From contig JADMIG010000005.1 of assembly GCA_015478725.1 (NCBI GenBank), positions 62,001 to 126,000 of the forward strand: a DNA stretch of 64,000 bases. The letters run 5' to 3'. Every line of letters begins with the position of its first letter. Position 1 is the first letter of the stretch. Shown one piece after another: positions 1 to 64,000 of this stretch. The notes under the pieces were generated by a model. The model had not been told where the DNA came from, made no database searches, and was given only the letters and a program-made list of their open reading frames with translations. The stretch is from Chloroflexota bacterium (lineage in GTDB: Bacteria > Chloroflexota > Limnocylindria > Limnocylindrales > CSP1-4). Made by a program: the position numbers and the translations under genes.

Positions 1-1
1 G

Positions 2-205
2 CACACGGCGGGGTTCGTCTCGTTCGATCTCCTCTATCGCGCGAGCAACGGCGTGTCGCGGGTCATCCGCACCGGAACGACCGCGACGGCCATCTCGATC
101 GCCTCGCGCCCTGGCGGGCACTCGTACTATCTGAGCGTCCGGGCGCGTGATCGCGCCGGCAACGTCTCTCCCTGGAGCGCGCCGCTCCACGTCTGGGTCC
201 CTTAG
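2..205 (+). CDS. C-terminal end of a fibronectin type III-like protein (5' truncated)
   Basis: An open frame enters at the window edge and ends at TAG 203-205. It encodes about 67 residues with beta-sandwich character, ending YYLSVRARDRAGNVSPWS then a short tail. The Y-x-L/V-x-V-R-A-x-D-x-A-G-N-x-S pattern is the typical last two strands of a fibronectin type III or bacterial Ig-like repeat, usual in secreted or surface proteins. The rest of the gene lies upstream of the window, so the full protein cannot be named. Confidence 0.7.
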   Translation, partial: HTAGFVSFDLLYRASNGVSRVIRTGTTATAISIASRPGGHSYYLSVRARDRAGNVSPWSAPLHVWVP

Positions 206-229
206 GTCGCACGCGCTCCCGGAGGCAGG

Positions 230-1660
230 ATGGGCCGCCACCCGTTCTCGGCGGTCAACCTCATCAGCGATCCGATCCACGGCTACATCGAGCTGACCAA
301 GCGGCTCTCGGCCGCCGAAGCCGCTGCGGCCGGGCTCCCGACCGAGACCGCTGCTGAGGAGGACCTCGTCGATTCGACGTGGCTTCAGCGGCTCCGCCGG
401 ATATCCCAGCTCCAGAGCGCCCGCTGGGTCTTCCCGAGTGCCGAGCATTCCCGATTCACCCACGGCCTCGGCGTCATGCACGAGGCCGGCCTCTGGGCCC
501 GCCAGCTGTACCCGTCACTGCGGGCTCGGCTGCTCGCCGACGGCGCCGCCCCAGGGGGCGGAGGAGGTCCGCCGGCTCTCCCGTCGGAGGGCCTCGTCGT
601 CGAGACGATGCGGGTCGCCGGGCTCCTTCACGACGTGGGCCACGGACCATTCGCCCACTTCTTCGACGAGCACGTCCTCCGCGACTTCTCGGCGCCACCG
701 GATCGCCGCCGTGACGGCGCGAAGCCGCTGACCCACGAGGATCTCAGCCAGCTCATCATCGAGCGCGAGCTCGGCTCGACCATCTCCGCCCTTCGCCGCG
801 CACCCGGCGCCACGGCGGCGCGCGACGCGTTCGAGCCGGGCGAGGCGATCGATCCGCGCTGGGTCGCCTTCCTCGTCTCGAAGCCGGCCCTCGTGGACCC
901 CACGATGCCACCCTGGGTGCGACTCCTCCAACCCCTCCTGTCCGGCGTCTTCACGGTCGACAACCTCGACTACGTCCGCCGCGACGCCTACTTCACCGGC
1001 GTCGCGACCGGCCCGGTGGACGTCGAACGGCTGCGGCGGTACGCGTTCGTCGGCGAGCGGGGCCTGACGCTCTACGAACCGGGGCTCGGCGCCCTGGAGG
1101 TATTCCTCTCCAGCCGCCTCTTCCTCTACCAGCAGGTGTACTTCCATCGCACGGTCAGGGCGATCGACCTCGACCTCGGCGAGGTCTTCGGCCCGAGCAT
1201 CGGGGCGATCTTCGGCCTCCGCTCGCCGGCCGAGCACTTGGGGGCCTACGCCGACCTCGACGAGTACGCCCTGCTCCACCAGGCCGCCCTGTGGTCGCGG
1301 GGCGAGGCCGTTCGCGAGGACCCCACCCCCGGCGACGGGACCGTCACCCGTGCCGTGGCGGATTCGTGGCGGGCGATCCTCCTGCGCCGCCCGCGATGGC
1401 GGAGCGAGGCGGAGATCCGGCTCTCCTACGAGGACGTCGTGCCGGAGGCGGAGATCGCCGCGCTCGGCCCGCCCGAACCGGGCCGGGTCGTCATCGATCT
1501 CGCGGTCGTCGACGCCCGACCGGCGGACGCGACCGCCACTGATTCGCTGCTCGCCGTCGAGGGCCGCGACGGGCAGCCCGCGGCACCGCTGAGCCGGACC
1601 ATCGGGCGGCTGCCGGCCTGGTCGCTGATCGCGCGGCGGTATCGGCGGATCGCGACCTGA
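230..1660 (+). CDS. HD-superfamily phosphohydrolase (COG1078-like, dNTPase-related)
   Basis: A 476-residue protein with a recognisable HD metal-binding domain. Histidines sit in HSRFTHGLGVMH (about residues 73-84), the His-Asp pair is in LLHDVGHGPFAH (about 132-143), and a later Asp is in TVDNLDYVRRD. This order matches the COG1078 family, relatives of dGTP triphosphohydrolase acting on nucleotides in the cytoplasm; the true substrate is unknown. The start is the ATG after GGAGGC. Glycine- and proline-rich insertions near residues 105-120 are family-variable loops. It begins 24 bases after the preceding truncated gene, and the two need not be functionally related. Confidence 0.9.
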   Translation: MGRHPFSAVNLISDPIHGYIELTKRLSAAEAAAAGLPTETAAEEDLVDSTWLQRLRRISQLQSARWVFPSAEHSRFTHGLGVMHEAGLWARQLYPSLRARLLADGAAPGGGGGPPALPSEGLVVETMRVAGLLHDVGHGPFAHFFDEHVLRDFSAPPDRRRDGAKPLTHEDLSQLIIERELGSTISALRRAPGATAARDAFEPGEAIDPRWVAFLVSKPALVDPTMPPWVRLLQPLLSGVFTVDNLDYVRRDAYFTGVATGPVDVERLRRYAFVGERGLTLYEPGLGALEVFLSSRLFLYQQVYFHRTVRAIDLDLGEVFGPSIGAIFGLRSPAEHLGAYADLDEYALLHQAALWSRGEAVREDPTPGDGTVTRAVADSWRAILLRRPRWRSEAEIRLSYEDVVPEAEIAALGPPEPGRVVIDLAVVDARPADATATDSLLAVEGRDGQPAAPLSRTIGRLPAWSLIARRYRRIAT

Positions 1661-1712
1661 TGCCGCGCACCGCCTGCGTCGGGCGGGCCACGCCCGGCCT
1701 GCCGAACGCCGG

Positions 1713-2705
1713 ATGGTGACCGACGGTCGCAGCGGCGACGGCGCGGCGGCCGGGGCAGCGGCCCTCTTCGGGTCCGCGTACGTCGCGACCGCGGTCGCGC
1801 TCCAGTCGTTCGGACCGCTGCCGATCGCCCTCTGGCGCGGCGTCGGCGCGGCCACGATCGTCGGCGTCCTCGTCCTCCGCGATCGGCGCCGCCTCGCCAG
1901 TGTGTCGACCGTCCATCGCGGTGCCGGGGTGCCGGTGCGGCCGTGGGCGGGGTGGCTCTCGTCGCGCCGGCTCTCGATCGGACGGCTCGGGCGCCTCGTC
2001 GTGCTCGGGCTCCTCGGCGGACCGGCCTTCATCGTCGGGATGAACCTCGCCGTCAGCGCGTCGGGTGCGACGATCGCCTCGTTCGTCGCCGGCCTGTACG
2101 CCGTCCTCGCCGCGGTCCTCGCTCCGTTCGTCCTCCGGGAGCGCCTTGGGCCGAGCGCGATCGCCGGCTTCGCCGTCGCCCTCCTCGGCACCGCGCTGCT
2201 CGCGGAACTCGATCCGGCGTCAGCGTCGATCGCCGGCATCGTGGCCGGACTCGGTGCGGCAGCAGCCTTCGCCGCCTATCTCGTGCTGTCGCGCCGCTGG
2301 GCCCGCGACCTCGGCCTGTCCGGGCTGGCCATCGTCGAGACGAACTTCACCGCGACGGCGCTCGTGCTCCTCCCCCTCGCGCTCGTCGTCAGGCCGGAGC
2401 CGGTCGTTCCGGCCACCATCACCCCGGATGCGCTCCTCGCGCTCGGGTGGCTCATCGTCGCGAGCGTCGGCGGCCAGCTGCTCATCGTGGCGAGCGTCCG
2501 TCGCATCGCGGCGCGGCGCTCGGCGGCCTTCCTCCTCGTCAACCCGATCACCGCCACGGTCCTGGCGGCGATCCTCCTCGGCGAGCGCCTCGCGCCGATC
2601 CAGCTCGTCGGTGCAGCGCTCGTGCTCGTCGGCATCGCCCTCGCCAGCGATCTCGCCGCGTCCGTCCGCGGATGGGTCGCGGTCCGGGCGGGCGCGCCGT
2701 CGTAG
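1713..2705 (+). CDS. EamA/DMT-superfamily transporter
   Basis: A 330-residue, strongly hydrophobic protein with about ten predicted membrane segments in two similar halves, the layout of the drug/metabolite transporter superfamily (EamA, RhaT-like). Typical features are the early S-x-Y-V-A-T-A and F-G-x-L-P-I-A-L-W-R stretch and the second-half motif around NPITATVLAAILLGERLAP, in which the E-x-L-x-x-x-Q pattern of EamA domains is visible. These proteins export or import small metabolites such as amino acids; the substrate cannot be read here. It follows the HD gene by 52 bases on the same strand and may be co-transcribed. Confidence 0.85.
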   Translation: MVTDGRSGDGAAAGAAALFGSAYVATAVALQSFGPLPIALWRGVGAATIVGVLVLRDRRRLASVSTVHRGAGVPVRPWAGWLSSRRLSIGRLGRLVVLGLLGGPAFIVGMNLAVSASGATIASFVAGLYAVLAAVLAPFVLRERLGPSAIAGFAVALLGTALLAELDPASASIAGIVAGLGAAAAFAAYLVLSRRWARDLGLSGLAIVETNFTATALVLLPLALVVRPEPVVPATITPDALLALGWLIVASVGGQLLIVASVRRIAARRSAAFLLVNPITATVLAAILLGERLAPIQLVGAALVLVGIALASDLAASVRGWVAVRAGAPS

Positions 2706-2741
2706 CTTGCGCGTTTCCCGCCGTCGCGCGTCGCTCCGCCG

Positions 2742-5102
2742 CTACGGCCCGAAGCCCGGCAGCCGCGCCCCGAGATACGGAGCGACCGCCGTCGAGAAGA
2801 CCGCCGTCAGATGCTGGTAGTCGCGGTAGATCAGGACATTCCCGACGATCGCCGGGCACGGCTCGGACGGGCAGACGAGCCGCCCGGGATCGAGGAACGA
2901 GACGCCCGCCGACGCGGCCGCGGCGCCCTCAGCCGCGAGGTACACCGGATCGAGGGCCGTCGCCGTCAGCGTCGCGCAGGCCAGGGCGTCCGTCAGGTGG
3001 GCGGACAGACAGACGGGTGGATCGACCCCCGATCGAGGCGTATCCCCGATGAGGAGGACGTGCGGGGCGAGCTTCGCGAGGCGACCGAGCGTGCGAGCGA
3101 GCGCGGCGTTCCAGAGGGGCATCCGATCGGCGACCGGAACCGGCGAGCCGGCGATGGCGAGGGTGTACAGGCTGTCCGAAGCGACGATGAGTCGCGGACG
3201 CTCGGCCGCGATGCGGGCGAGGACGTTCGTCCGCCACGTCCCGCATTCGGTGTACGTTCGGCCGAGGGCGCTGTTCCAGACGTTGACATCCGCCGTCGGG
3301 CAGGCCGATTTCGTCAGCGACACGAGGCGCCACCCGTCCTGGATCGCAAGGCGCTCGAGGGCCGGGAACCACTGGGCCGCGTGCGAATCGCCGAACAGGA
3401 TCATCGTCTTCGTCGAGGTCGTGAGGCCGAAGGCGCACGGACCCGGTCGAGTCGCCGCGAAGTCGAGATGGCAGCCGTCCGCGTACGTGACGGGAAGGCT
3501 GCCGCGAGCGGCCGCGAGCGATGGTCGGAGGTTCGCGGGAACGCGACCGGCGGCGGTCGGGGGCCGCGTGGGAGTCGCAGGCGGCGAGTCGGTCGGGCCG
3601 TTCGCTGCGGTCGCCGACGGCGCGGCGCCGGGCGTCGGGGCAGTCGGCGTCGAGCCCGAGGAGGCCGAGCCCGAGGAGGCCGAGCCCGTCGTCGGTGCCG
3701 ACGACCCGAGGATCGTCCCGAGATCCGCCGGGAGGCTCGCCCCCGGACCGCCGCCGGTGGAGGCGAAGGCGGGCGACGAGAGGGCCGCGTTCCCGATCCC
3801 GATCGTGAGGCTCGCCACGAGGACCGTCGCGACCCCGGCGATGGCGAGGCTCCGGCCCGGGCGGAGTCCGACGAATCGACCGCGCCGGATCGGCTCCTCG
3901 ACGAAGCGCTGGCTCAGCGCGGCGATCGGGATCGCCACGAGGGCGAGGAGGATCCGGACCGGCAGCGGGAGCGTCGTCTCGAGGGCGGCGGCCGGGATGA
4001 CGAGGATCGGCCAGTGCCAGAGATAGAGGGAGTACGAGATCCGGCCGAGCCAGCGGAGCGGCGCCGTGGACAGCACCCGCCCCGCGACACCGAGCGAGCG
4101 GGTGAACCCACCGGCGATGACGAGCGCGGCACCCGCCGTCGGCAGGAGGGCGGCGGTCCCGGGAAAGGCGGTCGTCGTGTCGAAGATCATCCCGGCGATC
4201 ACGATGAGCACCACGCCGATGGCGGTCAGTGCGGTGGCCAGTGCGGCCGGCAGCTCGAGCGATCGGAACGCCGCGAGCGCCAGGAGCCCGCCGAGTGCGA
4301 GCTCCCAGGCCCGGGCCGGGAGCGAGTAGAACGCCCACGGTTCGGCGACCCCGGTGAGGACGATCGAGAGAGCGAGCGAGGCGATGCCGACGCCGGTGAT
4401 CACGGCGGCCAACCGGGCGACGCTCAGGGTTCCCGCCGACGACCTGCTGCCGGCCTGAACGCCGGGGAGTCGCGCGGCCTGTCCGCCGGAGCGGCGCCCG
4501 GACCACCGCACGGTGAGGAGGAGCAGGGCCGGCCAGAGGAGATAGAACTGCTCCTCCACGCCGAGCGACCAGTAGTGGAGGAGCGGCGACGGTGCGAGCT
4601 CGGACTGGAGGTAGTCGGTGGCCTGGAACGCGAAGCGGAGGTTCGACACATAGAGCGCGGCGGCCGTCCCGTCTGCGGCGATGTCCGGGACGCGGAGCGG
4701 CGGCAGGAAGATCGCGGCGGCGGCGACGGTGACCACGATGACGAGGGCGGCCGCCGGGAGGAGCCGGCGGGCACGTCGTGCATAGAACGCGGCGAGGGAG
4801 ACCGTCCCGGTCCGCTCGAGCTCGCGGGCCACGAGCCCCGTGATGAGGAAACCGGACAGGACGAAGAAGACATCGACCCCGATATATCCGCCACCGAACC
4901 CGGGCACGCCCGCGTGGAACAGCAGGACGAGGAGGACCGCGACCGCCCGAAGCCCCTCGAGATCCGGCCGGAACCGATCGGTGGTCGTGTCCGGTGCGTG
5001 ACCGTGGCCGGGCTCGGCCCGGGGCAGATCCGGATGGCGCGAGTCCGGGCGGCGGAGGTCCGAGCGGCGCGGGGCCGAACGGCCCAGGTCGAGTCGAGTC
5101 AC
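2742..5102 (-). CDS. OafA/YrhL-type acyltransferase with C-terminal SGNH domain
   Basis: A 786-residue membrane protein. The N-terminal half is an acyltransferase-3 domain: it opens with FRPDLEGLRAVAVLLVLLFH and has GGGYIGVDVFFVLSGFLITG, a catalytic-type His in YWSLGVEEQFYLLWP, and about ten membrane helices. After a Ser/Thr/Pro/Gly-rich linker (about residues 440-500) comes an extracytoplasmic SGNH-hydrolase-like domain with the serine motif ILFGDSHAAQW and a C-terminal D-x-x-H in RDYQHLT. Such fusions O-acetylate cell-surface glycans: the membrane part passes acetyl groups across and the SGNH part transfers them. The GTG start at 5102 has no clear ribosome site, and the first 40 residues are Arg/Asp/Pro-rich, so the true start may lie slightly inside. 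Confidence 0.88.
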   Translation of the reverse strand: MTRLDLGRSAPRRSDLRRPDSRHPDLPRAEPGHGHAPDTTTDRFRPDLEGLRAVAVLLVLLFHAGVPGFGGGYIGVDVFFVLSGFLITGLVARELERTGTVSLAAFYARRARRLLPAAALVIVVTVAAAAIFLPPLRVPDIAADGTAAALYVSNLRFAFQATDYLQSELAPSPLLHYWSLGVEEQFYLLWPALLLLTVRWSGRRSGGQAARLPGVQAGSRSSAGTLSVARLAAVITGVGIASLALSIVLTGVAEPWAFYSLPARAWELALGGLLALAAFRSLELPAALATALTAIGVVLIVIAGMIFDTTTAFPGTAALLPTAGAALVIAGGFTRSLGVAGRVLSTAPLRWLGRISYSLYLWHWPILVIPAAALETTLPLPVRILLALVAIPIAALSQRFVEEPIRRGRFVGLRPGRSLAIAGVATVLVASLTIGIGNAALSSPAFASTGGGPGASLPADLGTILGSSAPTTGSASSGSASSGSTPTAPTPGAAPSATAANGPTDSPPATPTRPPTAAGRVPANLRPSLAAARGSLPVTYADGCHLDFAATRPGPCAFGLTTSTKTMILFGDSHAAQWFPALERLAIQDGWRLVSLTKSACPTADVNVWNSALGRTYTECGTWRTNVLARIAAERPRLIVASDSLYTLAIAGSPVPVADRMPLWNAALARTLGRLAKLAPHVLLIGDTPRSGVDPPVCLSAHLTDALACATLTATALDPVYLAAEGAAAASAGVSFLDPGRLVCPSEPCPAIVGNVLIYRDYQHLTAVFSTAVAPYLGARLPGFGP

Positions 5103-5425
5103 CAGGTCGGGATTCTGACCGCTCCCGCCGATGACCGCCGTCGGGGGCGGAGTCGTGGACCCTCGGCCCGGGCCGGCACCTGGCCAGTCGCACGCCGCAT
5201 GAGCGTTGGGACCGACGTCCCGCCCCCTCGGGCTCGATCCGGTGCGCTCCCTGGCGGCAGCCAGGGTGCTCCACGCACGGATCGGCAGGCCGCGACCCGT
5301 GCCGGCTCATCCGAGCAGCCACCGGACCGACCTTACGTTCGCTCGGCGTGCAACTAGCCACGTTCCGCTGCTTCGGGGTCGCGATCTCGACCCGACCCCG
5401 AACCCTCGGGGTATCATCGCCGCCC
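5103..5425. other. Intergenic region before tRNA-Arg
   Basis: About 320 bases separate the acyltransferase start from the tRNA. Open frames here on either strand are only GC-driven shadows. A TATCAT hexamer at 5412-5417 ends 8 bases before the tRNA and is a plausible -10 element for it; no convincing -35 was seen. Nothing else is recognised. Confidence 0.5.
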
Positions 5426-5501
5426 GCGCCCGTAGCTCAGTGGATAGAGCGACTGACTTCGGATCAGTAGGTCGGGGGTTCGAATCCCTCCGGGCGCGCC
5501 A
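5426..5501 (+). tRNA. tRNA-Arg (anticodon TCG), CCA encoded
   Basis: The full cloverleaf can be folded by eye. The acceptor stem GCGCCCG (5426-5432) pairs with CGGGCGC (5491-5497). The D arm is GCTC/GAGC, the anticodon stem ACTGA/TCAGT carries loop CTTCGGA (anticodon TCG), the variable loop is AGGTC, and the T arm is GGGGG TTCGAAT CCCTC. Discriminator G is followed by encoded CCA at 5499-5501. Anticodon TCG reads the CGA/CGN arginine codons. Confidence 0.97.
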
Positions 5502-5597
5502 TGACAACCTGGGGCAGCGCGAGGGCCAGGCCGTTCGAATCGGGAGCTCGTGCGCATCGCCCCGGGCTGGCCCAAGGCGGATGCAGTGCATGCGGTG

Positions 5598-5933
5598 TCA
5601 GAAGACGATGCGTGTCCCGAGGATCTCCTCGCGCACGGCGCGGCCACTCAGGGCACGGACGAACTCGACGGCGTCGATCTCGGTCGGGGGCTCGCCAGTG
5701 CCGGCTTCGAACCGGCCCCCGGCCGGTCCGCCCAGCACCAGGTTGAAGGGGCGGCGGTGCTTCCTGGCCCAGTCCAGGACGCAGTCCTCAACGATGCGGC
5801 CGTCGTGCTCCGGCGTGAGGACCATGTCACGCCCGGTTGCCCGAGCGATATCCACGTGTTGGATCCATGTGTCGCGGGTGAGGATCACCTCGAACGGCTC
5901 GCGCAAGGTGAAGCGACCTCCGAAGTCGTTGGC
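5598..5933 (-). pseudogene. C-terminal remnant of a maleylpyruvate isomerase family (MDMPI, mycothiol-dependent type) gene
   Basis: About 112 codons, open from 5933 down to the stop at 5598, match the C-terminal part of the TIGR03083/MDMPI family. The signature blocks are a TRDTWIQHVDIARATGR stretch, then HDGRIVEDCVLDWA, PFNLVLGGPAGG and EIDAVEFVRALSGR, ending LGTRIVF as complete family members do. A TGA (5934-5936) cuts the frame just upstream, and the N-terminal half, which carries the DinB-like His ligands, is not found in any frame over the next 280 bases. The family uses mycothiol in actinobacteria and some Chloroflexota. It is most likely a decayed gene beside a tRNA; translation of the remnant from TTG 5906 cannot be excluded. 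Confidence 0.6.
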
Positions 5934-6213
5934 TCAGCTGCCGAGCCATCAGCCTGAGGGCTGTCCCGAGCCTCCCGACCCAGAGAGTCCGGCCGGCCGA
6001 CGACGAGACGGATCGCCTTGCGACCGCGTTCAAGCGCCAGCGTGATACCAGTCCCGAACTTCACGACCAGATGTGAAAGAAGATCCACGGCGCGATCGAC
6101 GCCAACACCGAACGCTCACACGACGACGACGACCGCTGACCGCGGCCGCTGGAAGCCGTCCCAGGATTCGTGAAGGTCGAGCTTGCGATGCCCCTGCGGT
6201 GGCGGCCGGGCGG
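5934..6213. other. Gene-free stretch upstream of the MDMPI remnant
   Basis: No frame over this stretch shows a recognisable family. A minus-strand frame (about 5885-6110) reads like protein (DLLSHLVVKFGTGITLALER) but has no homology I recognise and no ribosome site. It may be further decay of the neighbouring gene. Confidence 0.35.
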
Positions 6214-6477
6214 CTACTCCGCGCGGCGGCGCTTCGGACGCTCTTCCACCTTGACCTTGGGCTCATGGCCGGGTCGTGGCGGGCGCGGAAGGGTCCCCGG
6301 CGCCATGTCCGGGCGGCGAGGCTCAGGGCCTCGCGTGCGCGCACTCTCGACGGCCGCGGCGAAGGCCTTCGCGACGGCGGGCGGGACACTGGCGATCCAC
6401 GCGGCCTCGACCTGGCGGACCCGCTCGTTGTCCGCAGCACGCCGCTCGCGCTCTCGCCTGGAATGTTTCGTCGCCAC
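6214..6477 (-). CDS. Small basic hypothetical protein (87 aa)
   Basis: A short, very Arg/Lys-rich protein whose N-terminal half looks helical (ERRAADNERVRQVEAAWIAS, then an Ala-rich stretch). The C-terminal half is Pro/Arg/Lys-rich and probably disordered, ending KRRRAE. It starts at GTG 6477 with a strong AGAGGAGGA ribosome site 4 bases upstream, which is the main reason to accept it. It sits directly downstream of the YjbQ gene (45-base gap) and could be the last gene of that operon. The charge suggests nucleic-acid or ribosome contact, but no family is recognised. Confidence 0.55.
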   Translation of the reverse strand: MATKHSRRERERRAADNERVRQVEAAWIASVPPAVAKAFAAAVESARTRGPEPRRPDMAPGTLPRPPRPGHEPKVKVEERPKRRRAE

Positions 6478-6522
6478 CGGTTCCTCCTCTGAGCATGACC
6501 CCGTCCGACGTGAGTGTACGAG

Positions 6523-7023
6523 CTATTCGCCGAGCAGCTGGAAATGGACGGTCCGATCGCGCGGGCGGACGGCGTCGAAGTCGACGAAGTAGACGTGACC
6601 GAACTCGCCCAGTTCGATGACTCCATCCACGATCGGGATCGTCTCCGAGCGACCGATCAGAGCGGATCGAATGTGCGCGTCGGTATTCAGACTCCAGACC
6701 GCCTGTTCCCCGAGATCCTGCTCGGCATGCTGGATGTGCTTCGGTCCTGGGTGCAGGTACTGACCCTCGCGTCGGCACGTCGGCACGATCGCTTCGAGGC
6801 GATCCAGCATGTCCTGGAGGAGATACTCCGTGCCGTCGAACAACGTGTCGTGCGATTCCTCCTGGATGATCACGCTGCACGTGGTGTGCTTCGAGTAGAC
6901 GGTGATCGTGCCCATGAGGATCGCGGATCTGGCGACCGCCTCCCGAGCCGCCTCGGTCACATCGTGGAACATCGGCTTGTTGAGGTGGCTGTGAACGTCG
7001 ACGGTGTGGTGATGGACGGTCAT
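6523..7023 (-). CDS. YjbQ family protein (UPF0047, secondary thiamine-phosphate synthase type)
   Basis: A 166-residue protein with the complete YjbQ/UPF0047 pattern. HTTCSVIIQEE occurs near residue 46, a Glu/His-containing middle (HPGPKHIQHAEQDLGEQAVW) follows, then NTDAHIRSALIGRSETIPIV with the closing block on VYFVDFDAVRPRDRTV. E. coli YjbQ has weak thiamine-phosphate synthase activity, but the physiological role of the family is unsettled. Here it is the distal gene of a sugar-catabolic operon, 69 bases after the TPI-like gene. That points to a link with sugar-phosphate metabolism rather than thiamine; this link is inference. Confidence 0.88.
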   Translation of the reverse strand: MTVHHHTVDVHSHLNKPMFHDVTEAAREAVARSAILMGTITVYSKHTTCSVIIQEESHDTLFDGTEYLLQDMLDRLEAIVPTCRREGQYLHPGPKHIQHAEQDLGEQAVWSLNTDAHIRSALIGRSETIPIVDGVIELGEFGHVYFVDFDAVRPRDRTVHFQLLGE

Positions 7024-7092
7024 CTCATCGATCCTCTCATGTGCGACACACGGACTGCCCGATCGCTCCTGCGGTCCGCTGCGGACCGTTCC

Positions 7093-7818
7093 TCATCGGG
7101 CTCCGACGGCCGGATGCGCTCTCATCCAGGCGTGCTGCATGGCGGCGATCATGGCCTGCATCTGGGCGATCGGATCCGCCGCCCTGAGGATGCCGCTCGA
7201 GGACCCGGTCGCACCGACGCCGAGAGCGACCATCTGCGCAACGTCATCGGGCGTCTGGATCCCGGCGCTGCACATGACGATGATCTCGGGATCGATCCGG
7301 CTCACGAGGGCGATGGTTCGCTCGACGAAGCCCCGCATCGCGGTGGCTGCCGAGTGAGCGGCGCCGATCAGCTCAGGCGGCTCGGCAAGGACGATGTTCG
7401 GGCCGAGCTGGGCGACGGCCGCCGCCTCTTCCGGCGAGTCCGCGCAGACCATCGTCGCGAGACCGACCTCATCGGCTCGCCTGATGGCCCGGTGGATCTC
7501 GGCGAGCGTCATCCTCCGTTCCGAGTGGTTGAGCATCGTGCCGACCGCCCCGGCCTCCTTGAGCGCCTCGGGCAGGACGCTTCCTGCTCCGCGGCCCACC
7601 TCCACAGGGTCCATGTGCTGGGCGAACACGAGCAGGTGCCGGGTCTCCCGGGCGATCGCCGGTATGTCCACGTGCTGCGGATCGAAGATGACGGTGACGC
7701 CGTGCTCAAGGCTCAGGCGGTCCGCCTCTTTCGCCAGTCGCACGGCCTCGGCGCCGTAGAGGTAGCCCTTCAGGCCGATCTCGAACACGGGCGCCCTGAG
7801 GCGCGTCAGGTCATGCAT
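7093..7818 (-). CDS. Archaeal-type triose-phosphate isomerase-like protein
   Basis: A 241-residue TIM barrel resembling archaeal triose-phosphate isomerases more than the bacterial TpiA type. Visible catalytic positions are a Lys near residue 17 (GLKGYLYG), His 98 in GTMLNHSERR and Glu 146 in LAEPPELIG. The block VFAQHMDPVEVGRGAGSVLP followed by EALKEAGA is also family-typical, as is a C-terminal phosphate loop with SSGIL. It probably interconverts dihydroxyacetone phosphate and glyceraldehyde 3-phosphate, or a related ketose phosphate, after the aldolase step of this operon. It lies 48 bases after the isomerase gene. A specialised TPI in a catabolic operon suggests the product may be an unusual triose or tetrulose phosphate. 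Confidence 0.82.
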   Translation of the reverse strand: MHDLTRLRAPVFEIGLKGYLYGAEAVRLAKEADRLSLEHGVTVIFDPQHVDIPAIARETRHLLVFAQHMDPVEVGRGAGSVLPEALKEAGAVGTMLNHSERRMTLAEIHRAIRRADEVGLATMVCADSPEEAAAVAQLGPNIVLAEPPELIGAAHSAATAMRGFVERTIALVSRIDPEIIVMCSAGIQTPDDVAQMVALGVGATGSSSGILRAADPIAQMQAMIAAMQHAWMRAHPAVGAR

Positions 7819-7866
7819 CGTGGCCCTCGGCGGGTTTCGCTCCCGCCAACGCAGCCTCGTTCGTGC

Positions 7867-9255
7867 TCAAACGACGACCGCATCGATGCCGAGCATGCGG
7901 GCGAGATGGAGGAGCTGCGCCGTCCATCGCCCTGCCGCCGCGCCCATGTGGTGGGTCGCTCCGGCACGCAACCAGGCGTCGCACCAGCCGGCGATCGGCA
8001 GGGTGTCATGCCTGAACAGGGTCTGAGGGGCGGAGATGGGTCGGGGCGGGAACGGCAGGAGCTGGCCCTCGGAGATGACGAACCGCCACCGTCCGTCACC
8101 CGTCGTGACGAGCGCGAGATTGGTGATCGGGCCGGGCCGGTAGGCGAATTCGAAGCCAGCGCCGAAGCCATGGACACCACGGTAGTAGATCGAGTGCTTG
8201 ACCTTGATCTCGCCGGGTGTGCCGAGGGCCGGGTTCCCGTGGCCGTCGTGCGAGAACATCACCGCCTCGTTGTCGAAGTCGATGACGTAATTCTCGAGGG
8301 TGGTGGCCTGGCCGGCGAGTTCCTGCAGGATCAGCTGCGCAACGGCAGTATTCACATCGCCCTCGGGTGAGGCGGGAATGCCGATCTCGCACAGGCGACC
8401 CGTCCCATACGAGGGGATGATCCCGATCCTCGGATCGCTCAGCCACACCTGGTCGAATGCGGTGAACGCATCGAAGCGGCGCTCCTTCGCCACGGACTCC
8501 AGGGCGAGGGCGAGACGGACGGAGCGCTCGAAGAGGGCGGGCTCCATCTCGACCGCGTACCTGGCCCGCTCCGCCTTCATCGTGGCGTCGACGTCGTCCT
8601 GCGCGATCTCAGCGAATCGTTCGGCGACCTTCTCGGGCTCCAGGGGCCACACGACCGGGCCGATCGCCTGGCGCAGCGAGAGTCCGTCGAACATGAGGTC
8701 CGTCATCCCCTCGAACGGGTGACCGACCAGGGCGATCCGCGCCTCGCGGAGCCGCCGCCGGATGGCGGCCGCCTGGATCACCTCACGGACTCGCCGGCGC
8801 CCGTCCGAATCGTCGAAGCGGGAGGTGACGAGCGCGAACTCACGCCCTGTTCGAACGAGCATCGCCGTGAGCTCGGGCATGCCGGCCATGCCGCTGTTGA
8901 GCATCACCACGTCGAAGCCGTCGTCCTCACCGAGCCGCCCGATCCGCTGGGTGTTCCACACGAGCACCGGGGCGGTGGTGTCGAGGAGACATCGTGCCGG
9001 CACGATGCCCTTCGTGTAGGCGAGTTCCGCGGCGACGATGATGTCGACGTCCTCGGCGTTGAAGCGGCGCGCGGCGGCCGCGGCCTGCTGCTCCTCCTCC
9101 ACCAGGCCCGGGTGGACGACGTCGCCGTATTCGGCCAGCGCGTCGGCGATCTCCTGGGCAGCCGCGGTGGCGGCCGGGCGCATGTGGGCAGTCTTGTTGT
9201 AGTCGTCCTCGAGGAGTGCCGTCACGAGGACGCCGATCTTTGCCTTCACCGCCAC
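7867..9255 (-). CDS. L-fucose/L-arabinose isomerase-like protein (COG2407 type)
   Basis: A 462-residue protein of the fucose/arabinose isomerase fold. Its N-terminal Rossmann-like domain starts KIGVLVTALLEDDYNK, with VVHPGLVEEEQQ and VLVWNTQRIGRL further on. The C-terminal domain has Glu/Asp/His-rich blocks (YVIDFDNEAVMFSHDGHGNP and KHSIYYRGVHG) that could form the Mn site. The likely reaction is aldose to ketose, feeding the adjacent FGGY kinase. I chose GTG 9255, preceded by GGGAGGTG; the longer upstream frame is antisense noise. The sugar cannot be inferred because COG2407 members act on many pentoses and 6-deoxyhexoses. Confidence 0.8.
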   Translation of the reverse strand: MAVKAKIGVLVTALLEDDYNKTAHMRPAATAAAQEIADALAEYGDVVHPGLVEEEQQAAAAARRFNAEDVDIIVAAELAYTKGIVPARCLLDTTAPVLVWNTQRIGRLGEDDGFDVVMLNSGMAGMPELTAMLVRTGREFALVTSRFDDSDGRRRVREVIQAAAIRRRLREARIALVGHPFEGMTDLMFDGLSLRQAIGPVVWPLEPEKVAERFAEIAQDDVDATMKAERARYAVEMEPALFERSVRLALALESVAKERRFDAFTAFDQVWLSDPRIGIIPSYGTGRLCEIGIPASPEGDVNTAVAQLILQELAGQATTLENYVIDFDNEAVMFSHDGHGNPALGTPGEIKVKHSIYYRGVHGFGAGFEFAYRPGPITNLALVTTGDGRWRFVISEGQLLPFPPRPISAPQTLFRHDTLPIAGWCDAWLRAGATHHMGAAAGRWTAQLLHLARMLGIDAVVV

Positions 9256-9304
9256 GGTGCACCTCCCGTTCGTCCGTCCATCAGATCCGTCATGTTGACC
9301 AGGG

Positions 9305-10822
9305 TCAGCCGGCCGCGAAGAGTGGCCGGAGTGCGTCGAAGAGCGCGAGATAGCGAGCGTAGGCGTGATCGTAGGTGCCACGCACGGCCGGGTCGGGCTC
9401 GTAGCGGTCCGCGATCGCAACCATCGCCGCGCTCGCGGCAGCGAGGTCAGGGTAGATCCGGGCGGCCACACCCGCGAGCATCGCATCGCCCCGGATCGCG
9501 GCGTCCTCGCCCTCGAGCGTGACGACGGGGAGCCCGCAGGCGTCCGCCTTGATCCGGTTCCAGAGCGCGCTTCGCGACCCGCCGCCGTGGGAGCGGATCT
9601 CGACGGCCGCGGGTCCCACATCGGCCAGCTGCTCCACGTTGCGTCGGAGCATGAAGGCCACCGCCTCGAGGATCGCCCGCACCAGGTGACCCTTCCCATG
9701 ACGCAGCGTCAGGCCGTAGAAGGCGCCGCGCGCCTCAGGCTCGTACTCCGGGCTGAAGGCGCCCATGAGGTGCGGCAGCATCGTCAGGCCTTCCGCTCCG
9801 GGCGGCACGTCGGCGGCGAGGGCGGTCAGGAGATCGTAGGCGTTGACACCGTCGTGCTTCCCCCGGGCGATCTCTTCGCCACCGAACTGGTCGCGGAACC
9901 ATGTCAGCGCCATCCCGCCGGTCGGGCAGACCGGGCAATACAGGTAGCGATCAGGCGCCGAGTGGATGTAGACCGGCGTTTGCCGCGATCGATCGGCGCC
10001 GTGGCGATCGACCGAGGACTGCAGCGTGAGTGCGCCCCCGGTGCTCTCGGAAACAACCCCCGGACCGATGTTCCCGACCCCGACCGCTCCCGCGCCCTGG
10101 TCCATGCCACCGGCCACCACGAGCACGGTCGCGGGCAGGCCGAGCGCCTCGGCTGCATCCGGAGTGAGCGTGCCGACGACGTCGCCCGGCTCCACGAGCT
10201 CGGGCAGCCGCGCGGGATCGATCCCGACGGCCTCGAGCATCGGGTCCCACCAGCGCCGGGTGCGGATGTCGTAGAGGAGAGAGGTGCACTGGACGCCGCC
10301 CTCCGAGACGAACCGGCCAGTCAGCCGGTGGAGCATGAGTTCCTCGACGAGGAGAAAGCGCGCGGTCGCGGCGAACAGCTCCGGCTCGTGTCGTCGCCAC
10401 CACAGGATCTTGCAGGCGGTCCACGTCGGGACGACGGACGGGACGCCCGTCGCGTCGTAGATCGCCGCGTCCCCGAACCGCTCACCGATCTCGCGCGCCT
10501 CGGCCGCGGCCCGGTTGTCCAGCCAGACGAGCGCGGGGCCCAGGGCCCGGCCACTCGAGTCGACGGGGATCACCGTCTCGCCCTGGCTCGAGACTGCGAG
10601 CGCGGCGACGCCCTCCGGGTCGATCGCGGACGCGGCGAGGGCTCCGCGGATCGCCCTTCTTGTGGCCGTCCAGTAGACCTCCGGGTCGAGCTCGGCCCGA
10701 TCCGGCGCCGGGTGATCGATCCGATACTCCTCGCCGGCCGCAGCCACCTGGCGCCCGGCTGCCTCGAAGATGCCGGCCTTGACCGACGTGGTCCCGATGT
10801 CGAGGCCGATGAGGAGGGACAT
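9305..10822 (-). CDS. FGGY-family carbohydrate kinase (xylulokinase-like)
   Basis: A 505-residue kinase with both FGGY halves. It starts LLIGLDIGTTSVKAGIF (phosphate-1 loop), then has SSQGETVIPVDSSG and LVWLDNRAAAEAREI (sugar-binding region). The second half has VVAGGMDQGAGAVGVGNIGP and the ATP-side signature SHGGGSRSALWNRIKAD. Xylulose, ribulose, rhamnulose, fuculose and autoinducer-2 kinases all belong here. From position it should phosphorylate the ketose made by the neighbouring isomerase. ATG 10822 lies 20 bases after the aldolase stop, and 49 bases separate its stop from the isomerase start, consistent with one transcript. Confidence 0.9.
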   Translation of the reverse strand: MSLLIGLDIGTTSVKAGIFEAAGRQVAAAGEEYRIDHPAPDRAELDPEVYWTATRRAIRGALAASAIDPEGVAALAVSSQGETVIPVDSSGRALGPALVWLDNRAAAEAREIGERFGDAAIYDATGVPSVVPTWTACKILWWRRHEPELFAATARFLLVEELMLHRLTGRFVSEGGVQCTSLLYDIRTRRWWDPMLEAVGIDPARLPELVEPGDVVGTLTPDAAEALGLPATVLVVAGGMDQGAGAVGVGNIGPGVVSESTGGALTLQSSVDRHGADRSRQTPVYIHSAPDRYLYCPVCPTGGMALTWFRDQFGGEEIARGKHDGVNAYDLLTALAADVPPGAEGLTMLPHLMGAFSPEYEPEARGAFYGLTLRHGKGHLVRAILEAVAFMLRRNVEQLADVGPAAVEIRSHGGGSRSALWNRIKADACGLPVVTLEGEDAAIRGDAMLAGVAARIYPDLAAASAAMVAIADRYEPDPAVRGTYDHAYARYLALFDALRPLFAAG

Positions 10823-10841
10823 CGCCGCGTCGGCGCGGCGG

Positions 10842-11657
10842 TCAGCCGAGTCCGTGCTTCGCGGCGGCCACCGCCGGCTCCGCGCCATTCTTGACGACCT
10901 CCTGGAGCGCCTCGAGGAACCGTTCCGGGTCGCGCGCCTGGATGACGTTGCGACCGAAGACGACTCCCCGGGCCCCGTCGCGGACGGCGGTGGCGGCCAG
11001 TTCGAGGGCATCGACTTCGCGGGGCAGCTTCTTCGAGCCGAGCGCGAGGATCGGCACCGGCGTCGAGCGAACGATCTCGGCGAAGCGCTCGCCCGTATGG
11101 AAGGTCTTGACGAGATCCGCCCCCAGCTCGGCGGCGATGCGGCAGCCGATCGAGATCTGCTCGTGGCGCTCCTCCGGCGCCACGTCCTCATGGCCGGCCG
11201 GGTAGACCTCGCCCACGATCGGCACGCCGATCTCACGCTTCTCCGCCACGCACCGCGCGACGAGGGCGACGTTCTCTGCGTCCACCGCCTCCGAACCCGT
11301 CTTGATGGACATCCCGACGAGGACGACGTCCGCGCCGAGGGCGGCCGCCTGGCTGGCCGAGATCATCGGAACGCTGCGGCTCTCGTGGTACCCCCACTGG
11401 GTCGCGTACTGCGTGCCCCAGTTGAGACGGACGATGAGGGCGGGCGATCCGCGGTGCTCGAAGACCGATTGGAGGTGGGGCACCATGCCCGGGCTCATGA
11501 GGATGGCGTCGGCTCCGCGCAGGCGGTCGACGATCGGCCGAAGGTCCTCGAAGCCCGGTCGCGGCCCGTTGTACAGACCGTGATCGATGGCCACGACGAC
11601 GACGTTCTGGCCGCCATCGAAGAGCCGCCGAAGCCTGATCGACTCGCCCGTCGACAC
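10842..11657 (-). CDS. Class I aldolase of the DeoC/FbaB/LacD superfamily
   Basis: A 271-residue TIM barrel with the DhnA/FbaB layout. VVVVAIDHGLYNGPRPG occurs near residues 19-35, GTQYATQWG in the middle, and the presumed Schiff-base lysine is Lys 184 in GADLVKTFHTGE. A phosphate-binding end (ALGSKKLP, then GARGVVFGRNVIQ) closes the barrel. Relatives include class I fructose-bisphosphate aldolase and the LsrF thiolase of autoinducer-2 breakdown. As first gene of the operon it probably cleaves the phosphorylated ketose to a triose phosphate plus an aldehyde. The ATG is preceded by GAAGGAGGGATC. The FGGY kinase plus LsrF-like pairing recalls the lsr system, but the isomerase and TPI argue for a sugar. 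Confidence 0.85.
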   Translation of the reverse strand: MSTGESIRLRRLFDGGQNVVVVAIDHGLYNGPRPGFEDLRPIVDRLRGADAILMSPGMVPHLQSVFEHRGSPALIVRLNWGTQYATQWGYHESRSVPMISASQAAALGADVVLVGMSIKTGSEAVDAENVALVARCVAEKREIGVPIVGEVYPAGHEDVAPEERHEQISIGCRIAAELGADLVKTFHTGERFAEIVRSTPVPILALGSKKLPREVDALELAATAVRDGARGVVFGRNVIQARDPERFLEALQEVVKNGAEPAVAAAKHGLG

Positions 11658-11766
11658 CGAATGATCCCTCCTTCAGGTCGCTGCCACCGATCGGCGATCC
11701 GCCGCCCGTTTCCTGAGGTCTCGACCCAATGGCGTTCACATTCGAGCGGTCGCGCCTCTGTTGGAC

Positions 11767-11843
11767 AGGCTACCACAGGGGTTCTGACCGTCAAGTCAAA
11801 TTGTTCTGATTGACTTCCACTACGCGTTTGTCTATGTTCTGAT
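11767..11843. promoter_or_regulatory. Divergent promoters with phased GTTCTGA repeats and an AAGTCAA/TTGACTT palindrome
   Basis: Plus strand: TTGACT (11810-11815), 17-base spacer, TATGTT (11833-11838). Minus strand: TTGACG (11789-11794), 16-base spacer, TAGCCT (11767-11772). GTTCTGA occurs at 11781, 11803 and 11836, offsets of 22 and 33 bases, so all three lie on one face of the helix. A perfect inverted repeat AAGTCAA-N10-TTGACTT (11793-11816) spans the -35 of the plus promoter. This is the expected design of an operator for the DeoR-type repressors encoded at 16341 and 20536, but which protein binds is inference. Confidence 0.65.
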
Positions 11844-11908
11844 ATGTGCTCGATTGACCAACCACGTGAGCCCAGCGAGCACCAATCAGTCACGCTTGGG
11901 AGGTGAGA

Positions 11909-12061
11909 GTGGAGGCGGCGACGGCCTCGCGAACCCAGTCGGCTCGGCGCATGACGGCCACACTCGAGCGGACGATTGAGCAGGACGACAACCCACGCGC
12001 GGCCGAGAGCGTAGAGGCAGCGCCAAGGGTCCTCGCCCACGTGACTCCGCTTCAAGGCTGA
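11909..12061 (+). CDS. Candidate 50-residue leader ORF upstream of the first ABC cassette
   Basis: GTG 11909 follows a strong GGGAGG ribosome site with 5-base spacing and opens 50 codons ending at TGA 12059. The predicted peptide is Ala/Arg/Glu-rich and hydrophilic, with no signal peptide, and matches nothing I know. It lies wholly inside the 5' leader of the binding-protein gene, 63 bases before that start. It may be a translated leader or simply a chance frame in GC-rich DNA; the ribosome site is the only positive evidence. Confidence 0.35.
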   Translation: MEAATASRTQSARRMTATLERTIEQDDNPRAAESVEAAPRVLAHVTPLQG

Positions 12062-12124
12062 GGTTCCGACACCCGTCGTGCGCAGGCATCGCGTTCTACA
12101 GGCGCAGAACTGAAGGAGGTACCA

Positions 12125-13465
12125 GTGAGACGGCAGAGGCGGGGCAAACTCAGCGTTGGAGTCCTGACGTTGGCGATGCTCGCGGCAGCGTGTGGGTCCG
12201 GATCAACGAGCTCCCCCAGTACGGGCGGAGGAGGCCCAGGAGGATCGCCCAACTCGGGCAAGGTCACCCTTACCCTCTGGCAAAACCTGGGGCAGGGCAA
12301 CCAGGCCCTGGTCGTACCACCCCTCATCGCGGCGTTCGAGAAGACCCATCCGAACATTACGATCAACAACGTCCAGCAGCCGCGCGCGAATTACTTCGCC
12401 CTGCTGTCGGCGGCCGCGATCTCCCAGTCGGGGCCGGATCTCGTCAATATGTGGACCGGTCTGTTCACCATGCAGTACCGCTCCTACCTGACGAATCTGA
12501 AGTCCCTGGTTCCCAGCGCGGACCTCGCCAATGTGACCGGCCTTGAATGGAGTTCCGTTGGCTTCAACGCTCCAGACAGCCCCTATGTCCTTCCCCTGCA
12601 GGTGCAGTTCTACATCGGCTTCTATAACAAGAAGATCTTCAGCCAAGCCGGGATCGCGGCAGCGCCGACCACCTGGAGCGAGCTGACCAGTGATTGCCAG
12701 AAGATCCAGGCTTTGGGCATCACGTGCATCCAGATGGGAACTCAGAACCTCAGCGGCGAATTCTCCCCGTGGTATGACCTCTCCTACCTGATGGCCGGCG
12801 CTTTCTCTCCCACCCAGTGGCAGGACCTGTACAACGGAAAGATCCCGTGGACGGATCCAACCGTCCAGTCGCAGCTCGAGAAGTGGCATCAGCTGTACGT
12901 CGCTGGCTACATCAACAAGGACGCACTGACGGCGACGAACGTCATGAGCCGCTTCATCAATGGTCAGGCGGCCATGATCATCAAGATCAATAACGACGCC
13001 GGCCCCTTCTCCGACGCACTCGGGAGCAACGTCGGGGTCTTCGTTCCCCCGTTCTCGGACACCCCGATGCACAAGGTCGTTGAGTTCGCGGGAAACGGCT
13101 TTGCGATCACCAGCTACTCGCCGAACAAGGCAGCAGCAGCGGAGTTCCTTCGTTTCATGACCACCCCAGAGGCCGGCCAGATCATCGCGCAGGGAGGCCT
13201 GATCCCCGCCGTGAAGGGCGTCGCTGCCACGAACCCGCTCGCCAAGGACATGCTCTCGCTCGTGAGCGACCAGCAGTTCCAGGTGTACCCGATGCTCGAC
13301 AACGTGCTGGCGACGCCGTTTGTCGACGCCGGAAGCAAGGTGCTGCCTTCGCTCCTGGTCGGCGGCACCACGGTCCAAAGCACCACCAGCGGCCTCGTGC
13401 AGACGTGGCAGCAACTCCCGGCCTCGGAGAGAACGCAGAGCTGGGCCGACTATCAAGTTCCCTGA
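12125..13465 (+). CDS. ABC sugar transporter substrate-binding lipoprotein, cassette 1
   Basis: A 446-residue MalE-type (family 1) solute-binding protein. It has a lipoprotein signal peptide with lipobox AAAC (Cys 23), then a Ser/Gly/Thr linker, then VTLTLWQN and the family pattern WSELTSDCQKIQALGI, a GQAAMI block and VVEFAGNGFAITSYSPNKAAAAEFL. It captures a carbohydrate outside the membrane for the permeases that follow. GTG 12125 is preceded by AAGGAGGTACCA. It aligns along its whole length with the binding protein at 17395 (shared NYFALL.AAAIS and GFYNKK.F.QAGI), marking a duplication. Codon third positions look less GC-rich than in cassette 2. Confidence 0.9.
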   Translation: MRRQRRGKLSVGVLTLAMLAAACGSGSTSSPSTGGGGPGGSPNSGKVTLTLWQNLGQGNQALVVPPLIAAFEKTHPNITINNVQQPRANYFALLSAAAISQSGPDLVNMWTGLFTMQYRSYLTNLKSLVPSADLANVTGLEWSSVGFNAPDSPYVLPLQVQFYIGFYNKKIFSQAGIAAAPTTWSELTSDCQKIQALGITCIQMGTQNLSGEFSPWYDLSYLMAGAFSPTQWQDLYNGKIPWTDPTVQSQLEKWHQLYVAGYINKDALTATNVMSRFINGQAAMIIKINNDAGPFSDALGSNVGVFVPPFSDTPMHKVVEFAGNGFAITSYSPNKAAAAEFLRFMTTPEAGQIIAQGGLIPAVKGVAATNPLAKDMLSLVSDQQFQVYPMLDNVLATPFVDAGSKVLPSLLVGGTTVQSTTSGLVQTWQQLPASERTQSWADYQVP

Positions 13466-13492
13466 TCGTTACATTCGGAGTCGAGGCCGGCG

Positions 13493-14551
13493 GTGGAAGG
13501 AGTAGATGGGGACGCCCGCCGTTCCCCGGCCGGCCAAAGACGCAGCGGCCCTCTCAGCGCGCCAGCGTTGATGCGCGGGTCGGCTGTGCGACTCCAGGCG
13601 ACGGCACACGGAGGGTCAACGCAGGGGTCTGACGGGAGTGTCAGCGTCGCGGTCCGCGCCGCGAGGCCTCGCCCCCACAGCGGTCGGGGCCTCCATCAGG
13701 ACCGCGAGCGAACGGGTGCCCTGTTGGTCTTGCCGGCCCTCGTGGTCGTCCTCATCTTCATCCTCGTTCCGATCGGAGAGGCCGCCTATTACAGCATGAC
13801 CAATTGGAATGGAATCACCTCCCATTGGATCGGCCCTGCGGCATATGTGGCGATGTTCCAGGACCCCACGTTCTGGCGCGTCCTCGGGAACAATGCCATC
13901 CTCTTGCTCGCCGTTCCGGCGACGCTCGCGTCCGGTGTCTTTCTTGCCGCTCTTCTTCACGAACGAGTATGGGGATGGCGCATCTTCCGCGCCGCGATCA
14001 TCATCCCGACCGCGGTCTCATGGGTGGTGTTGGGCATCGTCGGGATCCAGGCCTTCGCGCAGAATGGCCTGATCAACCAGGTGTTGGCCGGCATCGGCCT
14101 CACGGCACTGACGCAGAACTGGCTGGGCAGCCCCTTGAGCGCTCTGGCTGCGGTGGCGCTCACGTTCGTGTACTCACTCGTCGGCATCAATACGCTCATC
14201 TTCGTGACCGGAATGTCGACCATCGATGCGTCGATTCTCGAGGCCGCCAAGATCGATGGCGCAAGCTGGGCACAGGCATTCCTGAAGATCACGATCCCGC
14301 TCCTCCGCCGCTACTTCCTGTTCGCCTTCGTCGTGACATCAATCAGCGCATTCACGGCCGTGTTCAGCCTCATCTACACGATGACGGGCGGGGGTCCGGA
14401 CTACGGGACGACCACGATCGAATTCCTGGTCTACCAGCGGGCGTTCGCAACCGGATCGTTCGGACAGGGAGCGCTGCTCGGGATCGTGCTCTTCGGGATC
14501 TTGTTTGGAGTCACCGTGACCCAACTCCGATTGATGCGCCGAGACTCGTGA
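13493..14551 (+). CDS. ABC sugar transporter permease (MalF/UgpA type), cassette 1
   Basis: A binding-protein-dependent permease with about six membrane helices. The first is LLVLPALVVVLIFILVP and the EAA loop reads EAAKIDGASWAQAFLKITIP. It forms the channel together with the following permease. The start is uncertain. GTG 13493 gives 352 residues with an Arg/Gly-rich, unconserved N-terminus of about 75 residues. ATG 13571 (326 residues) is the other in-frame choice and fits family length (about 300) better. The gene begins 28 bases after the binding-protein stop. It is paralogous to the permease at 18772 (shared YYS.T.WNG and FWRVLGNNA/FWQVLGNNA). Confidence 0.88.
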   Translation: MEGVDGDARRSPAGQRRSGPLSAPALMRGSAVRLQATAHGGSTQGSDGSVSVAVRAARPRPHSGRGLHQDRERTGALLVLPALVVVLIFILVPIGEAAYYSMTNWNGITSHWIGPAAYVAMFQDPTFWRVLGNNAILLLAVPATLASGVFLAALLHERVWGWRIFRAAIIIPTAVSWVVLGIVGIQAFAQNGLINQVLAGIGLTALTQNWLGSPLSALAAVALTFVYSLVGINTLIFVTGMSTIDASILEAAKIDGASWAQAFLKITIPLLRRYFLFAFVVTSISAFTAVFSLIYTMTGGGPDYGTTTIEFLVYQRAFATGSFGQGALLGIVLFGILFGVTVTQLRLMRRDS

Positions 14552-14552
14552 C

Positions 14553-15386
14553 ATGAACGCGCTCATCGACTCGCGGCGGCTTCGATCGAAGGCAGGGCGG
14601 CCCATGATCTTCGTGGTATTGGCCGCCGTCTCCGTCGCCCTCATGTACCCGTTCTACTTCATGCTGCAAACGTCCTTCATGTCGAATTCCCAGTATCTGC
14701 GCGGCAGTGGATTCTCACTGGACAGTTGGGGGGTGCTGTTCCGCAGCGTTCCTGTCGCTCAGGAGATTCTGAACTCGCTGATCCTGTGCGCTTGCGCCAT
14801 CGCAGCCACCCTTGCCCTCGCAACGCCCGCCGGGTTCGCGCTGGCAAAGTTGACGTTTCGTGGGGAGCGTCTGGTCTTCCTCGGGATCGTGGGGAGCATG
14901 ATGATCCCGCTGCAGTCAATCATCATTCCGGAGTACGTGAACTTCGCGCGGCTGCATCTCATCAACACGTACGTAGGCGCGATTCTCGTCTATGTGGCCA
15001 TTGGCACGCCGTTCTCGACGTTCTTGATGGCGACATACTTTCGCGGGCTGCCAGACGAGTTGACGGACGCCGGGCTATGTGACGGGCTGAGCTATTGGGG
15101 CGTCTTTCGGCGGATCGCGCTGCCGCTCGCAGGCCCCGCGCTCGCGACAGTGATCGTGCTGCGATTCATCCCGGTTTGGAACGACTTCCTGATCGGGTTG
15201 CTCTTTCTGCAGGATCCCAACCTCCGACCCCTGACCGTCGGACTGGGTGTGCTCGCCTCGTCGCAGCTCGTGAATGTGCCGGCGCTGATGGCGGGAAGTC
15301 TGCTGAGCACGATCCCGGCGGCCGTAACGTACGTGGTGTTTCAGCGTTACCTGGTGAAGGGGCTGACGCTCGGTTCGTCGCTCTAG
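14553..15386 (+). CDS. ABC sugar transporter permease (MalG/UgpE type), cassette 1
   Basis: A 277-residue inner-membrane permease starting one base after the previous stop, so translation is probably coupled. Helices include FVVLAAVSVALMYPFYFML, and the periplasmic segment GSGFSLDSWG is shared with the homologue at 19692. The EAA loop is diverged (DAGLCDGLSYWGVFRRIALP, with a Cys in place of the usual residue) but keeps the Gly and the I-x-LP end. Neither cassette nor the rest of this locus encodes the ATP-binding subunit, so a shared MsmK/UgpC-type ATPase elsewhere must energise it. Confidence 0.9.
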   Translation: MNALIDSRRLRSKAGRPMIFVVLAAVSVALMYPFYFMLQTSFMSNSQYLRGSGFSLDSWGVLFRSVPVAQEILNSLILCACAIAATLALATPAGFALAKLTFRGERLVFLGIVGSMMIPLQSIIIPEYVNFARLHLINTYVGAILVYVAIGTPFSTFLMATYFRGLPDELTDAGLCDGLSYWGVFRRIALPLAGPALATVIVLRFIPVWNDFLIGLLFLQDPNLRPLTVGLGVLASSQLVNVPALMAGSLLSTIPAAVTYVVFQRYLVKGLTLGSSL

Positions 15387-15456
15387 GGTTGGCGGCGTGG
15401 CGTGCGGAGCGACCGCGCGGACCGAAAATGGCGAGTCGATCTCCAAGGGAGGTTAC

Positions 15457-16209
15457 ATGGGCATCTACCTTCGGGCCGAACCCGGCGCCTATGCGGAGCG
15501 GGTACTCGTCGCCGGCGATCCTGGAAGGATCAGCCGACTGGCGTCGCTGCTGGAAGGGCCAACGCTGGTGACGGACAACCGTGGACTTCTCGGCTACACG
15601 GGACGCTACCGCGGAGAAGCGGTGAGCCTCCAGTGCACCGGCATGGGTTGTCCGAGCATGGCCATGGTCGGAGCAGAGCTGCTCGAGTACGGGGCGCGCA
15701 CCATCGTGAGGATCGGCACCTGCAGCTCGTTCGCCCGAGGAGTGCGAAACGGAGACCTGGTCGTCGTGACTGGGTCCGCCGCCGCGGACGGGACGACGCG
15801 TAGCATGGCTGAGGGAATGCCATTCGTGGCAGTGCCCGACTTCCGCCTCACGAGTGCGCTCGTGGAGGCCGCCCAGAAACGAGGACTACCGACGCATGTC
15901 GGGCCGGTGGTGACCGTGGACGTTGAGCCACACCTTACGACCCTCTCGACGCAGGGTTGGCGTGAACGTGGTCTGCTTGCGGTCGAGATGGAAGCCGCCG
16001 CGCTCTTCTACCTTGCGCTGCGCGCAACGGCCCGTGGGCCACGCCGCGTGGAGGCAGCGTGTGTGCTCACGGTGAGCGATGGCTTGGAAGGACACCCAGA
16101 CGGCCCGCAGCGCTATCTGTCCGACACAGAGCTCGAGGCGGCGACGGACGAGATGCATCTCGTTGCGCTCGATGTGGTCACGGCGCCGACCGTGGCGGTC
16201 ACCTCGTAG
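15457..16209 (+). CDS. Nucleoside phosphorylase (DeoD/Udp-type, NP-I family)
   Basis: A 250-residue NP-I family enzyme. The phosphate-binding GDPGR is at residues 20-24, TGMGCPSMAM near 61-70, VRIGTCSSF near 84-92, and VEMEAAALF supplies the ribose-binding Glu; these are family-diagnostic. It splits a nucleoside with phosphate to a base plus (deoxy)ribose 1-phosphate in the cytoplasm. ATG 15457 follows AAGGGAGGT. Its place between the cassette-1 permeases and the DeoR gene implies that the imported compound is a nucleoside or yields one, which bears on the unknown substrate of the locus. Cassette 2 has no counterpart here. Confidence 0.9.
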   Translation: MGIYLRAEPGAYAERVLVAGDPGRISRLASLLEGPTLVTDNRGLLGYTGRYRGEAVSLQCTGMGCPSMAMVGAELLEYGARTIVRIGTCSSFARGVRNGDLVVVTGSAAADGTTRSMAEGMPFVAVPDFRLTSALVEAAQKRGLPTHVGPVVTVDVEPHLTTLSTQGWRERGLLAVEMEAAALFYLALRATARGPRRVEAACVLTVSDGLEGHPDGPQRYLSDTELEAATDEMHLVALDVVTAPTVAVTS

Positions 16210-16340
16210 CGGGGTCCGGGGATCTCGGCTTCGGACAACGTACCGATTTCGGGTTCGTGCGTGGCTCGTGGAGACGTGATCAGTTCGATGAACGGCAACG
16301 AGAGTGACAGGACGAACGTCGATGGGCGCTGCCCGGAGCA

Positions 16341-17123
16341 GTGGCCGTGACCACGGCACGCGAGCGGCGAGACTTCATCACGCGACTCGTCGAGGAAGCG
16401 GAACACGTCTCCGTCGCGGATCTCACCGAGCGTTTTCGCGTCACCGACACGTCGATACGGCGCGACCTCCGTCTGATCGAGGAACAGGGTCGCCTGAAGC
16501 GTGTCCACGGCGGCGCGGTCGCCATGCCGGGCTCGCCGCGTCTGGGAGTCAACACGGCCAAGGCGCGCGAGCATCTCGCCGAGAAGCGGCGCATCGCGGC
16601 AGCCGCTGCGACGCTCGTCGCTCCCGGGAACGTCGTCCTGTTCGACTCGGGGACCACCGTCGCCCAGGCCGCGGCCCAGATCGCCCGCGGCCTCCGAGTC
16701 GCGAACGCGATCACCGCCGTCACCCACTCGCTTCCGGTCATCCAGGAGATCGGGGCGTGGCCGGAGGCGAACCTCGTCTGCCTCGGCGGGCTGTACCTGC
16801 CCGACTACCAGGCGTTCGTTGGACCGCAGACGCTGTCGAGTCTCCGTGAACTCTCCGCCGACATCGTCTTTCTCGGCTGCGACGGCCTGACGGTAGAGCT
16901 GGGGATCACGACGCCACACGTGCTCGTGGCCGAGGTCGGCGCGATGATGGCGCGCCGCGCCCGCCGCGTTGTGGCGCTGGCCGACTCGTCGAAGCTGACT
17001 CGCTCGGGTTTCACGCCGATCATCCCGCTCAGCGCGGTGGACCTGCTCATCACCGACGACGCCGCAGATCCGGAGAACGTGGCCCGGATCCGGAAGGCCG
17101 GCTGCGAGGTCCTTCTCGCGTGA
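16341..17123 (+). CDS. DeoR-family transcriptional regulator, cassette 1
   Basis: A 260-residue DeoR/GlpR-type repressor. The N-terminal helix-turn-helix is VSVADLTERFRVTDTSIRRD, followed by GRLKRVHGGAV, then a sugar-phosphate-sensing domain with VVLFDSGTTVAQ and FLGCDGLTVELGITTP. Such proteins normally release DNA on binding a phosphorylated sugar intermediate. GTG 16341 was taken; GTG 16347 is also possible. It is a close paralogue of the regulator at 20536. Likely targets are the divergent promoters around 11800 and the promoter at 17244. Confidence 0.92.
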   Translation: MAVTTARERRDFITRLVEEAEHVSVADLTERFRVTDTSIRRDLRLIEEQGRLKRVHGGAVAMPGSPRLGVNTAKAREHLAEKRRIAAAAATLVAPGNVVLFDSGTTVAQAAAQIARGLRVANAITAVTHSLPVIQEIGAWPEANLVCLGGLYLPDYQAFVGPQTLSSLRELSADIVFLGCDGLTVELGITTPHVLVAEVGAMMARRARRVVALADSSKLTRSGFTPIIPLSAVDLLITDDAADPENVARIRKAGCEVLLA

Positions 17124-17243
17124 GCGAGCCGTACACGAGCCCGCCGATCACCGACGCTGCTCCGGACGAACCCGCGCACTGGACCGCGTCACGCCGCAGC
17201 GGCGCGAGACCGGCGCATCATTTGTGTTTCGCATCACTTCGGA

Positions 17244-17272
17244 TTGACGTTCGTTCTTTGCACGGATATAAA
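17244..17272 (+). promoter_or_regulatory. Sigma-70-type promoter of cassette 2
   Basis: TTGACG (17244-17249), 17-base spacer, TATAAA (17267-17272): a close match to the housekeeping consensus, about 120 bases before the binding-protein start. The spacer carries CGTTCTTTG, loosely like the GTTCTGA repeats of cassette 1. The surrounding 17124-17394 is otherwise empty, apart from the GGAGGAAGAG ribosome site of the next gene. Confidence 0.7.
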
Positions 17273-17394
17273 CACATCGAGCAGCCGATGTTGCTCGACA
17301 CACGCGCCCCAGACCATGGCGGTCGGCAACCGTGATGCGCGGACCAACCCCGACTCGCCCCGGGCCAAGGCCCACGGAGGAGGAAGAGAAACCG

Positions 17395-18753
17395 ATGGTG
17401 TACCGAAGGTTCGCCGCCCTGCTGGTCGCCGGCCTCCTCGCCGGCTGCAGCGCGAGTGCCACCCCGACTCCGAGTGCCAACCCGAGTACTGCCGGGTCCG
17501 GGGCACCCTCCGTCACGACCTCGGCGGCGCCATCGGCGTCCCCCACGACGGCGGCCCCGGTCAGCATCACGCTGTGGCAGAACTACGGCACGGAGGCGAA
17601 TGCCCCCGCGACGTACGCGTTCGTCAAGGCCTATGAGGCGCTCCATCCGAACGTGACGATCGATGTCGTCAGCCAACCCGCGGCGAACTACTTCGCGCTG
17701 CTCACCGCCGCGGCGATCTCCAAGACCGGCCCGTGCCTGGCGACGCAATGGACCGGCCTGTTCACGCTCCAGGACAAGAGCTACCTCGAGCCGCTCAACA
17801 ACTACATCCCGATGACCACGCTCAAGCAGTTCAAGGGCATCGAGTGGGGTTCCAACAACTTCAACCCCGACAGCGGCGTCTACGTGGTGCCCTGGGAGAT
17901 GCAGACCTACAACGGGTTCTACAACAAGAAGCTCTTTGCCCAGGCCGGGATCACGTCCCTGCCGACGACGTGGGCCGAGCTGGCCGTGGTCGACCAGAAG
18001 CTCAAGGCTGCCGGGATCCAGCCGTTCGTCTACGGGACCGGGGCCCAGGGGTTGACAGCGGGCTTCTACCCGTACTACGACCTGAGCTACCTGATGATGA
18101 TGATCCCGGTCACGGACTGGCAGAAGCTCTACGACGGCTCGCTGCCCTGGACGGACCCGACGATCCAGGCGCAGCTCGACAAGTGGGTCGCCCTGAAGGC
18201 GAACGGCTACACGAACAAGGATGTTCTCAACGACACGCAATCGTTCCAGCAGTTCCTGGCCGGCAAGGCAGCCATGACCCTCGAGGGAACGTGGGCGATC
18301 TCGGCCGTGGAGAAGGCGATGGGAAGCAACGTCGGCGTCTTCCTCCCGCCATTCGTCGATCAGCCGCTCAAGGGCATCGTCGAGTTCCCGGGTGACGGCT
18401 TCGCGATGACGAACTACTGCCAGCACAAGGATGTCGCCGCGGACTTCCTGAAGTTCCTGGCCGACCCGGCCGCCCAGAAGATCGTCGCAGACGAGGGGCT
18501 CATCCCGTCCGTCCTCGGTTCCTCGGCGAGCGATCCACTGGCCAACGCGCTCCTGAGCTTCGCTGCGACCCAGGGGTACACCCGCTACCCGATGATCGAC
18601 AACGTGATCCAGGGAGAGGTTCAGGCGGTCGGGGCGACGGTCCTCGTTGCGGCTTTCGCCGGAACGATGTCGACGCACGATGCGCTGCAGAAGATGCAGG
18701 ACGCCTTGATGGCGCTTCCGGCCGATCGGCGGTCTTCCTCGGGCTACAAGTAG
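17395..18753 (+). CDS. ABC sugar transporter substrate-binding lipoprotein, cassette 2
   Basis: A 452-residue family-1 solute-binding lipoprotein with lipobox LAGC (Cys 18), a Thr/Pro/Ser linker and the same architecture as the protein at 12125: ITLWQNYG, NYFALLTAAAIS, GFYNKKLFAQAGI, TLEGTWAI and VEFPGDGFAMTNY. I chose ATG 17395, which has GGAGGAAGAG just upstream and starts the signal peptide. A longer frame from 17332 adds only Pro/Glu-rich residues. It binds a related but possibly different carbohydrate from the cassette-1 protein, because the segments around the presumed pocket differ. Confidence 0.92.
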   Translation: MVYRRFAALLVAGLLAGCSASATPTPSANPSTAGSGAPSVTTSAAPSASPTTAAPVSITLWQNYGTEANAPATYAFVKAYEALHPNVTIDVVSQPAANYFALLTAAAISKTGPCLATQWTGLFTLQDKSYLEPLNNYIPMTTLKQFKGIEWGSNNFNPDSGVYVVPWEMQTYNGFYNKKLFAQAGITSLPTTWAELAVVDQKLKAAGIQPFVYGTGAQGLTAGFYPYYDLSYLMMMIPVTDWQKLYDGSLPWTDPTIQAQLDKWVALKANGYTNKDVLNDTQSFQQFLAGKAAMTLEGTWAISAVEKAMGSNVGVFLPPFVDQPLKGIVEFPGDGFAMTNYCQHKDVAADFLKFLADPAAQKIVADEGLIPSVLGSSASDPLANALLSFAATQGYTRYPMIDNVIQGEVQAVGATVLVAAFAGTMSTHDALQKMQDALMALPADRRSSSGYK

Positions 18754-18771
18754 GTCGCCCCTTACGTCACG

Positions 18772-19674
18772 GTGCTCACCCGGCGCGGCCCACGGCCTCG
18801 ACGCTCGCGGCTCGGTTGGTCGCGGCGTCGCGCCGGGTTCCTGTTCTCGCTACCGGTGATCCTGCTGGAGCTCGGCCTCCTGGGTCTGCCGATCCTCCAG
18901 ACGTTCTATTACAGCTTCACGGATTGGAACGGCCAGACGTCCAGCTGGATCGGCCTCGACAACTACGCACGGCTGTTCAACGACTCCACCTTCTGGCAGG
19001 TCCTCGGGAACAATGCCCTGTTGCTGGCATCGATCCCGATTGCCATCGTCATCCCGCTGGCCGTCGCGTTCCTTCTGAACGAGCACGTCACTGGCTGGCG
19101 ATTCTTCCGCTCGGCCTATTTCCTCCCGACCGCGATATCGTGGGTCGTCATCGGCATCGTCGGGATCCGGTTCTTCGCGGCCGAAGGAATCCTCAACGGC
19201 GTTCTGAGGACAGTCGGACTCGGTGGGGTCCAGACAGACCTCCTCTCCAGCGAGGTCGGGGCGATGGTCGCGGTCATCATCACGTTCATCTGGTCCGTCT
19301 TCGGGACGAACACCATCATCTTCATCACCGGGATGGCCACCCTGGACCGGGAGGTGTACGAAGCGGCCCATGTGGATGGCGCGGGGGCCTGGGCGACGCT
19401 CGTCCACGTAACGCTCCCGATGCTCCGCAGGTTCATCCAGTTCGCGTTCATCCTGACGCTCATCACGGCGTTCACCGCGCTGTTCAGCCTGATCTTCGTC
19501 ATGACGAGCGGCGGGCCAGGCTTCGGGACGACGACCCTGGAGTTCTTCGTCTACGAGAAAGCCTTCGCCACGGGCGTCTTCGGCCTGGCCGCAGCGATCG
19601 GCGTCGTCCTGTTCGTCATCGTGTTCGCGATCAGCATCACGCAGCTCCGTCTCTTCCGGAGTCGGGCTGACTAG
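18772..19674 (+). CDS. ABC sugar transporter permease (MalF/UgpA type), cassette 2
   Basis: A 300-residue permease, 18 bases after the binding-protein gene. An Arg-rich N-terminus precedes six helices. Conserved points are FYYSFTDWNGQTSSWIGLDN, FWQVLGNNALLL and an EAA loop EAAHVDGAGAWATLVHVTLP. It pairs with the following permease. GTG 18772 gives the family's usual length, which also suggests the cassette-1 homologue should be shortened. Confidence 0.92.
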   Translation: MLTRRGPRPRRSRLGWSRRRAGFLFSLPVILLELGLLGLPILQTFYYSFTDWNGQTSSWIGLDNYARLFNDSTFWQVLGNNALLLASIPIAIVIPLAVAFLLNEHVTGWRFFRSAYFLPTAISWVVIGIVGIRFFAAEGILNGVLRTVGLGGVQTDLLSSEVGAMVAVIITFIWSVFGTNTIIFITGMATLDREVYEAAHVDGAGAWATLVHVTLPMLRRFIQFAFILTLITAFTALFSLIFVMTSGGPGFGTTTLEFFVYEKAFATGVFGLAAAIGVVLFVIVFAISITQLRLFRSRAD

Positions 19675-19691
19675 GAGGTAGCAGCGCCCAC

Positions 19692-20507
19692 ATGATCCAG
19701 GCCAGGAGGCGGCTCAACCGGACGGCGATCTTCCTCGTGCTCGCCCTGATCGCCGTCGTGATGCTGTTCCCGTTCGCCTTCATGGCCCTGATCGCGAACC
19801 AGTCGTACGACCAGTACCTCGCCGGATCCGGGTTCTCCCTGGACAGCTGGCGGCAGCTCTTCGATACCATCCCGGTCCTTCAGGAGCTGCTCAACTCCGC
19901 CATCGTCACTGCCGGAGCCGTGCTCATCATCCTGGTCGTGAGCTCGATGGGCGGCTTCGCGTTCGCGAAGCTCGGGTATCCCGGCGGGTCGGTCGTCTTC
20001 CTGCTGCTGCTCGCGGGCATGATGGTGCCCGTCCAGTCGATCGTCATACCGGAGTTCGTGAACGTCAGCCAGCTGGGGCTGATCAACCAGTACCCGGGCG
20101 CGATCCTCGTCTACGCGGCGCTCGGGGCGCCGTTCGCGACCTACCTGATGACCACCTATTACCGTGGTGTCCCGACAGAACTCATGGAGGCCTCGCTGAT
20201 GGACGGCGCCTCATACCTGCAGATCTTCGTCCGGGTGATCCTCCCGCTGTCCGTCCCGGCGATCGTCACGATCACCGTCCTGCAGTTCATCCAGATCTGG
20301 GACGACCTGCTGATCGGCCTCCTGTTCCTCCAGACGCCGGACGTCCGGACGATCACGGTCGGGCTGGCGACGCTTCAGAGTGGGCGCATGGTCAACGTCC
20401 CCGTCCTGATGGCCGGGTCCCTGGCGAGCGCGCTGCCGGCGATCATCGTCTACCTCATCTTCCAGCGGCACCTCGTGCGCGGACTCACGATGGGGATCGG
20501 CAAGTGA
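19692..20507 (+). CDS. ABC sugar transporter permease (MalG/UgpE type), cassette 2
   Basis: A 271-residue permease with a strong AGGAGGTAG ribosome site before ATG 19692. Six helices are visible, with AGSGFSLDSWRQLF after the first. The EAA loop EASLMDGASYLQIFVRVILP is better conserved than in cassette 1. It forms the second half of the channel. As in cassette 1 there is no ATPase gene nearby. Confidence 0.92.
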   Translation: MIQARRRLNRTAIFLVLALIAVVMLFPFAFMALIANQSYDQYLAGSGFSLDSWRQLFDTIPVLQELLNSAIVTAGAVLIILVVSSMGGFAFAKLGYPGGSVVFLLLLAGMMVPVQSIVIPEFVNVSQLGLINQYPGAILVYAALGAPFATYLMTTYYRGVPTELMEASLMDGASYLQIFVRVILPLSVPAIVTITVLQFIQIWDDLLIGLLFLQTPDVRTITVGLATLQSGRMVNVPVLMAGSLASALPAIIVYLIFQRHLVRGLTMGIGK

Positions 20508-20535
20508 ACGCCGGCCGACCGGCGGCGATGCGGCC

Positions 20536-21312
20536 GTGACGGCCGCACGAGAGCGCCGTGCCCGGATCGCCGAGCTCGTCGCGGAGTCCGAGGAGGTGGA
20601 GGTCTCCGCGCTCGCTCGACGCTTTGGGGTGACCGACGTCTCGATCCGGCGTGATCTGCTCCTTCTCCAGGGGCAGGGTCGGGTCAAGCGGATCCACGGC
20701 GGTGCGATCGCCCCACACCTCGCCCTGCGCCACGGGGTGTTCGGGACGAAGATCCGCGAGCATCGCGACGAGAAGCGACGCATCGCGGTCGCCGCCGCGG
20801 AACTCATCCATCCCGGCGAAGTCGTCCTGTTCGACTCCGGAACGACCGTCGCCCAGGTCCCGGCCCAGGTGGCGCCCGCGCTTCGGTCAGGGAGCTCGAT
20901 CACCGCGGTGACCCACTCGTTGCGGGTGATCCAGGAGATCGGCTCCTGGGAGGGCCCGCACCTGATCGCCCTCGGCGGCCTGTTCCTCCCCGACTACGAA
21001 GCCTTCGTCGGGCCACAGACGGTGGCGAGCCTCAAGGGCCTCTCGGCGGACCTCGCCTTCCTGGGCTGCGACGGTCTGACCCTCGAGGCGGGGATCACGA
21101 CGCCACACGTCCTGGTTGCCGAGATCGGTGCCACCATGGCCGCTCGCGCCCGGCGGGTGGTCGCCCTGGCCGACGCGTCGAAGCTCGGCCGCTACGGGTT
21201 CACGACCATCGTTCCGCTCAACCAGGTGGATGTGCTCATCACGGACGCCGGGGCCTCGCCGGAGCAGGTCGCCACGATCCGGGCGGCCGGCATCGAAGTG
21301 ATCATCGCTTGA
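20536..21312 (+). CDS. DeoR-family transcriptional regulator, cassette 2
   Basis: A 258-residue DeoR-type repressor closely similar to the protein at 16341. It has the helix-turn-helix VEVSALARRFGVTDVSIRRD, then GRVKRIHGGAI, VVLFDSGTTVAQ, HSLRVIQEIGSW, FVGPQT and FLGCDGLTLEAGITTP. The near-identical recognition helix (VTD.SIRRD) suggests that both regulators read similar operators. Its stop overlaps the TTG start of the mutarotase gene (TTGA), implying translational coupling. The inducer is probably a sugar phosphate from the pathway at 6523-11657. Confidence 0.92.
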   Translation: MTAARERRARIAELVAESEEVEVSALARRFGVTDVSIRRDLLLLQGQGRVKRIHGGAIAPHLALRHGVFGTKIREHRDEKRRIAVAAAELIHPGEVVLFDSGTTVAQVPAQVAPALRSGSSITAVTHSLRVIQEIGSWEGPHLIALGGLFLPDYEAFVGPQTVASLKGLSADLAFLGCDGLTLEAGITTPHVLVAEIGATMAARARRVVALADASKLGRYGFTTIVPLNQVDVLITDAGASPEQVATIRAAGIEVIIA

Positions 21313-22313
21313 GCGCGCGGGTCACGGAGGGATGGAGCGTTCACGACAGCCCGGCGCTGATTCTCGAGAACGCCGCGCTGCGTGTCACGGTGCTGGCCGA
21401 ACTCGGCGGGCACGTGCTCGAGCTCATCGACAAGGCTGCCGACCGGGATCTCCTCTGGGTGAACCCGCGCACGCGACCGCGACGGGCGCCGTACGGAGCG
21501 CACTTCGACGATTGGTGGTCCGGCGGCTGGGATGAGATCTTCCCGACCGGCGATCGGGCAAAGCTTCACGGCGAGGAGCTGCCGTACATGGGCGAGCTCT
21601 GGTCGGTCCCCTGGACGGCGGAGGCTGGCGCGGTGGACGACCGGGCCTGGGTCGCGGCAGCAGGTCTCGCGACGATGGCACCCGCGCGCCTCGAGCGGAC
21701 CCTCGAGCTGCGCGACGACGAGCCCGTCCTTCGGGCCCATTACCGGCTGACGAACCTCGACGTTCGACCCCTTCCCTTCCTGTGGGGCATCCACCCGTCG
21801 TTCGCCATCACGCCTGCCCATCGGATCGACGCACCGGCCAGGGAGATGCGGGTGGGAGTCTCGTCCGGTCCGGCCATGGGCGTCGTCGGGACGACGTACT
21901 CGTGGCCCGCACAGCCGGACCAGACCGCCTCTGGAGGGCTGCGCGACGTCCGGCGGGTCCTGCCCGCGTCCGCCGCGGTCTTCGGCGGCCATTGGGCGAC
22001 GGACCTGGCGGCCGGGTGGCTCGCGTTGACCGACACGTCGGCGCGCCGCGGCATCGCCATCGCCTTCCCCGTCGACGTGTTCCCGCATGCCTGGCTCTGG
22101 CAGGTCTATGGCGGCTGGCGAGGGCACCATCACCTCTGTCTCGAGCCGTGGACCGGATACCCGATGCAGCTCGAGGAGGCCCAGGCAGCGGGTCGGGAGC
22201 GAGTCCTTCAGCCCGGCGAGTCGCTGGAGGCCGACGTCGCCTTTGTCCTCTTCTCCGGGCTCGACGCCGTCGCCGCGGTCGAGCAACGGGGTGACGGCTT
22301 CCTCGTCCGCTGA
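21309..22313 (+). CDS. Aldose 1-epimerase-like protein (mutarotase fold)
   Basis: A 334-residue beta-sandwich protein of the galactose-mutarotase-like superfamily. It opens with a LILENAALRVTVLAELGGHV strand pair, DLLWVNPR, and WWSGGWDEIFPTGD with the active-site-like His in KLHGEELPYMGELW. Then come LWGIHPSFAI (second His) and VDVFPHAWLWQ. It likely interconverts anomers of the imported sugar or acts on a related glycoside. It starts with TTG in a 4-base overlap with the DeoR gene and ends cassette 2. The last 500 bases are overlapped antisense by the long open frame of the ABC-2 permease. Confidence 0.8.
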   Translation: MSARVTEGWSVHDSPALILENAALRVTVLAELGGHVLELIDKAADRDLLWVNPRTRPRRAPYGAHFDDWWSGGWDEIFPTGDRAKLHGEELPYMGELWSVPWTAEAGAVDDRAWVAAAGLATMAPARLERTLELRDDEPVLRAHYRLTNLDVRPLPFLWGIHPSFAITPAHRIDAPAREMRVGVSSGPAMGVVGTTYSWPAQPDQTASGGLRDVRRVLPASAAVFGGHWATDLAAGWLALTDTSARRGIAIAFPVDVFPHAWLWQVYGGWRGHHHLCLEPWTGYPMQLEEAQAAGRERVLQPGESLEADVAFVLFSGLDAVAAVEQRGDGFLVR

Positions 22314-23178
22314 GCCCGGACGTTCGCGCCTGACGCTGTCGCGGGGAGCGCCTGGGCACGACCCTGACCGACATGAGCAGGAGCCGGTCGAGTCGCCGCG
22401 AAACGATCGCCAGGCCGATGAGACCCATCGCCACGAGATATGCCACGTCGAGGACCATGGACGGACCAAGGACGCCGGTCGTGAAGCCACGGATGAGGTC
22501 CGTGCCCCGGTAGAGCGGCGTGAGCTGGACGATCGCCGCCAGCGGCCCGGGGTAGGCGGACAGCGGGTAGAACGTGCCGCTGAACAGGAAGAGCGGCAGG
22601 ATGACGAGCTGGACGAGATCGAAGTCCTGCCACGTTCGCATGAAGGAGGTGGCCGCCATGCCGACCCCGGCAAACCCGAACCCGACGACCATTGCCGCGG
22701 GGATGGCGAGGATCGCGAGCGGCGAGGTGGTGAGGCCGAGGATGAGCATGACGACCATGAACCCCGTCGCGTAGAGCGTTCCCCGGATGATCGCCCAGCC
22801 GATCTCGCCGAGGGCGATGTCGCCCACACCGAGCGGCGTCGAGAGGATCGCGTCGTACGTCTTCTGGAACTTGAGCTTGAAGAACACGTTGATCGTGCTG
22901 TCGTAGATCGCGCCGTTCATCGACGAGGCGGCCAGCAGCGCCGGGGCGACGAACTGGGCGTACGTGATCGGTGTCCCGTTCGGCCCGGTCACGTTCCCGA
23001 CGAGCGCACCCAGGCCGAAGCCGATCCCGAGCAGATAGAAGAGCGGCTCGAAGAAGCCCGACACGATCACGAGCCAGGTGCGGCGATACACGTAGGCGTT
23101 GCGTTCGATGAGGAGGCCGGCTCTGCGGCTCCCGATGCCGGCCGGCAGGACGCGCGCGAAGCCGCCCGCGAGCGTCAC
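21808..23178 (-). CDS. ABC-2 type transporter permease with anomalous C-terminal run-on
   Basis: The first 270 residues or so are a normal ABC-2 permease (NodJ/DrrB-like): LVIVSGFFEPLFYLLGIGFG, FFKLKFQKTYDAILSTPL, six helices and LFLFSGTFYPL. GTG 23178 overlaps the previous stop by 4 bases (GTGA). After the usual end near RRLDRLLL, at about 22400, no stop appears in frame for another 180 codons. The run-on is Arg/Pro-rich and lies antisense to the mutarotase gene, so it is unlikely to be selected protein sequence. The true stop may have been lost by mutation or sequencing error, or the family end is simply extended here. Confidence 0.8.
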   Translation of the reverse strand: MTLAGGFARVLPAGIGSRRAGLLIERNAYVYRRTWLVIVSGFFEPLFYLLGIGFGLGALVGNVTGPNGTPITYAQFVAPALLAASSMNGAIYDSTINVFFKLKFQKTYDAILSTPLGVGDIALGEIGWAIIRGTLYATGFMVVMLILGLTTSPLAILAIPAAMVVGFGFAGVGMAATSFMRTWQDFDLVQLVILPLFLFSGTFYPLSAYPGPLAAIVQLTPLYRGTDLIRGFTTGVLGPSMVLDVAYLVAMGLIGLAIVSRRLDRLLLMSVRVVPRRSPRQRQARTSGLSGRGSRHPVARPRRRRRARRRGQRRRRPPATRRAEGLAPDPLPGPPRAASGIRSTARDRGDGALASRHRPARARHAGTRRRGRRWRCRGAPTCRSTRATRPPGPSPNGRRRPRRTRAGPAGRRAALQRRSGPAVRATSTSSRRRPWPDRTRLPPASPWPVRRSDGQA

Positions 23179-24002
23179 GAGACGAGCCGCCGCTGGAAGG
23201 TCACGAGGCAGGCGACCGTGCCGGCCGCGGCGAGGGTCGCCAGGTAGGCGATGTGGACGACGCCCGTTCCCGGATCGAGTGTCCCCAGGGCCAGACCGCG
23301 CGTCAGCGCGACGCCGTGGTAGAGCGGCGTGAGCGCCGCCACCAGCTGGAGGAATGCGGGCAGGCGCTCGATCGGGAAGAACGTCCCGCTGAAGAGGAAG
23401 AGCGGCGTCATCCCGAAGCGGAAGAGGGCATTGAAACTCTCGGCGTTCCTGCGAGTCGCCGAGTACGCGGCGATCGGCGTCGCGAATGCGAGCCCCGTGA
23501 GGATCGCAGCGGCCCAGGCGAGGATGAAGCCGCCGGGGCTGCGGTCCACGCCGAAGGCGAGCGTGACCAGGCTGAAGATCCCCGTCACGATCCACAGCCG
23601 GAACAGGATGAACGCGATCTCGCCGACGGCGATGGCGCGCGGCGTGACGGGTGTCGCGATCATCGCGAAGTACGTCCGTACCCAGTTGATCGCCGCGACG
23701 ATGCGGTACGTCCCCTCGCTGAACGCCGTCTGCATGCCGGCAGAAGCGAGAAGCCCCGGCGCGAGGAACGCAAGGTACGAAACGCCCCCGAGGGAGACCG
23801 CGGCGCCGGACCGATCGACGATCCCGCCAAGGCCGAGGCCCATGGCGGCCAGGAACAGCGTCGGCTGGACGAACGAGCTGAAGAGCGACGCTCGGAACGA
23901 CCGCCGATACGCGAGCAGGCAGTACTCGAGGACGTGGGCCGCCGACCGCAGGAGACCGGGCTCCGAGCGAGTGGCGGATCGAGTCGCGCCCTGGCTGGCC
24001 AT
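23175..24002 (-). CDS. ABC-2 type transporter permease
   Basis: A 275-residue permease of the ABC-2 (NodJ/DrrB-like) family. It has an N-terminal cytoplasmic segment, then FSSFVQPTLFLAAMGLGLGG, FNALFRFGMTPLFLFSGTFFP and LTPLYHGVALTRGLALG, with six membrane spans. It is homologous to the next gene, so the exporter is probably a heterodimer of the two permeases energised by the ATPase at 24011. It starts 8 bases after that gene's stop. The substrate is unknown; relatives export drugs, oligosaccharides or lipids. Confidence 0.9.
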   Translation of the reverse strand: MASQGATRSATRSEPGLLRSAAHVLEYCLLAYRRSFRASLFSSFVQPTLFLAAMGLGLGGIVDRSGAAVSLGGVSYLAFLAPGLLASAGMQTAFSEGTYRIVAAINWVRTYFAMIATPVTPRAIAVGEIAFILFRLWIVTGIFSLVTLAFGVDRSPGGFILAWAAAILTGLAFATPIAAYSATRRNAESFNALFRFGMTPLFLFSGTFFPIERLPAFLQLVAALTPLYHGVALTRGLALGTLDPGTGVVHIAYLATLAAAGTVACLVTFQRRLVS

Positions 24003-24010
24003 CGGACGAC

Positions 24011-24964
24011 TCAGTCGATCAGGCTGCGGCCGGTGAGCCGGAGGAAGACGTCCTCGAGCGAGCTCCGACGGACCAGGACGCTCTCAGGCCGAAGACCGAG
24101 GTCATGAGCCGCGACGCTCGCCGCCTCGCCGTCCTCCGCATACACGAGGACGCGGTCTGGCAGCCGCTCGAGGCGCCGGGCGTTCGTCCCGTCGACGAGC
24201 GCTTCGAGTTCGCGGTCGACTGTCTCCTGGACGCCGACAGGGAAGCGGAGTTCGAGCACCTCGCGGGTCGAATAGCGCTCGATGAGCTGGCGCGATGTGC
24301 CCTCGGCCACGATCGTCGCCTTGTCCATGACGACGAGCCGATCGCACAGCTGCTCAGCCTCGTCCATGTAGTGGGTCGTGAGGACGAGCGTGACGCCCCG
24401 CTGCTTGAGCCGGTAGAGCCGATCCCAGACCTGGTGACGAGCCTGGGGATCGAGGCCGGTCGTCGGTTCGTCGAGGAGCATGAGGCTCGGTTCGTTGATG
24501 AGCGAGCGGGCGATCGTCACCCGCCGCTTCATCCCACCGGACAGCGGTTCGACCTTGGACTTCGCCCGATCCGTCAGCTGGACGAAGTCGAGCAGTTCAT
24601 CGGCTCGCCGGCCCGCCTCGCGGTACGAGAGATCGAAGTATCGCCCGTAGATGACGAGGTTCTCGCGGACGGACAGGTCCGTGTCGAGCGTGTCCTGCTG
24701 CGGGACGACCCCGATCTTCGCCCGGATGCGCGGCCCGTCGGCAGCCGGATCGAGGCCGAGCACCTGGAGCGTTCCGCCGCTCGCCGGCGAGACGCAGCCG
24801 ATCATCCGCATCGTCGATGTCTTGCCGGCGCCGTTGGGCCCGAGGAATCCGAACGCCTCGCCGGGTCCCACCTCGAAGTCGATGCCGTCGACGGCGGTGA
24901 ACGCCCCGAACCGTTTGGTCAGACCCTGGGCAAGGATGAGTGGTGTCGAGGGGGTCTCGGGCAT
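24011..24964 (-). CDS. ABC-2 type transporter ATP-binding protein
   Basis: A 317-residue ATPase of the COG1131 class. Walker A is GPNGAGKTST, the Q-loop is VVPQQDTLDTDLSVREN, the signature is LSGGMKRRVTIARSL, Walker B is LMLLDEPTTGLDP, and the switch His is in LTTHYMDEAEQL. A C-terminal extension of about 80 residues ends SSLEDVFLRLTGRSL, as in DrrA/NodI-type exporters. It is the first gene of a three-gene minus-strand operon with two permeases. ATG 24964 gives the family's usual beginning (LILAQGLTKRFG). Confidence 0.95.
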   Translation of the reverse strand: MPETPSTPLILAQGLTKRFGAFTAVDGIDFEVGPGEAFGFLGPNGAGKTSTMRMIGCVSPASGGTLQVLGLDPAADGPRIRAKIGVVPQQDTLDTDLSVRENLVIYGRYFDLSYREAGRRADELLDFVQLTDRAKSKVEPLSGGMKRRVTIARSLINEPSLMLLDEPTTGLDPQARHQVWDRLYRLKQRGVTLVLTTHYMDEAEQLCDRLVVMDKATIVAEGTSRQLIERYSTREVLELRFPVGVQETVDRELEALVDGTNARRLERLPDRVLVYAEDGEAASVAAHDLGLRPESVLVRRSSLEDVFLRLTGRSLID

Positions 24965-25017
24965 GGGCGGGCATCGTACCCCAGCGACCCGGCCGGCCCG
25001 TACCGCCCCGGCCTCCC

Positions 25018-26421
25018 TTACTGCAGGTCGGTCGCCGGGTGGACCGGCAGCACCACCGGCTGCCGGGGTGGCTGGCTGAAGTCGAAATCGGCGACCAGGT
25101 TGCCCAGGCCGGGCGCGTTCTCGCGGACGTCGGGGCGCGGATCGGGCCGGCCGTCGGTCGCCGGATCCAGGCGTGCCCCGCCGAGGAAGTCGTCCTCGAT
25201 GAACTTCAGGTAGGCGTCGAAGGACAGTGTCTGATGGTCGATGAAGCCGGTTCTGGCGTAGGGGCTGATGACGAGACCTGGGACGCGCAGTCCATACCCG
25301 TTCTGGTCGACCGACGGTGGCACGACGTGATCGTAGAAGCCACCCCAGTCGTCCCAGGTGAGGAAGATCGCGGTGCTCGACCAGTCGGGCCCCTGCATCA
25401 CCGTGTCGATGAGATTCGTGACGTAGCTCTGGCCGGTCGAGATGAGGGCCGGCGGATGCTCGCTGTCCTTGCCGTTCGGGACCACCCAGCTGACCGCCGG
25501 CAGGGTCCCGGCCGCGGCCGACGAGGTGAAGGACGAGATGTCCTGGATGTTTCCCAGCTGGCCGTCCTGGTGGACATCGGTGAAGCCGGGCAACGGGTTC
25601 CAGATCTGGGGAACGCCGACCTTCTGGGGCTGCGGAGCGCAGCTGATCGCGTCGTTCGCACAATCGGGTTGGAACCCCTGATCGAGGTAGTAGCCCCAGC
25701 TGACACCGTGCTGATGGAGGAGGTAGGTGAAGTCGGTCCAGGCATAGGGTTGGGGTCTGGTCACCGTCGGGACGCCCGGCTGGTTGATGTCACTCGAACA
25801 ACTCTGGGGATCGGACGGCACGGTGCACCTGGCGGACCAGGCGGATACCGTGAAGAGATGGGCCGGCAGGCTCCATGAGGCGTCAGGCTCGAACATCGCG
25901 TCCTGGAGCACGAAGTCGTGGGCATATGCCCAGTAGTTGGGGATCTCGCCGCCATCCACGTACCCCATCACGTCGGGCGTGCCTGCGCCCGCGCAGCCCG
26001 GGTTGAATGCGTTCTGGCAGCTCTTCTTCGCCTTCTCCGCCTGAGCCACGAAACCGTCCATCCGCCCGCCGTTCAGATCGGCACTGGCATTGGCCTGGCC
26101 GTGCGGCCCGCCGGCGGTGAGGTCGTGCAGATCATGGAAGGGTCGGTCGCAGCCACCGGTCGCGGGATCCGGCACGCAGGCGGCCGGCACACCGTTCGCC
26201 ATCGGGATGCCGTTGGCGCCGGGGAAGGTCCCGAAGTAGGTGTCGAAGGAGCGGTTCTCCTGCATGATGATCACGACGTGCCTGATCTTCGAGATGCCGT
26301 CGCCGCCCGCTCCCGACGCCGCAGAGGATGCGGGCGGGCTGACGCTCGCGGTACAGGCGGCGGCCATGAGGGCCACGGCCGCCAGCACGATCGAACCTTT
26401 GCCGGGGGCGGATCGAACCAT
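25018..26421 (-). CDS. Secreted phosphoesterase lipoprotein (phospholipase C/acid phosphatase family, PF04185)
   Basis: A 467-residue protein with a lipoprotein signal (AAAC, Cys 23). The phosphoesterase domain opens with the metal-site motif [20 protein letters not shown]. Later blocks are [25 protein letters not shown], the conserved [15 protein letters not shown] and [11 protein letters not shown]. This matches the AcpA/PLC family, metal-dependent hydrolases of phosphomonoesters or phospholipids on the outer face of the membrane. Many extra Cys residues in the middle may form disulfides. A role in phosphate scavenging is plausible; no Pho-type site was seen just upstream. Confidence 0.88.
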
Positions 26422-26527
26422 GCCGGTGAGGATGGGCCTCTCCTCGACGCCGTCAAGCCGGCAAAGGTCAGGCGGATGTAAGAAACGGCGCCACCTGGCG
26501 AAGCCCGAGCCGGTGCTCCGTCCGTCG

Positions 26528-27646
26528 TCAGGTACCGGGCTCGCCGAGCCCGCCGGGGTTACGGCTGCCGAATGACGGCGCAGCTCGTCCGGGCAGCGGC
26601 GCGGGGATCACATCGGCGTTCGGAGCGCGTTCGGCGTGCCGCGGGGCGACGAGGCCCTGCCGATACGGCTCGACGAGTGGGGCGAGGAGCCGCGCCGAGC
26701 GAGCCGTCGGAGCCCATCGGATGATGAGCCGCACCGCCACGTAGGCCGCGATCGTCGCCGTCGGCAGCCCCACGATCGGCAGGGCGAGGCCCACGGCGAG
26801 GATCGGGTTGACGAGTGGCAACGCGGCGACACTTGCGTACCAGCCGTTGATCGGGACGACGACGATCGTCGCGAGGAAACCTGCCTCGCGCCGGTCGACG
26901 GTGGCGAGGGCGAGGACCGAGACGATGCCGACCACGAGTGCGATCGCCGTCCCGCCGCTGGAGCCTCCACCCGACTCGACCGCATATCTCGCCGCGATCG
27001 TCGGCAGATCGCCCAGGAACGTACCGACGGGAAGGACGGCGATGAGCAGGAGTCCCAGGAGTGCCGTGACTGCGACGGCGCGCCAGCGTCCCTCGCCGAG
27101 GAGGGCGAACCCCATCTGCGGTCGGAGCAGGAGCCCGAGCGGACCGGCGACGCCAAGCATGAGAGCGAGGCTGACGATCGCCGGGTTGCCGTTGAGGATC
27201 CCATGGACGAGCGGCGGAAAGAGGAGCCAGGCCCAGGACAACCCGCACCTCCGAACGATGTACGCCGCGGCGAGCAGGTCGAGCGCGATCCAGAGCGCGA
27301 CGGCCTGCCCTTCGCGGAGGGCGACGAAGGGGGCGAGCAGCGGGAGGACCCACGGCGGCGCGGCGAAGTGAAGGCCGTGGTAAACGGCCTGCCATGGGTC
27401 GCCGCCCTTGAGCCAGGCGACAGCTCCGCGGTAGTAGATATGGGCGTCATTGCCCAGCTGGTATCCGTGATGCATGAGCGGGTGATCGGCGAGGAGCCAG
27501 GCGCCGAGGAGGATGAAGGGTGCCGGCAACCAACGAACGAGGCGATCCCATCGGCGCTGACCGGACCGGGCGTTCGTGGGCTGGCGCGCTCGCCCTATGG
27601 GTTCTCGATCGAGGGAGTCATGGGGGACGGAGGATACCCGGAGCAC
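26528..27646 (-). CDS. Polyprenol-linked mannosyltransferase-like membrane protein (GT87/DUF2029 type)
   Basis: About 372 residues with roughly nine membrane helices. The loop after helix 1 ([22 protein letters not shown]) has the Asp and Tyr pattern of GT-C/GT87 glycosyltransferases, and [20 protein letters not shown] resembles their conserved HxGQ-like segment. It may transfer a sugar from a lipid carrier outside the membrane. The GTG start at 27646 is the only reasonable in-frame start but has no ribosome site, so the N-terminus is uncertain. It diverges from the GNAT gene with a 91-base gap. Confidence 0.65.
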
Positions 27647-27737
27647 GTCGATCGCGCCCCCGACGCCCTCTGGCGCGCGGGACGTCGTCGTCCTGAGCGT
27701 ATGGACACGAGGGAACCGGTGTCGCACCATCGACCGC

Positions 27738-28250
27738 GTGTCGGAGCTCATCCTCGTCGGCCAGCTCGTGCGTCTTCGGCGCGCCGAGCCTGTCGACCGC
27801 ATTCGCCTCGAGGCCATCCTCAGCGAACCGCCCGTCGCCTGATGGTGGAACCCGCCGGGGATCGATGGGGCCGCCGCGGACTGGCTCGCCGACGTCGGCC
27901 AGGTCACATTCGTCATCGAGCGCGCCGGGGCCGTCGTCGGGAGCATCCAGTTCGACGAGGTCACCGACGCCGACTATCGATGCGCGGCCATCGACCTCTT
28001 CCTGACCGCCGTCGCGCAGGGACAGGGCCTCGGCACGGACGCGATCAGGGCGGTCGCCCGCCACCTGTTCGAGGAGCGCGGGCATCACCGCCTGACGATC
28101 GACCCGGCGGCCGCCAACGAGCGGGCGATCCGCGCCTATCGGAAGGTCGGATTCCGCCCCGTCGGCATCATGCGCGAGTACGAACGCGGCGCCGACGGCG
28201 CGTGGCACGACAATCTGCTCATGGACCTGCTCGCCAGGGACCTGACCTGA
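27738..28250 (+). pseudogene. GNAT acetyltransferase interrupted by one in-frame TGA (codon 35)
   Basis: Read through, this frame gives a 170-residue GNAT of the aminoglycoside 6'-N-acetyltransferase-like group. It starts LVGQLVRLRRAEP, has the acetyl-CoA loop AQGQGLGTDAIRAVARHLF, GHHRLTIDPAAANERAIRAY and KVGFRPVGIMREYERG, and ends NLLMDLLARDL. Codon 35 is TGA (27840-27842), exactly where relatives have Arg before the Trp-Trp pair (EPxVA-R-WW). A single C to T change of CGA would explain it. Everything else is intact and no in-frame ATG or GTG restarts translation nearby, so it is a recent pseudogene, a sequencing error or a read-through gene. Confidence 0.8.
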
Positions 28251-28257
28251 CCGCGCA

Positions 28258-28650
28258 TCACGGCGGCGAGCTGGAGACAGGAGCGGTGACCCGGGGCGAC
28301 GGCGCGTAGGTCGCGGAGAGCACGCCGCCGGTCGGATGGACCGCGCGTGGCACGGTCGCGAGCATGAGGGCGAGGAATCCGCCGATCACGAGCACCGCGG
28401 CGGTATCGCGGACGAGCCGTCGTCGCACGTCGTCGAGCACCGGGGCGTCGTCATCGGTCGGGCTGGTCCGAACCGGCGTCGGTCGGGAAGGATCCGCGTG
28501 GGCGATGCGGCCGAGACCGTCGCAACGGTCACCACCGCAGAACCGACCGCGGGACGGGCGCTCTCCCCCGCAGGACCTGCAATAGCCGTGGGGCGCAAGG
28601 GTCCGCGAAGCGGGCGGCTGAGTGCGATCGTCGCGATCGAGGAGCGCCAT
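28258..28650 (-). CDS. Small zinc-ribbon membrane protein (about 130 aa)
   Basis: A hypothetical protein with a cysteine cluster YCRSCGGERPSRGRFCGG and RCDG, spaced like a zinc ribbon, then a charged linker and one membrane helix (TAAVLVIGGFLALMLATVP). A short Ser/Pro-rich tail lies on the far side. ATG 28650 (MALLDRDD) is preferred; the frame continues upstream to 28764, but that would overlap the next gene's repeat and start. It converges on the GNAT gene with a 7-base gap. Function unknown. Confidence 0.5.
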   Translation of the reverse strand: MALLDRDDRTQPPASRTLAPHGYCRSCGGERPSRGRFCGGDRCDGLGRIAHADPSRPTPVRTSPTDDDAPVLDDVRRRLVRDTAAVLVIGGFLALMLATVPRAVHPTGGVLSATYAPSPRVTAPVSSSPP

Positions 28651-28715
28651 GTCGAAGTGACCTTCGGAATGCTTCGGACGGGTCCGCATCGTCGATGCCG
28701 CACGCGGTTCTGTCA

Positions 28716-28747
28716 ATCTACGCTCGTCGACATCTATGCTCGTCGAC
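28716..28747. repeat. 16-bp tandem direct repeat before the start at 28749
   Basis: ATCTACGCTCGTCGAC (28716-28731) is followed directly by ATCTATGCTCGTCGAC (28732-28747), one mismatch in 16. Each contains GTCGAC. The second copy ends one base before the ATG of the next gene, so it covers the place where a ribosome site would lie; no ribosome site is seen. Confidence 0.8.
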
Positions 28748-28748
28748 G

Positions 28749-29795
28749 ATGACTCATAGCGCACTGCGCCGGTTGACGCGCAACGCCGAGGCGGCCCCGC
28801 TCCTCGAGAGCTTCTTCATCGCGGCCGTCGTGTCGTTCCTCGGGATCCGCGGGTTCCTCGCGCTCACGGGCTACCCACGCATCGGATCCGGCGGGATCCA
28901 CGTCGCTCACATGCTGTGGGGCGGCCTGCTCATGCTCCTGGCGCTCATGCTCATGCTCGCGTTCCTCGACCGATCCGTCCGGCACCTCGCGGCGGTGATC
29001 GCCGGTCTGGGCTTCGGCACGTTCATCGACGAGATCGGGAAGTTCGTCACGGCGGACAACGACTACTTCTATCGACCCGCGGTCGCCTTGATCTACGGGC
29101 TGTTCGTCATCGCGTTCTTCGTGGCTCGGACGTTCGTCGGTCGGCGCCGTCTCAGCGCGCACGAAGCACTCGCGAATGCCCTCGACCTGCTGGCGAGAAC
29201 ACCGCATGGGGCGATCGAACCCGACGACCGGACGCGGATCCACCGACTCTTCGAGCTTGCCGACCCGGATGAGCCCCTCGCCCGGCTCGGCAAGCGGTAT
29301 CTCGCCGAGCTGCCGGAGACGACGGAGCGCGGCACCTTGATCGCCACTGCCTACCAGCGACTCGCGAACGGTTATGAGGAGCTCATGGCGAACCCGTGGG
29401 CCGAACGGGCCCTCACCGTCAGCGTCGTCGCGTATACGGCCCTGACGGTCGCAAGCATCGCGCTCCTCGCGACCGCGGTCCCGGCCCGTGGGGCGGCCGA
29501 GACCTCGAGCGTCGCGACGATCGGCCAGATCGGTTCGACGATCGTGGGTGCGGCGTTCGTCGCCCTGGGCATCGTGAGCCTCGCTGACTCGCGATCCGCC
29601 GCCTACCACTGGTTCATGCGCGGCCTGCTCGTGTGGATCCTCATCACCCAGATCTTCGTCTTCTACAGCTCGCAACTCGCGGGCCTCGGAGGGCTGGCCA
29701 TCAACCTCGTGGCCTACGGCAGCCTCCGATTCGCGCTCAGCCGAGAGATCGTCGCTGGACGACGGCCACAAGGCACCGCCGTTCGCCACGGATGA
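28749..29795 (+). CDS. Hypothetical integral membrane protein
   Basis: A 348-residue protein with eight or so predicted helices. A first block of four has GGIHVAHMLWGGLLMLLALM and GFGTFIDEIGKFVTADNDYF. A soluble middle of about 110 residues (helical, PDDRTRIHRLFELADPDEPL) follows, then a second block of four. The motif FIDEIGKF is conserved-looking, and I have seen this layout in uncharacterised bacterial membrane proteins, but no function is known to me. The start is ATG 28749, directly after a tandem repeat and without a ribosome site, so a leaderless or upstream start is possible. Confidence 0.75.
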   Translation: MTHSALRRLTRNAEAAPLLESFFIAAVVSFLGIRGFLALTGYPRIGSGGIHVAHMLWGGLLMLLALMLMLAFLDRSVRHLAAVIAGLGFGTFIDEIGKFVTADNDYFYRPAVALIYGLFVIAFFVARTFVGRRRLSAHEALANALDLLARTPHGAIEPDDRTRIHRLFELADPDEPLARLGKRYLAELPETTERGTLIATAYQRLANGYEELMANPWAERALTVSVVAYTALTVASIALLATAVPARGAAETSSVATIGQIGSTIVGAAFVALGIVSLADSRSAAYHWFMRGLLVWILITQIFVFYSSQLAGLGGLAINLVAYGSLRFALSREIVAGRRPQGTAVRHG

Positions 29796-29828
29796 GGACG
29801 CGGAGGACCCGCATCTCGAGAGCCGGGA

Positions 29829-30254
29829 CTACCCGCTGGATCCACCACCTGCGTCGCCGGGCGAACCATCGGCGTCGCCGACGATCGCCTCCGCCTCGAT
29901 CTCCACCTTCCAGCGTGGATCGAGCAGGCCGGCGACGACGATCATCGTGCTCGCCGGGCGGATCTCGCCGAAGACCTCCCCGTGAGCGCGGCCGATCGCC
30001 TCCCAGTCGTCACGGTGAACGAGGTACGTCCGCGTCCGGACCACGTCCGCGGGATGCCCGCCGAGCTCGGCCAGCGCGGCGAGGATGATGGTGAGGCAGC
30101 GGCGCGCCTGGTCGGCCGGGTCCGGATCGACGGATCCGTCTGGCCACACCGGCGCCGTGCCGCTGACGAGGACCCGCTCGCCGACCCGCACCGCCCGGCT
30201 GAACCCCACGCGAGGCTCGAACGGCGATCCGGACGACACCCGGCTGCGCTCCAT
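29829..30254 (-). CDS. RidA family protein (YjgF/YER057c/UK114)
   Basis: A 141-residue RidA-type protein with GERVLVSGTAPVWPDGSV, then DQARRCLTIILAALAELGGH, VVRTRTYLVHRDDWEAIG and a final VEIEAEAIVG. Arg in TRTYL and the late Glu are the substrate-contact residues in RidA. The family hydrolyses reactive enamine/imine intermediates or acts as chorismatase-like enzymes; the RxxG variant here cannot be assigned further. ATG 30254 gives the usual length. It converges with the membrane-protein gene (33-base gap). Confidence 0.88.
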   Translation of the reverse strand: MERSRVSSGSPFEPRVGFSRAVRVGERVLVSGTAPVWPDGSVDPDPADQARRCLTIILAALAELGGHPADVVRTRTYLVHRDDWEAIGRAHGEVFGEIRPASTMIVVAGLLDPRWKVEIEAEAIVGDADGSPGDAGGGSSG

Positions 30255-30382
30255 GGCCGCCAGCGTAGCAGCGAACGGACCGCCGAGCGTCGGACGGCCG
30301 AGGACGCGGGACGGCCAGCGAACGGACCGTCCCGCGTGCGTTCGTCGATTGGACAGGTCAGCGCGCCGACCCGAAGTCGACC

Positions 30383-30688
30383 TCAACGCCGCCCCGGTGG
30401 GTAGGTCGCGCGAAGCCGTTGGATCTCGGCCGCCGCGGCCGCCTTGGTCGTGAAGCTCCGTTCCACCTGGTACTGACCCTTGCCGGTCATCTTCTCGCGC
30501 TCGACTGCGTAGCCCTTGAAGCCGTGGGCGCCGAGCCAGGCCACATACGTGTGGGCCACGGTCGGCAGGGTGAAGTTCCCGGCCATCGCCTCATATCGCG
30601 GGCTGGCCGCGAGCACGGACGCAGCGAGGACGGGGGTGGCGAGGGCGCCGAGTGCGATGCCGGCGGCGATCCGTCGGGTGTTGCCCAT
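30383..30688 (-). CDS. Small exported hypothetical protein (101 aa)
   Basis: The N-terminus is a signal peptide (RRIAAGIALGALATPVLAAS). The mature part of about 75 residues has GFKGYAVEREKMTGKGQYQV and ERSFTTKAAAAAEIQRLRAT, alternating strand and helix, loosely like a SPOR-type fold. No family is assigned. ATG 30688 is preceded by AGAGGGGATC. It lies opposite the response-regulator-type repeats at 30765 and may be controlled from there. Confidence 0.6.
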   Translation of the reverse strand: MGNTRRIAAGIALGALATPVLAASVLAASPRYEAMAGNFTLPTVAHTYVAWLGAHGFKGYAVEREKMTGKGQYQVERSFTTKAAAAAEIQRLRATYPPGRR

Positions 30689-30764
30689 GATCGATCCCCT
30701 CTGGATGCAGTGGACTGGTCAGCGGGCATGTCCCGGACCTGTTCTCCACCTTCGACCGTCTTCA

Positions 30765-30808
30765 TGAATCCCCGGTGAAGCGCCGATTCACGGTGGCTTC
30801 ACGGGCGG
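30765..30808. promoter_or_regulatory. Four contiguous 11-bp operator units (OmpR/PhoB-type)
   Basis: TGAATCCCCGG, TGAAGCGCCGA, TTCACGGTGGC, TTCACGGGCGG run end to end: a TGAA direct repeat with 11-base spacing, then a second pair in the opposite orientation (TTCAC x2). Eleven-base direct repeats are the usual footprint of dimers of winged-helix response regulators. The array lies between the divergent genes at 30688 and 30826, 18 bases before the latter's ATG. A related pair occurs at 34683. Confidence 0.6.
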
Positions 30809-30825
30809 CACCCTACGGTGGCCCG

Positions 30826-32562
30826 ATGCGGACGCTGAACAACGACGTGACCAGCCGGCGCGTCGGCGCGTGGGTCGCCGATCGATGGGCACGCCCACAT
30901 CCAGGTCTCGCCGGGATCGCGGTCGCCATCGCCGTCTTCGACCTCATCGTCGTCGGTGGTGGGCTCGACCAGCTCCAGGCGACACTCGGAGCGATGGGGT
31001 TCGACCCGGACCGGGCGCGGTTGCTCGTCGCCCTGGTGACGGCCGGCGCGACGGCCACCGGAGCGGGCTTCGCGAGTCGCCGATGGACATGGGGGGTCCT
31101 TGCGAGCGTCGCGACGGTGGCCGCCTGCTTCGGCCCGACCTTCGTCGGCGAGACGCGGATCGCCATCGCGTCGCCCGCCCACGATTTCGATCCACTGGGC
31201 TGGGCCGTCGCCGCGTTCAGTCTCCTGACGGCGGCGACCGTCGTCGGCTGGGTGACAGCAACGCTCGGGATCCATGTCCGGTCCGGCCTGGGTGAACTCA
31301 CGGCGGCCATCGCGACGGTGAGGGCCGATCGGTCGCGCCGATCCATCGCGGGGCGCGCGGCGGTGCGGGCCATCGCGGTGATCGTGAGCCTCGCGATCGC
31401 GGTACCGGCCATCGGCGACATGGTCAACTTCAGCCCGGACATCGCGATGCACCACGGCCCGCCGACCGTCCCGGGACTCGTGACCGCTCCCGGGCGCGGT
31501 GGTGCCGGTGGCGGGCTCGCCGGCGTCGGAGCCCTGATGCGTGACGCCCTCGCCGGAATCGCCGTCCCCGGCGTCGCCGTCGTTCCCGGCGCCGTCATTG
31601 CCGGCAACGCCCTGCCAGGCGTTGGCGCAGCACCCGTCGCAATCCCGACACTCGACCCCTCGATGGTTGCCGGCCCCGTGCCGGGATCAGGCGTGACGGC
31701 CGGTGCGGTCTCCCTCGAAGCGCCATGGGCGAGCCATGCGCCGAGCGGCGCCGGCCGGGTCGTCACGGTCGGGTTCCCCGCTCCATGGATCGGCGGCATC
31801 TTCCCGACGGCCCTGGTGGACGTCTATCTGCCGCCGGGCTATGACGCCTCGGCCACGAGGCGCTATCCCGTCGTCTACTCCGCGCCGTGGGCGCTGGCAC
31901 CGTGGGACAAGGGCACCGGTTTCCGAGGCCTGCTCGACCGACTCGTCACCTCCGGCGCGCTGCCTCCCGCACTGTTCGTCTTCGCCTCGCAGTTCGGCGC
32001 GCTCTATCCGAGCAGCGAATGCACGAACTCGTACGACGGGCGCCAGTGGTTCGAGCGCTACATCGTCGGGACGGTCGTCCCCTACGTGGACGCCCACTAC
32101 CGGACGGTGCCACGGCCGGCGGGCCGCTCGCTCCTCGGGTTCTCCGAAGGCGCCTACTGCGCGGCATCGCTCCTCGTCCGCCACCCGGACGTGTTCGGCC
32201 AGGCCGCGGCCCTGAGCGGCTACTACCAGGCGGGCCTCCGATCCGCCGCGACCCCGGCCGCCTGGCGTGTGTTCGGTGGGGACGCCGCTCGTCTCGCGGC
32301 CGCCTCGCCGGCGCTCGTCGTGGGGACCCTGCCGGCCGCCGCCCGGAAATCGCTGTTCATCGTCCTCGAGGCGCAGCCGAACGACCCACTGTTCGGAGCC
32401 GAATACGCGAGGTTCGCGACCGCCCTCAGCGGCGCCGGGATCGCCCACGCCACGATCCCGATCCTCGGCGTGGGACATTCATGGTCCGCGGTCCGGACCA
32501 CCCTCGAGTCGGTGCTCCGCCTCCTCGCCGAGCGTCAGGTCCGGATGGGCGTCGCCTTCTAG
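30826..32562 (+). CDS. Membrane-anchored Esterase-D/antigen-85-like alpha/beta hydrolase
   Basis: About 578 residues. The N-terminal part has four membrane helices (FDLIVVGGGLDQL region to VVGWVTATLGI), then a fifth followed by the motif IGDMVNFSPD. A low-complexity Ala/Gly/Val/Pro segment links to a C-terminal esterase domain: VDVYLPPGYDASATRRYPVV, nucleophile Ser in LLGFSEGAYCA (GFSEG elbow), and a late His in GVGHSW. It belongs with enterochelin-esterase/mycolyltransferase-like enzymes, active outside the membrane; the substrate is unknown. ATG 30826 was chosen because the upstream GTG (30775) lies inside the operator array. It is a clear paralogue of the gene at 62770. Confidence 0.8.
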   Translation: MRTLNNDVTSRRVGAWVADRWARPHPGLAGIAVAIAVFDLIVVGGGLDQLQATLGAMGFDPDRARLLVALVTAGATATGAGFASRRWTWGVLASVATVAACFGPTFVGETRIAIASPAHDFDPLGWAVAAFSLLTAATVVGWVTATLGIHVRSGLGELTAAIATVRADRSRRSIAGRAAVRAIAVIVSLAIAVPAIGDMVNFSPDIAMHHGPPTVPGLVTAPGRGGAGGGLAGVGALMRDALAGIAVPGVAVVPGAVIAGNALPGVGAAPVAIPTLDPSMVAGPVPGSGVTAGAVSLEAPWASHAPSGAGRVVTVGFPAPWIGGIFPTALVDVYLPPGYDASATRRYPVVYSAPWALAPWDKGTGFRGLLDRLVTSGALPPALFVFASQFGALYPSSECTNSYDGRQWFERYIVGTVVPYVDAHYRTVPRPAGRSLLGFSEGAYCAASLLVRHPDVFGQAAALSGYYQAGLRSAATPAAWRVFGGDAARLAAASPALVVGTLPAAARKSLFIVLEAQPNDPLFGAEYARFATALSGAGIAHATIPILGVGHSWSAVRTTLESVLRLLAERQVRMGVAF

Positions 32563-32910
32563 CCGTGATCGCCGGACACGTCGTTGACGAGGATGCCCAT
32601 CGGATCGAGCCCTCCGTCCCAGGGTTCCGGCAGATGGCCATCAGGCGGGCACTGGTCTGCAGGTCGGTGACAGGTGGCCCTCACCCGGGCATCTGGCAGG
32701 ATCGACGTGCCGACCCGGCCCGCTCCACGCTCAGGTCTACGAGCGCCCCGTGGAGAGTCGGTGACCAACGCCCGCCTGGGGGTCATCTGGCACGAACGGC
32801 ATGCCGCGCGGTACCCCGTCCGATGGAACCGGAGCCGGCAGAAGCCGGGCGGGCCTGCGCTGTCGACCACGTCCGCGGGGATCACGGCGAGTGTTCCCCG
32901 GACCCCGGGA
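32563..32910. other. Intergenic region, no gene recognised
   Basis: About 350 bases between convergent genes. Frames of about 100 codons exist on both strands but show no family resemblance and only GC-driven composition. No repeat, terminator or RNA was seen. Confidence 0.5.
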
Positions 32911-34533
32911 TCAGGCGGCCGGCCCGTCGCCGAGCCGATCGAAAAGGTTGCTCGTCATGATCCCCACCCGCCGATCGAGCGGGGTGACGTAGCCTCGCCA
33001 CGCCCGGGCACCGAAGTCATCGAGCGCCCACGACCATTGGAACGTCCCCGCCGCGAACACCGTCGCCCCCGAGTCGGCGGTGTACATGGTCGCCGTGTGG
33101 ATCGGTGGACTCTGGACATTCCCGGAGCCGTCCGGGTCCGTCCCGACGGCTTCGACCCGGCCGCGAGCGAGGAGAATCGTGCCCGGAGGAGCCAGCTTCG
33201 GGAAGAACGTGTCGTACTCCTGCCCCACGAGGCGCTGAATCCGGTCGCCGTCGCGAAGACCGGTGCCCGCGTAGAGCCAGTGACCGGCGTTCCGGACGAC
33301 CCACGGGCCAGGCGTCCGGACGACGTGGCCGTACATCTGGCCGATGATCGCCGCCTCCGGATCGGAGACCGGGGCCTCGCGCCATCGACATGTCGCGAGC
33401 GTCGGATCGGTCTTCGTCAGCGGGTCGCGGCTGGCGGACTTGTAGCAGGTGATCCGTCGCGACGACCCGCTCGGGGCGTCACCGAGGCGGACCTGCCAGT
33501 AGATCTCGTTGGCCGACAGGAAGGCGACATTCGTGCCGGACGCGATGAGGCCCGCCAGGGTCGAGCGCATCGGGCGTGACCAGTATTCGTGATGGCCGGC
33601 GAACACGATGAGCCGGCGACCCTGGAAGACCTCCGGATGCAGGGCGAGATCGACATCGGCGACGTACTCCACGTCGCGACCCATGCGCTCCTGCCAGCGG
33701 ATGAACTGGAGCTCCCAGTTGAACAGGAAGCCCGCTCCCCGGGCGCGGTCGTACGGGCGGTCGAAGCCCACGGTCACCGCCGCTCGGGTGCCGGACGGCA
33801 TCCGCGCCCCGTATGAGTTGTACGAGTAGAGGCTCTTTCCGCCCCAGCCGTTGTAGGCCTGGTAGGTCATCGCGGCGTGCACGAAGAGGATGGGCGCGCG
33901 CCCATTCGGCGCGGACGGGTCGACGCTCGGCCGCACGACGAACGGGACGTATCCCACGCCGCCGGCCGGTCCCGTGAGCGCCGCGACGTGCATCCCGCTC
34001 ACCCACGACGGGTCGACTTTCAGCTGGACGGACGGGTCCCAGCCCGCTTCGACCAGGCCCGTGGCCGAGTCCGGAGCGGGCCGCAGGCGCGGAACCGTGG
34101 CGACCCCGCGATCCACCCGGAGGAGGCGCGCTCCCGTTCCGCCGTACCACCCGAGGCGGTACCAGGAGACATCGACGGGAGCGCCGTCCGCGCCGACATG
34201 GAGCGAGAAGGACTCGCCGGGGGCCACCGATGTACGCGACGTGTAGCCCTCGGCGGGAACCGGGCCTCCGAGACCGAGGAGCCAGCCCGTCGTGCCACGC
34301 CGACGGTTCTCCCGCCGCACCGGATAGTCGGGCCGGCGCGCCGGCGACGACGTCGGGACCGGCGCGGGTGACGTGATCGCCGCCCCGGTCGCCTTCGGCC
34401 CGGCCACGGTGCCACCTCGCCCCGCCAGTTTCGAGGACACGGGCGGGATCAGGCCGACGGACCCGCAGGCGGCCAGGGCGACCGATGTGAGCGCGGCCGC
34501 GCCGGTGCGGAGGAATCGTCGTCGGCTGACCAA
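32911..34533 (-). CDS. Tat-exported lipoprotein, N,N-dimethylformamidase beta-subunit-like domain
   Basis: 540 residues from TTG 34533. The N-terminus VSRRRFLRTGAAALTSVALA is a twin-arginine signal ending in lipobox AAC (Cys 23). After a Pro/Ser linker comes a beta domain (YTSRTSVAPGESFSLHVG) and then blocks of the dimethylformamidase large-subunit C-terminal family: YQAYNGWGGKSLYSYN, FNWELQFIRWQERMG, VFAGHHEYWSRPMR and VAFLSANEIYWQVR. Homologues are often secreted and uncharacterised; amidase activity should not be assumed. The TatA gene at 41021 fits the export route. The frame extends to 34587 with no added homology. Confidence 0.78.
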   Translation of the reverse strand: MVSRRRFLRTGAAALTSVALAACGSVGLIPPVSSKLAGRGGTVAGPKATGAAITSPAPVPTSSPARRPDYPVRRENRRRGTTGWLLGLGGPVPAEGYTSRTSVAPGESFSLHVGADGAPVDVSWYRLGWYGGTGARLLRVDRGVATVPRLRPAPDSATGLVEAGWDPSVQLKVDPSWVSGMHVAALTGPAGGVGYVPFVVRPSVDPSAPNGRAPILFVHAAMTYQAYNGWGGKSLYSYNSYGARMPSGTRAAVTVGFDRPYDRARGAGFLFNWELQFIRWQERMGRDVEYVADVDLALHPEVFQGRRLIVFAGHHEYWSRPMRSTLAGLIASGTNVAFLSANEIYWQVRLGDAPSGSSRRITCYKSASRDPLTKTDPTLATCRWREAPVSDPEAAIIGQMYGHVVRTPGPWVVRNAGHWLYAGTGLRDGDRIQRLVGQEYDTFFPKLAPPGTILLARGRVEAVGTDPDGSGNVQSPPIHTATMYTADSGATVFAAGTFQWSWALDDFGARAWRGYVTPLDRRVGIMTSNLFDRLGDGPAA

Positions 34534-34682
34534 GATGTCTCTCTTTCTGGGCGTCGGTCCGGGCCCGGGCGGGCCTGACGCAGGCACGCGAGGACCGACC
34601 GTAGCAGGTGCTGCGCCGGACGTCAGCGGATCGATCGACAGCCGGCCGGATCCGGCTCAGATGCAGCATGGGTCCGCGTATG

Positions 34683-34704
34683 TGAATCCCGGATGAACGC
34701 GGCC
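34683..34704. promoter_or_regulatory. 11-bp direct repeat TGAATCCCGGA/TGAACGCGGCC
   Basis: A TGAA-N7-TGAA pair very similar to the first two units of the array at 30765 (TGAATCCC then G-rich, then TGAA). It lies between the divergent starts at 34533 (Tat lipoprotein) and 34793 (desaturase). Its match in sequence and spacing to the other site suggests one response regulator controls both loci. Confidence 0.5.
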
Positions 34705-34792
34705 GTGGTCGATCTCCGCGCCCGTGACGGTCCATGCAGGCACGCACACATCCGAAGCGTCCGGCGGTCAGGACATCGGTACGCTTCATCGC

Positions 34793-35722
34793 GTGTCAGG
34801 GACCTACGATGAGCGTGCGCTCCTCCTCGAGCTCGAGCCTGAGGCCGGCCGCCTCTACGATCGCCACCTCACGGTGGCCCAGGAGTGGTTCCCCCACGAC
34901 TACATCCCGTACCGGCTGGGCCGCGATTTCGACAAGGACCCTTGGACGCCGGACCAGCCGCGGCTGACCGGGGTCGCCCAGACCGCATTCGAGATCGGGC
35001 TGCTCACGGAGGACAACCTGCCTTCGTACCACCGGCTCATCCATGGCATGTTCGGGCGGGGCGATGGGGCGTGGATCGGCTGGGTCGGGCGCTGGACCGC
35101 CGAGGAGGGGCGCCACGCGATCGTCCTCCGGGACTACCTCACGGTGACCCGCAACATCGACCCGGTCGCCCTCGAGCGGGGCCGGATGACACAGCTCCAG
35201 CAGGGCTACGAGCGCGACGCCGGGGACACGCTCCACGGCCTGGCCTACGTCGCCTTCCAGGAGCTTGCGACGCGGATCGCCCACCGGAACACCGGTCGCT
35301 ACTCAGCGGATCCGGTGGCCGACCGGATCATGGCCCGCATCGCGGCCGACGAGAACCTCCACATGGTCTTCTACCGGGACATCCTCGCGGCCGCCCTGCA
35401 GATCGAACCGTCAGCCGCGGTCCGGGCCATCGTCGACGAGGTCCTGGCGTTCCAGATGCCGGGCGCGGGCATCCCCGGTTTCCTGCGCAAGGCGGCCCAG
35501 ATCGCCAGGGCCGGCATCTACGACCTCCGGGTCCACCGCGACGAAGTCCTCCTGCCGATCCTCCGGCACTGGCGGATCTTCGAGCTCGCCGGCCTCGATG
35601 GCGCCGCCGAGGAGGCCCGCCGCCGCCTCGCCAATCATCTCGAATCGCTCGATGTCGCCGCTCGGAGACTCGAGGCACGCCTCGCCGGTTCGACCACTCC
35701 GCGCCTCACCGAGACGGGATAG
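34793..35722 (+). CDS. Acyl-ACP desaturase (soluble diiron, DesA type)
   Basis: 309 residues from GTG 34793. The fold is ferritin-like, with diiron ligands visible in EEGRH (residues 104-108), a Glu in [14 protein letters not shown] (about 157) and DENLHM (186-191). The N-terminus [17 protein letters not shown] and [15 protein letters not shown] are family-typical. It inserts a double bond into saturated acyl-ACP, using ferredoxin and oxygen. The adjacent cold-shock and RNA-helicase genes suggest a cold-adaptation group. An upstream GTG at 34724 would add 23 unconserved residues. Confidence 0.9.
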
Positions 35723-35863
35723 CGAGGCTGGACGAGGCCGGAACCAGGACCGGGGGTGTATACTGCCCGGGCTGTCGACTGTCGATGGCGCGTCGCGTGG
35801 TTCACCCATCTTCTCGGACGGGCCTTGCGTGCAGTTCGAGTTCGAGAAGACATGGAGGTCACT

Positions 35864-36085
35864 GTGACCACCGGCACCATCAAGAAGGTCGTCTCCGACC
35901 GCGGCTTCGGCTTCATCACCGCAGCCGACGGCAAGGAGTACTTCTTCCACCGCAACGCCCTGCAGGCGTCGCTCGACTTCGACCGCCTCATGGGCGGCGA
36001 GCAGGTCGAGTTCGACATCGAGCAGAGCCCCAAGGGCCCGCGCGCTTCGAGTGTCCGCCCGGCGAGTGCGACCGTCGCCGGCTGA
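35864..36085 (+). CDS. Cold-shock protein (CspA family)
   Basis: A 73-residue OB-fold protein with RNP1 in [12 protein letters not shown]2 in EYFFHRNAL and [19 protein letters not shown], the CspA pattern that binds single-stranded nucleic acid. GTG 35864 has GGAGGT 4 bases upstream; ATG 35852 would add four residues and leave the ribosome site inside the gene. It is followed directly by a strong hairpin. Confidence 0.95.
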
Positions 36086-36106
36086 TCGCCGACGTTCATC
36101 GCCTGC

Positions 36107-36135
36107 GGCCCCCGGTCACGACCGGGGGCCGTTTC
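36107..36135 (+). terminator. Intrinsic terminator after the cold-shock gene
   Basis: GGCCCCCGGT (36107-36116), loop CACG, ACCGGGGGCC (36121-36130), then GTTTC. A perfect 10-bp GC stem with a short T-run, 22 bases after the stop codon. Confidence 0.85.
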
Positions 36136-36348
36136 GATTCCCGGCCGTGCGCGACCTGTCGGTCGGCAACGGCGCGAGCGCATGGCTGGCGCAAGCGCAT
36201 TCCGGGTGCGTCGGCTATCCTTCGATCGTTCGTACTCGATGGGCGCTCCGGTCCGCGCCCCGGTATCTCACCGCTCGACCTCGAACCACCATCTCGCCCT
36301 GACCGGGCCCCGCGACGCGCGGGAGGGCCCCCTCAGGAGCGTACCGTC

Positions 36349-37815
36349 ATGTCCTTCGATCATCTGGGCCTTGCGCCCGAGCAGCTCCGCGCCGTCTCGG
36401 ACGAGGGCTACGAGACTCCGACGCCCGTCCAGGAACAGGCGATCCCCCTCATCCTCCAGGGCCGCGACGTGCTCGCCGCCGCCCAGACGGGCACCGGCAA
36501 GACCGCCGCCTTTGTCCTGCCGATCCTCCAGATCCTCCACGGTCGACCGCCGACGGTCCGCCCAGCCCGTCCGACGACCGGCGGCCGACCCATCCGCACG
36601 CTCATCCTCGCGCCGACGCGTGAGCTCGCTGTCCAGATCGGCGAGATGATCAGGGTGTACGGCGCCCACCGGCCGATCCGGACCGCCGCGATCTACGGCG
36701 GGGTCGGCTTCGACCCACAGGTCCGGGCCCTGCGAGCCGGTCCGGCGATCGTCGTCGCCACCCCCGGCAGGCTCCTTGACCACGCACAGCAGGGGACGAT
36801 CGACCTGAGCGCGGTCGAGATCCTCGTGCTTGACGAGGCGGACCGGATGCTCGACATGGGCTTCATCCAGCCCATTCGCAGGATCCTCGGCCTGCTTCCG
36901 CCCGAGCGGCAGAACCTCCTCTTCTCTGCGACCTTCAGTGACGACGTGCGCCACCTCGCGACCGGCCTCCTCCGAACGCCCGCCTCGGTCGAAGTCGCCG
37001 TGCGGAACTCGGCTCCCGAGCTCGTGGACCAGCTCGTGCTGCGGGTCGACCGCGAACGGAAGCGCGAGCTCCTCAGTCACCTCGTCCGGACCGGTCGGAT
37101 CGATCAGGCGCTCGTGTTCACCCGCACGAAGCATGGCGCCAACCGGCTCGCCGAGCAGCTCGTCCGGGACGGAATCGTGGCGACCGCGATCCACGGCAAC
37201 AAGAGCCAGGCACAGCGAACGCGCGCCCTCGCCGACTTCAAGGCCGGACGGGCCGCGATCCTCGTCGCGACGGACATCGCAGCCCGCGGGATCGACATCG
37301 ACAGCCTGCCGCACGTCGTGAACTACGAGCTGCCGATGGTCGCCGCGGACTATGTCCACCGCATCGGTCGGACCGGCCGGGCGGGGGTGGACGGGCAGGC
37401 GATCTCGCTCGTCTGCGTCGACGAGGCGCCGCTGCTCCGCGAGATCGAGGCGATCGTGCGACATCCGATCCCGGCGAGCGTCATCCCGGGCTTCGAGCCG
37501 GACCGGACGATCCGCCCCGAGCCGATCCGCCTGCGGAGCGTTCCCGTGCGACCGATCCCGAGCCGTCCCTTCGCGGGTCGACCGCTGCCGGCGCAAGGTC
37601 GACCAGGGCCGGGTCGTCCCGCACAAGGCCGCCCGATGCAGGGCCGCCCGATGCAGGGCCGCCCGATGCAGGGCCGACCGATACAGGGCCGGCCCGGGAC
37701 ATCCGTCGGCCAGGCCGTCCGCCCGGGGGGCTCGGACCGGCACGTGACGGAGTTGCCCGGCGAGCGGATCGCGCGTGCTGCCCGCGGAGGGATCGTCGGA
37801 CCCCGCCGGGGCTGA
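36349..37815 (+). CDS. DEAD-box RNA helicase (RhlE/CsdA-like)
   Basis: 488 residues. The Q motif is at the N-terminus, motif [10 protein letters not shown] lies at 44-52, DEAD at 162-165 in [16 protein letters not shown] at 193-195, [10 protein letters not shown] near 307-316 and [10 protein letters not shown] at 337-346. It unwinds RNA during ribosome assembly or decay. The last 120 residues are Arg/Pro/Gly-rich with four QGRP-type repeats (15-bp DNA repeats), an RNA-binding tail of variable length. ATG 36349 follows AGGAGC; the much longer upstream frame is noise. The 213-base stretch after the preceding terminator may be a cold-responsive leader. Confidence 0.95.
37627..37691 (+). repeat. 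15-bp tandem repeats in the helicase tail
   Basis: Four copies of GGCCGCCCGATGCAG (37627-37686; the last has two changes), then a partial copy. Each encodes one GRPMQ unit. Near-identity at the DNA level indicates recent slippage expansion. Confidence 0.9.
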
Positions 37816-37859
37816 CGTTCATCGATCGAGTCCCGCGGCGGACGGTCTACAGTGGATGC

Positions 37860-39503
37860 GTGGACGTCGCGCCGCGCCTTCGCCCGGCGGTCGCACTGAG
37901 GCGCCGCGCCGGCGTCTCGCGGTTGGTTGCGGTGGCGATCGTGGTCGTCCTCGTCGCGGCCTGCGGCGCGTCGACCCCCGGACCGTCCTTACCCGGCGCG
38001 AGCCGGACGGACGCGGCAGCGTCGCCGGGCGCCACGGCGGGCGCATCCACCCTCGGCACCTCCACGACCGGCGCGTCGTCGGTTCCCGCGCGAGCGACGA
38101 CCAGCTCGCTCGCCGTCGTCACCGGCTTCTCGAACTATTCGGTGACGAGCGTCACGATGGCCGCGCTCGCCGCCGATCTGACCGCGGGGTCGCTCCTCGT
38201 CCCGTGCGGGGCGGAGGCCTTCGTCGCCGCCGCGCTCGGAGCGGCGGTGGCGCCGACACGGCAGGCGTGCGTCCCAGCCGATGGAATCCCGGCCCGGCTC
38301 GACCCGTCGTCTCGAACCCTCGCCCTGCTCCCGCCGGGTCTCGTGACACCCCGCGTGCGGGTCCTCCCGATCGGGCCCGCGGACCTGTTCGGTGAGACGC
38401 CCGCCCGGTCCCTTCCCTATCCCCTCGGTGTCCCGGTGCCGGCGTCATGGCCCGCCGCGTGGACGACCTACGATCCCACGGACGTCCGCGTCATCGTCAC
38501 GACCGGCGTCAACTGCCCGGACCGCGGGGTGAGTCGCGAGACGAACGTCCTCGGCAAGGGCTGGGACTGGCTCCTTCAGGCGGGCACGGCTCGGTACACC
38601 GGCCGGCACTGGGATCCGGCATTCGGCTGGTGGGTGGTGGATGCCGTGCGGACCGGTCACGCCGGCGCGCTCGCCTCGCTCATCCGCAACGCCGACATCG
38701 CCGAGAGCGACTTCGAGTGCTCGATGACGACGGGTTTCCGGCAGCACGACAGCGGCACGGTCTTCTCGATCGACCCGCGCGTCGCGCCGCTCATGGCAAA
38801 GGCGGGCTTCGATGTGGCGACGATCGCCGCCGACCACAACACGAATGTGGGCCTCGGCCCGGTCGTCGAGACGGCGGATCTCTTCAGGGCGAACGGCATC
38901 CAGACCGTCGGCGGCGGGAAGGACCTCGCCGCGGCGCTCCGGCCCGCGGTCATCGACGTCCGCGGCGTGAGGTTCGGCTTCGTCGGCTTCGACGCCATCG
39001 GCGGGTCGGTGGCAGCGACGACAAGCCATCCGGGCGTCGCTCCGCTCACCGAGGCGAACGCACGGGCCGCGATCGCCGCCGCCCGACGCGCGGGTGCCCA
39101 GGTGGTGTTCGCCCTCCCGCAGTGGAGCTCGGTCGAATATCGGGCCGCGTTCACCGGCTTCCAGCGCGGGCTCATCGCCATGCTCACCCGCGCCGGTGCC
39201 GACCACATCATCGGTGCCGACTTCCACTGGGCGGGGGCGATCTCGATCACGCCGGGTTCGGCGTCCGGCGTTCGTTTCGTGACCGCGAGCCAGGGGAACT
39301 TCTGGTTCGGCCAGGACTGGAGCCGCCAGACCGAGGAGGGGATCGTCACGGTCCTCACCTTCGTCGGCACCAGGCTCGCCCAGGTCCGGCTCGTGCCGAC
39401 GGTCGTCCTCGACAACGCCCAGCCGAACCTCATCGATCCGGCGACGGACGGTCGGTTCGTCCTCGACCAGGTCCTGTCCGTGTCCACCATGCTGCCGCGC
39501 TGA
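37860..39503 (+). CDS. CapA-family lipoprotein (poly-gamma-glutamate biosynthesis-type metallophosphatase fold)
   Basis: 547 residues. A lipoprotein signal (VAAC, Cys 35) and a Ser/Ala/Gly linker lead to an N-terminal domain of about 150 residues and then the CapA domain: DIAESDFECSMTTGF, IDPRVAPLMAKAGFDVATIA, ADHNTNVGLG, VGFDAIGGS, VVFALPQWSSVEYRA and GADHIIGADFHW. The usual CapA N-E and H-P-H signatures are altered (SDFEC; FALPQW), so activity may differ. GTG 37860 lies 7 bases after TACAGT, so it may be read from a leaderless mRNA. The role is in the cell envelope; the exact function is unknown. Confidence 0.8.
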   Translation: MDVAPRLRPAVALRRRAGVSRLVAVAIVVVLVAACGASTPGPSLPGASRTDAAASPGATAGASTLGTSTTGASSVPARATTSSLAVVTGFSNYSVTSVTMAALAADLTAGSLLVPCGAEAFVAAALGAAVAPTRQACVPADGIPARLDPSSRTLALLPPGLVTPRVRVLPIGPADLFGETPARSLPYPLGVPVPASWPAAWTTYDPTDVRVIVTTGVNCPDRGVSRETNVLGKGWDWLLQAGTARYTGRHWDPAFGWWVVDAVRTGHAGALASLIRNADIAESDFECSMTTGFRQHDSGTVFSIDPRVAPLMAKAGFDVATIAADHNTNVGLGPVVETADLFRANGIQTVGGGKDLAAALRPAVIDVRGVRFGFVGFDAIGGSVAATTSHPGVAPLTEANARAAIAAARRAGAQVVFALPQWSSVEYRAAFTGFQRGLIAMLTRAGADHIIGADFHWAGAISITPGSASGVRFVTASQGNFWFGQDWSRQTEEGIVTVLTFVGTRLAQVRLVPTVVLDNAQPNLIDPATDGRFVLDQVLSVSTMLPR

Positions 39504-39589
39504 CGCTGGTGTACCGTGACGCGTCATCGGACGCCGACGGCTCGCGTTGGACCGAGCCTGGTCGAGGCCGAGCGTCGAGGAGGTACATC

Positions 39590-39652
39590 GTGGGCGACAA
39601 GACACCGAAGCGACCCCCCAAGCCGAAGAAGCCGAAGACCGCGACCCGCTGA
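39590..39652 (+). CDS. 20-residue Lys/Pro-rich microprotein
   Basis: GTG 39590 is preceded by GAGGAGGT with 5-base spacing and encodes MGDKTPKRPPKPKKPKTATR, then TGA. Seven Lys and two Arg in 20 residues make it strongly basic, and proline keeps it extended. It lies between the CapA-like gene and the methyltransferase gene, 87 bases after the former. Short MGDKxPKRP-type peptides occur in several high-GC bacteria as far as I recall, but I know no function. Confidence 0.6.
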   Translation: MGDKTPKRPPKPKKPKTATR

Positions 39653-39679
39653 TCCCGCGATCGGGGGCCGCCACCCCGG

Positions 39680-40774
39680 TCAGACGAGGCGGTAGAACCG
39701 CCAGGTCGGGTGCTCGACCGGGAGGATCGCGACATCGGCGAACCCCGCTGCCTGCGCGTACGCCCGGAGGGCGGCCGGTCGCATGACGGTGCCGGTCGCG
39801 ACGGACGGATCCTCGGCCATCGAGTTCGTCAGGCAGAGGAGGATGCTGAACCCGTACATGAGCCGTTCGACATCGTCACCGGGGGCGGTGAACTCCTCGG
39901 CGACCCGTTCGTCCATGACGATCATCGCCCCGCCCGGCGCGAGGAGCGAGCGCGCGGCGGCGAGCACCTCCACCGGACGAGCGAGGTCGTGGACCGCCTC
40001 GAAGATCGTCACGAGGTCGTAGCGTCCCGCCAGGACCGGGTCGGCCGCGTCCTGAACGGCGAACGTGACCCGATCGCCGAGCTCGCTGGCGCGGAGGTTC
40101 AGCCCGGCGGCCGCGATGGACGGTTCGTCGAGGTCGATCCCGTCCACTCGGACCCGAGGGTACGCGCGGGCGATCGCGATGCTCGACCATCCTGCGCCGC
40201 ACGCGATGTCCGCGACCCGGGCGGGTGGATCGGCTCGCAGCCGGGCATCGATATCGGGCATCGCCGGGAACCACTCCCGGCCGAGGAGCGCGGCGAACGC
40301 CGGTCGGTTGCCGGCAGCCTGTCCTTCGCGGATATCGGAGCCGTACACGCCCCAGCCGAGTCCACCGCCCGTTCGAACCACGTCGACGAGCTCCGGCAGG
40401 CGAGCGTGCGCGCCGATGAGGAGTCGTGCCATCGGGGCCAGATAGTCGAGGCTCGAGGCGTCGAGGAGCACCTCGTCATGACCGGCCGGCAGCGAGTATC
40501 GCCGCCGGAGTGCATCGCTCTCGCGGTCAGCCTGCAGGATCCCGGTGACCGCCTGTTGCTCGAGCCACTCGCGCACATAGCGCTCCACCGTGTCGGTCGC
40601 CGCCGCGAGCTCGACGGACGTCAGGGGGCCGCTCGCGGCCAGCGCGCGGTACAGGCCGAGACGATCCCCGAGGTAGACGGCCGCGAGATCCATCGAGCCG
40701 AGGGTCGCTTCGAGGAGACGCCCGGCAAGCGCGGCTCGTCGCACGGCCGGCTCCGGGCTCACATCGACCGGCAT
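39680..40774 (-). CDS. SAM-dependent methyltransferase with N-terminal winged-helix domain
   Basis: 364 residues. An N-terminal dimerisation/winged-helix domain (LGLYRALAASGPLTSVELAA, then a VREWLEQQAVTGIL segment) precedes a Rossmann methyltransferase domain with motif I VADIACGAGWSSIAIA, an acidic end of strand 2 (VDGIDLDEPSI), VTFAVQDAAD and FEAVHDLARP. This is the Rv2258c-like class, which methylates small molecules; the substrate is unknown. ATG 40774 has AGGAGG 6 bases upstream. It diverges from tatA across a 246-base region containing a large inverted repeat. Confidence 0.88.
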   Translation of the reverse strand: MPVDVSPEPAVRRAALAGRLLEATLGSMDLAAVYLGDRLGLYRALAASGPLTSVELAAATDTVERYVREWLEQQAVTGILQADRESDALRRRYSLPAGHDEVLLDASSLDYLAPMARLLIGAHARLPELVDVVRTGGGLGWGVYGSDIREGQAAGNRPAFAALLGREWFPAMPDIDARLRADPPARVADIACGAGWSSIAIARAYPRVRVDGIDLDEPSIAAAGLNLRASELGDRVTFAVQDAADPVLAGRYDLVTIFEAVHDLARPVEVLAAARSLLAPGGAMIVMDERVAEEFTAPGDDVERLMYGFSILLCLTNSMAEDPSVATGTVMRPAALRAYAQAAGFADVAILPVEHPTWRFYRLV

Positions 40775-40894
40775 CGACGCCTCCTGTTCGTCCAGGGCGC
40801 TGCCAGGGTCCACCTCGGCGGGTGCGGAGCGGTCGCTCGCGCGGCAGGCTGGACCGAGGGTACGCGTGTCCGCAAGCGGTCCGGCGGGAAGAAC

Positions 40895-40928
40895 GACCTG
40901 CCATCGGCAGGTCCGACCTGCCGATGGC
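40895..40928. promoter_or_regulatory. Triple-arm inverted repeat (GACCTGCC/GGCAGGTC/GACCTGCC)
   Basis: GACCTGCC-ATC-GGCAGGTC (40895-40913) is a perfect palindrome. Its right part also pairs with what follows: GCCATCGGCAGGTC (40900-40913) and GACCTGCCGATGGC (40915-40928) are perfect 14-base arms around one base. The two pairings are mutually exclusive. It lies between the divergent methyltransferase and tatA starts, so it is either an operator with three half-sites or a switchable leader hairpin. Confidence 0.75.
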
Positions 40929-41020
40929 GATAGACCTTTCGGCCCGGGGCGACGACAATGGATGCCGCGACTCGCCGCGGGGAACACCCTCCCGGGCTCG
41001 CATCGTGAGGAAACCATCCG

Positions 41021-41371
41021 ATGGGCGCGATCACCCCGCTCCACCTTCTCATCGTCCTCATCGTCGCCCTGCTCGTCCTGGGGCCGGGCAAGCTCCCCGA
41101 GGTGGGGGCCGCGCTCGGCAAGACGATCCGCGAATTCCGCAAGGCCACGTCCGACGTCCAGGAGGCGACCAGCCTCAACCCGACGCCGTCGATCCCGGCC
41201 GCGTCGAGCGCCGTTCCGGTCGCGCCCGTGGCGGCACCGGCGCCCGTGGCGGCACCGGCGCCCGTGGCGGCACCGGCGCCCGTCGCGGCACCCGCGGCGG
41301 ACACCGCGGAGACCACCCCGACGACCTCCGAATCGAGCCCCGCCTCCGGACCGACCGCCTCGGCGTCCTGA
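41021..41371 (+). CDS. tatA: Twin-arginine translocase subunit TatA-like, with repeat tail
   Basis: 116 residues. A short N-terminus, one membrane helix (LHLLIVLIVALLVL), the hinge GPGKLP and an amphipathic helix (EVGAALGKTIREFRKAT) are the TatA/E pattern. The tail is disordered Pro/Ala/Val, made of 18-bp repeats. It forms the pore that exports folded Tat substrates such as the lipoprotein at 32911. TatC is not in the window. ATG 41021 has GTGAGGAAAC upstream. Confidence 0.88.
   Translation: MGAITPLHLLIVLIVALLVLGPGKLPEVGAALGKTIREFRKATSDVQEATSLNPTPSIPAASSAVPVAPVAAPAPVAAPAPVAAPAPVAAPAADTAETTPTTSESSPASGPTASAS
41222..41293 (+). repeat. 18-bp tandem repeats in the TatA tail
   Basis: Four copies of GCGCCCGTGGCGGCACCG (41222, 41240, 41258, 41276; the last has two changes), each encoding APVAAP. 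The near-identical DNA indicates slippage. Confidence 0.92.
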
Positions 41372-41447
41372 CCACCCTGGCGTCCTGACCGGGCGCACCG
41401 CCGACACCACCGTCGGTGTCAGGCGCGTCATGCGGCTCCGTTGACCC

Positions 41448-42350
41448 TCAGGACGGGCGCGCCCGAGGTGCTGCGACCCGTGGCGCGGCGACCGGGTTGC
41501 GGATCCGGCCGACTCGTTCCACCTCGACCTCGATCGTGTCGCCCGCCCGGAGATAGACCGGCGGCGTCCGCTTGTACCCGACCCCCGGCGGCGTGCCCGT
41601 GGCGATGATGTCGCCGGGCTCGAGCGTCATGACCCGGCTGAGGAAGGCGATCGTCGCCGCCACGGAGAACACCATCTGCGCGGTGGTCCCGTCCTGCATG
41701 ACGGTCCCGTTGAGCCGGCTCCGCACCCGCAGGGCCTGTGGATCGCCCACCTCGGCGGAGAGCGTGATGCCGGGACCCATCGGGGCGAACGTGTCGAGAG
41801 CCTTGCCGACGGTGAACTGGCTCGTCCGGAACTGGAGATCGCGGGCGCTCACGTCGTTGAACGCAGCGTATCCCGCGACGTACCCGAGGGCATCGCGTTC
41901 GCTGACATCCCGACAGCGCTGCCCGATGACCGCGGCGAGCTCCGCCTCGTAGTCGATCTCCGTCGAGGCCGCGGTGAGGACGATCGGGTCCGCCGGGCCC
42001 ACGAGCGCGTTGCGGAACTTCGCGAACACGTTCGGGGCGACCGGCACATCCTCGCTGAGCTCCGTCGCGTGCTCGGCGTAGTTGAAGCCGAGACAGAGGA
42101 TCTTGTCCGGATCCGGGAGCGGTGGACCGAGCCGCAGTCCGTCGAGCTCGCGGACCGGATCGGATCCCCGCAGCATTGCCGCGCCGGCAGCCGTTGCCGC
42201 CGCCGCGAGCGCGTCCGGTCCCGCCTCGAGCAGGCGCCGCACCGTGGGCTCCCCGGCGAACCGGTGGACCGACTCGGCATCGACGACGCGCCCGGCGTCC
42301 TCGAACGCCGGTCGCAGGGCGCCGTCCAGCCAGTAGCTAACGAGTCGCAT
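41448..42350 (-). CDS. Fumarylacetoacetate hydrolase family protein
   Basis: 300 residues with the FAH-domain blocks ILCLGFNYAEHATEL, VFAKFRNALVGPADPIVL, the acidic metal site IDYEAELAAVIGQ, YAAFNDVSARDLQF, FAPMGPGI and IIATGTPPGVG. The family hydrolyses or decarboxylates 2-oxo-diketo acids from aromatic or sugar-acid breakdown. ATG 42350 lies inside the end of the livF gene (14-base overlap), so it is translationally coupled to the transporter. That suggests its substrate derives from the imported compound. Confidence 0.9.
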   Translation of the reverse strand: MRLVSYWLDGALRPAFEDAGRVVDAESVHRFAGEPTVRRLLEAGPDALAAAATAAGAAMLRGSDPVRELDGLRLGPPLPDPDKILCLGFNYAEHATELSEDVPVAPNVFAKFRNALVGPADPIVLTAASTEIDYEAELAAVIGQRCRDVSERDALGYVAGYAAFNDVSARDLQFRTSQFTVGKALDTFAPMGPGITLSAEVGDPQALRVRSRLNGTVMQDGTTAQMVFSVAATIAFLSRVMTLEPGDIIATGTPPGVGYKRTPPVYLRAGDTIEVEVERVGRIRNPVAAPRVAAPRARPS

Positions 42351-43122
42351 CCCGATCCATCCCTCCCGGTTGTGAAACTGCCGCCGCCGGGGCCTGGCCG
42401 AGGAAGACCTGGCCGAAATCGCGCCGGGCGAGCAGCTCGCGGGCCGACCCGTCGAGGCTCGCGGTGCCCGACACCATGACGTAGGCCCAGTCCGAGATCT
42501 CCAGGGCCGCCGCAGCCCGCTGTTCGACGAGCAGGACGGCGGTCCCGGCGTCCGCGAGCCGGCGGACGTGGTCGCGGAGGAGGACCGTCGCGAGCTTCGG
42601 CGAGAGGTTCGCCGTCGGCTCGTCGAGGATGAGGACCTCCGGCTCGAGCATGAGGACTCGGGCGATGGCGAGCATCTTCCGTTCACCGCCGCTGAGCTTG
42701 AGTGCCCGCCTGCCGAGCATCTCGCCGAGGGCCGGGAAGACGGCAAGGACGCCAGCCATCCGATCCCGGACCTCGGCGGAACGGAGGAGATAGCCACCCA
42801 TCTCGATGTTCTCGGCGACGGTCAACGGGTCGAAGATGTCGTTCACCTGCGGCACGTAGCCGACGCCACGCCGGGCGAGCCGCTCCGGGGCAAGGTTCGT
42901 GATGTCCGCACCGCCCAGGGTCACGGAGCCGCTCGTCGCCCGGAGCATCCCGACGATCGCCTTGAGGAACGTGCTCTTGCCGGCACCGTTCGGACCGATG
43001 ATGCAGGCGACCTCGCCGTGCCCGACACTCGCCGACATATCGACGATCGTGGGGGTCGGGCCGTAGCCGGCGGTGACACCGCTGACGACGAGATGTGCCG
43101 CTGGCCGCCCGTCAGCCGACAA
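42337..43122 (-). CDS. livF: Branched-chain amino acid-type ABC transporter ATP-binding protein (LivF)
   Basis: 261 residues. Walker A is GPNGAGKST, Q-loop VGYVPQVNDIFDPLTVAEN, signature LSGGERKMLAIARVL, Walker B VLILDEPTANLSP, and LVEQRAAAALEISDWAYVM is LivF-typical. It starts at TTG 43122, overlapping the livG stop by 11 bases; the longer frame to 43227 duplicates livG sequence in another frame. It is the second ATPase of the Liv-type importer. Confidence 0.92.
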   Translation of the reverse strand: MSADGRPAAHLVVSGVTAGYGPTPTIVDMSASVGHGEVACIIGPNGAGKSTFLKAIVGMLRATSGSVTLGGADITNLAPERLARRGVGYVPQVNDIFDPLTVAENIEMGGYLLRSAEVRDRMAGVLAVFPALGEMLGRRALKLSGGERKMLAIARVLMLEPEVLILDEPTANLSPKLATVLLRDHVRRLADAGTAVLLVEQRAAAALEISDWAYVMVSGTASLDGSARELLARRDFGQVFLGQAPAAAVSQPGGMDRDATR

Positions 43123-43915
43123 GGTAGGCCTCGAGGACCTGCTCGTTGCGCCGGACCTCCGCCATCGTGCCCTCGGCGATGATCCGGCCCTGGGCCATGA
43201 CGACGACCGGATCGCAGAGGCGATCAACGATCGAGAGCTCGTGCTCGACCATGAGCATCGTGAGGCCCTCGTCGCGAAGACGCTCGAGGTAGGTCGCGAT
43301 CGACTGGGCGAGGTTCGGATGGACGCCGGCCATGGGTTCGTCGAGGAGGAGGAGCCGCGGTCGGGTCATGAGCGCCCGCATGATCTCGACGAGCCGCTTC
43401 TGGCCCCCGCTGAGATTGCCCGCGTAGTCGGATTCCCTGGCCTCCATGCCGAACCGCGCGAGGAGCTCACGGGCCCGCTCGACGAGCTCGCGCTCCACCG
43501 CGCCCCAGTACCGCTCGCCGAGGAGCGCGCCCCACAGGCTGTCGCCGCGCTCGTGTCTGGTGGCGGCGAGGAGGTTCTCGAGGACGGTGAGGCGCGGGAA
43601 CTCGCTCGACAGCTGGAACGTGCGGGTGAGGCCGAGCCGGGCCCGCTCGTGGACCGCGAGGGACGTGACGTCGCGACCGTCGAACGTCACCGTCCCGCCG
43701 GTCGGGGCGATCGCGCCGGCGACGATCCCAAGGACGGTCGACTTGCCGGCGCCGTTCGGCCCGATCAGCCCCCGGATGCCGCCCGGGCGCACGTCGAACG
43801 AGACGCCGTCGACCGCCTGGAGTCCCCCGTACGAGCGCCGCAGGTCCCGGATCGAGAGGAGCGCGCCAGTGGCCGGTGTCGCACCACCGGCCACCGGCGA
43901 TGGCGAGAGCGTCAT
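43112..43915 (-). CDS. livG: Branched-chain amino acid-type ABC transporter ATP-binding protein (LivG)
   Basis: 267 residues. Walker A GPNGAGKST, the LivG-typical LGLTRTFQLSSEFPRLTVLEN, signature LSGGQKRLVEIMRAL, Walker B LLLLDEPMAGVHP, then LMVEHELSIVDRLCDPVVVM. ATG 43915 overlaps the livM stop by 4 bases. It energises the LivHM channel together with LivF. Confidence 0.94.
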   Translation of the reverse strand: MTLSPSPVAGGATPATGALLSIRDLRRSYGGLQAVDGVSFDVRPGGIRGLIGPNGAGKSTVLGIVAGAIAPTGGTVTFDGRDVTSLAVHERARLGLTRTFQLSSEFPRLTVLENLLAATRHERGDSLWGALLGERYWGAVERELVERARELLARFGMEARESDYAGNLSGGQKRLVEIMRALMTRPRLLLLDEPMAGVHPNLAQSIATYLERLRDEGLTMLMVEHELSIVDRLCDPVVVMAQGRIIAEGTMAEVRRNEQVLEAYLVG

Positions 43916-44895
43916 CCGGCGCCTCGCGATGGACGCTCGGTCGATCGGGCGAAGATCCGCCGTCGCTCCGGGACGATGCCCTGCGGCCGGAACCACAGGA
44001 AGGCGAGGATGAGCACCGCGATGACGATCCACTGCAGTGCGTCGACGAGGACCGGGTTGCCGATCTGCGGCAGGAACCGGGTCGCCTCGTTGAACGCGAC
44101 CGGGACGAGGAGCGCCCCGACGGCGGCGCCGAAGTTGTTGCCGCGCCCACCGATGATGACCGCGGCGAAGACGACGAGCGTCTCCGGGTAGAGCCACGCC
44201 GACGGCGCCCACAGGCCGATGAACCCGACGAGCATCCCGCCGCTCGCCGCCGCGATGACGCCGCCGACGACGAACATGAGGAGGCGCAGCCGGGCGACGT
44301 CCTTGCCGACCGCCGCCGCGGCCGCCTCGTTCTCGCGAACGGACCGCAGGCTCCGTCCGAACGGCGAGTTCACGATCCGCTGGACGAAGAGGAACGTGAC
44401 GAGGGCCACGACGGCGACGAGGCCGACGTACAGCCACGACTCGAGGAGTGGGTCCACGCCGAGGCCGTCGAGCGGGTTCGGGACGAGGGAGACGCCGGCC
44501 GATCCGTTGAAGATCGGGATGGCGTTCGAGACGACGGTCGTCGCCATGATCGACACGACGAGCATGACGACGGCTTCGTAGTCGCTGCGGAGTTTGCGGA
44601 GGCTGATGAGGCCGATGATGAGCGCGAGGAGCCCGCCGGCGATCCCGGCGCCGATGACGGTGATCGGGAACGGCAGGCCGAAGCCGAGGATGTACTGCTG
44701 GAACCCGCCGTTGGCCGTGTCGGGCGGCAGGGCGAGGACGGCGGCGGTGTAGGCGCCCGCCGCCTGGAAGAGGATGAACGCGACGTTGAGGAGCCCCGTC
44801 ACCCCGTACTGGAGGTTGAGTGCCCAGCAGGCCATCATGTCCACGCCGGCATAGACGAGCAGCGTCGTGAGGTAGTACGCGACGGCGGTGCTCAT
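43912..44895 (-). CDS. livM: Branched-chain amino acid-type ABC transporter permease (LivM)
   Basis: 327 residues, eight or more helices. YGVTGLLNVAFILFQAAGAY (the N-x-x-x-A block), SPFGRSLRSVRENEAAAAAVG as the ATPase-contact loop, and GRGNNFGAAVGALLV near the C-terminus are LivM-typical, as is the final FRPQGIVPERR. It starts 3 bases after the livH stop. Confidence 0.92.
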   Translation of the reverse strand: MSTAVAYYLTTLLVYAGVDMMACWALNLQYGVTGLLNVAFILFQAAGAYTAAVLALPPDTANGGFQQYILGFGLPFPITVIGAGIAGGLLALIIGLISLRKLRSDYEAVVMLVVSIMATTVVSNAIPIFNGSAGVSLVPNPLDGLGVDPLLESWLYVGLVAVVALVTFLFVQRIVNSPFGRSLRSVRENEAAAAAVGKDVARLRLLMFVVGGVIAAASGGMLVGFIGLWAPSAWLYPETLVVFAAVIIGGRGNNFGAAVGALLVPVAFNEATRFLPQIGNPVLVDALQWIVIAVLILAFLWFRPQGIVPERRRIFARSTERPSRGAG

Positions 44896-44898
44896 CGG

Positions 44899-45780
44899 TC
44901 AGGCGTTCGATCGGACAAGGGAGAGGATGCCCTGTGGCCGGAGCAGCAGGACCACGACGAGGATGAGGAACGCGATGACGTCCTTGTAGCTCGGCGTGAT
45001 GATCACGGCGCCGATCTCCGTGGCGAGGCCGACGATGAGGGCGCCGATCATCGCCCCGTTCGGCTGGCCGACTCCGCCGAGCACGGCCACGGCGATGACG
45101 ACGACGAGGAACGTGCTCCCGGTCACCGCCGTGAACGATGCGGTGTTGATGACGAGGACCACGCCCGCGATCCCGCACAGGGCACCCGAGATCGCCCAGA
45201 CGATGTCCGTCACGCGATCCGTCCGGATGCCGCAGCTCCGGGCGAGGGGAGCATTCGCCGCCGACGCCCGCATCGCCTTCCCGAGACGCGTACGGGTGAG
45301 GAGGATCGCCAGGGCGGCCATCGCGAGGACGGCGATGACCATGACGACGACCTGCGAGACGGTAAGGACGATCGAGCCGAGGCGGAGCGTCGGGCCCGGA
45401 TCCATCTGGTAGCTGAACGCGGTGGGGCCGCCGATCCCGAGGAGCGTGTTCTGGATCGCGAGGCCCACGGCGAGCGACACGATGACCATCCCGAACGGCG
45501 ACGTCCCGCGGCGAAGGAACGGCGTGTACACGATCCGGTTGAGGGCCACGGAGGCGACTGCTCCGAAGAGGCCGCCGATGAGGATCGCGATCCAGATGCT
45601 GACGCCGAAGGAGTTGGCGACGTAGGCGACGAACGCCGAGGCCGTCATGAGATCCCCGTACGCCAGGTTGAGGATGTTCGTGATGCCGAACTGCATCGTG
45701 AAGCCGACCGCGGCGATGGCGAGGATGCTCGCGGTGACGAGCCCGAAGCCGAAGGCGGCGGCGTAGAGGTCGAGGGACAC
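44899..45780 (-). CDS. livH: Branched-chain amino acid-type ABC transporter permease (LivH)
   Basis: 293 residues with eight helices. FGITNILNLAYGDLMTASAF is the LivH signature, followed by RTRLGKAMRASAANAPLARSC (ATPase-contact loop), GGVGQPNGAMIGALIVG and the LLLRPQGIL ending. GTG 45780 is the start. The gene is separated from the upstream binding-protein gene by 115 bases that hold a strong hairpin. Confidence 0.93.
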   Translation of the reverse strand: MSLDLYAAAFGFGLVTASILAIAAVGFTMQFGITNILNLAYGDLMTASAFVAYVANSFGVSIWIAILIGGLFGAVASVALNRIVYTPFLRRGTSPFGMVIVSLAVGLAIQNTLLGIGGPTAFSYQMDPGPTLRLGSIVLTVSQVVVMVIAVLAMAALAILLTRTRLGKAMRASAANAPLARSCGIRTDRVTDIVWAISGALCGIAGVVLVINTASFTAVTGSTFLVVVIAVAVLGGVGQPNGAMIGALIVGLATEIGAVIITPSYKDVIAFLILVVVLLLRPQGILSLVRSNA

Positions 45781-45832
45781 GTCGTCTCCGGGTCGCTGTC
45801 GGGGAGGCTGACGATCAGGGGGTGGTGGATCG

Positions 45833-45868
45833 GCGCTCCCGGTCGGGCTGGGACTCGACCGGGAGCGC
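45833..45868 (-). terminator. Hairpin between binding-protein and livH genes (attenuator or mRNA-stabilising)
   Basis: GCGCTCCCGGTCG (45833-45845) pairs perfectly with CGACCGGGAGCGC (45856-45868) around a 10-base loop. There is no T-run on the minus strand, so it is more likely a 3' stabiliser or partial terminator that keeps binding-protein mRNA in excess. Confidence 0.75.
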
Positions 45869-45895
45869 GAGTCGAAGGAGGATCTGCTGATTGAC

Positions 45896-47269
45896 CTACG
45901 GCGCGGCGGCCTGCATGTCGGCAGCGGAGATCGAGCCCGTCGTCGTGATCGAGCCGTCCGTGCCGTACTTCACGACGCTGAAGCCGCCCGGCGAGTTGTG
46001 CCACTGGTTGAGCACGGTCTGGTCTCCGGGGCCGACGAAGTCGATCGTCTGGCCCGCCTGGAGGGCCTTCACCCCGTCGGCGAAGCTGTGGACGACCGTC
46101 GCGCCCGGCGATGCGGTGCAGACCTTCGCGATGAACGGCTGGTACGTCGCCGGGGACGTGCTGTTGGCCGCCACCATGGCGAGTGCACCGATCGTCACCG
46201 AGTCGTAGATGTGCATCGTGTACGGCACGGTGAGGTACTGGGTGATGTTCGACATCTGGGCCGTCGAGGCGTTGATCCCGGCGGCGAACGGGTCGTACGG
46301 CGCTCCGCTGAGGATGACCGACGGGTTATCTGCCGAGTAGGCCGCCGCGAGGTCCGCCGCGCCGACCGGGCCGGACGCCGCCTTCCACCACAGGGGATCC
46401 ACGGTGGCGTCCGTCCCGACGATCGGAAGGAGCTTGCCGTTGTTGAGCTGCTTGAGCTCGGAGAGGTAGGTCCCGGCCGTCTGGCCGTCAGTCTCGGTGA
46501 TGATCGCGTCCGGATGGGTGGCGAGGAGCTGGGTGATCTCGGTCCGGTAGGAGCTCTGGTCGAGGGCGATGGCCTGGTTGATGGCGATCGTGCCGCCGAG
46601 CTTCTGGAATGCCTTGGTGACCGTCGGCACCGTCCCCTGGGAACCGATGTCGTTGCCGAACACGAGGGCGACGTTCTTGTAGCCGAGGTTGTGGGCGATG
46701 ATCGCGACAGCGACGCCGGTGAGGTTGTCGGCCGCGATGAGCCGGTAGTAGTACTGGAACGTCGACTTGTCGAACTCGGCCTGGCCACTCACGGAGAACA
46801 TGACCATCGGGGCCCGGTTGAGGATCGGGACGACGGACGATGCCTCATCCGAGGTGACGCCGAAGACGAGCGCGAGGTTCGGGTTCGTGGCGAGCATCTG
46901 CTGCGCCGCGGGGACGGCATCGGCCGGATCGCCACGGGTGTCGAAGCTCTGGCAGTTGACGGGATGACCGAGGACGCCGCCGGCCGAGTTGATGTTGCTC
47001 GCCCCGGCGTAGCAGCCGGCCAGATAGCGCGGTCCGAGGAACGCGTCCGGCCCGGTGAACGGCGCCAGGTCGCCGAAGACGAGCGGCGCGCCGGGGGTGG
47101 CGCTCGCCGCAGCGACACTCGCGGGCGCCGACGGCGCACCGCTCGCCGCGGCCGGGGATGCGGTGGGTGCAGGAGTGGCGCTGCTGCCCGAGCACGCGCC
47201 GACCAGTGCTCCGACGATCGCCAGGGCGACCATCCGGCTGCCGATCCTGCCGAAGACGCCGGTGATCAT
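45896..47269 (-). CDS. Liv-type ABC transporter substrate-binding lipoprotein
   Basis: 457 residues. Lipobox VGAC (Cys 26), Ala/Ser/Pro linker, then a type I periplasmic-binding fold: VFGDLAPFTGPDAFLGPRY, AGASNINSAGGVLGHPVNC, DPADAVPAAQQML, LVFGVTSDEASSVVPIL and GYKNVALVFGNDIGSQGTV. Liv-family members bind amino acids, but also aromatic and short carboxylic acids. The FAH enzyme in the operon favours a non-amino-acid ligand; this is inference. ATG 47269 has GGAGGAGG upstream. Confidence 0.92.
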   Translation of the reverse strand: MITGVFGRIGSRMVALAIVGALVGACSGSSATPAPTASPAAASGAPSAPASVAAASATPGAPLVFGDLAPFTGPDAFLGPRYLAGCYAGASNINSAGGVLGHPVNCQSFDTRGDPADAVPAAQQMLATNPNLALVFGVTSDEASSVVPILNRAPMVMFSVSGQAEFDKSTFQYYYRLIAADNLTGVAVAIIAHNLGYKNVALVFGNDIGSQGTVPTVTKAFQKLGGTIAINQAIALDQSSYRTEITQLLATHPDAIITETDGQTAGTYLSELKQLNNGKLLPIVGTDATVDPLWWKAASGPVGAADLAAAYSADNPSVILSGAPYDPFAAGINASTAQMSNITQYLTVPYTMHIYDSVTIGALAMVAANSTSPATYQPFIAKVCTASPGATVVHSFADGVKALQAGQTIDFVGPGDQTVLNQWHNSPGGFSVVKYGTDGSITTTGSISAADMQAAAP

Positions 47270-47314
47270 GTGCACGCCTCCTCCGAGTGATGCGACCTCC
47301 GTCGCTGCGGGCGC

Positions 47315-47343
47315 ACTGTAGGACGCCGATAGTCGACTGTCAA
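47315..47343 (-). promoter_or_regulatory. Promoter of the liv-FAH operon with AGTCGACT operator
   Basis: On the minus strand TTGACA (47343-47338), 17 bases, TACAGT (47320-47315): near-consensus. The palindrome AGTCGACT (47331-47338) lies just inside the -35 and is a natural site for the divergent GntR regulator. Confidence 0.75.
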
Positions 47344-47370
47344 CTCCAGAAACGATTACCAAGGGCTTGA

Positions 47371-47376
47371 TAGAAT
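47371..47376 (+). promoter_or_regulatory. -10 element of the GntR gene (leaderless start)
   Basis: TAGAAT ends 6 bases before ATG 47383, so the transcript should begin at or near the start codon. No ribosome site is present, which supports leaderless translation. Confidence 0.55.
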
Positions 47377-47382
47377 CCACCG

Positions 47383-48057
47383 ATGGCTCGCCGCGGACCC
47401 GCCAAGACCCTCACGGAGGGCGTGTACCTCCAGCTGCGTGCGGACGTGCTCGCCGGCCGGTTGTCGCCCGGCGAGCCGCTCAAGGCCGCCGAGATCAGCA
47501 CCCGGTTCGCGGTCAGCGTCGCGGTGGTCCGCGAGGCACTCACCCGTCTCACCGAACAGGGGCTCGCACAGTCGGAGCCGAATCGCGGGTTCGTCGTCAC
47601 CCCGCTCTCCCACGACGTGCTGCAGGCGCTCGTGGGGGCTCGTGCCATCAACGACGGGGCGGCCCTCCGCAGTTCGATGGAACGAGGCGATCTCGATTGG
47701 GAGGCAAACGTCCTCGCCGCCCATCACCGCCTCGCTGGGACACCAGAGTACGAGACCGATGATCCGGCCCGCATCACGGAAGACTGGGCCGCCGCCCACA
47801 CCATGTTCCACGCCAGCCTCCTTCAGGCATGCGGGAACGCGACGCTCCTCGATATCTGCGCCCGGCTGTGGAGCGCGACGGAGCTGTACCGACGGTGGTC
47901 GCTGCCGCAGGACGCCCGCCGCGACGTGCGGGCCGAGCACGCTGCCCTCATGACGGCCGCGCTCGACCGCGATGTCCCGCGAGCCGTGGAGCGCCTGCTC
48001 GCCCACATGTACCGCACGACGGACGCCCTCCGCGAGATCACGGCCCGCACAGATTGA
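47383..48057 (+). CDS. GntR-family regulator (FadR/FCD subfamily)
   Basis: 224 residues. The winged helix-turn-helix is YLQLRADVLAGRLSPGEPLK, then AAEISTRFAVSVAVVREALT and RLTEQGLAQSEPNRGFVV. An all-helical FCD ligand domain follows with the metal-type residues in FHASLLQACGN and RAEHAALMTAALDRD. It diverges from the liv-FAH operon and very probably represses it until an acid ligand binds. Confidence 0.92.
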   Translation: MARRGPAKTLTEGVYLQLRADVLAGRLSPGEPLKAAEISTRFAVSVAVVREALTRLTEQGLAQSEPNRGFVVTPLSHDVLQALVGARAINDGAALRSSMERGDLDWEANVLAAHHRLAGTPEYETDDPARITEDWAAAHTMFHASLLQACGNATLLDICARLWSATELYRRWSLPQDARRDVRAEHAALMTAALDRDVPRAVERLLAHMYRTTDALREITARTD

Positions 48058-48058
48058 C

Positions 48059-48092
48059 CGGCCCGCGCCTCGAAGCGGATCCCGCCGGGCCG
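48059..48092. terminator. Candidate bidirectional terminator between convergent genes
   Basis: CGGCCCG (48059-48065) pairs with CGGGCCG (48086-48092) across a 20-base loop between the GntR stop and the protease stop. Short stem, weak T content; tentative. Confidence 0.4.
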
Positions 48093-48121
48093 TCTTCCGC
48101 GCCGCTGCGGCCGCCGCCGGA

Positions 48122-49066
48122 TCAGGCGGCGGCGCGCGCCTGGGCCATGATCGCCTTCGCCGCGTCGATCGGGATCGCGAAGCCGAGGCCCGCGGCATTG
48201 CCGGCCGTCGCGGTGTCGATGCCGATCACTGCTCCGTTCGCGTCGACGAGCGGGCCGCCGCTGTTGCCGGGGTTGATCGCGGCGTCCGTCTGGAGAAGGT
48301 TCGTCAGCGTCCGCGGTTGCCCGGTCTGATCGTCGGCGACGGTGATCGATCGGCCCTCGGCCGAGAGGATCCCGCTCGTCACGGTGTCCGTGTACGTGCC
48401 GAGTGGGCTGCCGATGGCGACCACGAGCTGGCCGACCCTGAGCGCGTCGGATCGCCCGATGGCCGCGGTCGGAAGCCCGGTGGCACCGACCTTGACGACC
48501 GCGAGGTCCGCCGCGGGGTCGGCGACGACGACCGTCGCCGGGAGGACCCGGCCGTCGCTCAGGGTGACCGTGAGCGACCTCGCGCCTTCGACGACGTGTG
48601 CGTTCGTGAGGATGTAGCCGTCCGCGGCGTAGATGACACCGGAGCCCACCCCCACTCCCGTGCCACCGAAGCGGCCGCCCACGGCGATATCGGTGGTGAT
48701 CGTCACGACGGCGGGCGTCACCGCGGCGGCGACGCTCACCACAGGATCGAGCGCGCGCGTCGCGGCGGACGAGCCGGTCGTGGCGGTCACGGCGGCTGCC
48801 TGCGCTGTGGTCACCGAGGTGCTCGACCCGATCGGTGTCGTCGTGGCGGGCGCCGCCTGAGACAGGACGACGATCGCCGTCGCGGTGGAGGCGACACTGG
48901 CGGACAGGAGCGCCGCGACGAGGACGAGGACGAGCTCGCCGCGGCGCCGCGGCGAGTGCGAAGAGTGGCCGACGTGCCCGATCGCCTCGTCTCGAGGGTC
49001 GGGCGGGGCGGGTGCGGTGAGGGGGGCGGGTGGGCCGAAGGGATCGATCGGATCGAACGGGTCCAT
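48122..49066 (-). CDS. Membrane-anchored HtrA/DegP-like serine protease without PDZ domain
   Basis: 314 residues. A Pro/Asp-rich cytoplasmic N-terminus (about 40 residues), one membrane helix (LVLVLVAALLSASVASTATA), a Thr/Ala linker and a trypsin-like domain. The catalytic His 157 is in ILTNAHVV, Asp 187 in PAADLAVVKV and Ser 269 in NPGNSGGPL. The protein stops directly after the protease domain; the PDZ domain usual in HtrA is absent, so activation and substrate choice must differ. It acts outside the membrane in protein quality control or processing. Confidence 0.92.
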   Translation of the reverse strand: MDPFDPIDPFGPPAPLTAPAPPDPRDEAIGHVGHSSHSPRRRGELVLVLVAALLSASVASTATAIVVLSQAAPATTTPIGSSTSVTTAQAAAVTATTGSSAATRALDPVVSVAAAVTPAVVTITTDIAVGGRFGGTGVGVGSGVIYAADGYILTNAHVVEGARSLTVTLSDGRVLPATVVVADPAADLAVVKVGATGLPTAAIGRSDALRVGQLVVAIGSPLGTYTDTVTSGILSAEGRSITVADDQTGQPRTLTNLLQTDAAINPGNSGGPLVDANGAVIGIDTATAGNAAGLGFAIPIDAAKAIMAQARAAA

Positions 49067-49239
49067 GGCGGATGCCTCGATGCAGGTGGCCGTCGGCGGC
49101 CTGGTCCAGTGGTGGGGAGGATGAAACCGCGGACCTGTCGAACCGGTTACGGTGCGCCCCGTCGCGGGCGGTCGCGACCGACCGGCACATCCGCTACGCT
49201 CAGGACCCCGATCAGCCAGCCCGTCCGACAGGAGTCTCC

Positions 49240-50619
49240 GTGACGAATGTGCCCGCCGGGGTTCCGTACTGGATGACGATCGGCGACTCGCCCGAGGAGC
49301 CGCCGCTCACGGGCCGGACGGACGCCGACGTGGTCATCATCGGCGGCGGGTTCACGGGCCTGTGGACGGCGATCCACCTCACCGATACGCGGCCGGACAT
49401 CCGCATCGAACTGCTCGAGCAGGAGGTGGTGGGTTTCGGGGCGAGCGGCCGGAATGGTGGCTTCTGCGAGGCGAGCCTCACCCACGGTCTCGCCAACGGC
49501 CTGCGCCACTTTCCGGATGAGATCGCGATCCTCGAACGAGAGGGAGCGGCGAATCTCCGGGCGATCGTCGCCTTCACCCGCGACCACTGGATCGACTGCG
49601 ACCTCGAGGAGACCGGCACGCTCCGGGTGGCCGACCACCCGTGGCAGGTCCCGCAGTTCGAGGCCTGGGTGGGAACCGCGCGGAGTCACGGTCTCGACCT
49701 GCGCTTCCTCGATCGCGACGCGATCCAGGCGGAGGTCCACTCCCCGCGCTGGCTCGCCGGGATCGCCGCCCCGCCTACCGACAACGTCATGATCGACCCG
49801 GCAAAGCTCTGCCGGGGCCTCAAGCGCGTCGCACTCGAGCGCGGGGTGCGGATTCGCGAACGGACGCCGGCGATGTCCATCGAGGCCGCCCGCGGCGGCG
49901 TGGCGGTCGCGACGAGCCGCGGGCTCGTGCGGGCCGGTCACGCGGTCGTCGCGACCTCCGCGTACTCGGGCTGGCGTCGCGACCTCCGCTCGCGCTTCAT
50001 CCCCGTCTACGACTACACCCTCGTCTCGGAGCCGCTGACGCCCGAGCAGCGGACGGCGATCGGGTGGCGAGGGCGCCAGGGGATGTCCGACGCGAACAAC
50101 CGGTTCCACTACTTCCGGCTCACCGCCGACGACCGCATCCTGTGGGGCGGCTACGACGCGATCTACCACCCCGGAAGCCGGGTCGGGCCGGCGTACGACA
50201 CCCGGGCGGCGACGTTCGCCCTCCTCGAGCGGCAGTTCCACGAGACATTCCCCCAGCTCTCGACCCTCCCCTTCCCGTACCGCTGGGGCGGCGCGATCGA
50301 TACGACGACGCGCTTCACGGTGAGCGTCGGCACGAGCATGGGCGGTCGGGTCGTCCACGCCCTCGGCTACACAGGCCTCGGCGTCGGAGCGAGCCGCTGG
50401 GCGGCCGGCCTCGTCCGCGATCACATCCTCCGCCCGGATTCGGACCTGCTCAGGCTCCGCTTCGCCCGGTCCCGCCCGTTGCCGTTCCCGCCGGAGCCGC
50501 TCCGGACGCTCGCCGTCGCGGTCATGCAGCGTGAGCTGGCCCGCGCGGACCGCGACGACGGGCGTCGCGGTCTCGTCCTTCGGACGCTCGACCGGATCGG
50601 GATCGGCTTCGACAGCTGA
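49240..50619 (+). CDS. FAD-dependent amine oxidoreductase (DAO/PuuB-like)
   Basis: 459 residues. The dinucleotide-binding motif is DVVIIGGGFTGLWTAIHL, then ELLEQEVVGFGASGRNGGFCEA (the ASGRNGG block of the PuuB/DadA group), the second FAD segment RAGHAVVATSAYSGW and a C-terminal HALGYTGLGVGASRWAAG. Such enzymes oxidise polyamines, gamma-glutamyl amines or amino acids. GTG 49240 has AGGAG 6 bases upstream. It stands alone between two minus-strand genes. Confidence 0.9.
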   Translation: MTNVPAGVPYWMTIGDSPEEPPLTGRTDADVVIIGGGFTGLWTAIHLTDTRPDIRIELLEQEVVGFGASGRNGGFCEASLTHGLANGLRHFPDEIAILEREGAANLRAIVAFTRDHWIDCDLEETGTLRVADHPWQVPQFEAWVGTARSHGLDLRFLDRDAIQAEVHSPRWLAGIAAPPTDNVMIDPAKLCRGLKRVALERGVRIRERTPAMSIEAARGGVAVATSRGLVRAGHAVVATSAYSGWRRDLRSRFIPVYDYTLVSEPLTPEQRTAIGWRGRQGMSDANNRFHYFRLTADDRILWGGYDAIYHPGSRVGPAYDTRAATFALLERQFHETFPQLSTLPFPYRWGGAIDTTTRFTVSVGTSMGGRVVHALGYTGLGVGASRWAAGLVRDHILRPDSDLLRLRFARSRPLPFPPEPLRTLAVAVMQRELARADRDDGRRGLVLRTLDRIGIGFDS

Positions 50620-50642
50620 CCGGTCCGCGGACCGGCGCTCCC

Positions 50643-51866
50643 CTACCGGATCGCGGCCCGCCCGCGACGGGCGACCGCGTCGATCGTCACCGCGGCGAGG
50701 AGGACGATCCCGGTGATCATCGACTTCACGGCCGGGTCGAACGAGAGGAGGTCCATCCCGTTCGAGATCGACTGGATGACGAGGATCCCGAGCAGCGCCG
50801 CCCAGACCGTGCCCCGACCGCCGAACAGGCTCGTCCCGCCGATGACCGCCGACGCGATGGCGTTGAGGAGGACGGGGCCGCTCCCCGTGGATTGGGCGAC
50901 GCCGAGGAGCCGCGAGGCGGCGAGCACACCACCCCACGCGGACATCGTCGAGGCGATGACGAAGACGGTCACCCGGACCCGGTCGACCGGGATGCCGGCC
51001 CGCCGGGCGGCCTCGGCGTTCCCGCCCACGGCGAAGACCATCCGCCCGAAGCGCGTCCGCTTGACGATGTAATCCATGGCGACGATGACGCCGACGAACA
51101 GGACGAGCGAGAGCGGCAGGCCCCGATCCTGCTGCAGGACGAAGAGGGCGACGAAGACGAAGATCGCCACCACTGTGATCCGGATGACGAGGGCCGGGGC
51201 ACCCTCCGCGCCGAGCCCGGCGGCGAGACGGCTGCGGCGGGTGAGGAGCCACGAACCGGCAAGGTAGAGAACGAAGAGGACGCCGAGGCCCCAGGCGGCG
51301 ATGCCGTTGAAGAACGTGCCGGCGAATCCGACGAGGAACGGGTCGCGGATGTTGATCGTCCCGGTGTCGCCGAGGATGAAGAGGAGGGCACCCTCCCAGC
51401 CGATGAGACCGGCCAGGGTAACGACGAACGACGGGATCCGGAACCGCGTGATCCAGAGGCCCTGGAGGAGGCCGATCGCGACGCCCGAGCCGAGCCCGGC
51501 GAGGACGGCGACGGGGCCCGGGAGCCCCATCTTCACGTTGACGACGGCCATGATCGCCGAGGTGACGCCGCTGACGATGCCGATCGTCAGGTCGATCTCG
51601 CCGAGCAGGAGGACGAAGACGACGCCGATCGCCATCGTCCCCACCGGCGCCATCTGGAGGGCGAGGTTCACGAGGTTCTCGGGCTTGAGGAAGATCCCGT
51701 TCGAAGCCCAGAAGAAGATGCCCCAGATGAGGATGAGCCCGATGACGACCGGCAACTGGCCGATGTCGCCCTGCCGGACGCGCCGCCGGTAGCCGGCGAT
51801 GGCGCCGCCGAGACCGGGCTGCTCGCCGATGAGTCGCGGATCGGTGGGGAGCGTGCTGGCTGACAT
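50643..51866 (-). CDS. Xylose/ribose-type ABC transporter permease (XylH-like)
   Basis: 407 residues, about ten helices. ALQMAPVGTMAIGVVFVLLL, GEIDLTIGIVSGVTSAIMA, RTRFGRMVFAVGGNAEAARRAG and GTSLFGGRGTVWAALLG are the RbsC/XylH blocks; the length (about 400) fits XylH better than RbsC (about 320). Its ATG overlaps the ATPase stop by one base (TGATG). Confidence 0.92.
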   Translation of the reverse strand: MSASTLPTDPRLIGEQPGLGGAIAGYRRRVRQGDIGQLPVVIGLILIWGIFFWASNGIFLKPENLVNLALQMAPVGTMAIGVVFVLLLGEIDLTIGIVSGVTSAIMAVVNVKMGLPGPVAVLAGLGSGVAIGLLQGLWITRFRIPSFVVTLAGLIGWEGALLFILGDTGTINIRDPFLVGFAGTFFNGIAAWGLGVLFVLYLAGSWLLTRRSRLAAGLGAEGAPALVIRITVVAIFVFVALFVLQQDRGLPLSLVLFVGVIVAMDYIVKRTRFGRMVFAVGGNAEAARRAGIPVDRVRVTVFVIASTMSAWGGVLAASRLLGVAQSTGSGPVLLNAIASAVIGGTSLFGGRGTVWAALLGILVIQSISNGMDLLSFDPAVKSMITGIVLLAAVTIDAVARRGRAAIR

Positions 51867-52696
51867 CAGTCGACTCCCTGGCCCGCGGCCGAGCTCGTGG
51901 CGCCATCCCCGTTCGACACCGCGCGGGCAGCGACGCTCTCGCCCGGGACGGCACCGGTCATGAGGCCGACGAGCTGCTCGCGGCCGACCGTCTTCGCGTC
52001 GTAGGTGCCGACGAAGCGGCCGAGCCGGAGAACGGTCACCCGATCCGCCACCTCGAACACGTCGGCGAGGTTGTGGCTGATGAGGACGACGGCATGGCCC
52101 TCCTCGCGGAGCCGCTTGACAAGGTCCAGCACCTCCTTGGTCTGTGCCACGCCAAGAGCCGCGGTGGGCTCGTCGAGGACGACGACCCGGTTCTCCCAGA
52201 GCACGCTCCGGGCGACGGCGACGGACTGGCGCTGGCCGCCGGAGAGCGACGCGATCGGCGTCCGGACGCTCGGGATCTTCACGGACAGGCGGCGGAGGAC
52301 TTCGATGGATCGACGCTCCATCCCGACCTCGTCGAGAAGCCCGGCGGGACCGGCCGGGCGGCCGGCCTCCCGGCCGAGGAAGAGGTTCGCGACGACATCG
52401 AGGTTGTCGCACAGGGCGAGGTCCTGGTAGACGGTCGCGATCCCGAGGGCGGTCGCGTCCTTCGGGCTGTGGATCGCGACCTCGCGGCCGTCGAACCGGA
52501 TCGTTCCGGCGTCGGCCGGGAAGATCCCGGAGATCACCTTGATGAGGGTCGACTTACCGGCCCCATTGTCCCCGACCAGCGCGACCACCTCGCCCTGGAA
52601 GACGTCGAAGCGGACGTCCATCAGGGCCTGGACGGCCCCGAAGGTCTTGCTGATCCCCGACAACTCCAGGAGCGGCGTGCCCGAGACTCCGACCAT
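51866..52696 (-). CDS. Sugar ABC transporter ATP-binding protein, single-domain (FrcA/XylG-like)
   Basis: 276 residues with one ABC domain. Walker A is GDNGAGKST, Q-loop VYQDLALCDNLDVVANLFLG, signature LSGGQRQSVAVARSV, Walker B VVVLDEPTAALGV, followed by VLISHNLADVFEVADR. The RbsA and E. coli XylG proteins carry two such domains; here a single domain presumably works as a homodimer, as in FrcA-type systems. It precedes the permease gene and follows the binding-protein gene by 117 bases containing a hairpin. Confidence 0.92.
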   Translation of the reverse strand: MVGVSGTPLLELSGISKTFGAVQALMDVRFDVFQGEVVALVGDNGAGKSTLIKVISGIFPADAGTIRFDGREVAIHSPKDATALGIATVYQDLALCDNLDVVANLFLGREAGRPAGPAGLLDEVGMERRSIEVLRRLSVKIPSVRTPIASLSGGQRQSVAVARSVLWENRVVVLDEPTAALGVAQTKEVLDLVKRLREEGHAVVLISHNLADVFEVADRVTVLRLGRFVGTYDAKTVGREQLVGLMTGAVPGESVAARAVSNGDGATSSAAGQGVD

Positions 52697-52769
52697 CGTC
52701 TCCTCCGCGGAATCGAAGCGGCGAGGAGCTGGTCGCTCCCCGCCGCGTATCTTGCGCTCGAACGGCGGC

Positions 52770-52797
52770 GGCCGCCCGACCCTGCGGTCAGGCGGCC
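52770..52797 (-). terminator. Hairpin between binding-protein and ATPase genes
   Basis: GGCCGCC, one mismatch, GACC - CTGC loop - GGTC, one mismatch, GGCGGCC. It holds the same relative position (after the binding protein, before the membrane or ATPase genes) as the hairpin at 45833, fitting partial termination or mRNA protection. Confidence 0.6.
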
Positions 52798-52813
52798 GTC
52801 GGGTCGAGGCGCG

Positions 52814-53950
52814 CTACTTGACGCCGGCCGCCGTGCAGGCGGCCTGGAACGCGCTCGTGCAGATCTGCGAAACGGTGTTCGCTCCGTAGAACTGGTCCTT
52901 GACGACCGAGTTCTCGACGGAGGTGGTGCCGTTGCTCCCGTCCACGGTCACGGCGATCGGGGTGAGCAGGATCGATGGGACGTCGATCGTACCGTTGTTC
53001 ACGGTCGAGGTCGACGTCGGGACGGTCCCGCCGAGGAGCTGGCAGGCGAGGTCGGCGGCCTGGGCGGCCTCCGGCTGGATCGCCTTGTAGACGGTCATGT
53101 ACTGCTGGCCGGCGACGATCCGCTGGATCGCGTCGAGCTGGGCGTCCTGGCCCGTCATCGGCTTGGTCTTGGGATCGATGCCTGCAGCCTGCTCGGCCGC
53201 GTAGACGCCGCCCGCGCCGCCGTCGTTGGCGACGTAGACGCCGTCGTAGCCGGCAGCGCCGAACTGGGTGATGGCCGCTTCCATGATGGCCTGGGCCTCT
53301 TCAGGCTTCCAGTTCGCCATGGCGTCTTCCTTGACGATCGTCACCTTGCCGTCGAGGACCTTGTGGGCGCCCTGCTTGAAGAGCGTCGCATTGTTGTCCT
53401 GCGGCGAGCCGTTGATCCAGACGAGCTTGGGGTTCGTCTTGCCGTCGGCGGTGAGCTTGGCGAGGAGGGCCGTTCCCTGGAGTTCGCCAACCTTCTCGTT
53501 GTCGAAGGAGATGTAGTAGTCGGGCTTCGAGTTGGCCGCGGTGATGAGCCGGTCGTAGCTGATGACCTTGATGCCCTTGGCCGCCGCGTCGGTCATGACC
53601 TGACCGAGCGACTTGCCGTCCTGCGCGTCGAGCACGAGGACCTTGGCGCCCTTGGCGATCTCGGCCTCTGCCTGCTGCTGCTGCGTCGGCGCGTCGCCGC
53701 CGGCGTTCTGGTAGTCGAGCGTCGCGTTCGGGCAGACCTTCGCGAACTCGGCCGCGAAGAAGGGCTTGTCCGCCGCTTCGTAGCGAGCGGTCTGCTTCTC
53801 CGGGAGCAGCAGGGCGACGATGCCCGTCGCGCTGCTGCCGCCCGCGGCGCTCGACGCGCTCGGGCTGGGGGTCGCCGCGCTGCTGCATGCCGCCGCCACG
53901 ACGGCTGTGACCGCGATCACCGCGGCCACGCGCTTGAGACTGGATACCAT
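52814..53950 (-). CDS. Xylose-type ABC transporter substrate-binding lipoprotein (XylF-like)
   Basis: 378 residues. Lipobox AAAC (Cys 22), then a type I periplasmic-binding fold with VALLLPEKQTARYEAADKPF, KGAKVLVLDAQDG, DAAAKGIKVISYDRLI, YYISFDNEKVGELQG and AAGYDGVYVANDGGAGGVY, all XylF/ChvE-typical. It delivers a monosaccharide to the adjacent ATPase and permease. ATG 53950 follows GGAGGAC. Confidence 0.93.
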   Translation of the reverse strand: MVSSLKRVAAVIAVTAVVAAACSSAATPSPSASSAAGGSSATGIVALLLPEKQTARYEAADKPFFAAEFAKVCPNATLDYQNAGGDAPTQQQQAEAEIAKGAKVLVLDAQDGKSLGQVMTDAAAKGIKVISYDRLITAANSKPDYYISFDNEKVGELQGTALLAKLTADGKTNPKLVWINGSPQDNNATLFKQGAHKVLDGKVTIVKEDAMANWKPEEAQAIMEAAITQFGAAGYDGVYVANDGGAGGVYAAEQAAGIDPKTKPMTGQDAQLDAIQRIVAGQQYMTVYKAIQPEAAQAADLACQLLGGTVPTSTSTVNNGTIDVPSILLTPIAVTVDGSNGTTSVENSVVKDQFYGANTVSQICTSAFQAACTAAGVK

Positions 53951-54077
53951 GCTCGGGGTCCTCCTCCAACACGTCGGGATCGCTGATGCGAGTCCCGTCC
54001 GTCCGGTCGTCGACCTCGACGACCGTGCCTGTGATCTCCTGGTATCGTGCCACCGATCGCGATCCGGTACCGCCGGC

Positions 54078-55415
54078 TCACGCCGGCACGCCGGCCTTCA
54101 CCTCCTTTCCGACGAGGCGGCCGAGGGTGCCGGCCGGTCCGCTCGGCAGACCGGCGTCGGTGAGCGACGTCGGGTCGTCGAGGATCTGTTCGAAGGCGAG
54201 CTCGGCGGCGCCGTGGAGCGGGGCATCGAGCCCGAGCGCCGTCGGGACGATCTCGACCATCGAGCGAGGGGCCGCCATGGCGAGCTCGTCGAGGATCGCC
54301 TCGATCTGCGCGTCGACGAACGGGTGGATCGCTGCGAACCGCCCGCCGAGAGCGATCCGGCGAGGATTGAAGATATTGACGATGCCGGCCAGGCCGACGC
54401 CGAGCCACCGACCGACGGCTTCGAGAGCGGCGAGCGCTCGGGGGTCGCCACGCCCGGCCGCATCGAGGACGGCATCGAAGCCGGGCCTGCCACCGGCCGC
54501 GCCGAGCGATCCCGCATGGCCGAGGAGGGCGTCCTCGCCGATCTCCGTCTCCCAGCAGCCGCGGGCCCCGCAGTGGCAGGTCCGTCCGTCTGGACGGACC
54601 GAGAGGTGGCCGATCTCACCGGCGAAACCGGAGACGCCGGTGAGCGGCCGACCGTCGGCGATGATCCCGGCGCCCACGCCTACCTCACCCCACAGACAGA
54701 TGAAGTGATCGCAGCCGGCACCGGCGCCTCGCACGTGCTCGGCGAGGGCCGCGAGATCGCCGTCGTTCGCGACGTGGACCGGGACCGCAAGCGGCAACGC
54801 CGTCCGGAGGAGGCGAGCGAAAGGTGCCTCCCGCCAGCCGAGGTTCGGGCCCACCATGACGACCCCGTCGCGTCTCCGGACGACGCCGGCGACGGCCACC
54901 CCCACGGCGACGATGCGTGGCGGCCGGACGGCCCCGGTGGGGTGAGCGTCGTCCGTGGGAGTCCGTGTGAGGCCTCCGAGCAGCGGCGACGAGAGCGCAA
55001 CGAGCGCCTCAACGGTCGCCTCCGGCGAGAGCGGCGTCCGCGAGCGGTCCGTCCGCGTCGTCGCCCGCACGAGTCCGCCGATGCCGATCGTCGCCGCGGC
55101 GAGGGAGTCCGCGAACACCTCGAGCGCGAGGACGGCAGGCCCGTCTGGATTCGGCTCGACGACCGGTGACGGCCGGCCGGGGATGCCGACCGTGCCGGGG
55201 TGCCGTTCCCGGACGAGACCCCGGGCGGCGAGATCGGCGACCAGGGCGCCGACCGTGCTCCGATTCAGGCCCGTGTACGCGGCGAGTCGCGATCGCGAGG
55301 CCGGCCCGCCGACGTGGATGCGCCGGAGAACCTGGCTGAGGTTCCGGCGACGAACGTCGTCCTGCGGGACGCGTTCGGGCCGCCGTTGACCGATGCTCGC
55401 GGACTCGTCACGCAC
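54078..55415 (-). CDS. ROK-family transcriptional regulator (XylR/NagC type)
   Basis: 445 residues from GTG 55415. The helix-turn-helix is LRRIHVGGPASRSRLAAYTG, then LNRSTVGALVADLAARGLV. The sugar-kinase-like ROK domain has VGVAVAGVV, HVANDGDLAALAEH and a zinc-type motif H...C.C...GC in GHLSVRPDGRTCHCGARGCW. It lies upstream of the xylose-type transporter genes (127-base gap) and probably represses them until the sugar binds. The frame runs to 55484 without conserved sequence. Confidence 0.9.
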   Translation of the reverse strand: MRDESASIGQRRPERVPQDDVRRRNLSQVLRRIHVGGPASRSRLAAYTGLNRSTVGALVADLAARGLVRERHPGTVGIPGRPSPVVEPNPDGPAVLALEVFADSLAAATIGIGGLVRATTRTDRSRTPLSPEATVEALVALSSPLLGGLTRTPTDDAHPTGAVRPPRIVAVGVAVAGVVRRRDGVVMVGPNLGWREAPFARLLRTALPLAVPVHVANDGDLAALAEHVRGAGAGCDHFICLWGEVGVGAGIIADGRPLTGVSGFAGEIGHLSVRPDGRTCHCGARGCWETEIGEDALLGHAGSLGAAGGRPGFDAVLDAAGRGDPRALAALEAVGRWLGVGLAGIVNIFNPRRIALGGRFAAIHPFVDAQIEAILDELAMAAPRSMVEIVPTALGLDAPLHGAAELAFEQILDDPTSLTDAGLPSGPAGTLGRLVGKEVKAGVPA

Positions 55416-55460
55416 GATGGCGACACCCTGACAGGAGCGATGAGGCCGTCGCGGCCTAGG

Positions 55461-55499
55461 TTTGACGGACGATGCAACAAACACCGACCGGCTGTCAAC
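55461..55499 (-). promoter_or_regulatory. Candidate promoter and operator of the ROK-transporter operon
   Basis: A consensus -35 TTGACA (minus strand, 55499-55494) lies upstream of an imperfect GTTTG-N13-CAAAC inverted repeat (55461-55483). The -10 is not clear. ROK repressors often bind T/A-edged dyads of this kind next to their own gene. Confidence 0.35.
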
Positions 55500-55547
55500 C
55501 GGAACGCCTCCGCGATGCCGAGGGACAGCGACCCTGGAGGACGCCGT

Positions 55548-56612
55548 TCAGCTGGTGCGGACGCGCCCTCGCGGGACGGACGCTGATCGACGGCCGTCGA
55601 TGACCGTCACGCGGCTCGCGCGGGCGGCATTGTTCCGATAGCCAAGCGGGTCGCGGACGGGCTCGAGCGGCTGACGACGGCCGGCCGCGTCCACGGCCAG
55701 CGCGACGATCACCGCCGGACCCGTGGATCGCGGACGCCACGTGAGTCGCCATTCGCGCCACGCATCTGGCGAGATGGCACGTCCGAGCTGCGCTCGTCGC
55801 CACGTCGCGCCCCCGTCCGTGGTCACCTCCACCCGGCGAACGCCGCCGCCCCCCGACCACGCGTAGCCGCGGATCACGACCGTGCCGCGTGCGACGATCG
55901 CCGCGTCCGCAGGCGCGACCACCACCGCTCGCGGCTCGATCCGTCCGAGCGGTTCGTCGCCGGCGACGTAGCGCTCCACCTGGTAGAAACCGCCGAACGG
56001 CTCGCTGGCTGCGGTGATCCGAGTGAGCCACTTGACCGACGCCATCCCGTACCAGCCGGGGACGATGAGCCGAACAGGCGCGCCGTGCTCCGCGGGCAGC
56101 GGCCTGCCGTTCATCGCCACCGCGACGATCGCGGTCCGGGCGACGCTCGGCGAGAGGGAGCGCTCGAAGGCGATCGTCCGATCGAGGTCGGCTGGCCGAC
56201 CCTCGTCGGCGCCACGGAACCGGATCTCGACGACCCCCGGCCGGACACCGGCCTCGTCGAGCAGTCGGCCGAGTCTCACTCCCGTCCATTCTGCGGTGCC
56301 GACGGCCCCGAGAGCCCATGGCTCTCCCGGCGGCCTCGGGTCGAGGAACGCCCGACCGTTGCCGGCGCACTCGAGGGTGACGATCGCGGTCTCCATCGGA
56401 CGGCTGGTGAGATCGTCGATGGTCAGCGTCAGAGGCCGGCGGACCGCACCGTCGAGCTCGAGCCGGCCGGGATGGTCCGGGCGGGGGAAGTGATCCCGGA
56501 CAAAGTGCCGCTCGATCGGGGTGACGATCCCCACGAGGTCTTCGAGCGGCGTCTCGGCGTTGAATGGTTCGCGGCTCAGGATGCGAAGTTCGTCCCCGAT
56601 CATCGGTGTCAT
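55548..56612 (-). CDS. Sulfite oxidase-family molybdopterin oxidoreductase
   Basis: 354 residues. The cofactor domain has the molybdenum-ligand Cys 82 in VTLECAGNGRAFL, then GTAEWTGVRLGRLL and HGAPVRLIVPGWYG with WLTRI. The C-terminal Mo-co dimerisation domain has IRGYAWSGGGGVRRVEVTTD and WREWRLTW. It resembles SorA-like sulfite dehydrogenases. No signal peptide and no haem domain are present, so location and electron acceptor are open. Its start is 16 bases after the stop of the upstream hypothetical gene. Confidence 0.9.
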   Translation of the reverse strand: MTPMIGDELRILSREPFNAETPLEDLVGIVTPIERHFVRDHFPRPDHPGRLELDGAVRRPLTLTIDDLTSRPMETAIVTLECAGNGRAFLDPRPPGEPWALGAVGTAEWTGVRLGRLLDEAGVRPGVVEIRFRGADEGRPADLDRTIAFERSLSPSVARTAIVAVAMNGRPLPAEHGAPVRLIVPGWYGMASVKWLTRITAASEPFGGFYQVERYVAGDEPLGRIEPRAVVVAPADAAIVARGTVVIRGYAWSGGGGVRRVEVTTDGGATWRRAQLGRAISPDAWREWRLTWRPRSTGPAVIVALAVDAAGRRQPLEPVRDPLGYRNNAARASRVTVIDGRRSASVPRGRVRTS

Positions 56613-56627
56613 GCGCCGCGACCCGGA

Positions 56628-57131
56628 TCAGGCGGGCGCGGCGCCCAGGACTCCCGCAGGAACGTGACCACTCGCGGCGACGGCCGGACGGTCGTAGGGC
56701 TCGAAGGAGAACGCCGCACTGCCGAGGGCCAGCACGACACGATGGAATCCGAGCGTGTACGACTCGTACATCTCGCCGACGATCGCTGCCGCCTCGGCAT
56801 GGGCCCGCCTGCCGGACGCCTCCCGGGCGCAGGCACGACTCTCCCACAGGCAGAACGACAGGCAGTCACCGGTCGCGTTCGCCGGCCCCTTGAAGTAGTG
56901 GACGAAGCCAGCCGATCCGCTCGCCTCGAGATGGGCGAGATCGTCGAGTGCGGTGAGACGGTCCTCGTCCGCTCCCGGCCTGCGCCGCGACCGGAACACG
57001 ACGAGGTACCACTCCCCGGCGACGGACTCATCCGCGATGTCTGACCAGTTGAAGGCGGCATCCACCGGCAGCGTCGCATAGGCGTCCGAGACGGGCTCCA
57101 GGCGGTCGAAGTCGGGTCGGGCGGTGGCCAT
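56628..57131 (-). CDS. Conserved hypothetical protein (167 aa)
   Basis: A compact protein with a conserved-looking core: GEWYLVVFRSRRRPGADEDR, FVHYFKGPA, GDCLSFCLWESRACAREASG and YTLGFHRVVL. The strand-helix pattern is compatible with a ferredoxin-like (dimeric alpha/beta barrel) fold, as in small monooxygenase-like proteins. It resembles uncharacterised homologues in other bacteria, but no activity is known to me. It is probably co-transcribed with the downstream sulfite-oxidase gene. Confidence 0.7.
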   Translation of the reverse strand: MATARPDFDRLEPVSDAYATLPVDAAFNWSDIADESVAGEWYLVVFRSRRRPGADEDRLTALDDLAHLEASGSAGFVHYFKGPANATGDCLSFCLWESRACAREASGRRAHAEAAAIVGEMYESYTLGFHRVVLALGSAAFSFEPYDRPAVAASGHVPAGVLGAAPA

Positions 57132-57215
57132 GGCCCGGGAGCATAGCGCCTCCCGATGAAGATTTCCACCGGTTGGGACCAGTACCTCCGTCCATGCGAG
57201 AAGGATCCATCCGGG

Positions 57216-57992
57216 TCAGCGGGGCTGGTCGGTCGCGAGGGTCGCGATGAGCGACGCCGCCGCCGTCTCGAGGAGCCGGCGACTCCGCGTGCGCCACGCG
57301 AGACCGCACCGTGTCGCCGGCCCGATCACCGCGAGCGATCCGACGATCTCGCCTTCCTGGAATATGGGAACGGCCACCGTCACGGATCCGGGAATGAGCT
57401 CGCCCTCGCTCGTCGCGCCCCCTGCGGCCACGATCTCCGCCAGTCCGTCTCGGAGGACGGCCTCGTCCGGCGTGTCGCGGCTCACCGGGACGAGCCCACC
57501 GCCGAGCACCTCGCCCAGGATCTCGACCGGGGCGAAGGCGAGGAGGACGCGCGACATCGCACCCGCGTAGAGCGGCGTCATGGCGCCCGGATCGAGTGCG
57601 ACCCGGAGCGCCTGCGAGGACTCCACCTGATGGAGGCACACGGCGGAGAGGCCGATGCGGCGCATGACGAGCGCCGTCTCGCCCGTCTCATCGACGATCG
57701 CCCGGAGGACGGGGTCGGCGAGGCGGATGAGCCGCTCGCTGCTCACCTGTGTGCCGCTCCCGATCATGAGCCGGGGGCCGAGCCGGTACTGACCACCGCG
57801 CCGCTCGACGAACCCGAATTCGACGAGGGTCCGCAGGTAGCGATAGACGCTCGAGAGCGGCGTCTCGAGGAGGGTGCCCAGCTCGTCAGCCCGGACCTCG
57901 CCACGGTCGGCGACGGTGAGGAGGAGCCGAAGGCCACGAGCGAACGAGGTGTCCTCGGCCGCTTCCTCGGGCGGGCGATCGCGGGCCGTCAT
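57216..57992 (-). CDS. IclR-family transcriptional regulator
   Basis: 258 residues. An N-terminal winged helix (LGTLLETPLSSVYRYLRTLV then FGFVERRGGQYRLG) and a C-terminal IclR effector domain (TGETALVMRRIG, VCLHQVESSQALRV, AGAMSRVLLAF, GSVTVAVPIF). Its ATG overlaps the stop of the histidase-like gene by 4 bases, so the two are expressed together. That suggests it senses the substrate or product of that protein. Confidence 0.92.
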   Translation of the reverse strand: MTARDRPPEEAAEDTSFARGLRLLLTVADRGEVRADELGTLLETPLSSVYRYLRTLVEFGFVERRGGQYRLGPRLMIGSGTQVSSERLIRLADPVLRAIVDETGETALVMRRIGLSAVCLHQVESSQALRVALDPGAMTPLYAGAMSRVLLAFAPVEILGEVLGGGLVPVSRDTPDEAVLRDGLAEIVAAGGATSEGELIPGSVTVAVPIFQEGEIVGSLAVIGPATRCGLAWRTRSRRLLETAAASLIATLATDQPR

Positions 57993-59431
57993 CGGGCGAG
58001 TCGCTCCGGCGCGAACGCACCGCTCGCGACGATCGCGACGAGCGCCTCGAGGTCCGGCACCGTCCGCTCGGCGGTGAGGTACGGGACGACATCGCGGATC
58101 ACCGCCGCGGCCCGTCCGGTCCCGATCCCGCGCGGGCCGATCGCGCGGAGCTCGGCCGCCTGGGCCGCCACCGCGAGCTCGATCGCGACGACGCGCCGGC
58201 CGAGATCGGCCATCTCGGCGAGCCGCCGCACCGAAAGCGGCGCCATCGTGGTGCGATCCTCGATCCCCTCGGCATGGGCGGTCGAGACAAGGTCGTGGGA
58301 GACGGGCGTCGCGATGGACCGCGCCTCAGCCGCGAGCGCCTGGCTCGCGATCCCGAGGTATGCGAGTCCGGGCTCGGCCCCGTCCGACGTCGCGACGAGG
58401 CCGGTCGGCAGCCCGGACCATGGGGTCTCGAGGAGCTTGACCGTCCGTTCGCTCGAGGAGCTGAGCGCGGAGGCGAGAGCCGTCCGAAGGTGGTCCGTCG
58501 CGAGGACGAGCGGCAGGACCTCGTGGTTCGCGACGGAGATGAGGCGATCCTCGTCCACGACGACGATCGGGTTCCCCTGCGACGCGTTGAGCTCGATCGC
58601 GAGCTGGCCCTCCACGTGGGTGGATACGTCGCGGCACGCTCCGAGGATGTGCGGCAGGTTGCGGAACGTGAGCGGGTCCTGTAGCGATCGCGCCCGCGCG
58701 TCCTCCCAGATGAACGAACCGGCGAGGAGCATCCGAAGGCGGTCGAGCTCGGTCCGCAGGCCGGGATATGGGCGGACCCGGGCGATCGCCGGGTGCAGCA
58801 TCGACGGGTTCGCGGCGAGTGCCTCGAGGCTCATCGCTCCGGCGGTCGTCATCGCGTCGAGCAGATCGAACGCGTCCGTGACCGCGAGTGCGGCCCATCC
58901 GGTGGAGAACGAGTTGCTGCTCACGAGGGCGAGACCCTCCCCGGGGGCGAGTTCGACGTCCGCGAAGAGGTCGATCGCGATGTCGGCCATCTGGGAGAGG
59001 TCCGCCTGGCCCACGGAGCCGAGGATCCGGACGATCGGGGTCCGGCCATCCTCAAGAGCCGCGACGAGTCGCTCCGCGAGCTCTGGCCGAACGCCCACGA
59101 TACCGCTCGCGAACCCGTTCGCGAGCCGCAGGATCGTCGCCCGGACGACGTCCGGTGGCGCCGGCGGCCCCTGTCCCACGAGATGATGCCGGATGATCCG
59201 CCGCGACAGCTCGCCCGCGGATCCAACGTCCACCGCGACCCGTTTGAGAACGCCGACGGCGGTCGTGAGGCCGTAGACCGGATCCTGGCGGGCGAGGGCG
59301 TGGTCCACGACCGTCCGGGCGGCCGCCATACGCTCGACGGCCGCCGGTGCGAGCCGGACCGGCGCCCCGCTTCGCGCGACCCTCACCACGTCCCCGCGGG
59401 TGAGATCGCTCCCGGTCAGGACGACGGTCAC
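57989..59431 (-). CDS. Aromatic amino acid lyase (histidase)-family protein lacking the MIO triad
   Basis: 480 residues aligning end to end with histidine ammonia-lyase: PVYGLTTAVG (Tyr 53 and the VNTGFG position), an N-terminal helical layout, NSFSTGWAALA, QDPLTFRNLPHILGA (the Q-D-x-x-S-x-R-x-x-P block) and LNASQGNPIVV. The MIO-forming Ala-Ser-Gly in GSVGASGDLAPLA is replaced by GSVGQADLSQMA (about 138-149), one residue shorter and without Ser or Gly in the triad. The normal cofactor therefore cannot form, and classical ammonia-lyase chemistry is unlikely. It may be a binding protein or a different lyase/isomerase. Confidence 0.88.
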   Translation of the reverse strand: MTVVLTGSDLTRGDVVRVARSGAPVRLAPAAVERMAAARTVVDHALARQDPVYGLTTAVGVLKRVAVDVGSAGELSRRIIRHHLVGQGPPAPPDVVRATILRLANGFASGIVGVRPELAERLVAALEDGRTPIVRILGSVGQADLSQMADIAIDLFADVELAPGEGLALVSSNSFSTGWAALAVTDAFDLLDAMTTAGAMSLEALAANPSMLHPAIARVRPYPGLRTELDRLRMLLAGSFIWEDARARSLQDPLTFRNLPHILGACRDVSTHVEGQLAIELNASQGNPIVVVDEDRLISVANHEVLPLVLATDHLRTALASALSSSSERTVKLLETPWSGLPTGLVATSDGAEPGLAYLGIASQALAAEARSIATPVSHDLVSTAHAEGIEDRTTMAPLSVRRLAEMADLGRRVVAIELAVAAQAAELRAIGPRGIGTGRAAAVIRDVVPYLTAERTVPDLEALVAIVASGAFAPERLAR

Positions 59432-59567
59432 GGTGAGCTCCGATGATCGCTCATGCTGACGGCCAGCCTAGACGCTCGACGGTGGGTCTGGCCAGCCTGT
59501 CCCCCCGGACCGCAGCGCTTCCGCGGGCGGTGAGCGCGATCCCGAGCGGGTGCGGTACAACGTGACG

Positions 59568-60260
59568 ATGCAGCCCCGGACCGCGGTCCAGCTCGAGGTC
59601 GCCGCTCACCGTGCGTTCGCGTCCGCGCTCGAGTGGCCGGGCTGGTGCCGCAGCGGCCGCGACGAGGCGACCGCCCTCGCCGCCCTCATCGCCGTCGGAC
59701 CGCGCTACCGGACTACCGTCGGCCGCACGGCAGCGGATCTCACGACCTCGGACGACACGAGTCGCTTCGAGATCGTCGAGCGCACCCCAGGCACCGCGAC
59801 GACGGACTTCGGAGCCCCGGGCGTGCCCGCCTCGACCGACGATCGACCGATCGATGCCGCCGAGCTCGATCGACTCAGCGGCCTCCTTCGGGCGTGCTGG
59901 ACGGCGTTCGACGCGGTCGCCGTGCGCCACGCCTCCGCCGTCCTGCGGAGCGGGCCACGCGGCGGCGGACGTGTGCTCGCCACGATCGTCGACCACGTCG
60001 ACGGCGCGGATCGCGCCTACCTCGGGGCGCTCGGCGGGGCGCACCACCTCGCCGACGATGTCGCCGCGGCGACCTCAGCGACCCAGGCCCTCCGAGCGGC
60101 GTTCCTCGCCACGCTCGTCGATCGCGCCAGCCGCGTGCCGCCGCCGCCGAGCCGCCGCAGGAATCCGGTCTGGAGCGTCCGATACGCGATCCGGCGGTCG
60201 GCCTGGCACGCGGTCGACCATGCCTGGGAGATCGAGGACCGGGTGACACCCGCGCCCTGA
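59568..60260 (+). CDS. DinB-like conserved hypothetical protein
   Basis: 230 residues, helical. His-containing blocks IVDHVDGADRAYLGALGG and RRSAWHAVDHAWEIEDRV look like the metal-binding helices of DinB/YfiT-type four-helix proteins, with a variable Thr/Asp-rich segment between. The family includes thiol-dependent transferases, but the activity here is unknown. ATG 59568 was taken; GTG 59550 adds six residues. A TACAAC just before the start would fit a leaderless transcript. Confidence 0.6.
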   Translation: MQPRTAVQLEVAAHRAFASALEWPGWCRSGRDEATALAALIAVGPRYRTTVGRTAADLTTSDDTSRFEIVERTPGTATTDFGAPGVPASTDDRPIDAAELDRLSGLLRACWTAFDAVAVRHASAVLRSGPRGGGRVLATIVDHVDGADRAYLGALGGAHHLADDVAAATSATQALRAAFLATLVDRASRVPPPPSRRRNPVWSVRYAIRRSAWHAVDHAWEIEDRVTPAP

Positions 60261-60279
60261 GCGCGTCCCCTGGGCATGC

Positions 60280-61899
60280 TCAGGGACGAGCGATCCGCAG
60301 CAGCCAGATGCCGGACGCGGCATCGGCGAGGATGGGGACGATGCGGATGGAGCCGACGACCGTCGGTCGACTCACCTCGAGGACAGCGTAGCGACCCCCG
60401 CGACCGTCGACCGTCGCGTCGTGGAAGACCCACTGGCCCGGGCGGAGCAGCGTCGCCGGGTCGGTAGCCCGGAAGGCGAGGAAGGAATCGCCGATCGCCG
60501 GCAACGGGACGCCCGTGTCGGCGACGATCCGCCACAGCTCCGCCCGCGGTGCGATGAGCCGGGCCGCCGTCGGGTCGACGAGCGGCAGCTCGACGCCGGG
60601 CGCGACGACCACCGCACCCATCGCCCCGGCGAGGATGGGCCCGAGACGCGGCTCGACGAACTCGAGATGGGTGCTGGCGGTCCGGGACGCGGCGAGTGGC
60701 TCGTCGATCTCCGCCCGACCGATGACCGACCAGGCCAGGACGAGGGCCACGGCGATGCTGATCCCGGCGAGCGCCGGCTTCCGGAGGCGATCCGCGACCG
60801 AGTCGCGACCGAGGAGCGTACGGGCACGGCGCCCTGCGAGGCGGACCAGCCACCCCGCGCCGACCGCCGCCGCGAGCCGGAGCGCGACGTCCGCCTCCTC
60901 CCAGTAGCGATCGGAGACGTAGACGCCGCGGACCGCGAGCAGCGCGAGCGTCACGAAGACGCCCGCGGCGAGCGTGACGATGGCGGTCGCGAGGAGCCAG
61001 CGTCGGGACGCCGCGAGCCCGCCGATGCCGACGATCGCGAGGACGAGCGTCGGGACGTCGTGGGCATAGTGAGGGACGACCAGGCGGCCCCAGAACTCGC
61101 GGAGAGCGAGTGGCCGCAGGCCCGGATCCACGATCGCGGTGTAACTGGCCGGGACGCCGGCCCAGAAGAGCGGCTGCCCGGTGAGCAGCCAGTCATGGAG
61201 ACACATGACGGCGAGCGCGAGCGCGCCCCCGATGACGACCGGCACCAGTCGGCGGATCGCGGCCACTCCCTCACCGCTGGTTGCCGCGGTGCGATGTCGC
61301 CCGAAGCCGCGCATCCCGAGGACGGCGATCGCCACAGCGGCCGCACCGACGAGCCAGAACGTCTCGATCCTCGCGAGCGCCGCGAGGAGCACGGCGCTTC
61401 CGACGAGCCACGGCCGCGGCGATCCGCGATCGAGTGCCCAGGCGGCGATGAGCCACCCGGCGAGCGCCCAGACGAGGGAATTCGCGTGAGCCACCTCGAC
61501 GAGGAGCTCGGGCCAGCCCACGAGCGCGACGACGGCGAACGCGGCAGCGGCGGGCAGGCCGATGCGGAGCATGATGCTCGTCGCGAGCCCGACAGCGAGG
61601 GTGAAGACGACGATCGTCTCGAGGGTCAGGGCGGACCATGCGCCGGTCAGCCACCACGTGATGCCATAGACGATGGTGAGGAGCGGCTTCGGCGTCGTCG
61701 TCACCATCGCCTCGAGCTGACGCCCGCCGACGAGGTGCTGGAAATAGACGACCGACGCCGCCGAATCGGAGTCGTTCATCGCCGGGCCGAACGGCCGAAG
61801 GACGACGAGGCAGACGAGGAGCGTCGCGAGCATCGCTCCGCCGACCACGATCACGCTCGCGTCGAGCGGCCTCCGCGATCCCCCGAGCTGGAGCGTCAT
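60280..61899 (-). CDS. GT-C-like integral membrane protein
   Basis: 539 residues with about eleven helices and a soluble C-terminal domain of about 140 residues. The first external loop contains NDSDSAASVVYFQHL, an acidic pair where GT-C glycosyltransferases (ArnT/DolP-mannosyl type) place catalytic Asp residues. YVSDRYWEEADVALRLAAAV is a second conserved-looking loop. It probably transfers a sugar from a lipid carrier outside the membrane, but this is not certain. ATG 61899; a 37-base gap separates it from the upstream methyltransferase gene. Confidence 0.65.
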   Translation of the reverse strand: MTLQLGGSRRPLDASVIVVGGAMLATLLVCLVVLRPFGPAMNDSDSAASVVYFQHLVGGRQLEAMVTTTPKPLLTIVYGITWWLTGAWSALTLETIVVFTLAVGLATSIMLRIGLPAAAAFAVVALVGWPELLVEVAHANSLVWALAGWLIAAWALDRGSPRPWLVGSAVLLAALARIETFWLVGAAAVAIAVLGMRGFGRHRTAATSGEGVAAIRRLVPVVIGGALALAVMCLHDWLLTGQPLFWAGVPASYTAIVDPGLRPLALREFWGRLVVPHYAHDVPTLVLAIVGIGGLAASRRWLLATAIVTLAAGVFVTLALLAVRGVYVSDRYWEEADVALRLAAAVGAGWLVRLAGRRARTLLGRDSVADRLRKPALAGISIAVALVLAWSVIGRAEIDEPLAASRTASTHLEFVEPRLGPILAGAMGAVVVAPGVELPLVDPTAARLIAPRAELWRIVADTGVPLPAIGDSFLAFRATDPATLLRPGQWVFHDATVDGRGGRYAVLEVSRPTVVGSIRIVPILADAASGIWLLRIARP

Positions 61900-61936
61900 C
61901 GAGGGACGGGCTGGAAGGGCCGGTCGACGACCCGAC

Positions 61937-62773
61937 TCACACCGGGGCGGCCGATCCCCGATCGGCGCCGCGGACCGCACGGATGTAGACGGACGGTCCC
62001 GGAGCGAGCGGGCCGAGCGGACCCTGGAGCCGTGCCTCGACGGCGGTGAGGAGGTGCGTCGGGACGTGCGCCTTGAACCACGGGGAGCGGAACAGCGAGA
62101 CCGTGCGCGTCGCGTCGGCCGTGAGCCCCGCCTCGGCAAGCTGGCGGCGCACCGTTCCCGGCTGGTGGGCGAAATGGCTGTCGCGATATTCGTGTGATCC
62201 GCGACCGAAGGGCGACCACGGTTGGCGCCGAACGAGATACCGGGCGATCGCCAGGGCGTGCCGCCGATTCGCGAACTCGACGATGAAGACCCCGCCCGGG
62301 CGGAGGACCCGGCGGACCTCGCGGAAGAGCGGCTCGGGATCGCCGAGATGGACGAGCAGTCGGATCGCGACGACCGCGTCGAACGTCGCGTCCGGGAACG
62401 GCAGCCGGGTCGCGTCGGCCTCGACGACGCGGATCCGCGGGTCGGCGCCGACCCGCTCCCTGGCTGCCGCGAGCATCTCCGGTGAGGCGTCCGCGAGCAC
62501 GACCCGCTCGAACGCCCGGTATTCGTCCACGAGGCGCCCGAATCCGGCGCCGATGTCGAGGATCTCGACGCCGGCGAGCGGCAGGAGCGCCCGCAGGGCG
62601 AGCCGATCGCAGCGGTCCTCGTAGTCGCGGGCCGGCCAGAACCGGTCCCGGTAGCTGAGGTCGTACTCCGGAGGCGCGTCCGTCGTCGCCCGTTCAGGCG
62701 GCGGAGGCGCCGCGGCGGCCGTTGTCGCGGCGGCCGCTGTCGGGCGGTCGAGCTCGGTCATGTCGGTGGTCAC
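61937..62773 (-). CDS. Class I SAM-dependent methyltransferase (UbiE/Methyltransf_11-like)
   Basis: 278 residues. After an Ala/Pro-rich N-terminus, motif I is VEILDIGAGFGRLVDEY, then VVLADASPEMLAAARERVG, IRVVEADATRLPFPDATFDA and VRRVLRPGGVFIVEFANR. The target is unknown; neighbours point to the cell envelope. GTG 62773 overlaps the esterase stop by 4 bases (GTGA), so it is coupled. Confidence 0.9.
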   Translation of the reverse strand: MTTDMTELDRPTAAAATTAAAAPPPPERATTDAPPEYDLSYRDRFWPARDYEDRCDRLALRALLPLAGVEILDIGAGFGRLVDEYRAFERVVLADASPEMLAAARERVGADPRIRVVEADATRLPFPDATFDAVVAIRLLVHLGDPEPLFREVRRVLRPGGVFIVEFANRRHALAIARYLVRRQPWSPFGRGSHEYRDSHFAHQPGTVRRQLAEAGLTADATRTVSLFRSPWFKAHVPTHLLTAVEARLQGPLGPLAPGPSVYIRAVRGADRGSAAPV

Positions 62774-64000
62774 CGGCTCCCCGTGAAGACGCCGAGCGTC
62801 ACCTGGCGCGCGGCGAGCATGGACAGGACGGCCGGGATCCCCTCCCGGACGGCAGCCCACGAGTGGCCGAGCGGCGTCGGCAGGATCGCGACCGACACCC
62901 CGTTCGCGTCGAGCACCTTGGCGAACGCCGTGATCTGCGCTCCGTAGAACGTGTTGCCCGGGTCCGCCGAGAAGGCGACGAACATGGACGATCGTACCGC
63001 GGCCGGGAGGTTCGCGACGATGTTGATCGGCGACAGCTTCGCCTCGAGCACGGGATCGTTGTTGAACGGGCGATATGCGGTCGGGGTCGTGGACGTGCGG
63101 ATGCCGGTGACGAAGTAGCCGCTGAAGATGATCGCCGAACCGAACACGTCCGGGTGATGGGTGAGCGCCGCCGCCGCGCAGTAGCCACCGGTCGAGAAGC
63201 CGAGCAGCGCCCGCGCGGCCCGGGTCGGGATCGTCCGCAGGTTCGCGTCCACCCAGGCCGGCACGATCTGGCCGAGGTAGCGGTCGAACCACTCCTTGCC
63301 GTCGTAGCTGTCGGCACACTGGCTGTCGGCGTACGGTCCACCGTACTGGTCCACGAACACGACGATCTCGGGCGGCATGGCGCCGGTCCGGATGAGGTCA
63401 TCGAGGATCGACGTGAAGTGCATCCCCTGCTGCCAGGCCCACGCCGGCTGATGCGGCTCGTAGATGACCGGGTATCGGGCAGTGCTCTTGTCGTAGCCCG
63501 GCGGCAGATAGATGTCGATCGTCGCGTGTTTCGTCAGGCCGCCGACCCACGGCGCCGCGAGCGCGACCGAGTACACCCGTCCGCCGCCGGTCGGGGGATT
63601 CGCGGCCCACGGACGGGCGGTCGAGAGCGCCCCCGCCGTGACGAGCGAACCCGGGACCGGACCCGGGACGAGGTCCGCCGGTGGCACAAGCACGCTCGCC
63701 CGGGTCGAGGTGGGTCCCGACGATGCGCCGGCCGCGGATCCCGTGGCAGAGCCCGGAACGAAGAGGCCCACCTGGCCCGGCGCGTCGCGACGCATGTGGA
63801 CGTCCGGGGCGAAGTTCATCATGTCGCCGAAGATCGGGATCGCGATTGCGAGGAGGACGGCGGCGAGGATCGCCGCACCGACCCTCGGGAGCGCGCGCCG
63901 CCGACCCGTCCGATCGCGGACGAGAGAGCCCGCGGCGGCCGCCACGGCACGGATCGCGCGTCGGACGTCCGCGCCGAGGACCGCGGCCGCCCAGCCGACG
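62770..64000 (-). CDS. Membrane-anchored Esterase-D/antigen-85-like hydrolase (start beyond window)
   Basis: At least 409 residues; the frame remains open to the window end, and the extra residues (VGWAAAVLGADVRRAIRAVA) align with the membrane part of the paralogue at 30826, so the N-terminus is missing. Shared features are a membrane helix then IFGDMMNFAPD, a linker, IDIYLPPGYDKSTARYPVIY, nucleophile Ser in LLGFSTGGYCA, and His in PLGHSW. It probably hydrolyses or transfers an acyl group outside the membrane. It heads a coupled minus-strand set with a methyltransferase and a GT-C-like protein. Confidence 0.85.
   Translation of the reverse strand, partial: VGWAAAVLGADVRRAIRAVAAAAGSLVRDRTGRRRALPRVGAAILAAVLLAIAIPIFGDMMNFAPDVHMRRDAPGQVGLFVPGSATGSAAGASSGPTSTRASVLVPPADLVPGPVPGSLVTAGALSTARPWAANPPTGGGRVYSVALAAPWVGGLTKHATIDIYLPPGYDKSTARYPVIYEPHQPAWAWQQGMHFTSILDDLIRTGAMPPEIVVFVDQYGGPYADSQCADSYDGKEWFDRYLGQIVPAWVDANLRTIPTRAARALLGFSTGGYCAAAALTHHPDVFGSAIIFSGYFVTGIRTSTTPTAYRPFNNDPVLEAKLSPINIVANLPAAVRSSMFVAFSADPGNTFYGAQITAFAKVLDANGVSVAILPTPLGHSWAAVREGIPAVLSMLAARQVTLGVFTGSR

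Follow-up and report, generated by a model that had tools for sequence, protein, structure and literature searches.

A sugar-catabolic operon predicted in Limnocylindria and its paired TPI paralogue and YjbQ protein

Which route is encoded by a Chloroflexota operon that combines an aldolase, a kinase and an isomerase with a triose-phosphate isomerase (TPI) of its own and a YjbQ protein, and what might the latter two contribute to it? In the window (the whole 64,000-nucleotide stretch of DNA that was analysed), these five genes form a single minus-strand operon, 11657-6523, with 20-70 bp between genes; opposite, the plus strand carries two sets of a binding protein (SBP) with permeases, a nucleoside phosphorylase (PNP), two DeoR regulators and a mutarotase-like protein (12125-22313). 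The original prediction of a five-gene operon divergent from transporter cassettes was thus borne out, all of the named genes being present between 6523 and 22313:

6523-7023, minus strand: long-form YjbQ (UPF0047), 166 aa, carrying the motifs HTT, PGPKH and TDAH (PF01894, 91 bits; YjbQ/UPF0047 profile TIGR00149, 76.8 bits, above its cut-off of 67.75)
7093-7818, minus strand: TPI2, archaeal-type TPI from a clade of its own, active-site Lys, His and Glu kept, loop 8 TGSSSG (archaeal-type TPI profile PRK04302, 208.9 bits, above its cut-off of 132; alignment; tree)
7867-9255, minus strand: aldose-ketose isomerase of AraA/FucI type, AraA fold, new subfamily, GTG start (Arabinose_Iso_C, 43 bits; fold match; 19-row alignment)
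9305-10822, minus strand: FGGY carbohydrate kinase, XylB-like (PF00370/PF02782; xylulokinase equivalog XylB, TIGR01312, 338.4 bits, below its cut-off of 380.25; best PDB match xylulose kinase 2itm)
10842-11657, minus strand: class I aldolase of the DhnA/LsrF/MJ0400 type (DeoC/LacD family; PF01791, 79 bits)
11658-12124, no strand: aldolase-SBP1 intergenic region, predicted to hold the divergent promoters (two TGTTCTGAT sites, 33 bp apart)
12125-13465, plus strand: SBP1, family-1 sugar-binding lipoprotein (PF01547)
13493-15386, plus strand: cassette 1 permeases, 13493-14551 and 14553-15386 (PF00528)
15397-16209, plus strand: DeoD-type nucleoside phosphorylase with the key motifs GDPGR, MEAA and SDG (PF01048, 121 bits; PRK05819, 153 bits, below its cut-off of 230)
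16341-17123, plus strand: DeoR1 regulator (PF00455, PF08220)
17237-17272, plus strand: predicted SBP2 promoter, TTCGGATTGACG, a 17-bp spacer and TATAAA (TTCGGATTGACG is found again upstream of several relatives' transporters)
17332-18753, plus strand: SBP2, the binding protein of the conserved core (PF01547; kept in relatives)
18772-20507, plus strand: cassette 2 permeases, 18772-19674 and 19692-20507 (PF00528)
20536-21312, plus strand: DeoR2 regulator (PF00455)
21309-22313, plus strand: mutarotase-like protein, aldose-1-epimerase/DUF4432 superfamily (sub-threshold Pfam matches; fold match)

The transporters had been described as two sugar ABC cassettes; there are indeed two SBP-permease sets, but neither includes an ATPase, and eight MsmK/UgpC-like ATPases are encoded elsewhere in the genome. 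Their duplication is real but old, the SBPs being 44% and the permeases 51 and 54% identical; the two DeoR regulators, which the original prediction did not mention, share 67% identity. In a search for further regulon members by the promoter motif TTCGGATTGACGNNCG, the SBP2 site was the sole perfect match, and the near matches may be background. The mutarotase-like protein scored 28.9 against a Pfam cut-off of 32.5 and 26.8 against 27 (aldose 1-epimerase), and galactose mutarotases were the best fold match of its low-confidence model (pLDDT 67), which is too poor for active-site claims.

The conserved core and its predicted route

The core of the locus consists of one cassette, a DeoR regulator and the mutarotase-like gene on one side and the aldolase, kinase and isomerase genes on the other. 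It is kept in 22 of 177 genomes of the class Limnocylindria, with both sides adjoining in all loci of sufficient length, and is also found in Dormibacterota. Because the same gene order is retained in about 20 other genomes (isomerase identity 78-91%), the gene set is not a product of chance. Matches to curated families at equivalog level are confined to YjbQ (a hypothetical equivalog) and TPI2 (PRK04302, a subfamily). In the PDB, NCBIfam and the literature searched, we found no characterised orthologue of the operon enzymes and no close relatives acting on a common sugar in the same gene order, and the predicted isomerase-kinase-aldolase pathway outside the standard sets is upheld by sub-cut-off scores throughout: besides the XylB score, the isomerase reaches 54.8 bits against the AraA equivalog (cut-off 622) and 53.8 bits against sulfoquinovose isomerase SftI (700), the kinase 237 bits against LsrK (528), and the aldolase 174 bits against PRK07226 (241) and 134 bits against LsrF (297).

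By fold the isomerase is nonetheless an AraA (TM 0.84-0.87), and its metal-ligand positions E298, D328 (D or E), H336 and H436 are kept in the alignment. The aldolase retains the Schiff-base lysine motif VKTFH and the GRN phosphate loop, its structure matches being MJ0400 (2qjg, E=2e-29) and LsrF (E=2e-24). Distant isomerase homologues were considered as a guide to the substrate and set aside: Limnocylindria relatives at 25-30% identity lie near rhamnose-mutarotase-like genes or mixed dehydrogenases, and plasmid-borne homologues are accompanied by unrelated genes. Such mixed neighbourhoods are therefore uninformative on the substrate of the window operon.

Most likely, the conserved gene set imports one sugar and cleaves it to small phosphorylated pieces. 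Our main model, which we hold to be somewhat probable, is that of an inducible operon for the catabolism of a free monosaccharide, from aldose to ketose, ketose phosphate and finally dihydroxyacetone phosphate (DHAP) plus an aldehyde, with TPI2 and YjbQ as an associated module. Gene content, conservation, linkage and catalytic residues were observed directly, and from them we infer every reaction. An ABC importer (SBP2 and two permeases, with an ATPase shared from elsewhere) would bring in the sugar, whose anomers the mutarotase-like protein may equilibrate; the AraA-fold, metal-dependent isomerase would then make a ketose from the aldose and, once this had been phosphorylated by the XylB-like FGGY kinase, the DhnA-type Schiff-base aldolase would split the ketose phosphate into DHAP and an aldehyde. 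The DeoR proteins are expected to sense a phosphorylated intermediate. It counts against this model that the reactions are deduced from sequence, no operon enzyme having a characterised close homologue.

Routes of the L-fucose, L-rhamnose and D-arabinose type likewise unite an aldose isomerase, an FGGY kinase and an aldolase with a transporter in one inducible operon. The window differs from them in its AraA-fold isomerase (neither a RhaA nor a FucI equivalog), its XylB-like kinase, its class I DhnA rather than class II aldolase, and the additional TPI2-YjbQ pair. A cluster in Subdoligranulum variabile also has adjoining genes for an aldolase, an FGGY kinase (39% identical) and an AraA-like isomerase, but this aldolase is of class II, and a class III aminotransferase and a Gfo/Idh-like protein are found instead of TPI2 and YjbQ. 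The general route is thus of a familiar kind, but a conserved five-enzyme operon lacking characterised close relatives would represent a new and testable Limnocylindria sugar pathway.

TPI2 and YjbQ

The claim that the operon has its own archaeal-type TPI agrees with the PRK04302 match but needs qualification. TPI2 shares its fold family and its Lys/His/Glu active site with the archaeal enzyme (Pyrococcus 1HG3, 195 bits), but differs from it in operon context, in loop 8 (TGSSSG, not VLLASG, in the alignment) and in clade, since it falls in a separate group on a long stem (support 100/99), whose members accompany YjbQ across several phyla of bacteria. TPI2 and YjbQ therefore make up a module of their own. 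A canonical TPI is encoded elsewhere in the same genome, so that extra TPI activity is not needed; together with the separate clade and the TGSSSG loop, this speaks against an ordinary housekeeping archaeal TPI.

Among the isomerase-positive Limnocylindria genomes, 19 of 22 have TPI2 and 18 of 22 have YjbQ, the latter being present in 0 of 155 isomerase-negative genomes (Fisher 4e-21, uncorrected for phylogeny); the window YjbQ is the sole UPF0047 gene of its genome. Three isomerase-positive genomes without the pair have a Zn-dependent alcohol dehydrogenase (Zn-ADH) and a class III aminotransferase at that operon position, after the isomerase, a substitution that the main model leaves unexplained. 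TPI2 also adjoins YjbQ in operons of Shinella, E. faecium, E. raffinosus and L. paracasei, where the partners are other kinases, PTS components and a class II aldolase, and TPI2 was paired with YjbQ in every region examined. The plasmid cluster of Shinella H4-D48 resembles the window in having TPI2 (53% identical), then YjbQ (49%), and a XylB-like FGGY kinase (34%), but an SDR and a ketose epimerase-like protein replace the isomerase, the DhnA aldolase is absent and the transporters are different. The Enterococcus and Lacticaseibacillus operons (L095, L096, L099) resemble the window in placing TPI2 and YjbQ after an aldolase, but one of class II, with PTS import (L095, L096) and neither free-sugar isomerase nor kinase. 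In PTS operons of E. faecium and L. paracasei, a YjbQ without TPI2 is accompanied by Rpe and HxlB (sugar-phosphate epimerase/isomerase).

The YjbQ/UPF0047 family extends to E. coli, B. subtilis, cyanobacteria and archaea, and the activities assigned to it so far are weak and secondary. A weak thiamine-phosphate synthase activity (Morett 2008, as cited in PMC11551756) weighs against the main model; no thiamine genes were seen beside the window YjbQ, whose linkage is to a sugar operon. In E. coli, a pdxB mutation can be overcome by overexpressing yjbQ, through a route that was left open (PMC7954711), which would fit an action of YjbQ on small phosphorylated sugars. Our literature search on YjbQ with TPI or with Enterococcus PTS operons returned nothing on function.

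A possible parallel is provided by erythritol catabolism, where the isomerisation of tetrulose/erythrose phosphates falls to EryH (TpiA2) and EryI (RpiB) (PMC5992420). The Brucella operon resembles the window in that an FGGY kinase is followed downstream by a TPI paralogue and another isomerase, and in its DeoR regulation; it differs in that EryI is an RpiB where the window has YjbQ, and the window has an aldose isomerase and an aldolase and lacks EryB and EryC. By this analogy, we tentatively suggest, as a possibility short of a probability, that TPI2 and YjbQ form a sugar-phosphate isomerising module. Like EryH with tetrulose phosphates, TPI2 would bring the carbonyl to the position adjoining the carbon that bears the phosphate; the partner isomerisation, for which erythritol operons have RpiB (EryI), would be left to YjbQ. 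We leave unspecified the step of the route to which the pair belongs, its chemistry being the least certain part of the model. A bolder and rather doubtful proposal is that TPI2 and long-form YjbQ represent a previously unrecognised, horizontally spread isomerisation module, with TPI2 as a carbonyl-shifting ketose-phosphate isomerase and YjbQ as a non-homologous stand-in of RpiB type, which plugs into unrelated pathways and can be exchanged in Limnocylindria for a dehydrogenase and an aminotransferase. The strict pairing of YjbQ with a divergent TPI offers both a substrate class (sugar phosphates) and a partner, and could settle the role of UPF0047; its recurrence in unrelated sugar operons could reveal what YjbQ does.

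The same route may instead employ TPI2 as a dedicated triose-phosphate isomerase draining DHAP to glyceraldehyde 3-phosphate, with YjbQ as an unrelated accessory. A TPI with intact catalytic residues may simply be a TPI, duplicate glycolytic genes are possible in sugar operons, and the aldolase is expected to yield DHAP; where an aldolase does so, it is hard to see what a tetrulose- or ketose-phosphate isomerase would be needed for. Set against this are the canonical TPI elsewhere, the long-stemmed clade, the constant company of YjbQ in the regions examined and the Shinella cluster, whose core has no aldolase; we regard this explanation as possible, if on balance doubtful.

Other readings of the substrate

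The substrate could be an amino- or otherwise substituted sugar, the aminotransferase and dehydrogenase of relatives stripping the substituent before the core route. An SDR and a class III aminotransferase lie within the transporter operon of four relatives, and the three genomes with Zn-ADH and aminotransferase after the isomerase, as well as the Subdoligranulum genes flanked by oxidoreductase and aminotransferase, point the same way; but class III aminotransferases are broad and the window cluster has none, which makes this unlikely. An erythritol-type tetritol or tetrose pathway ending in erythrose 4-phosphate appears quite improbable. The TPI paralogue, second isomerase, DeoR and FGGY kinase do recall ery operons (PMC5992420), and the Shinella cluster combines TPI2-YjbQ with an SDR, a ketose epimerase-like protein and a DhaK-type kinase, but the window cluster has no alditol dehydrogenase, and the conserved aldose isomerase and aldolase would be superfluous. 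Neither the EryB dehydrogenase nor EryC nor RpiB was identified in it.

The hint of a nucleoside-derived sugar in the original prediction was not supported. A nucleoside or modified nucleoside would be imported and cleaved by the phosphorylase, whose sequence motifs are intact and whose gene lies between the cassettes, and its sugar fed into the operon. This idea is weak because, of the 22 genomes with the operon, just two showed the PNP cassette (the window and G068), the other loci having the core without it; moreover, phosphorolysis gives a sugar 1-phosphate, which needs neither a free-sugar isomerase nor a ketokinase, and MalE-type SBPs usually bind saccharides. Even with an adenosine deaminase gene ending beside the mutarotase gene of one relative, we consider it very unlikely. 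Sulfoglycolysis (sulfo-EMP-like) or an lsr (AI-2) pathway, suggested by the distant likeness of the isomerase to SftI and of the aldolase and kinase to LsrF and LsrK, can be set aside as extremely improbable, the scores lying far under the cut-offs, lsr requiring no aldose isomerase, and the window cluster showing no sulfoquinovosidase, sulfolactaldehyde enzyme, DUF4867 or LsrG-like ORF.

Limnocylindria are represented here by environmental MAGs only, and soil Chloroflexota carry the operon.

Gene layout, conservation and predicted route

Every gene named in the original prediction was found at 6523-22313, and its gene list was correct. The features of the region are the following.

2742-5102: SGNH domain fused to an Acyltransferase-3 protein
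5426-5501: tRNA-Arg (tcg), adjoining the left end of the cluster
11657 to 6523, minus strand: DhnA-type aldolase, FGGY kinase, AraA/FucI-superfamily isomerase, archaeal-type TPI (TPI2) and YjbQ, separated by 20-70 bp
12125-22313, divergent from the operon: sugar-binding protein SBP1, two permeases, DeoD-type phosphorylase, DeoR1, SBP2, two permeases, DeoR2 and a mutarotase-like protein
17237-17272: TTCGGATTGACG, overlapping the -35 box and also present upstream of transporter operons in several relatives

Neither transporter cassette includes an ATPase gene; eight MsmK/UgpC-like ATPases are encoded elsewhere in the same genome. The duplicated binding proteins are 44% identical, the permeases 51 and 54%, and the DeoR regulators 67%; on sequence grounds, these duplicates are old. 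TTCGGATTGACG may be a DeoR operator. The GC content is 63-69% between 6 and 24 kb, compared with about 69-74% for most of the remaining window, and this drop, together with the tRNA gene at the left edge of the cluster, suggests acquired DNA.

The window belongs to a 3.4 Mb assembly, and isomerase orthologues (74-91% identical) occur in MAGs labelled Chloroflexi, Candidatus Limnocylindrales and Candidatus Dormiibacterota; in the class of the window, 22 of 177 genomes have one at 78% identity or more. When genes were called on 32 loci, a set in which some genomes appear more than once, a fixed core emerged in which SBP2, two permeases, DeoR and the mutarotase diverge from aldolase, kinase and isomerase, usually followed by TPI-YjbQ. 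This is a real, conserved and uncharacterised sugar operon with a familiar logic. The phosphorylase cassette was called only in the window and in one relative (G068), which makes it an accessory that does not determine what substrate the core takes, and the suggestion of a nucleoside-derived sugar, drawn from the phosphorylase, is unsupported. An Indigoidine_A family (pseudouridine-5'-phosphate glycosidase-like) gene lies close to the operon in some relatives (L036:2590-3576, L037, L038), and in Dormibacterota and one Chloroflexota genome an M24 peptidase-like gene diverges from the aldolase (L077:1325-2500, L079:6052-7266).

The AlphaFold model of the isomerase (pLDDT 78) superimposes on L-arabinose isomerases with TM 0.84-0.87 at 18-20% identity. 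Its scores to the AraA and SftI models are at most one tenth of the cut-offs. E298, D328, H336 and H436 align with the metal-ligand positions of AraA; position 328 is D or E in every alignment row. The kinase is nearest to XylB, slightly below the cut-off. The aldolase most resembles MJ0400 and LsrF and keeps the Schiff-base lysine motif. From these families we presume a route in which the putative isomerase would convert an aldose into a ketose, the kinase would phosphorylate the ketose, and the aldolase would cleave the ketose phosphate into DHAP and an aldehyde.

The TPI2-YjbQ pair and its replacement

The long form of YjbQ (UPF0047) is found in 18 of the 22 genomes of the class that carry the isomerase, and the 155 without the isomerase have no copy of it; one unrelated short YjbQ also occurs in the class. 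The genome of the window encodes no second UPF0047 protein. TPI2 is present in 19 of the 22, and in a 400-genome sample of the phylum all nine TPI2 matches fell in isomerase-carrying genomes. The three genomes lacking TPI2 (G056, G072 and G073; loci L044, L039 and L054) carry, immediately downstream of the isomerase, a Zn-ADH and a class III aminotransferase, accompanied by an MtnX-like HAD phosphatase; a close homologue of this aminotransferase was found in none of 41 other genomes tested. The exchange is clean and affects a single operon position; it amounts to about two independent cases, since G072 and G073 share a genus. An SDR and a class III aminotransferase also lie between DeoR and mutarotase in the transporter operon of four relatives (L036:16263-18540, L041, L044, L038), and a Subdoligranulum aldolase-kinase-isomerase set is flanked by a Gfo/Idh-like oxidoreductase and an aminotransferase.

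A plasmid search found bacterial relatives of TPI2 in Shinella, Enterococcus and Lacticaseibacillus. In all four plasmid regions opened, the next gene encodes long-form YjbQ, and the matches of the TPI2 and YjbQ searches also lie side by side in the remaining records of Shinella and E. raffinosus. The surrounding genes vary. Shinella has an SDR, a ketose-epimerase-like protein and an FGGY kinase; E. faecium and L. paracasei have a PTS with a class II aldolase, and E. raffinosus has a class II aldolase. Plasmids of E. faecium often carry long-form YjbQ, and in two opened regions (L114, E. faecium; L115, L. paracasei) it occurs, without TPI2, in PTS operons with Rpe (ribulose-phosphate 3-epimerase) and HxlB (6-phospho-3-hexuloisomerase).

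In a maximum-likelihood tree of 21 rows with one long branch, the TPI2 group stands apart from archaeal TPIs (support 100/99). Its loop 8 reads TG-x-[ST]-S in the alignment, versus VLLAS or similar in archaeal TPIs. The Chloroflexota copies do not form a single clade, which suggests horizontal transfer.

Possible role of the pair

The TPI2-YjbQ pair is the part of the operon that could surprise specialists. When Brucella degrades erythritol, tetrulose phosphate is isomerised to erythrose 4-phosphate by the TPI paralogue EryH and the RpiB protein EryI (PMC5992420). TPI2-YjbQ shares this layout, except that YjbQ stands where RpiB would be. A 2021 review lists the function of yjbQ as unknown, and excess yjbQ rescues an E. 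coli pdxB mutant by an unresolved path (PMC7954711). The thiamine-phosphate synthase activity of YjbQ is described as low and secondary, as Morett 2008 is cited in PMC11551756. By analogy, because of this layout, the company of YjbQ (TPI2, Rpe and HxlB, all sugar-phosphate isomerases or epimerases) and the pdxB rescue, we tentatively favour a sugar-phosphate isomerising module. Its weak point is that DHAP should already come from the aldolase, leaving the module no clear pathway step. That TPI2 is instead a redundant TPI seems somewhat less likely. The active-site Lys, His and Glu are retained in all TPI2-type proteins aligned. A separate locus of the genome encodes a canonical TPI, which scores 257.7 bits to PF00121, versus 69.9 for TPI2.

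Another uncharacterised cluster, on Rubrobacter plasmids (L097, L119), combines an FGGY kinase and a DhnA-type aldolase with a transketolase, a DhaK-type kinase, HAD hydrolases, sn-glycerol-1-phosphate dehydrogenase and rpiB.
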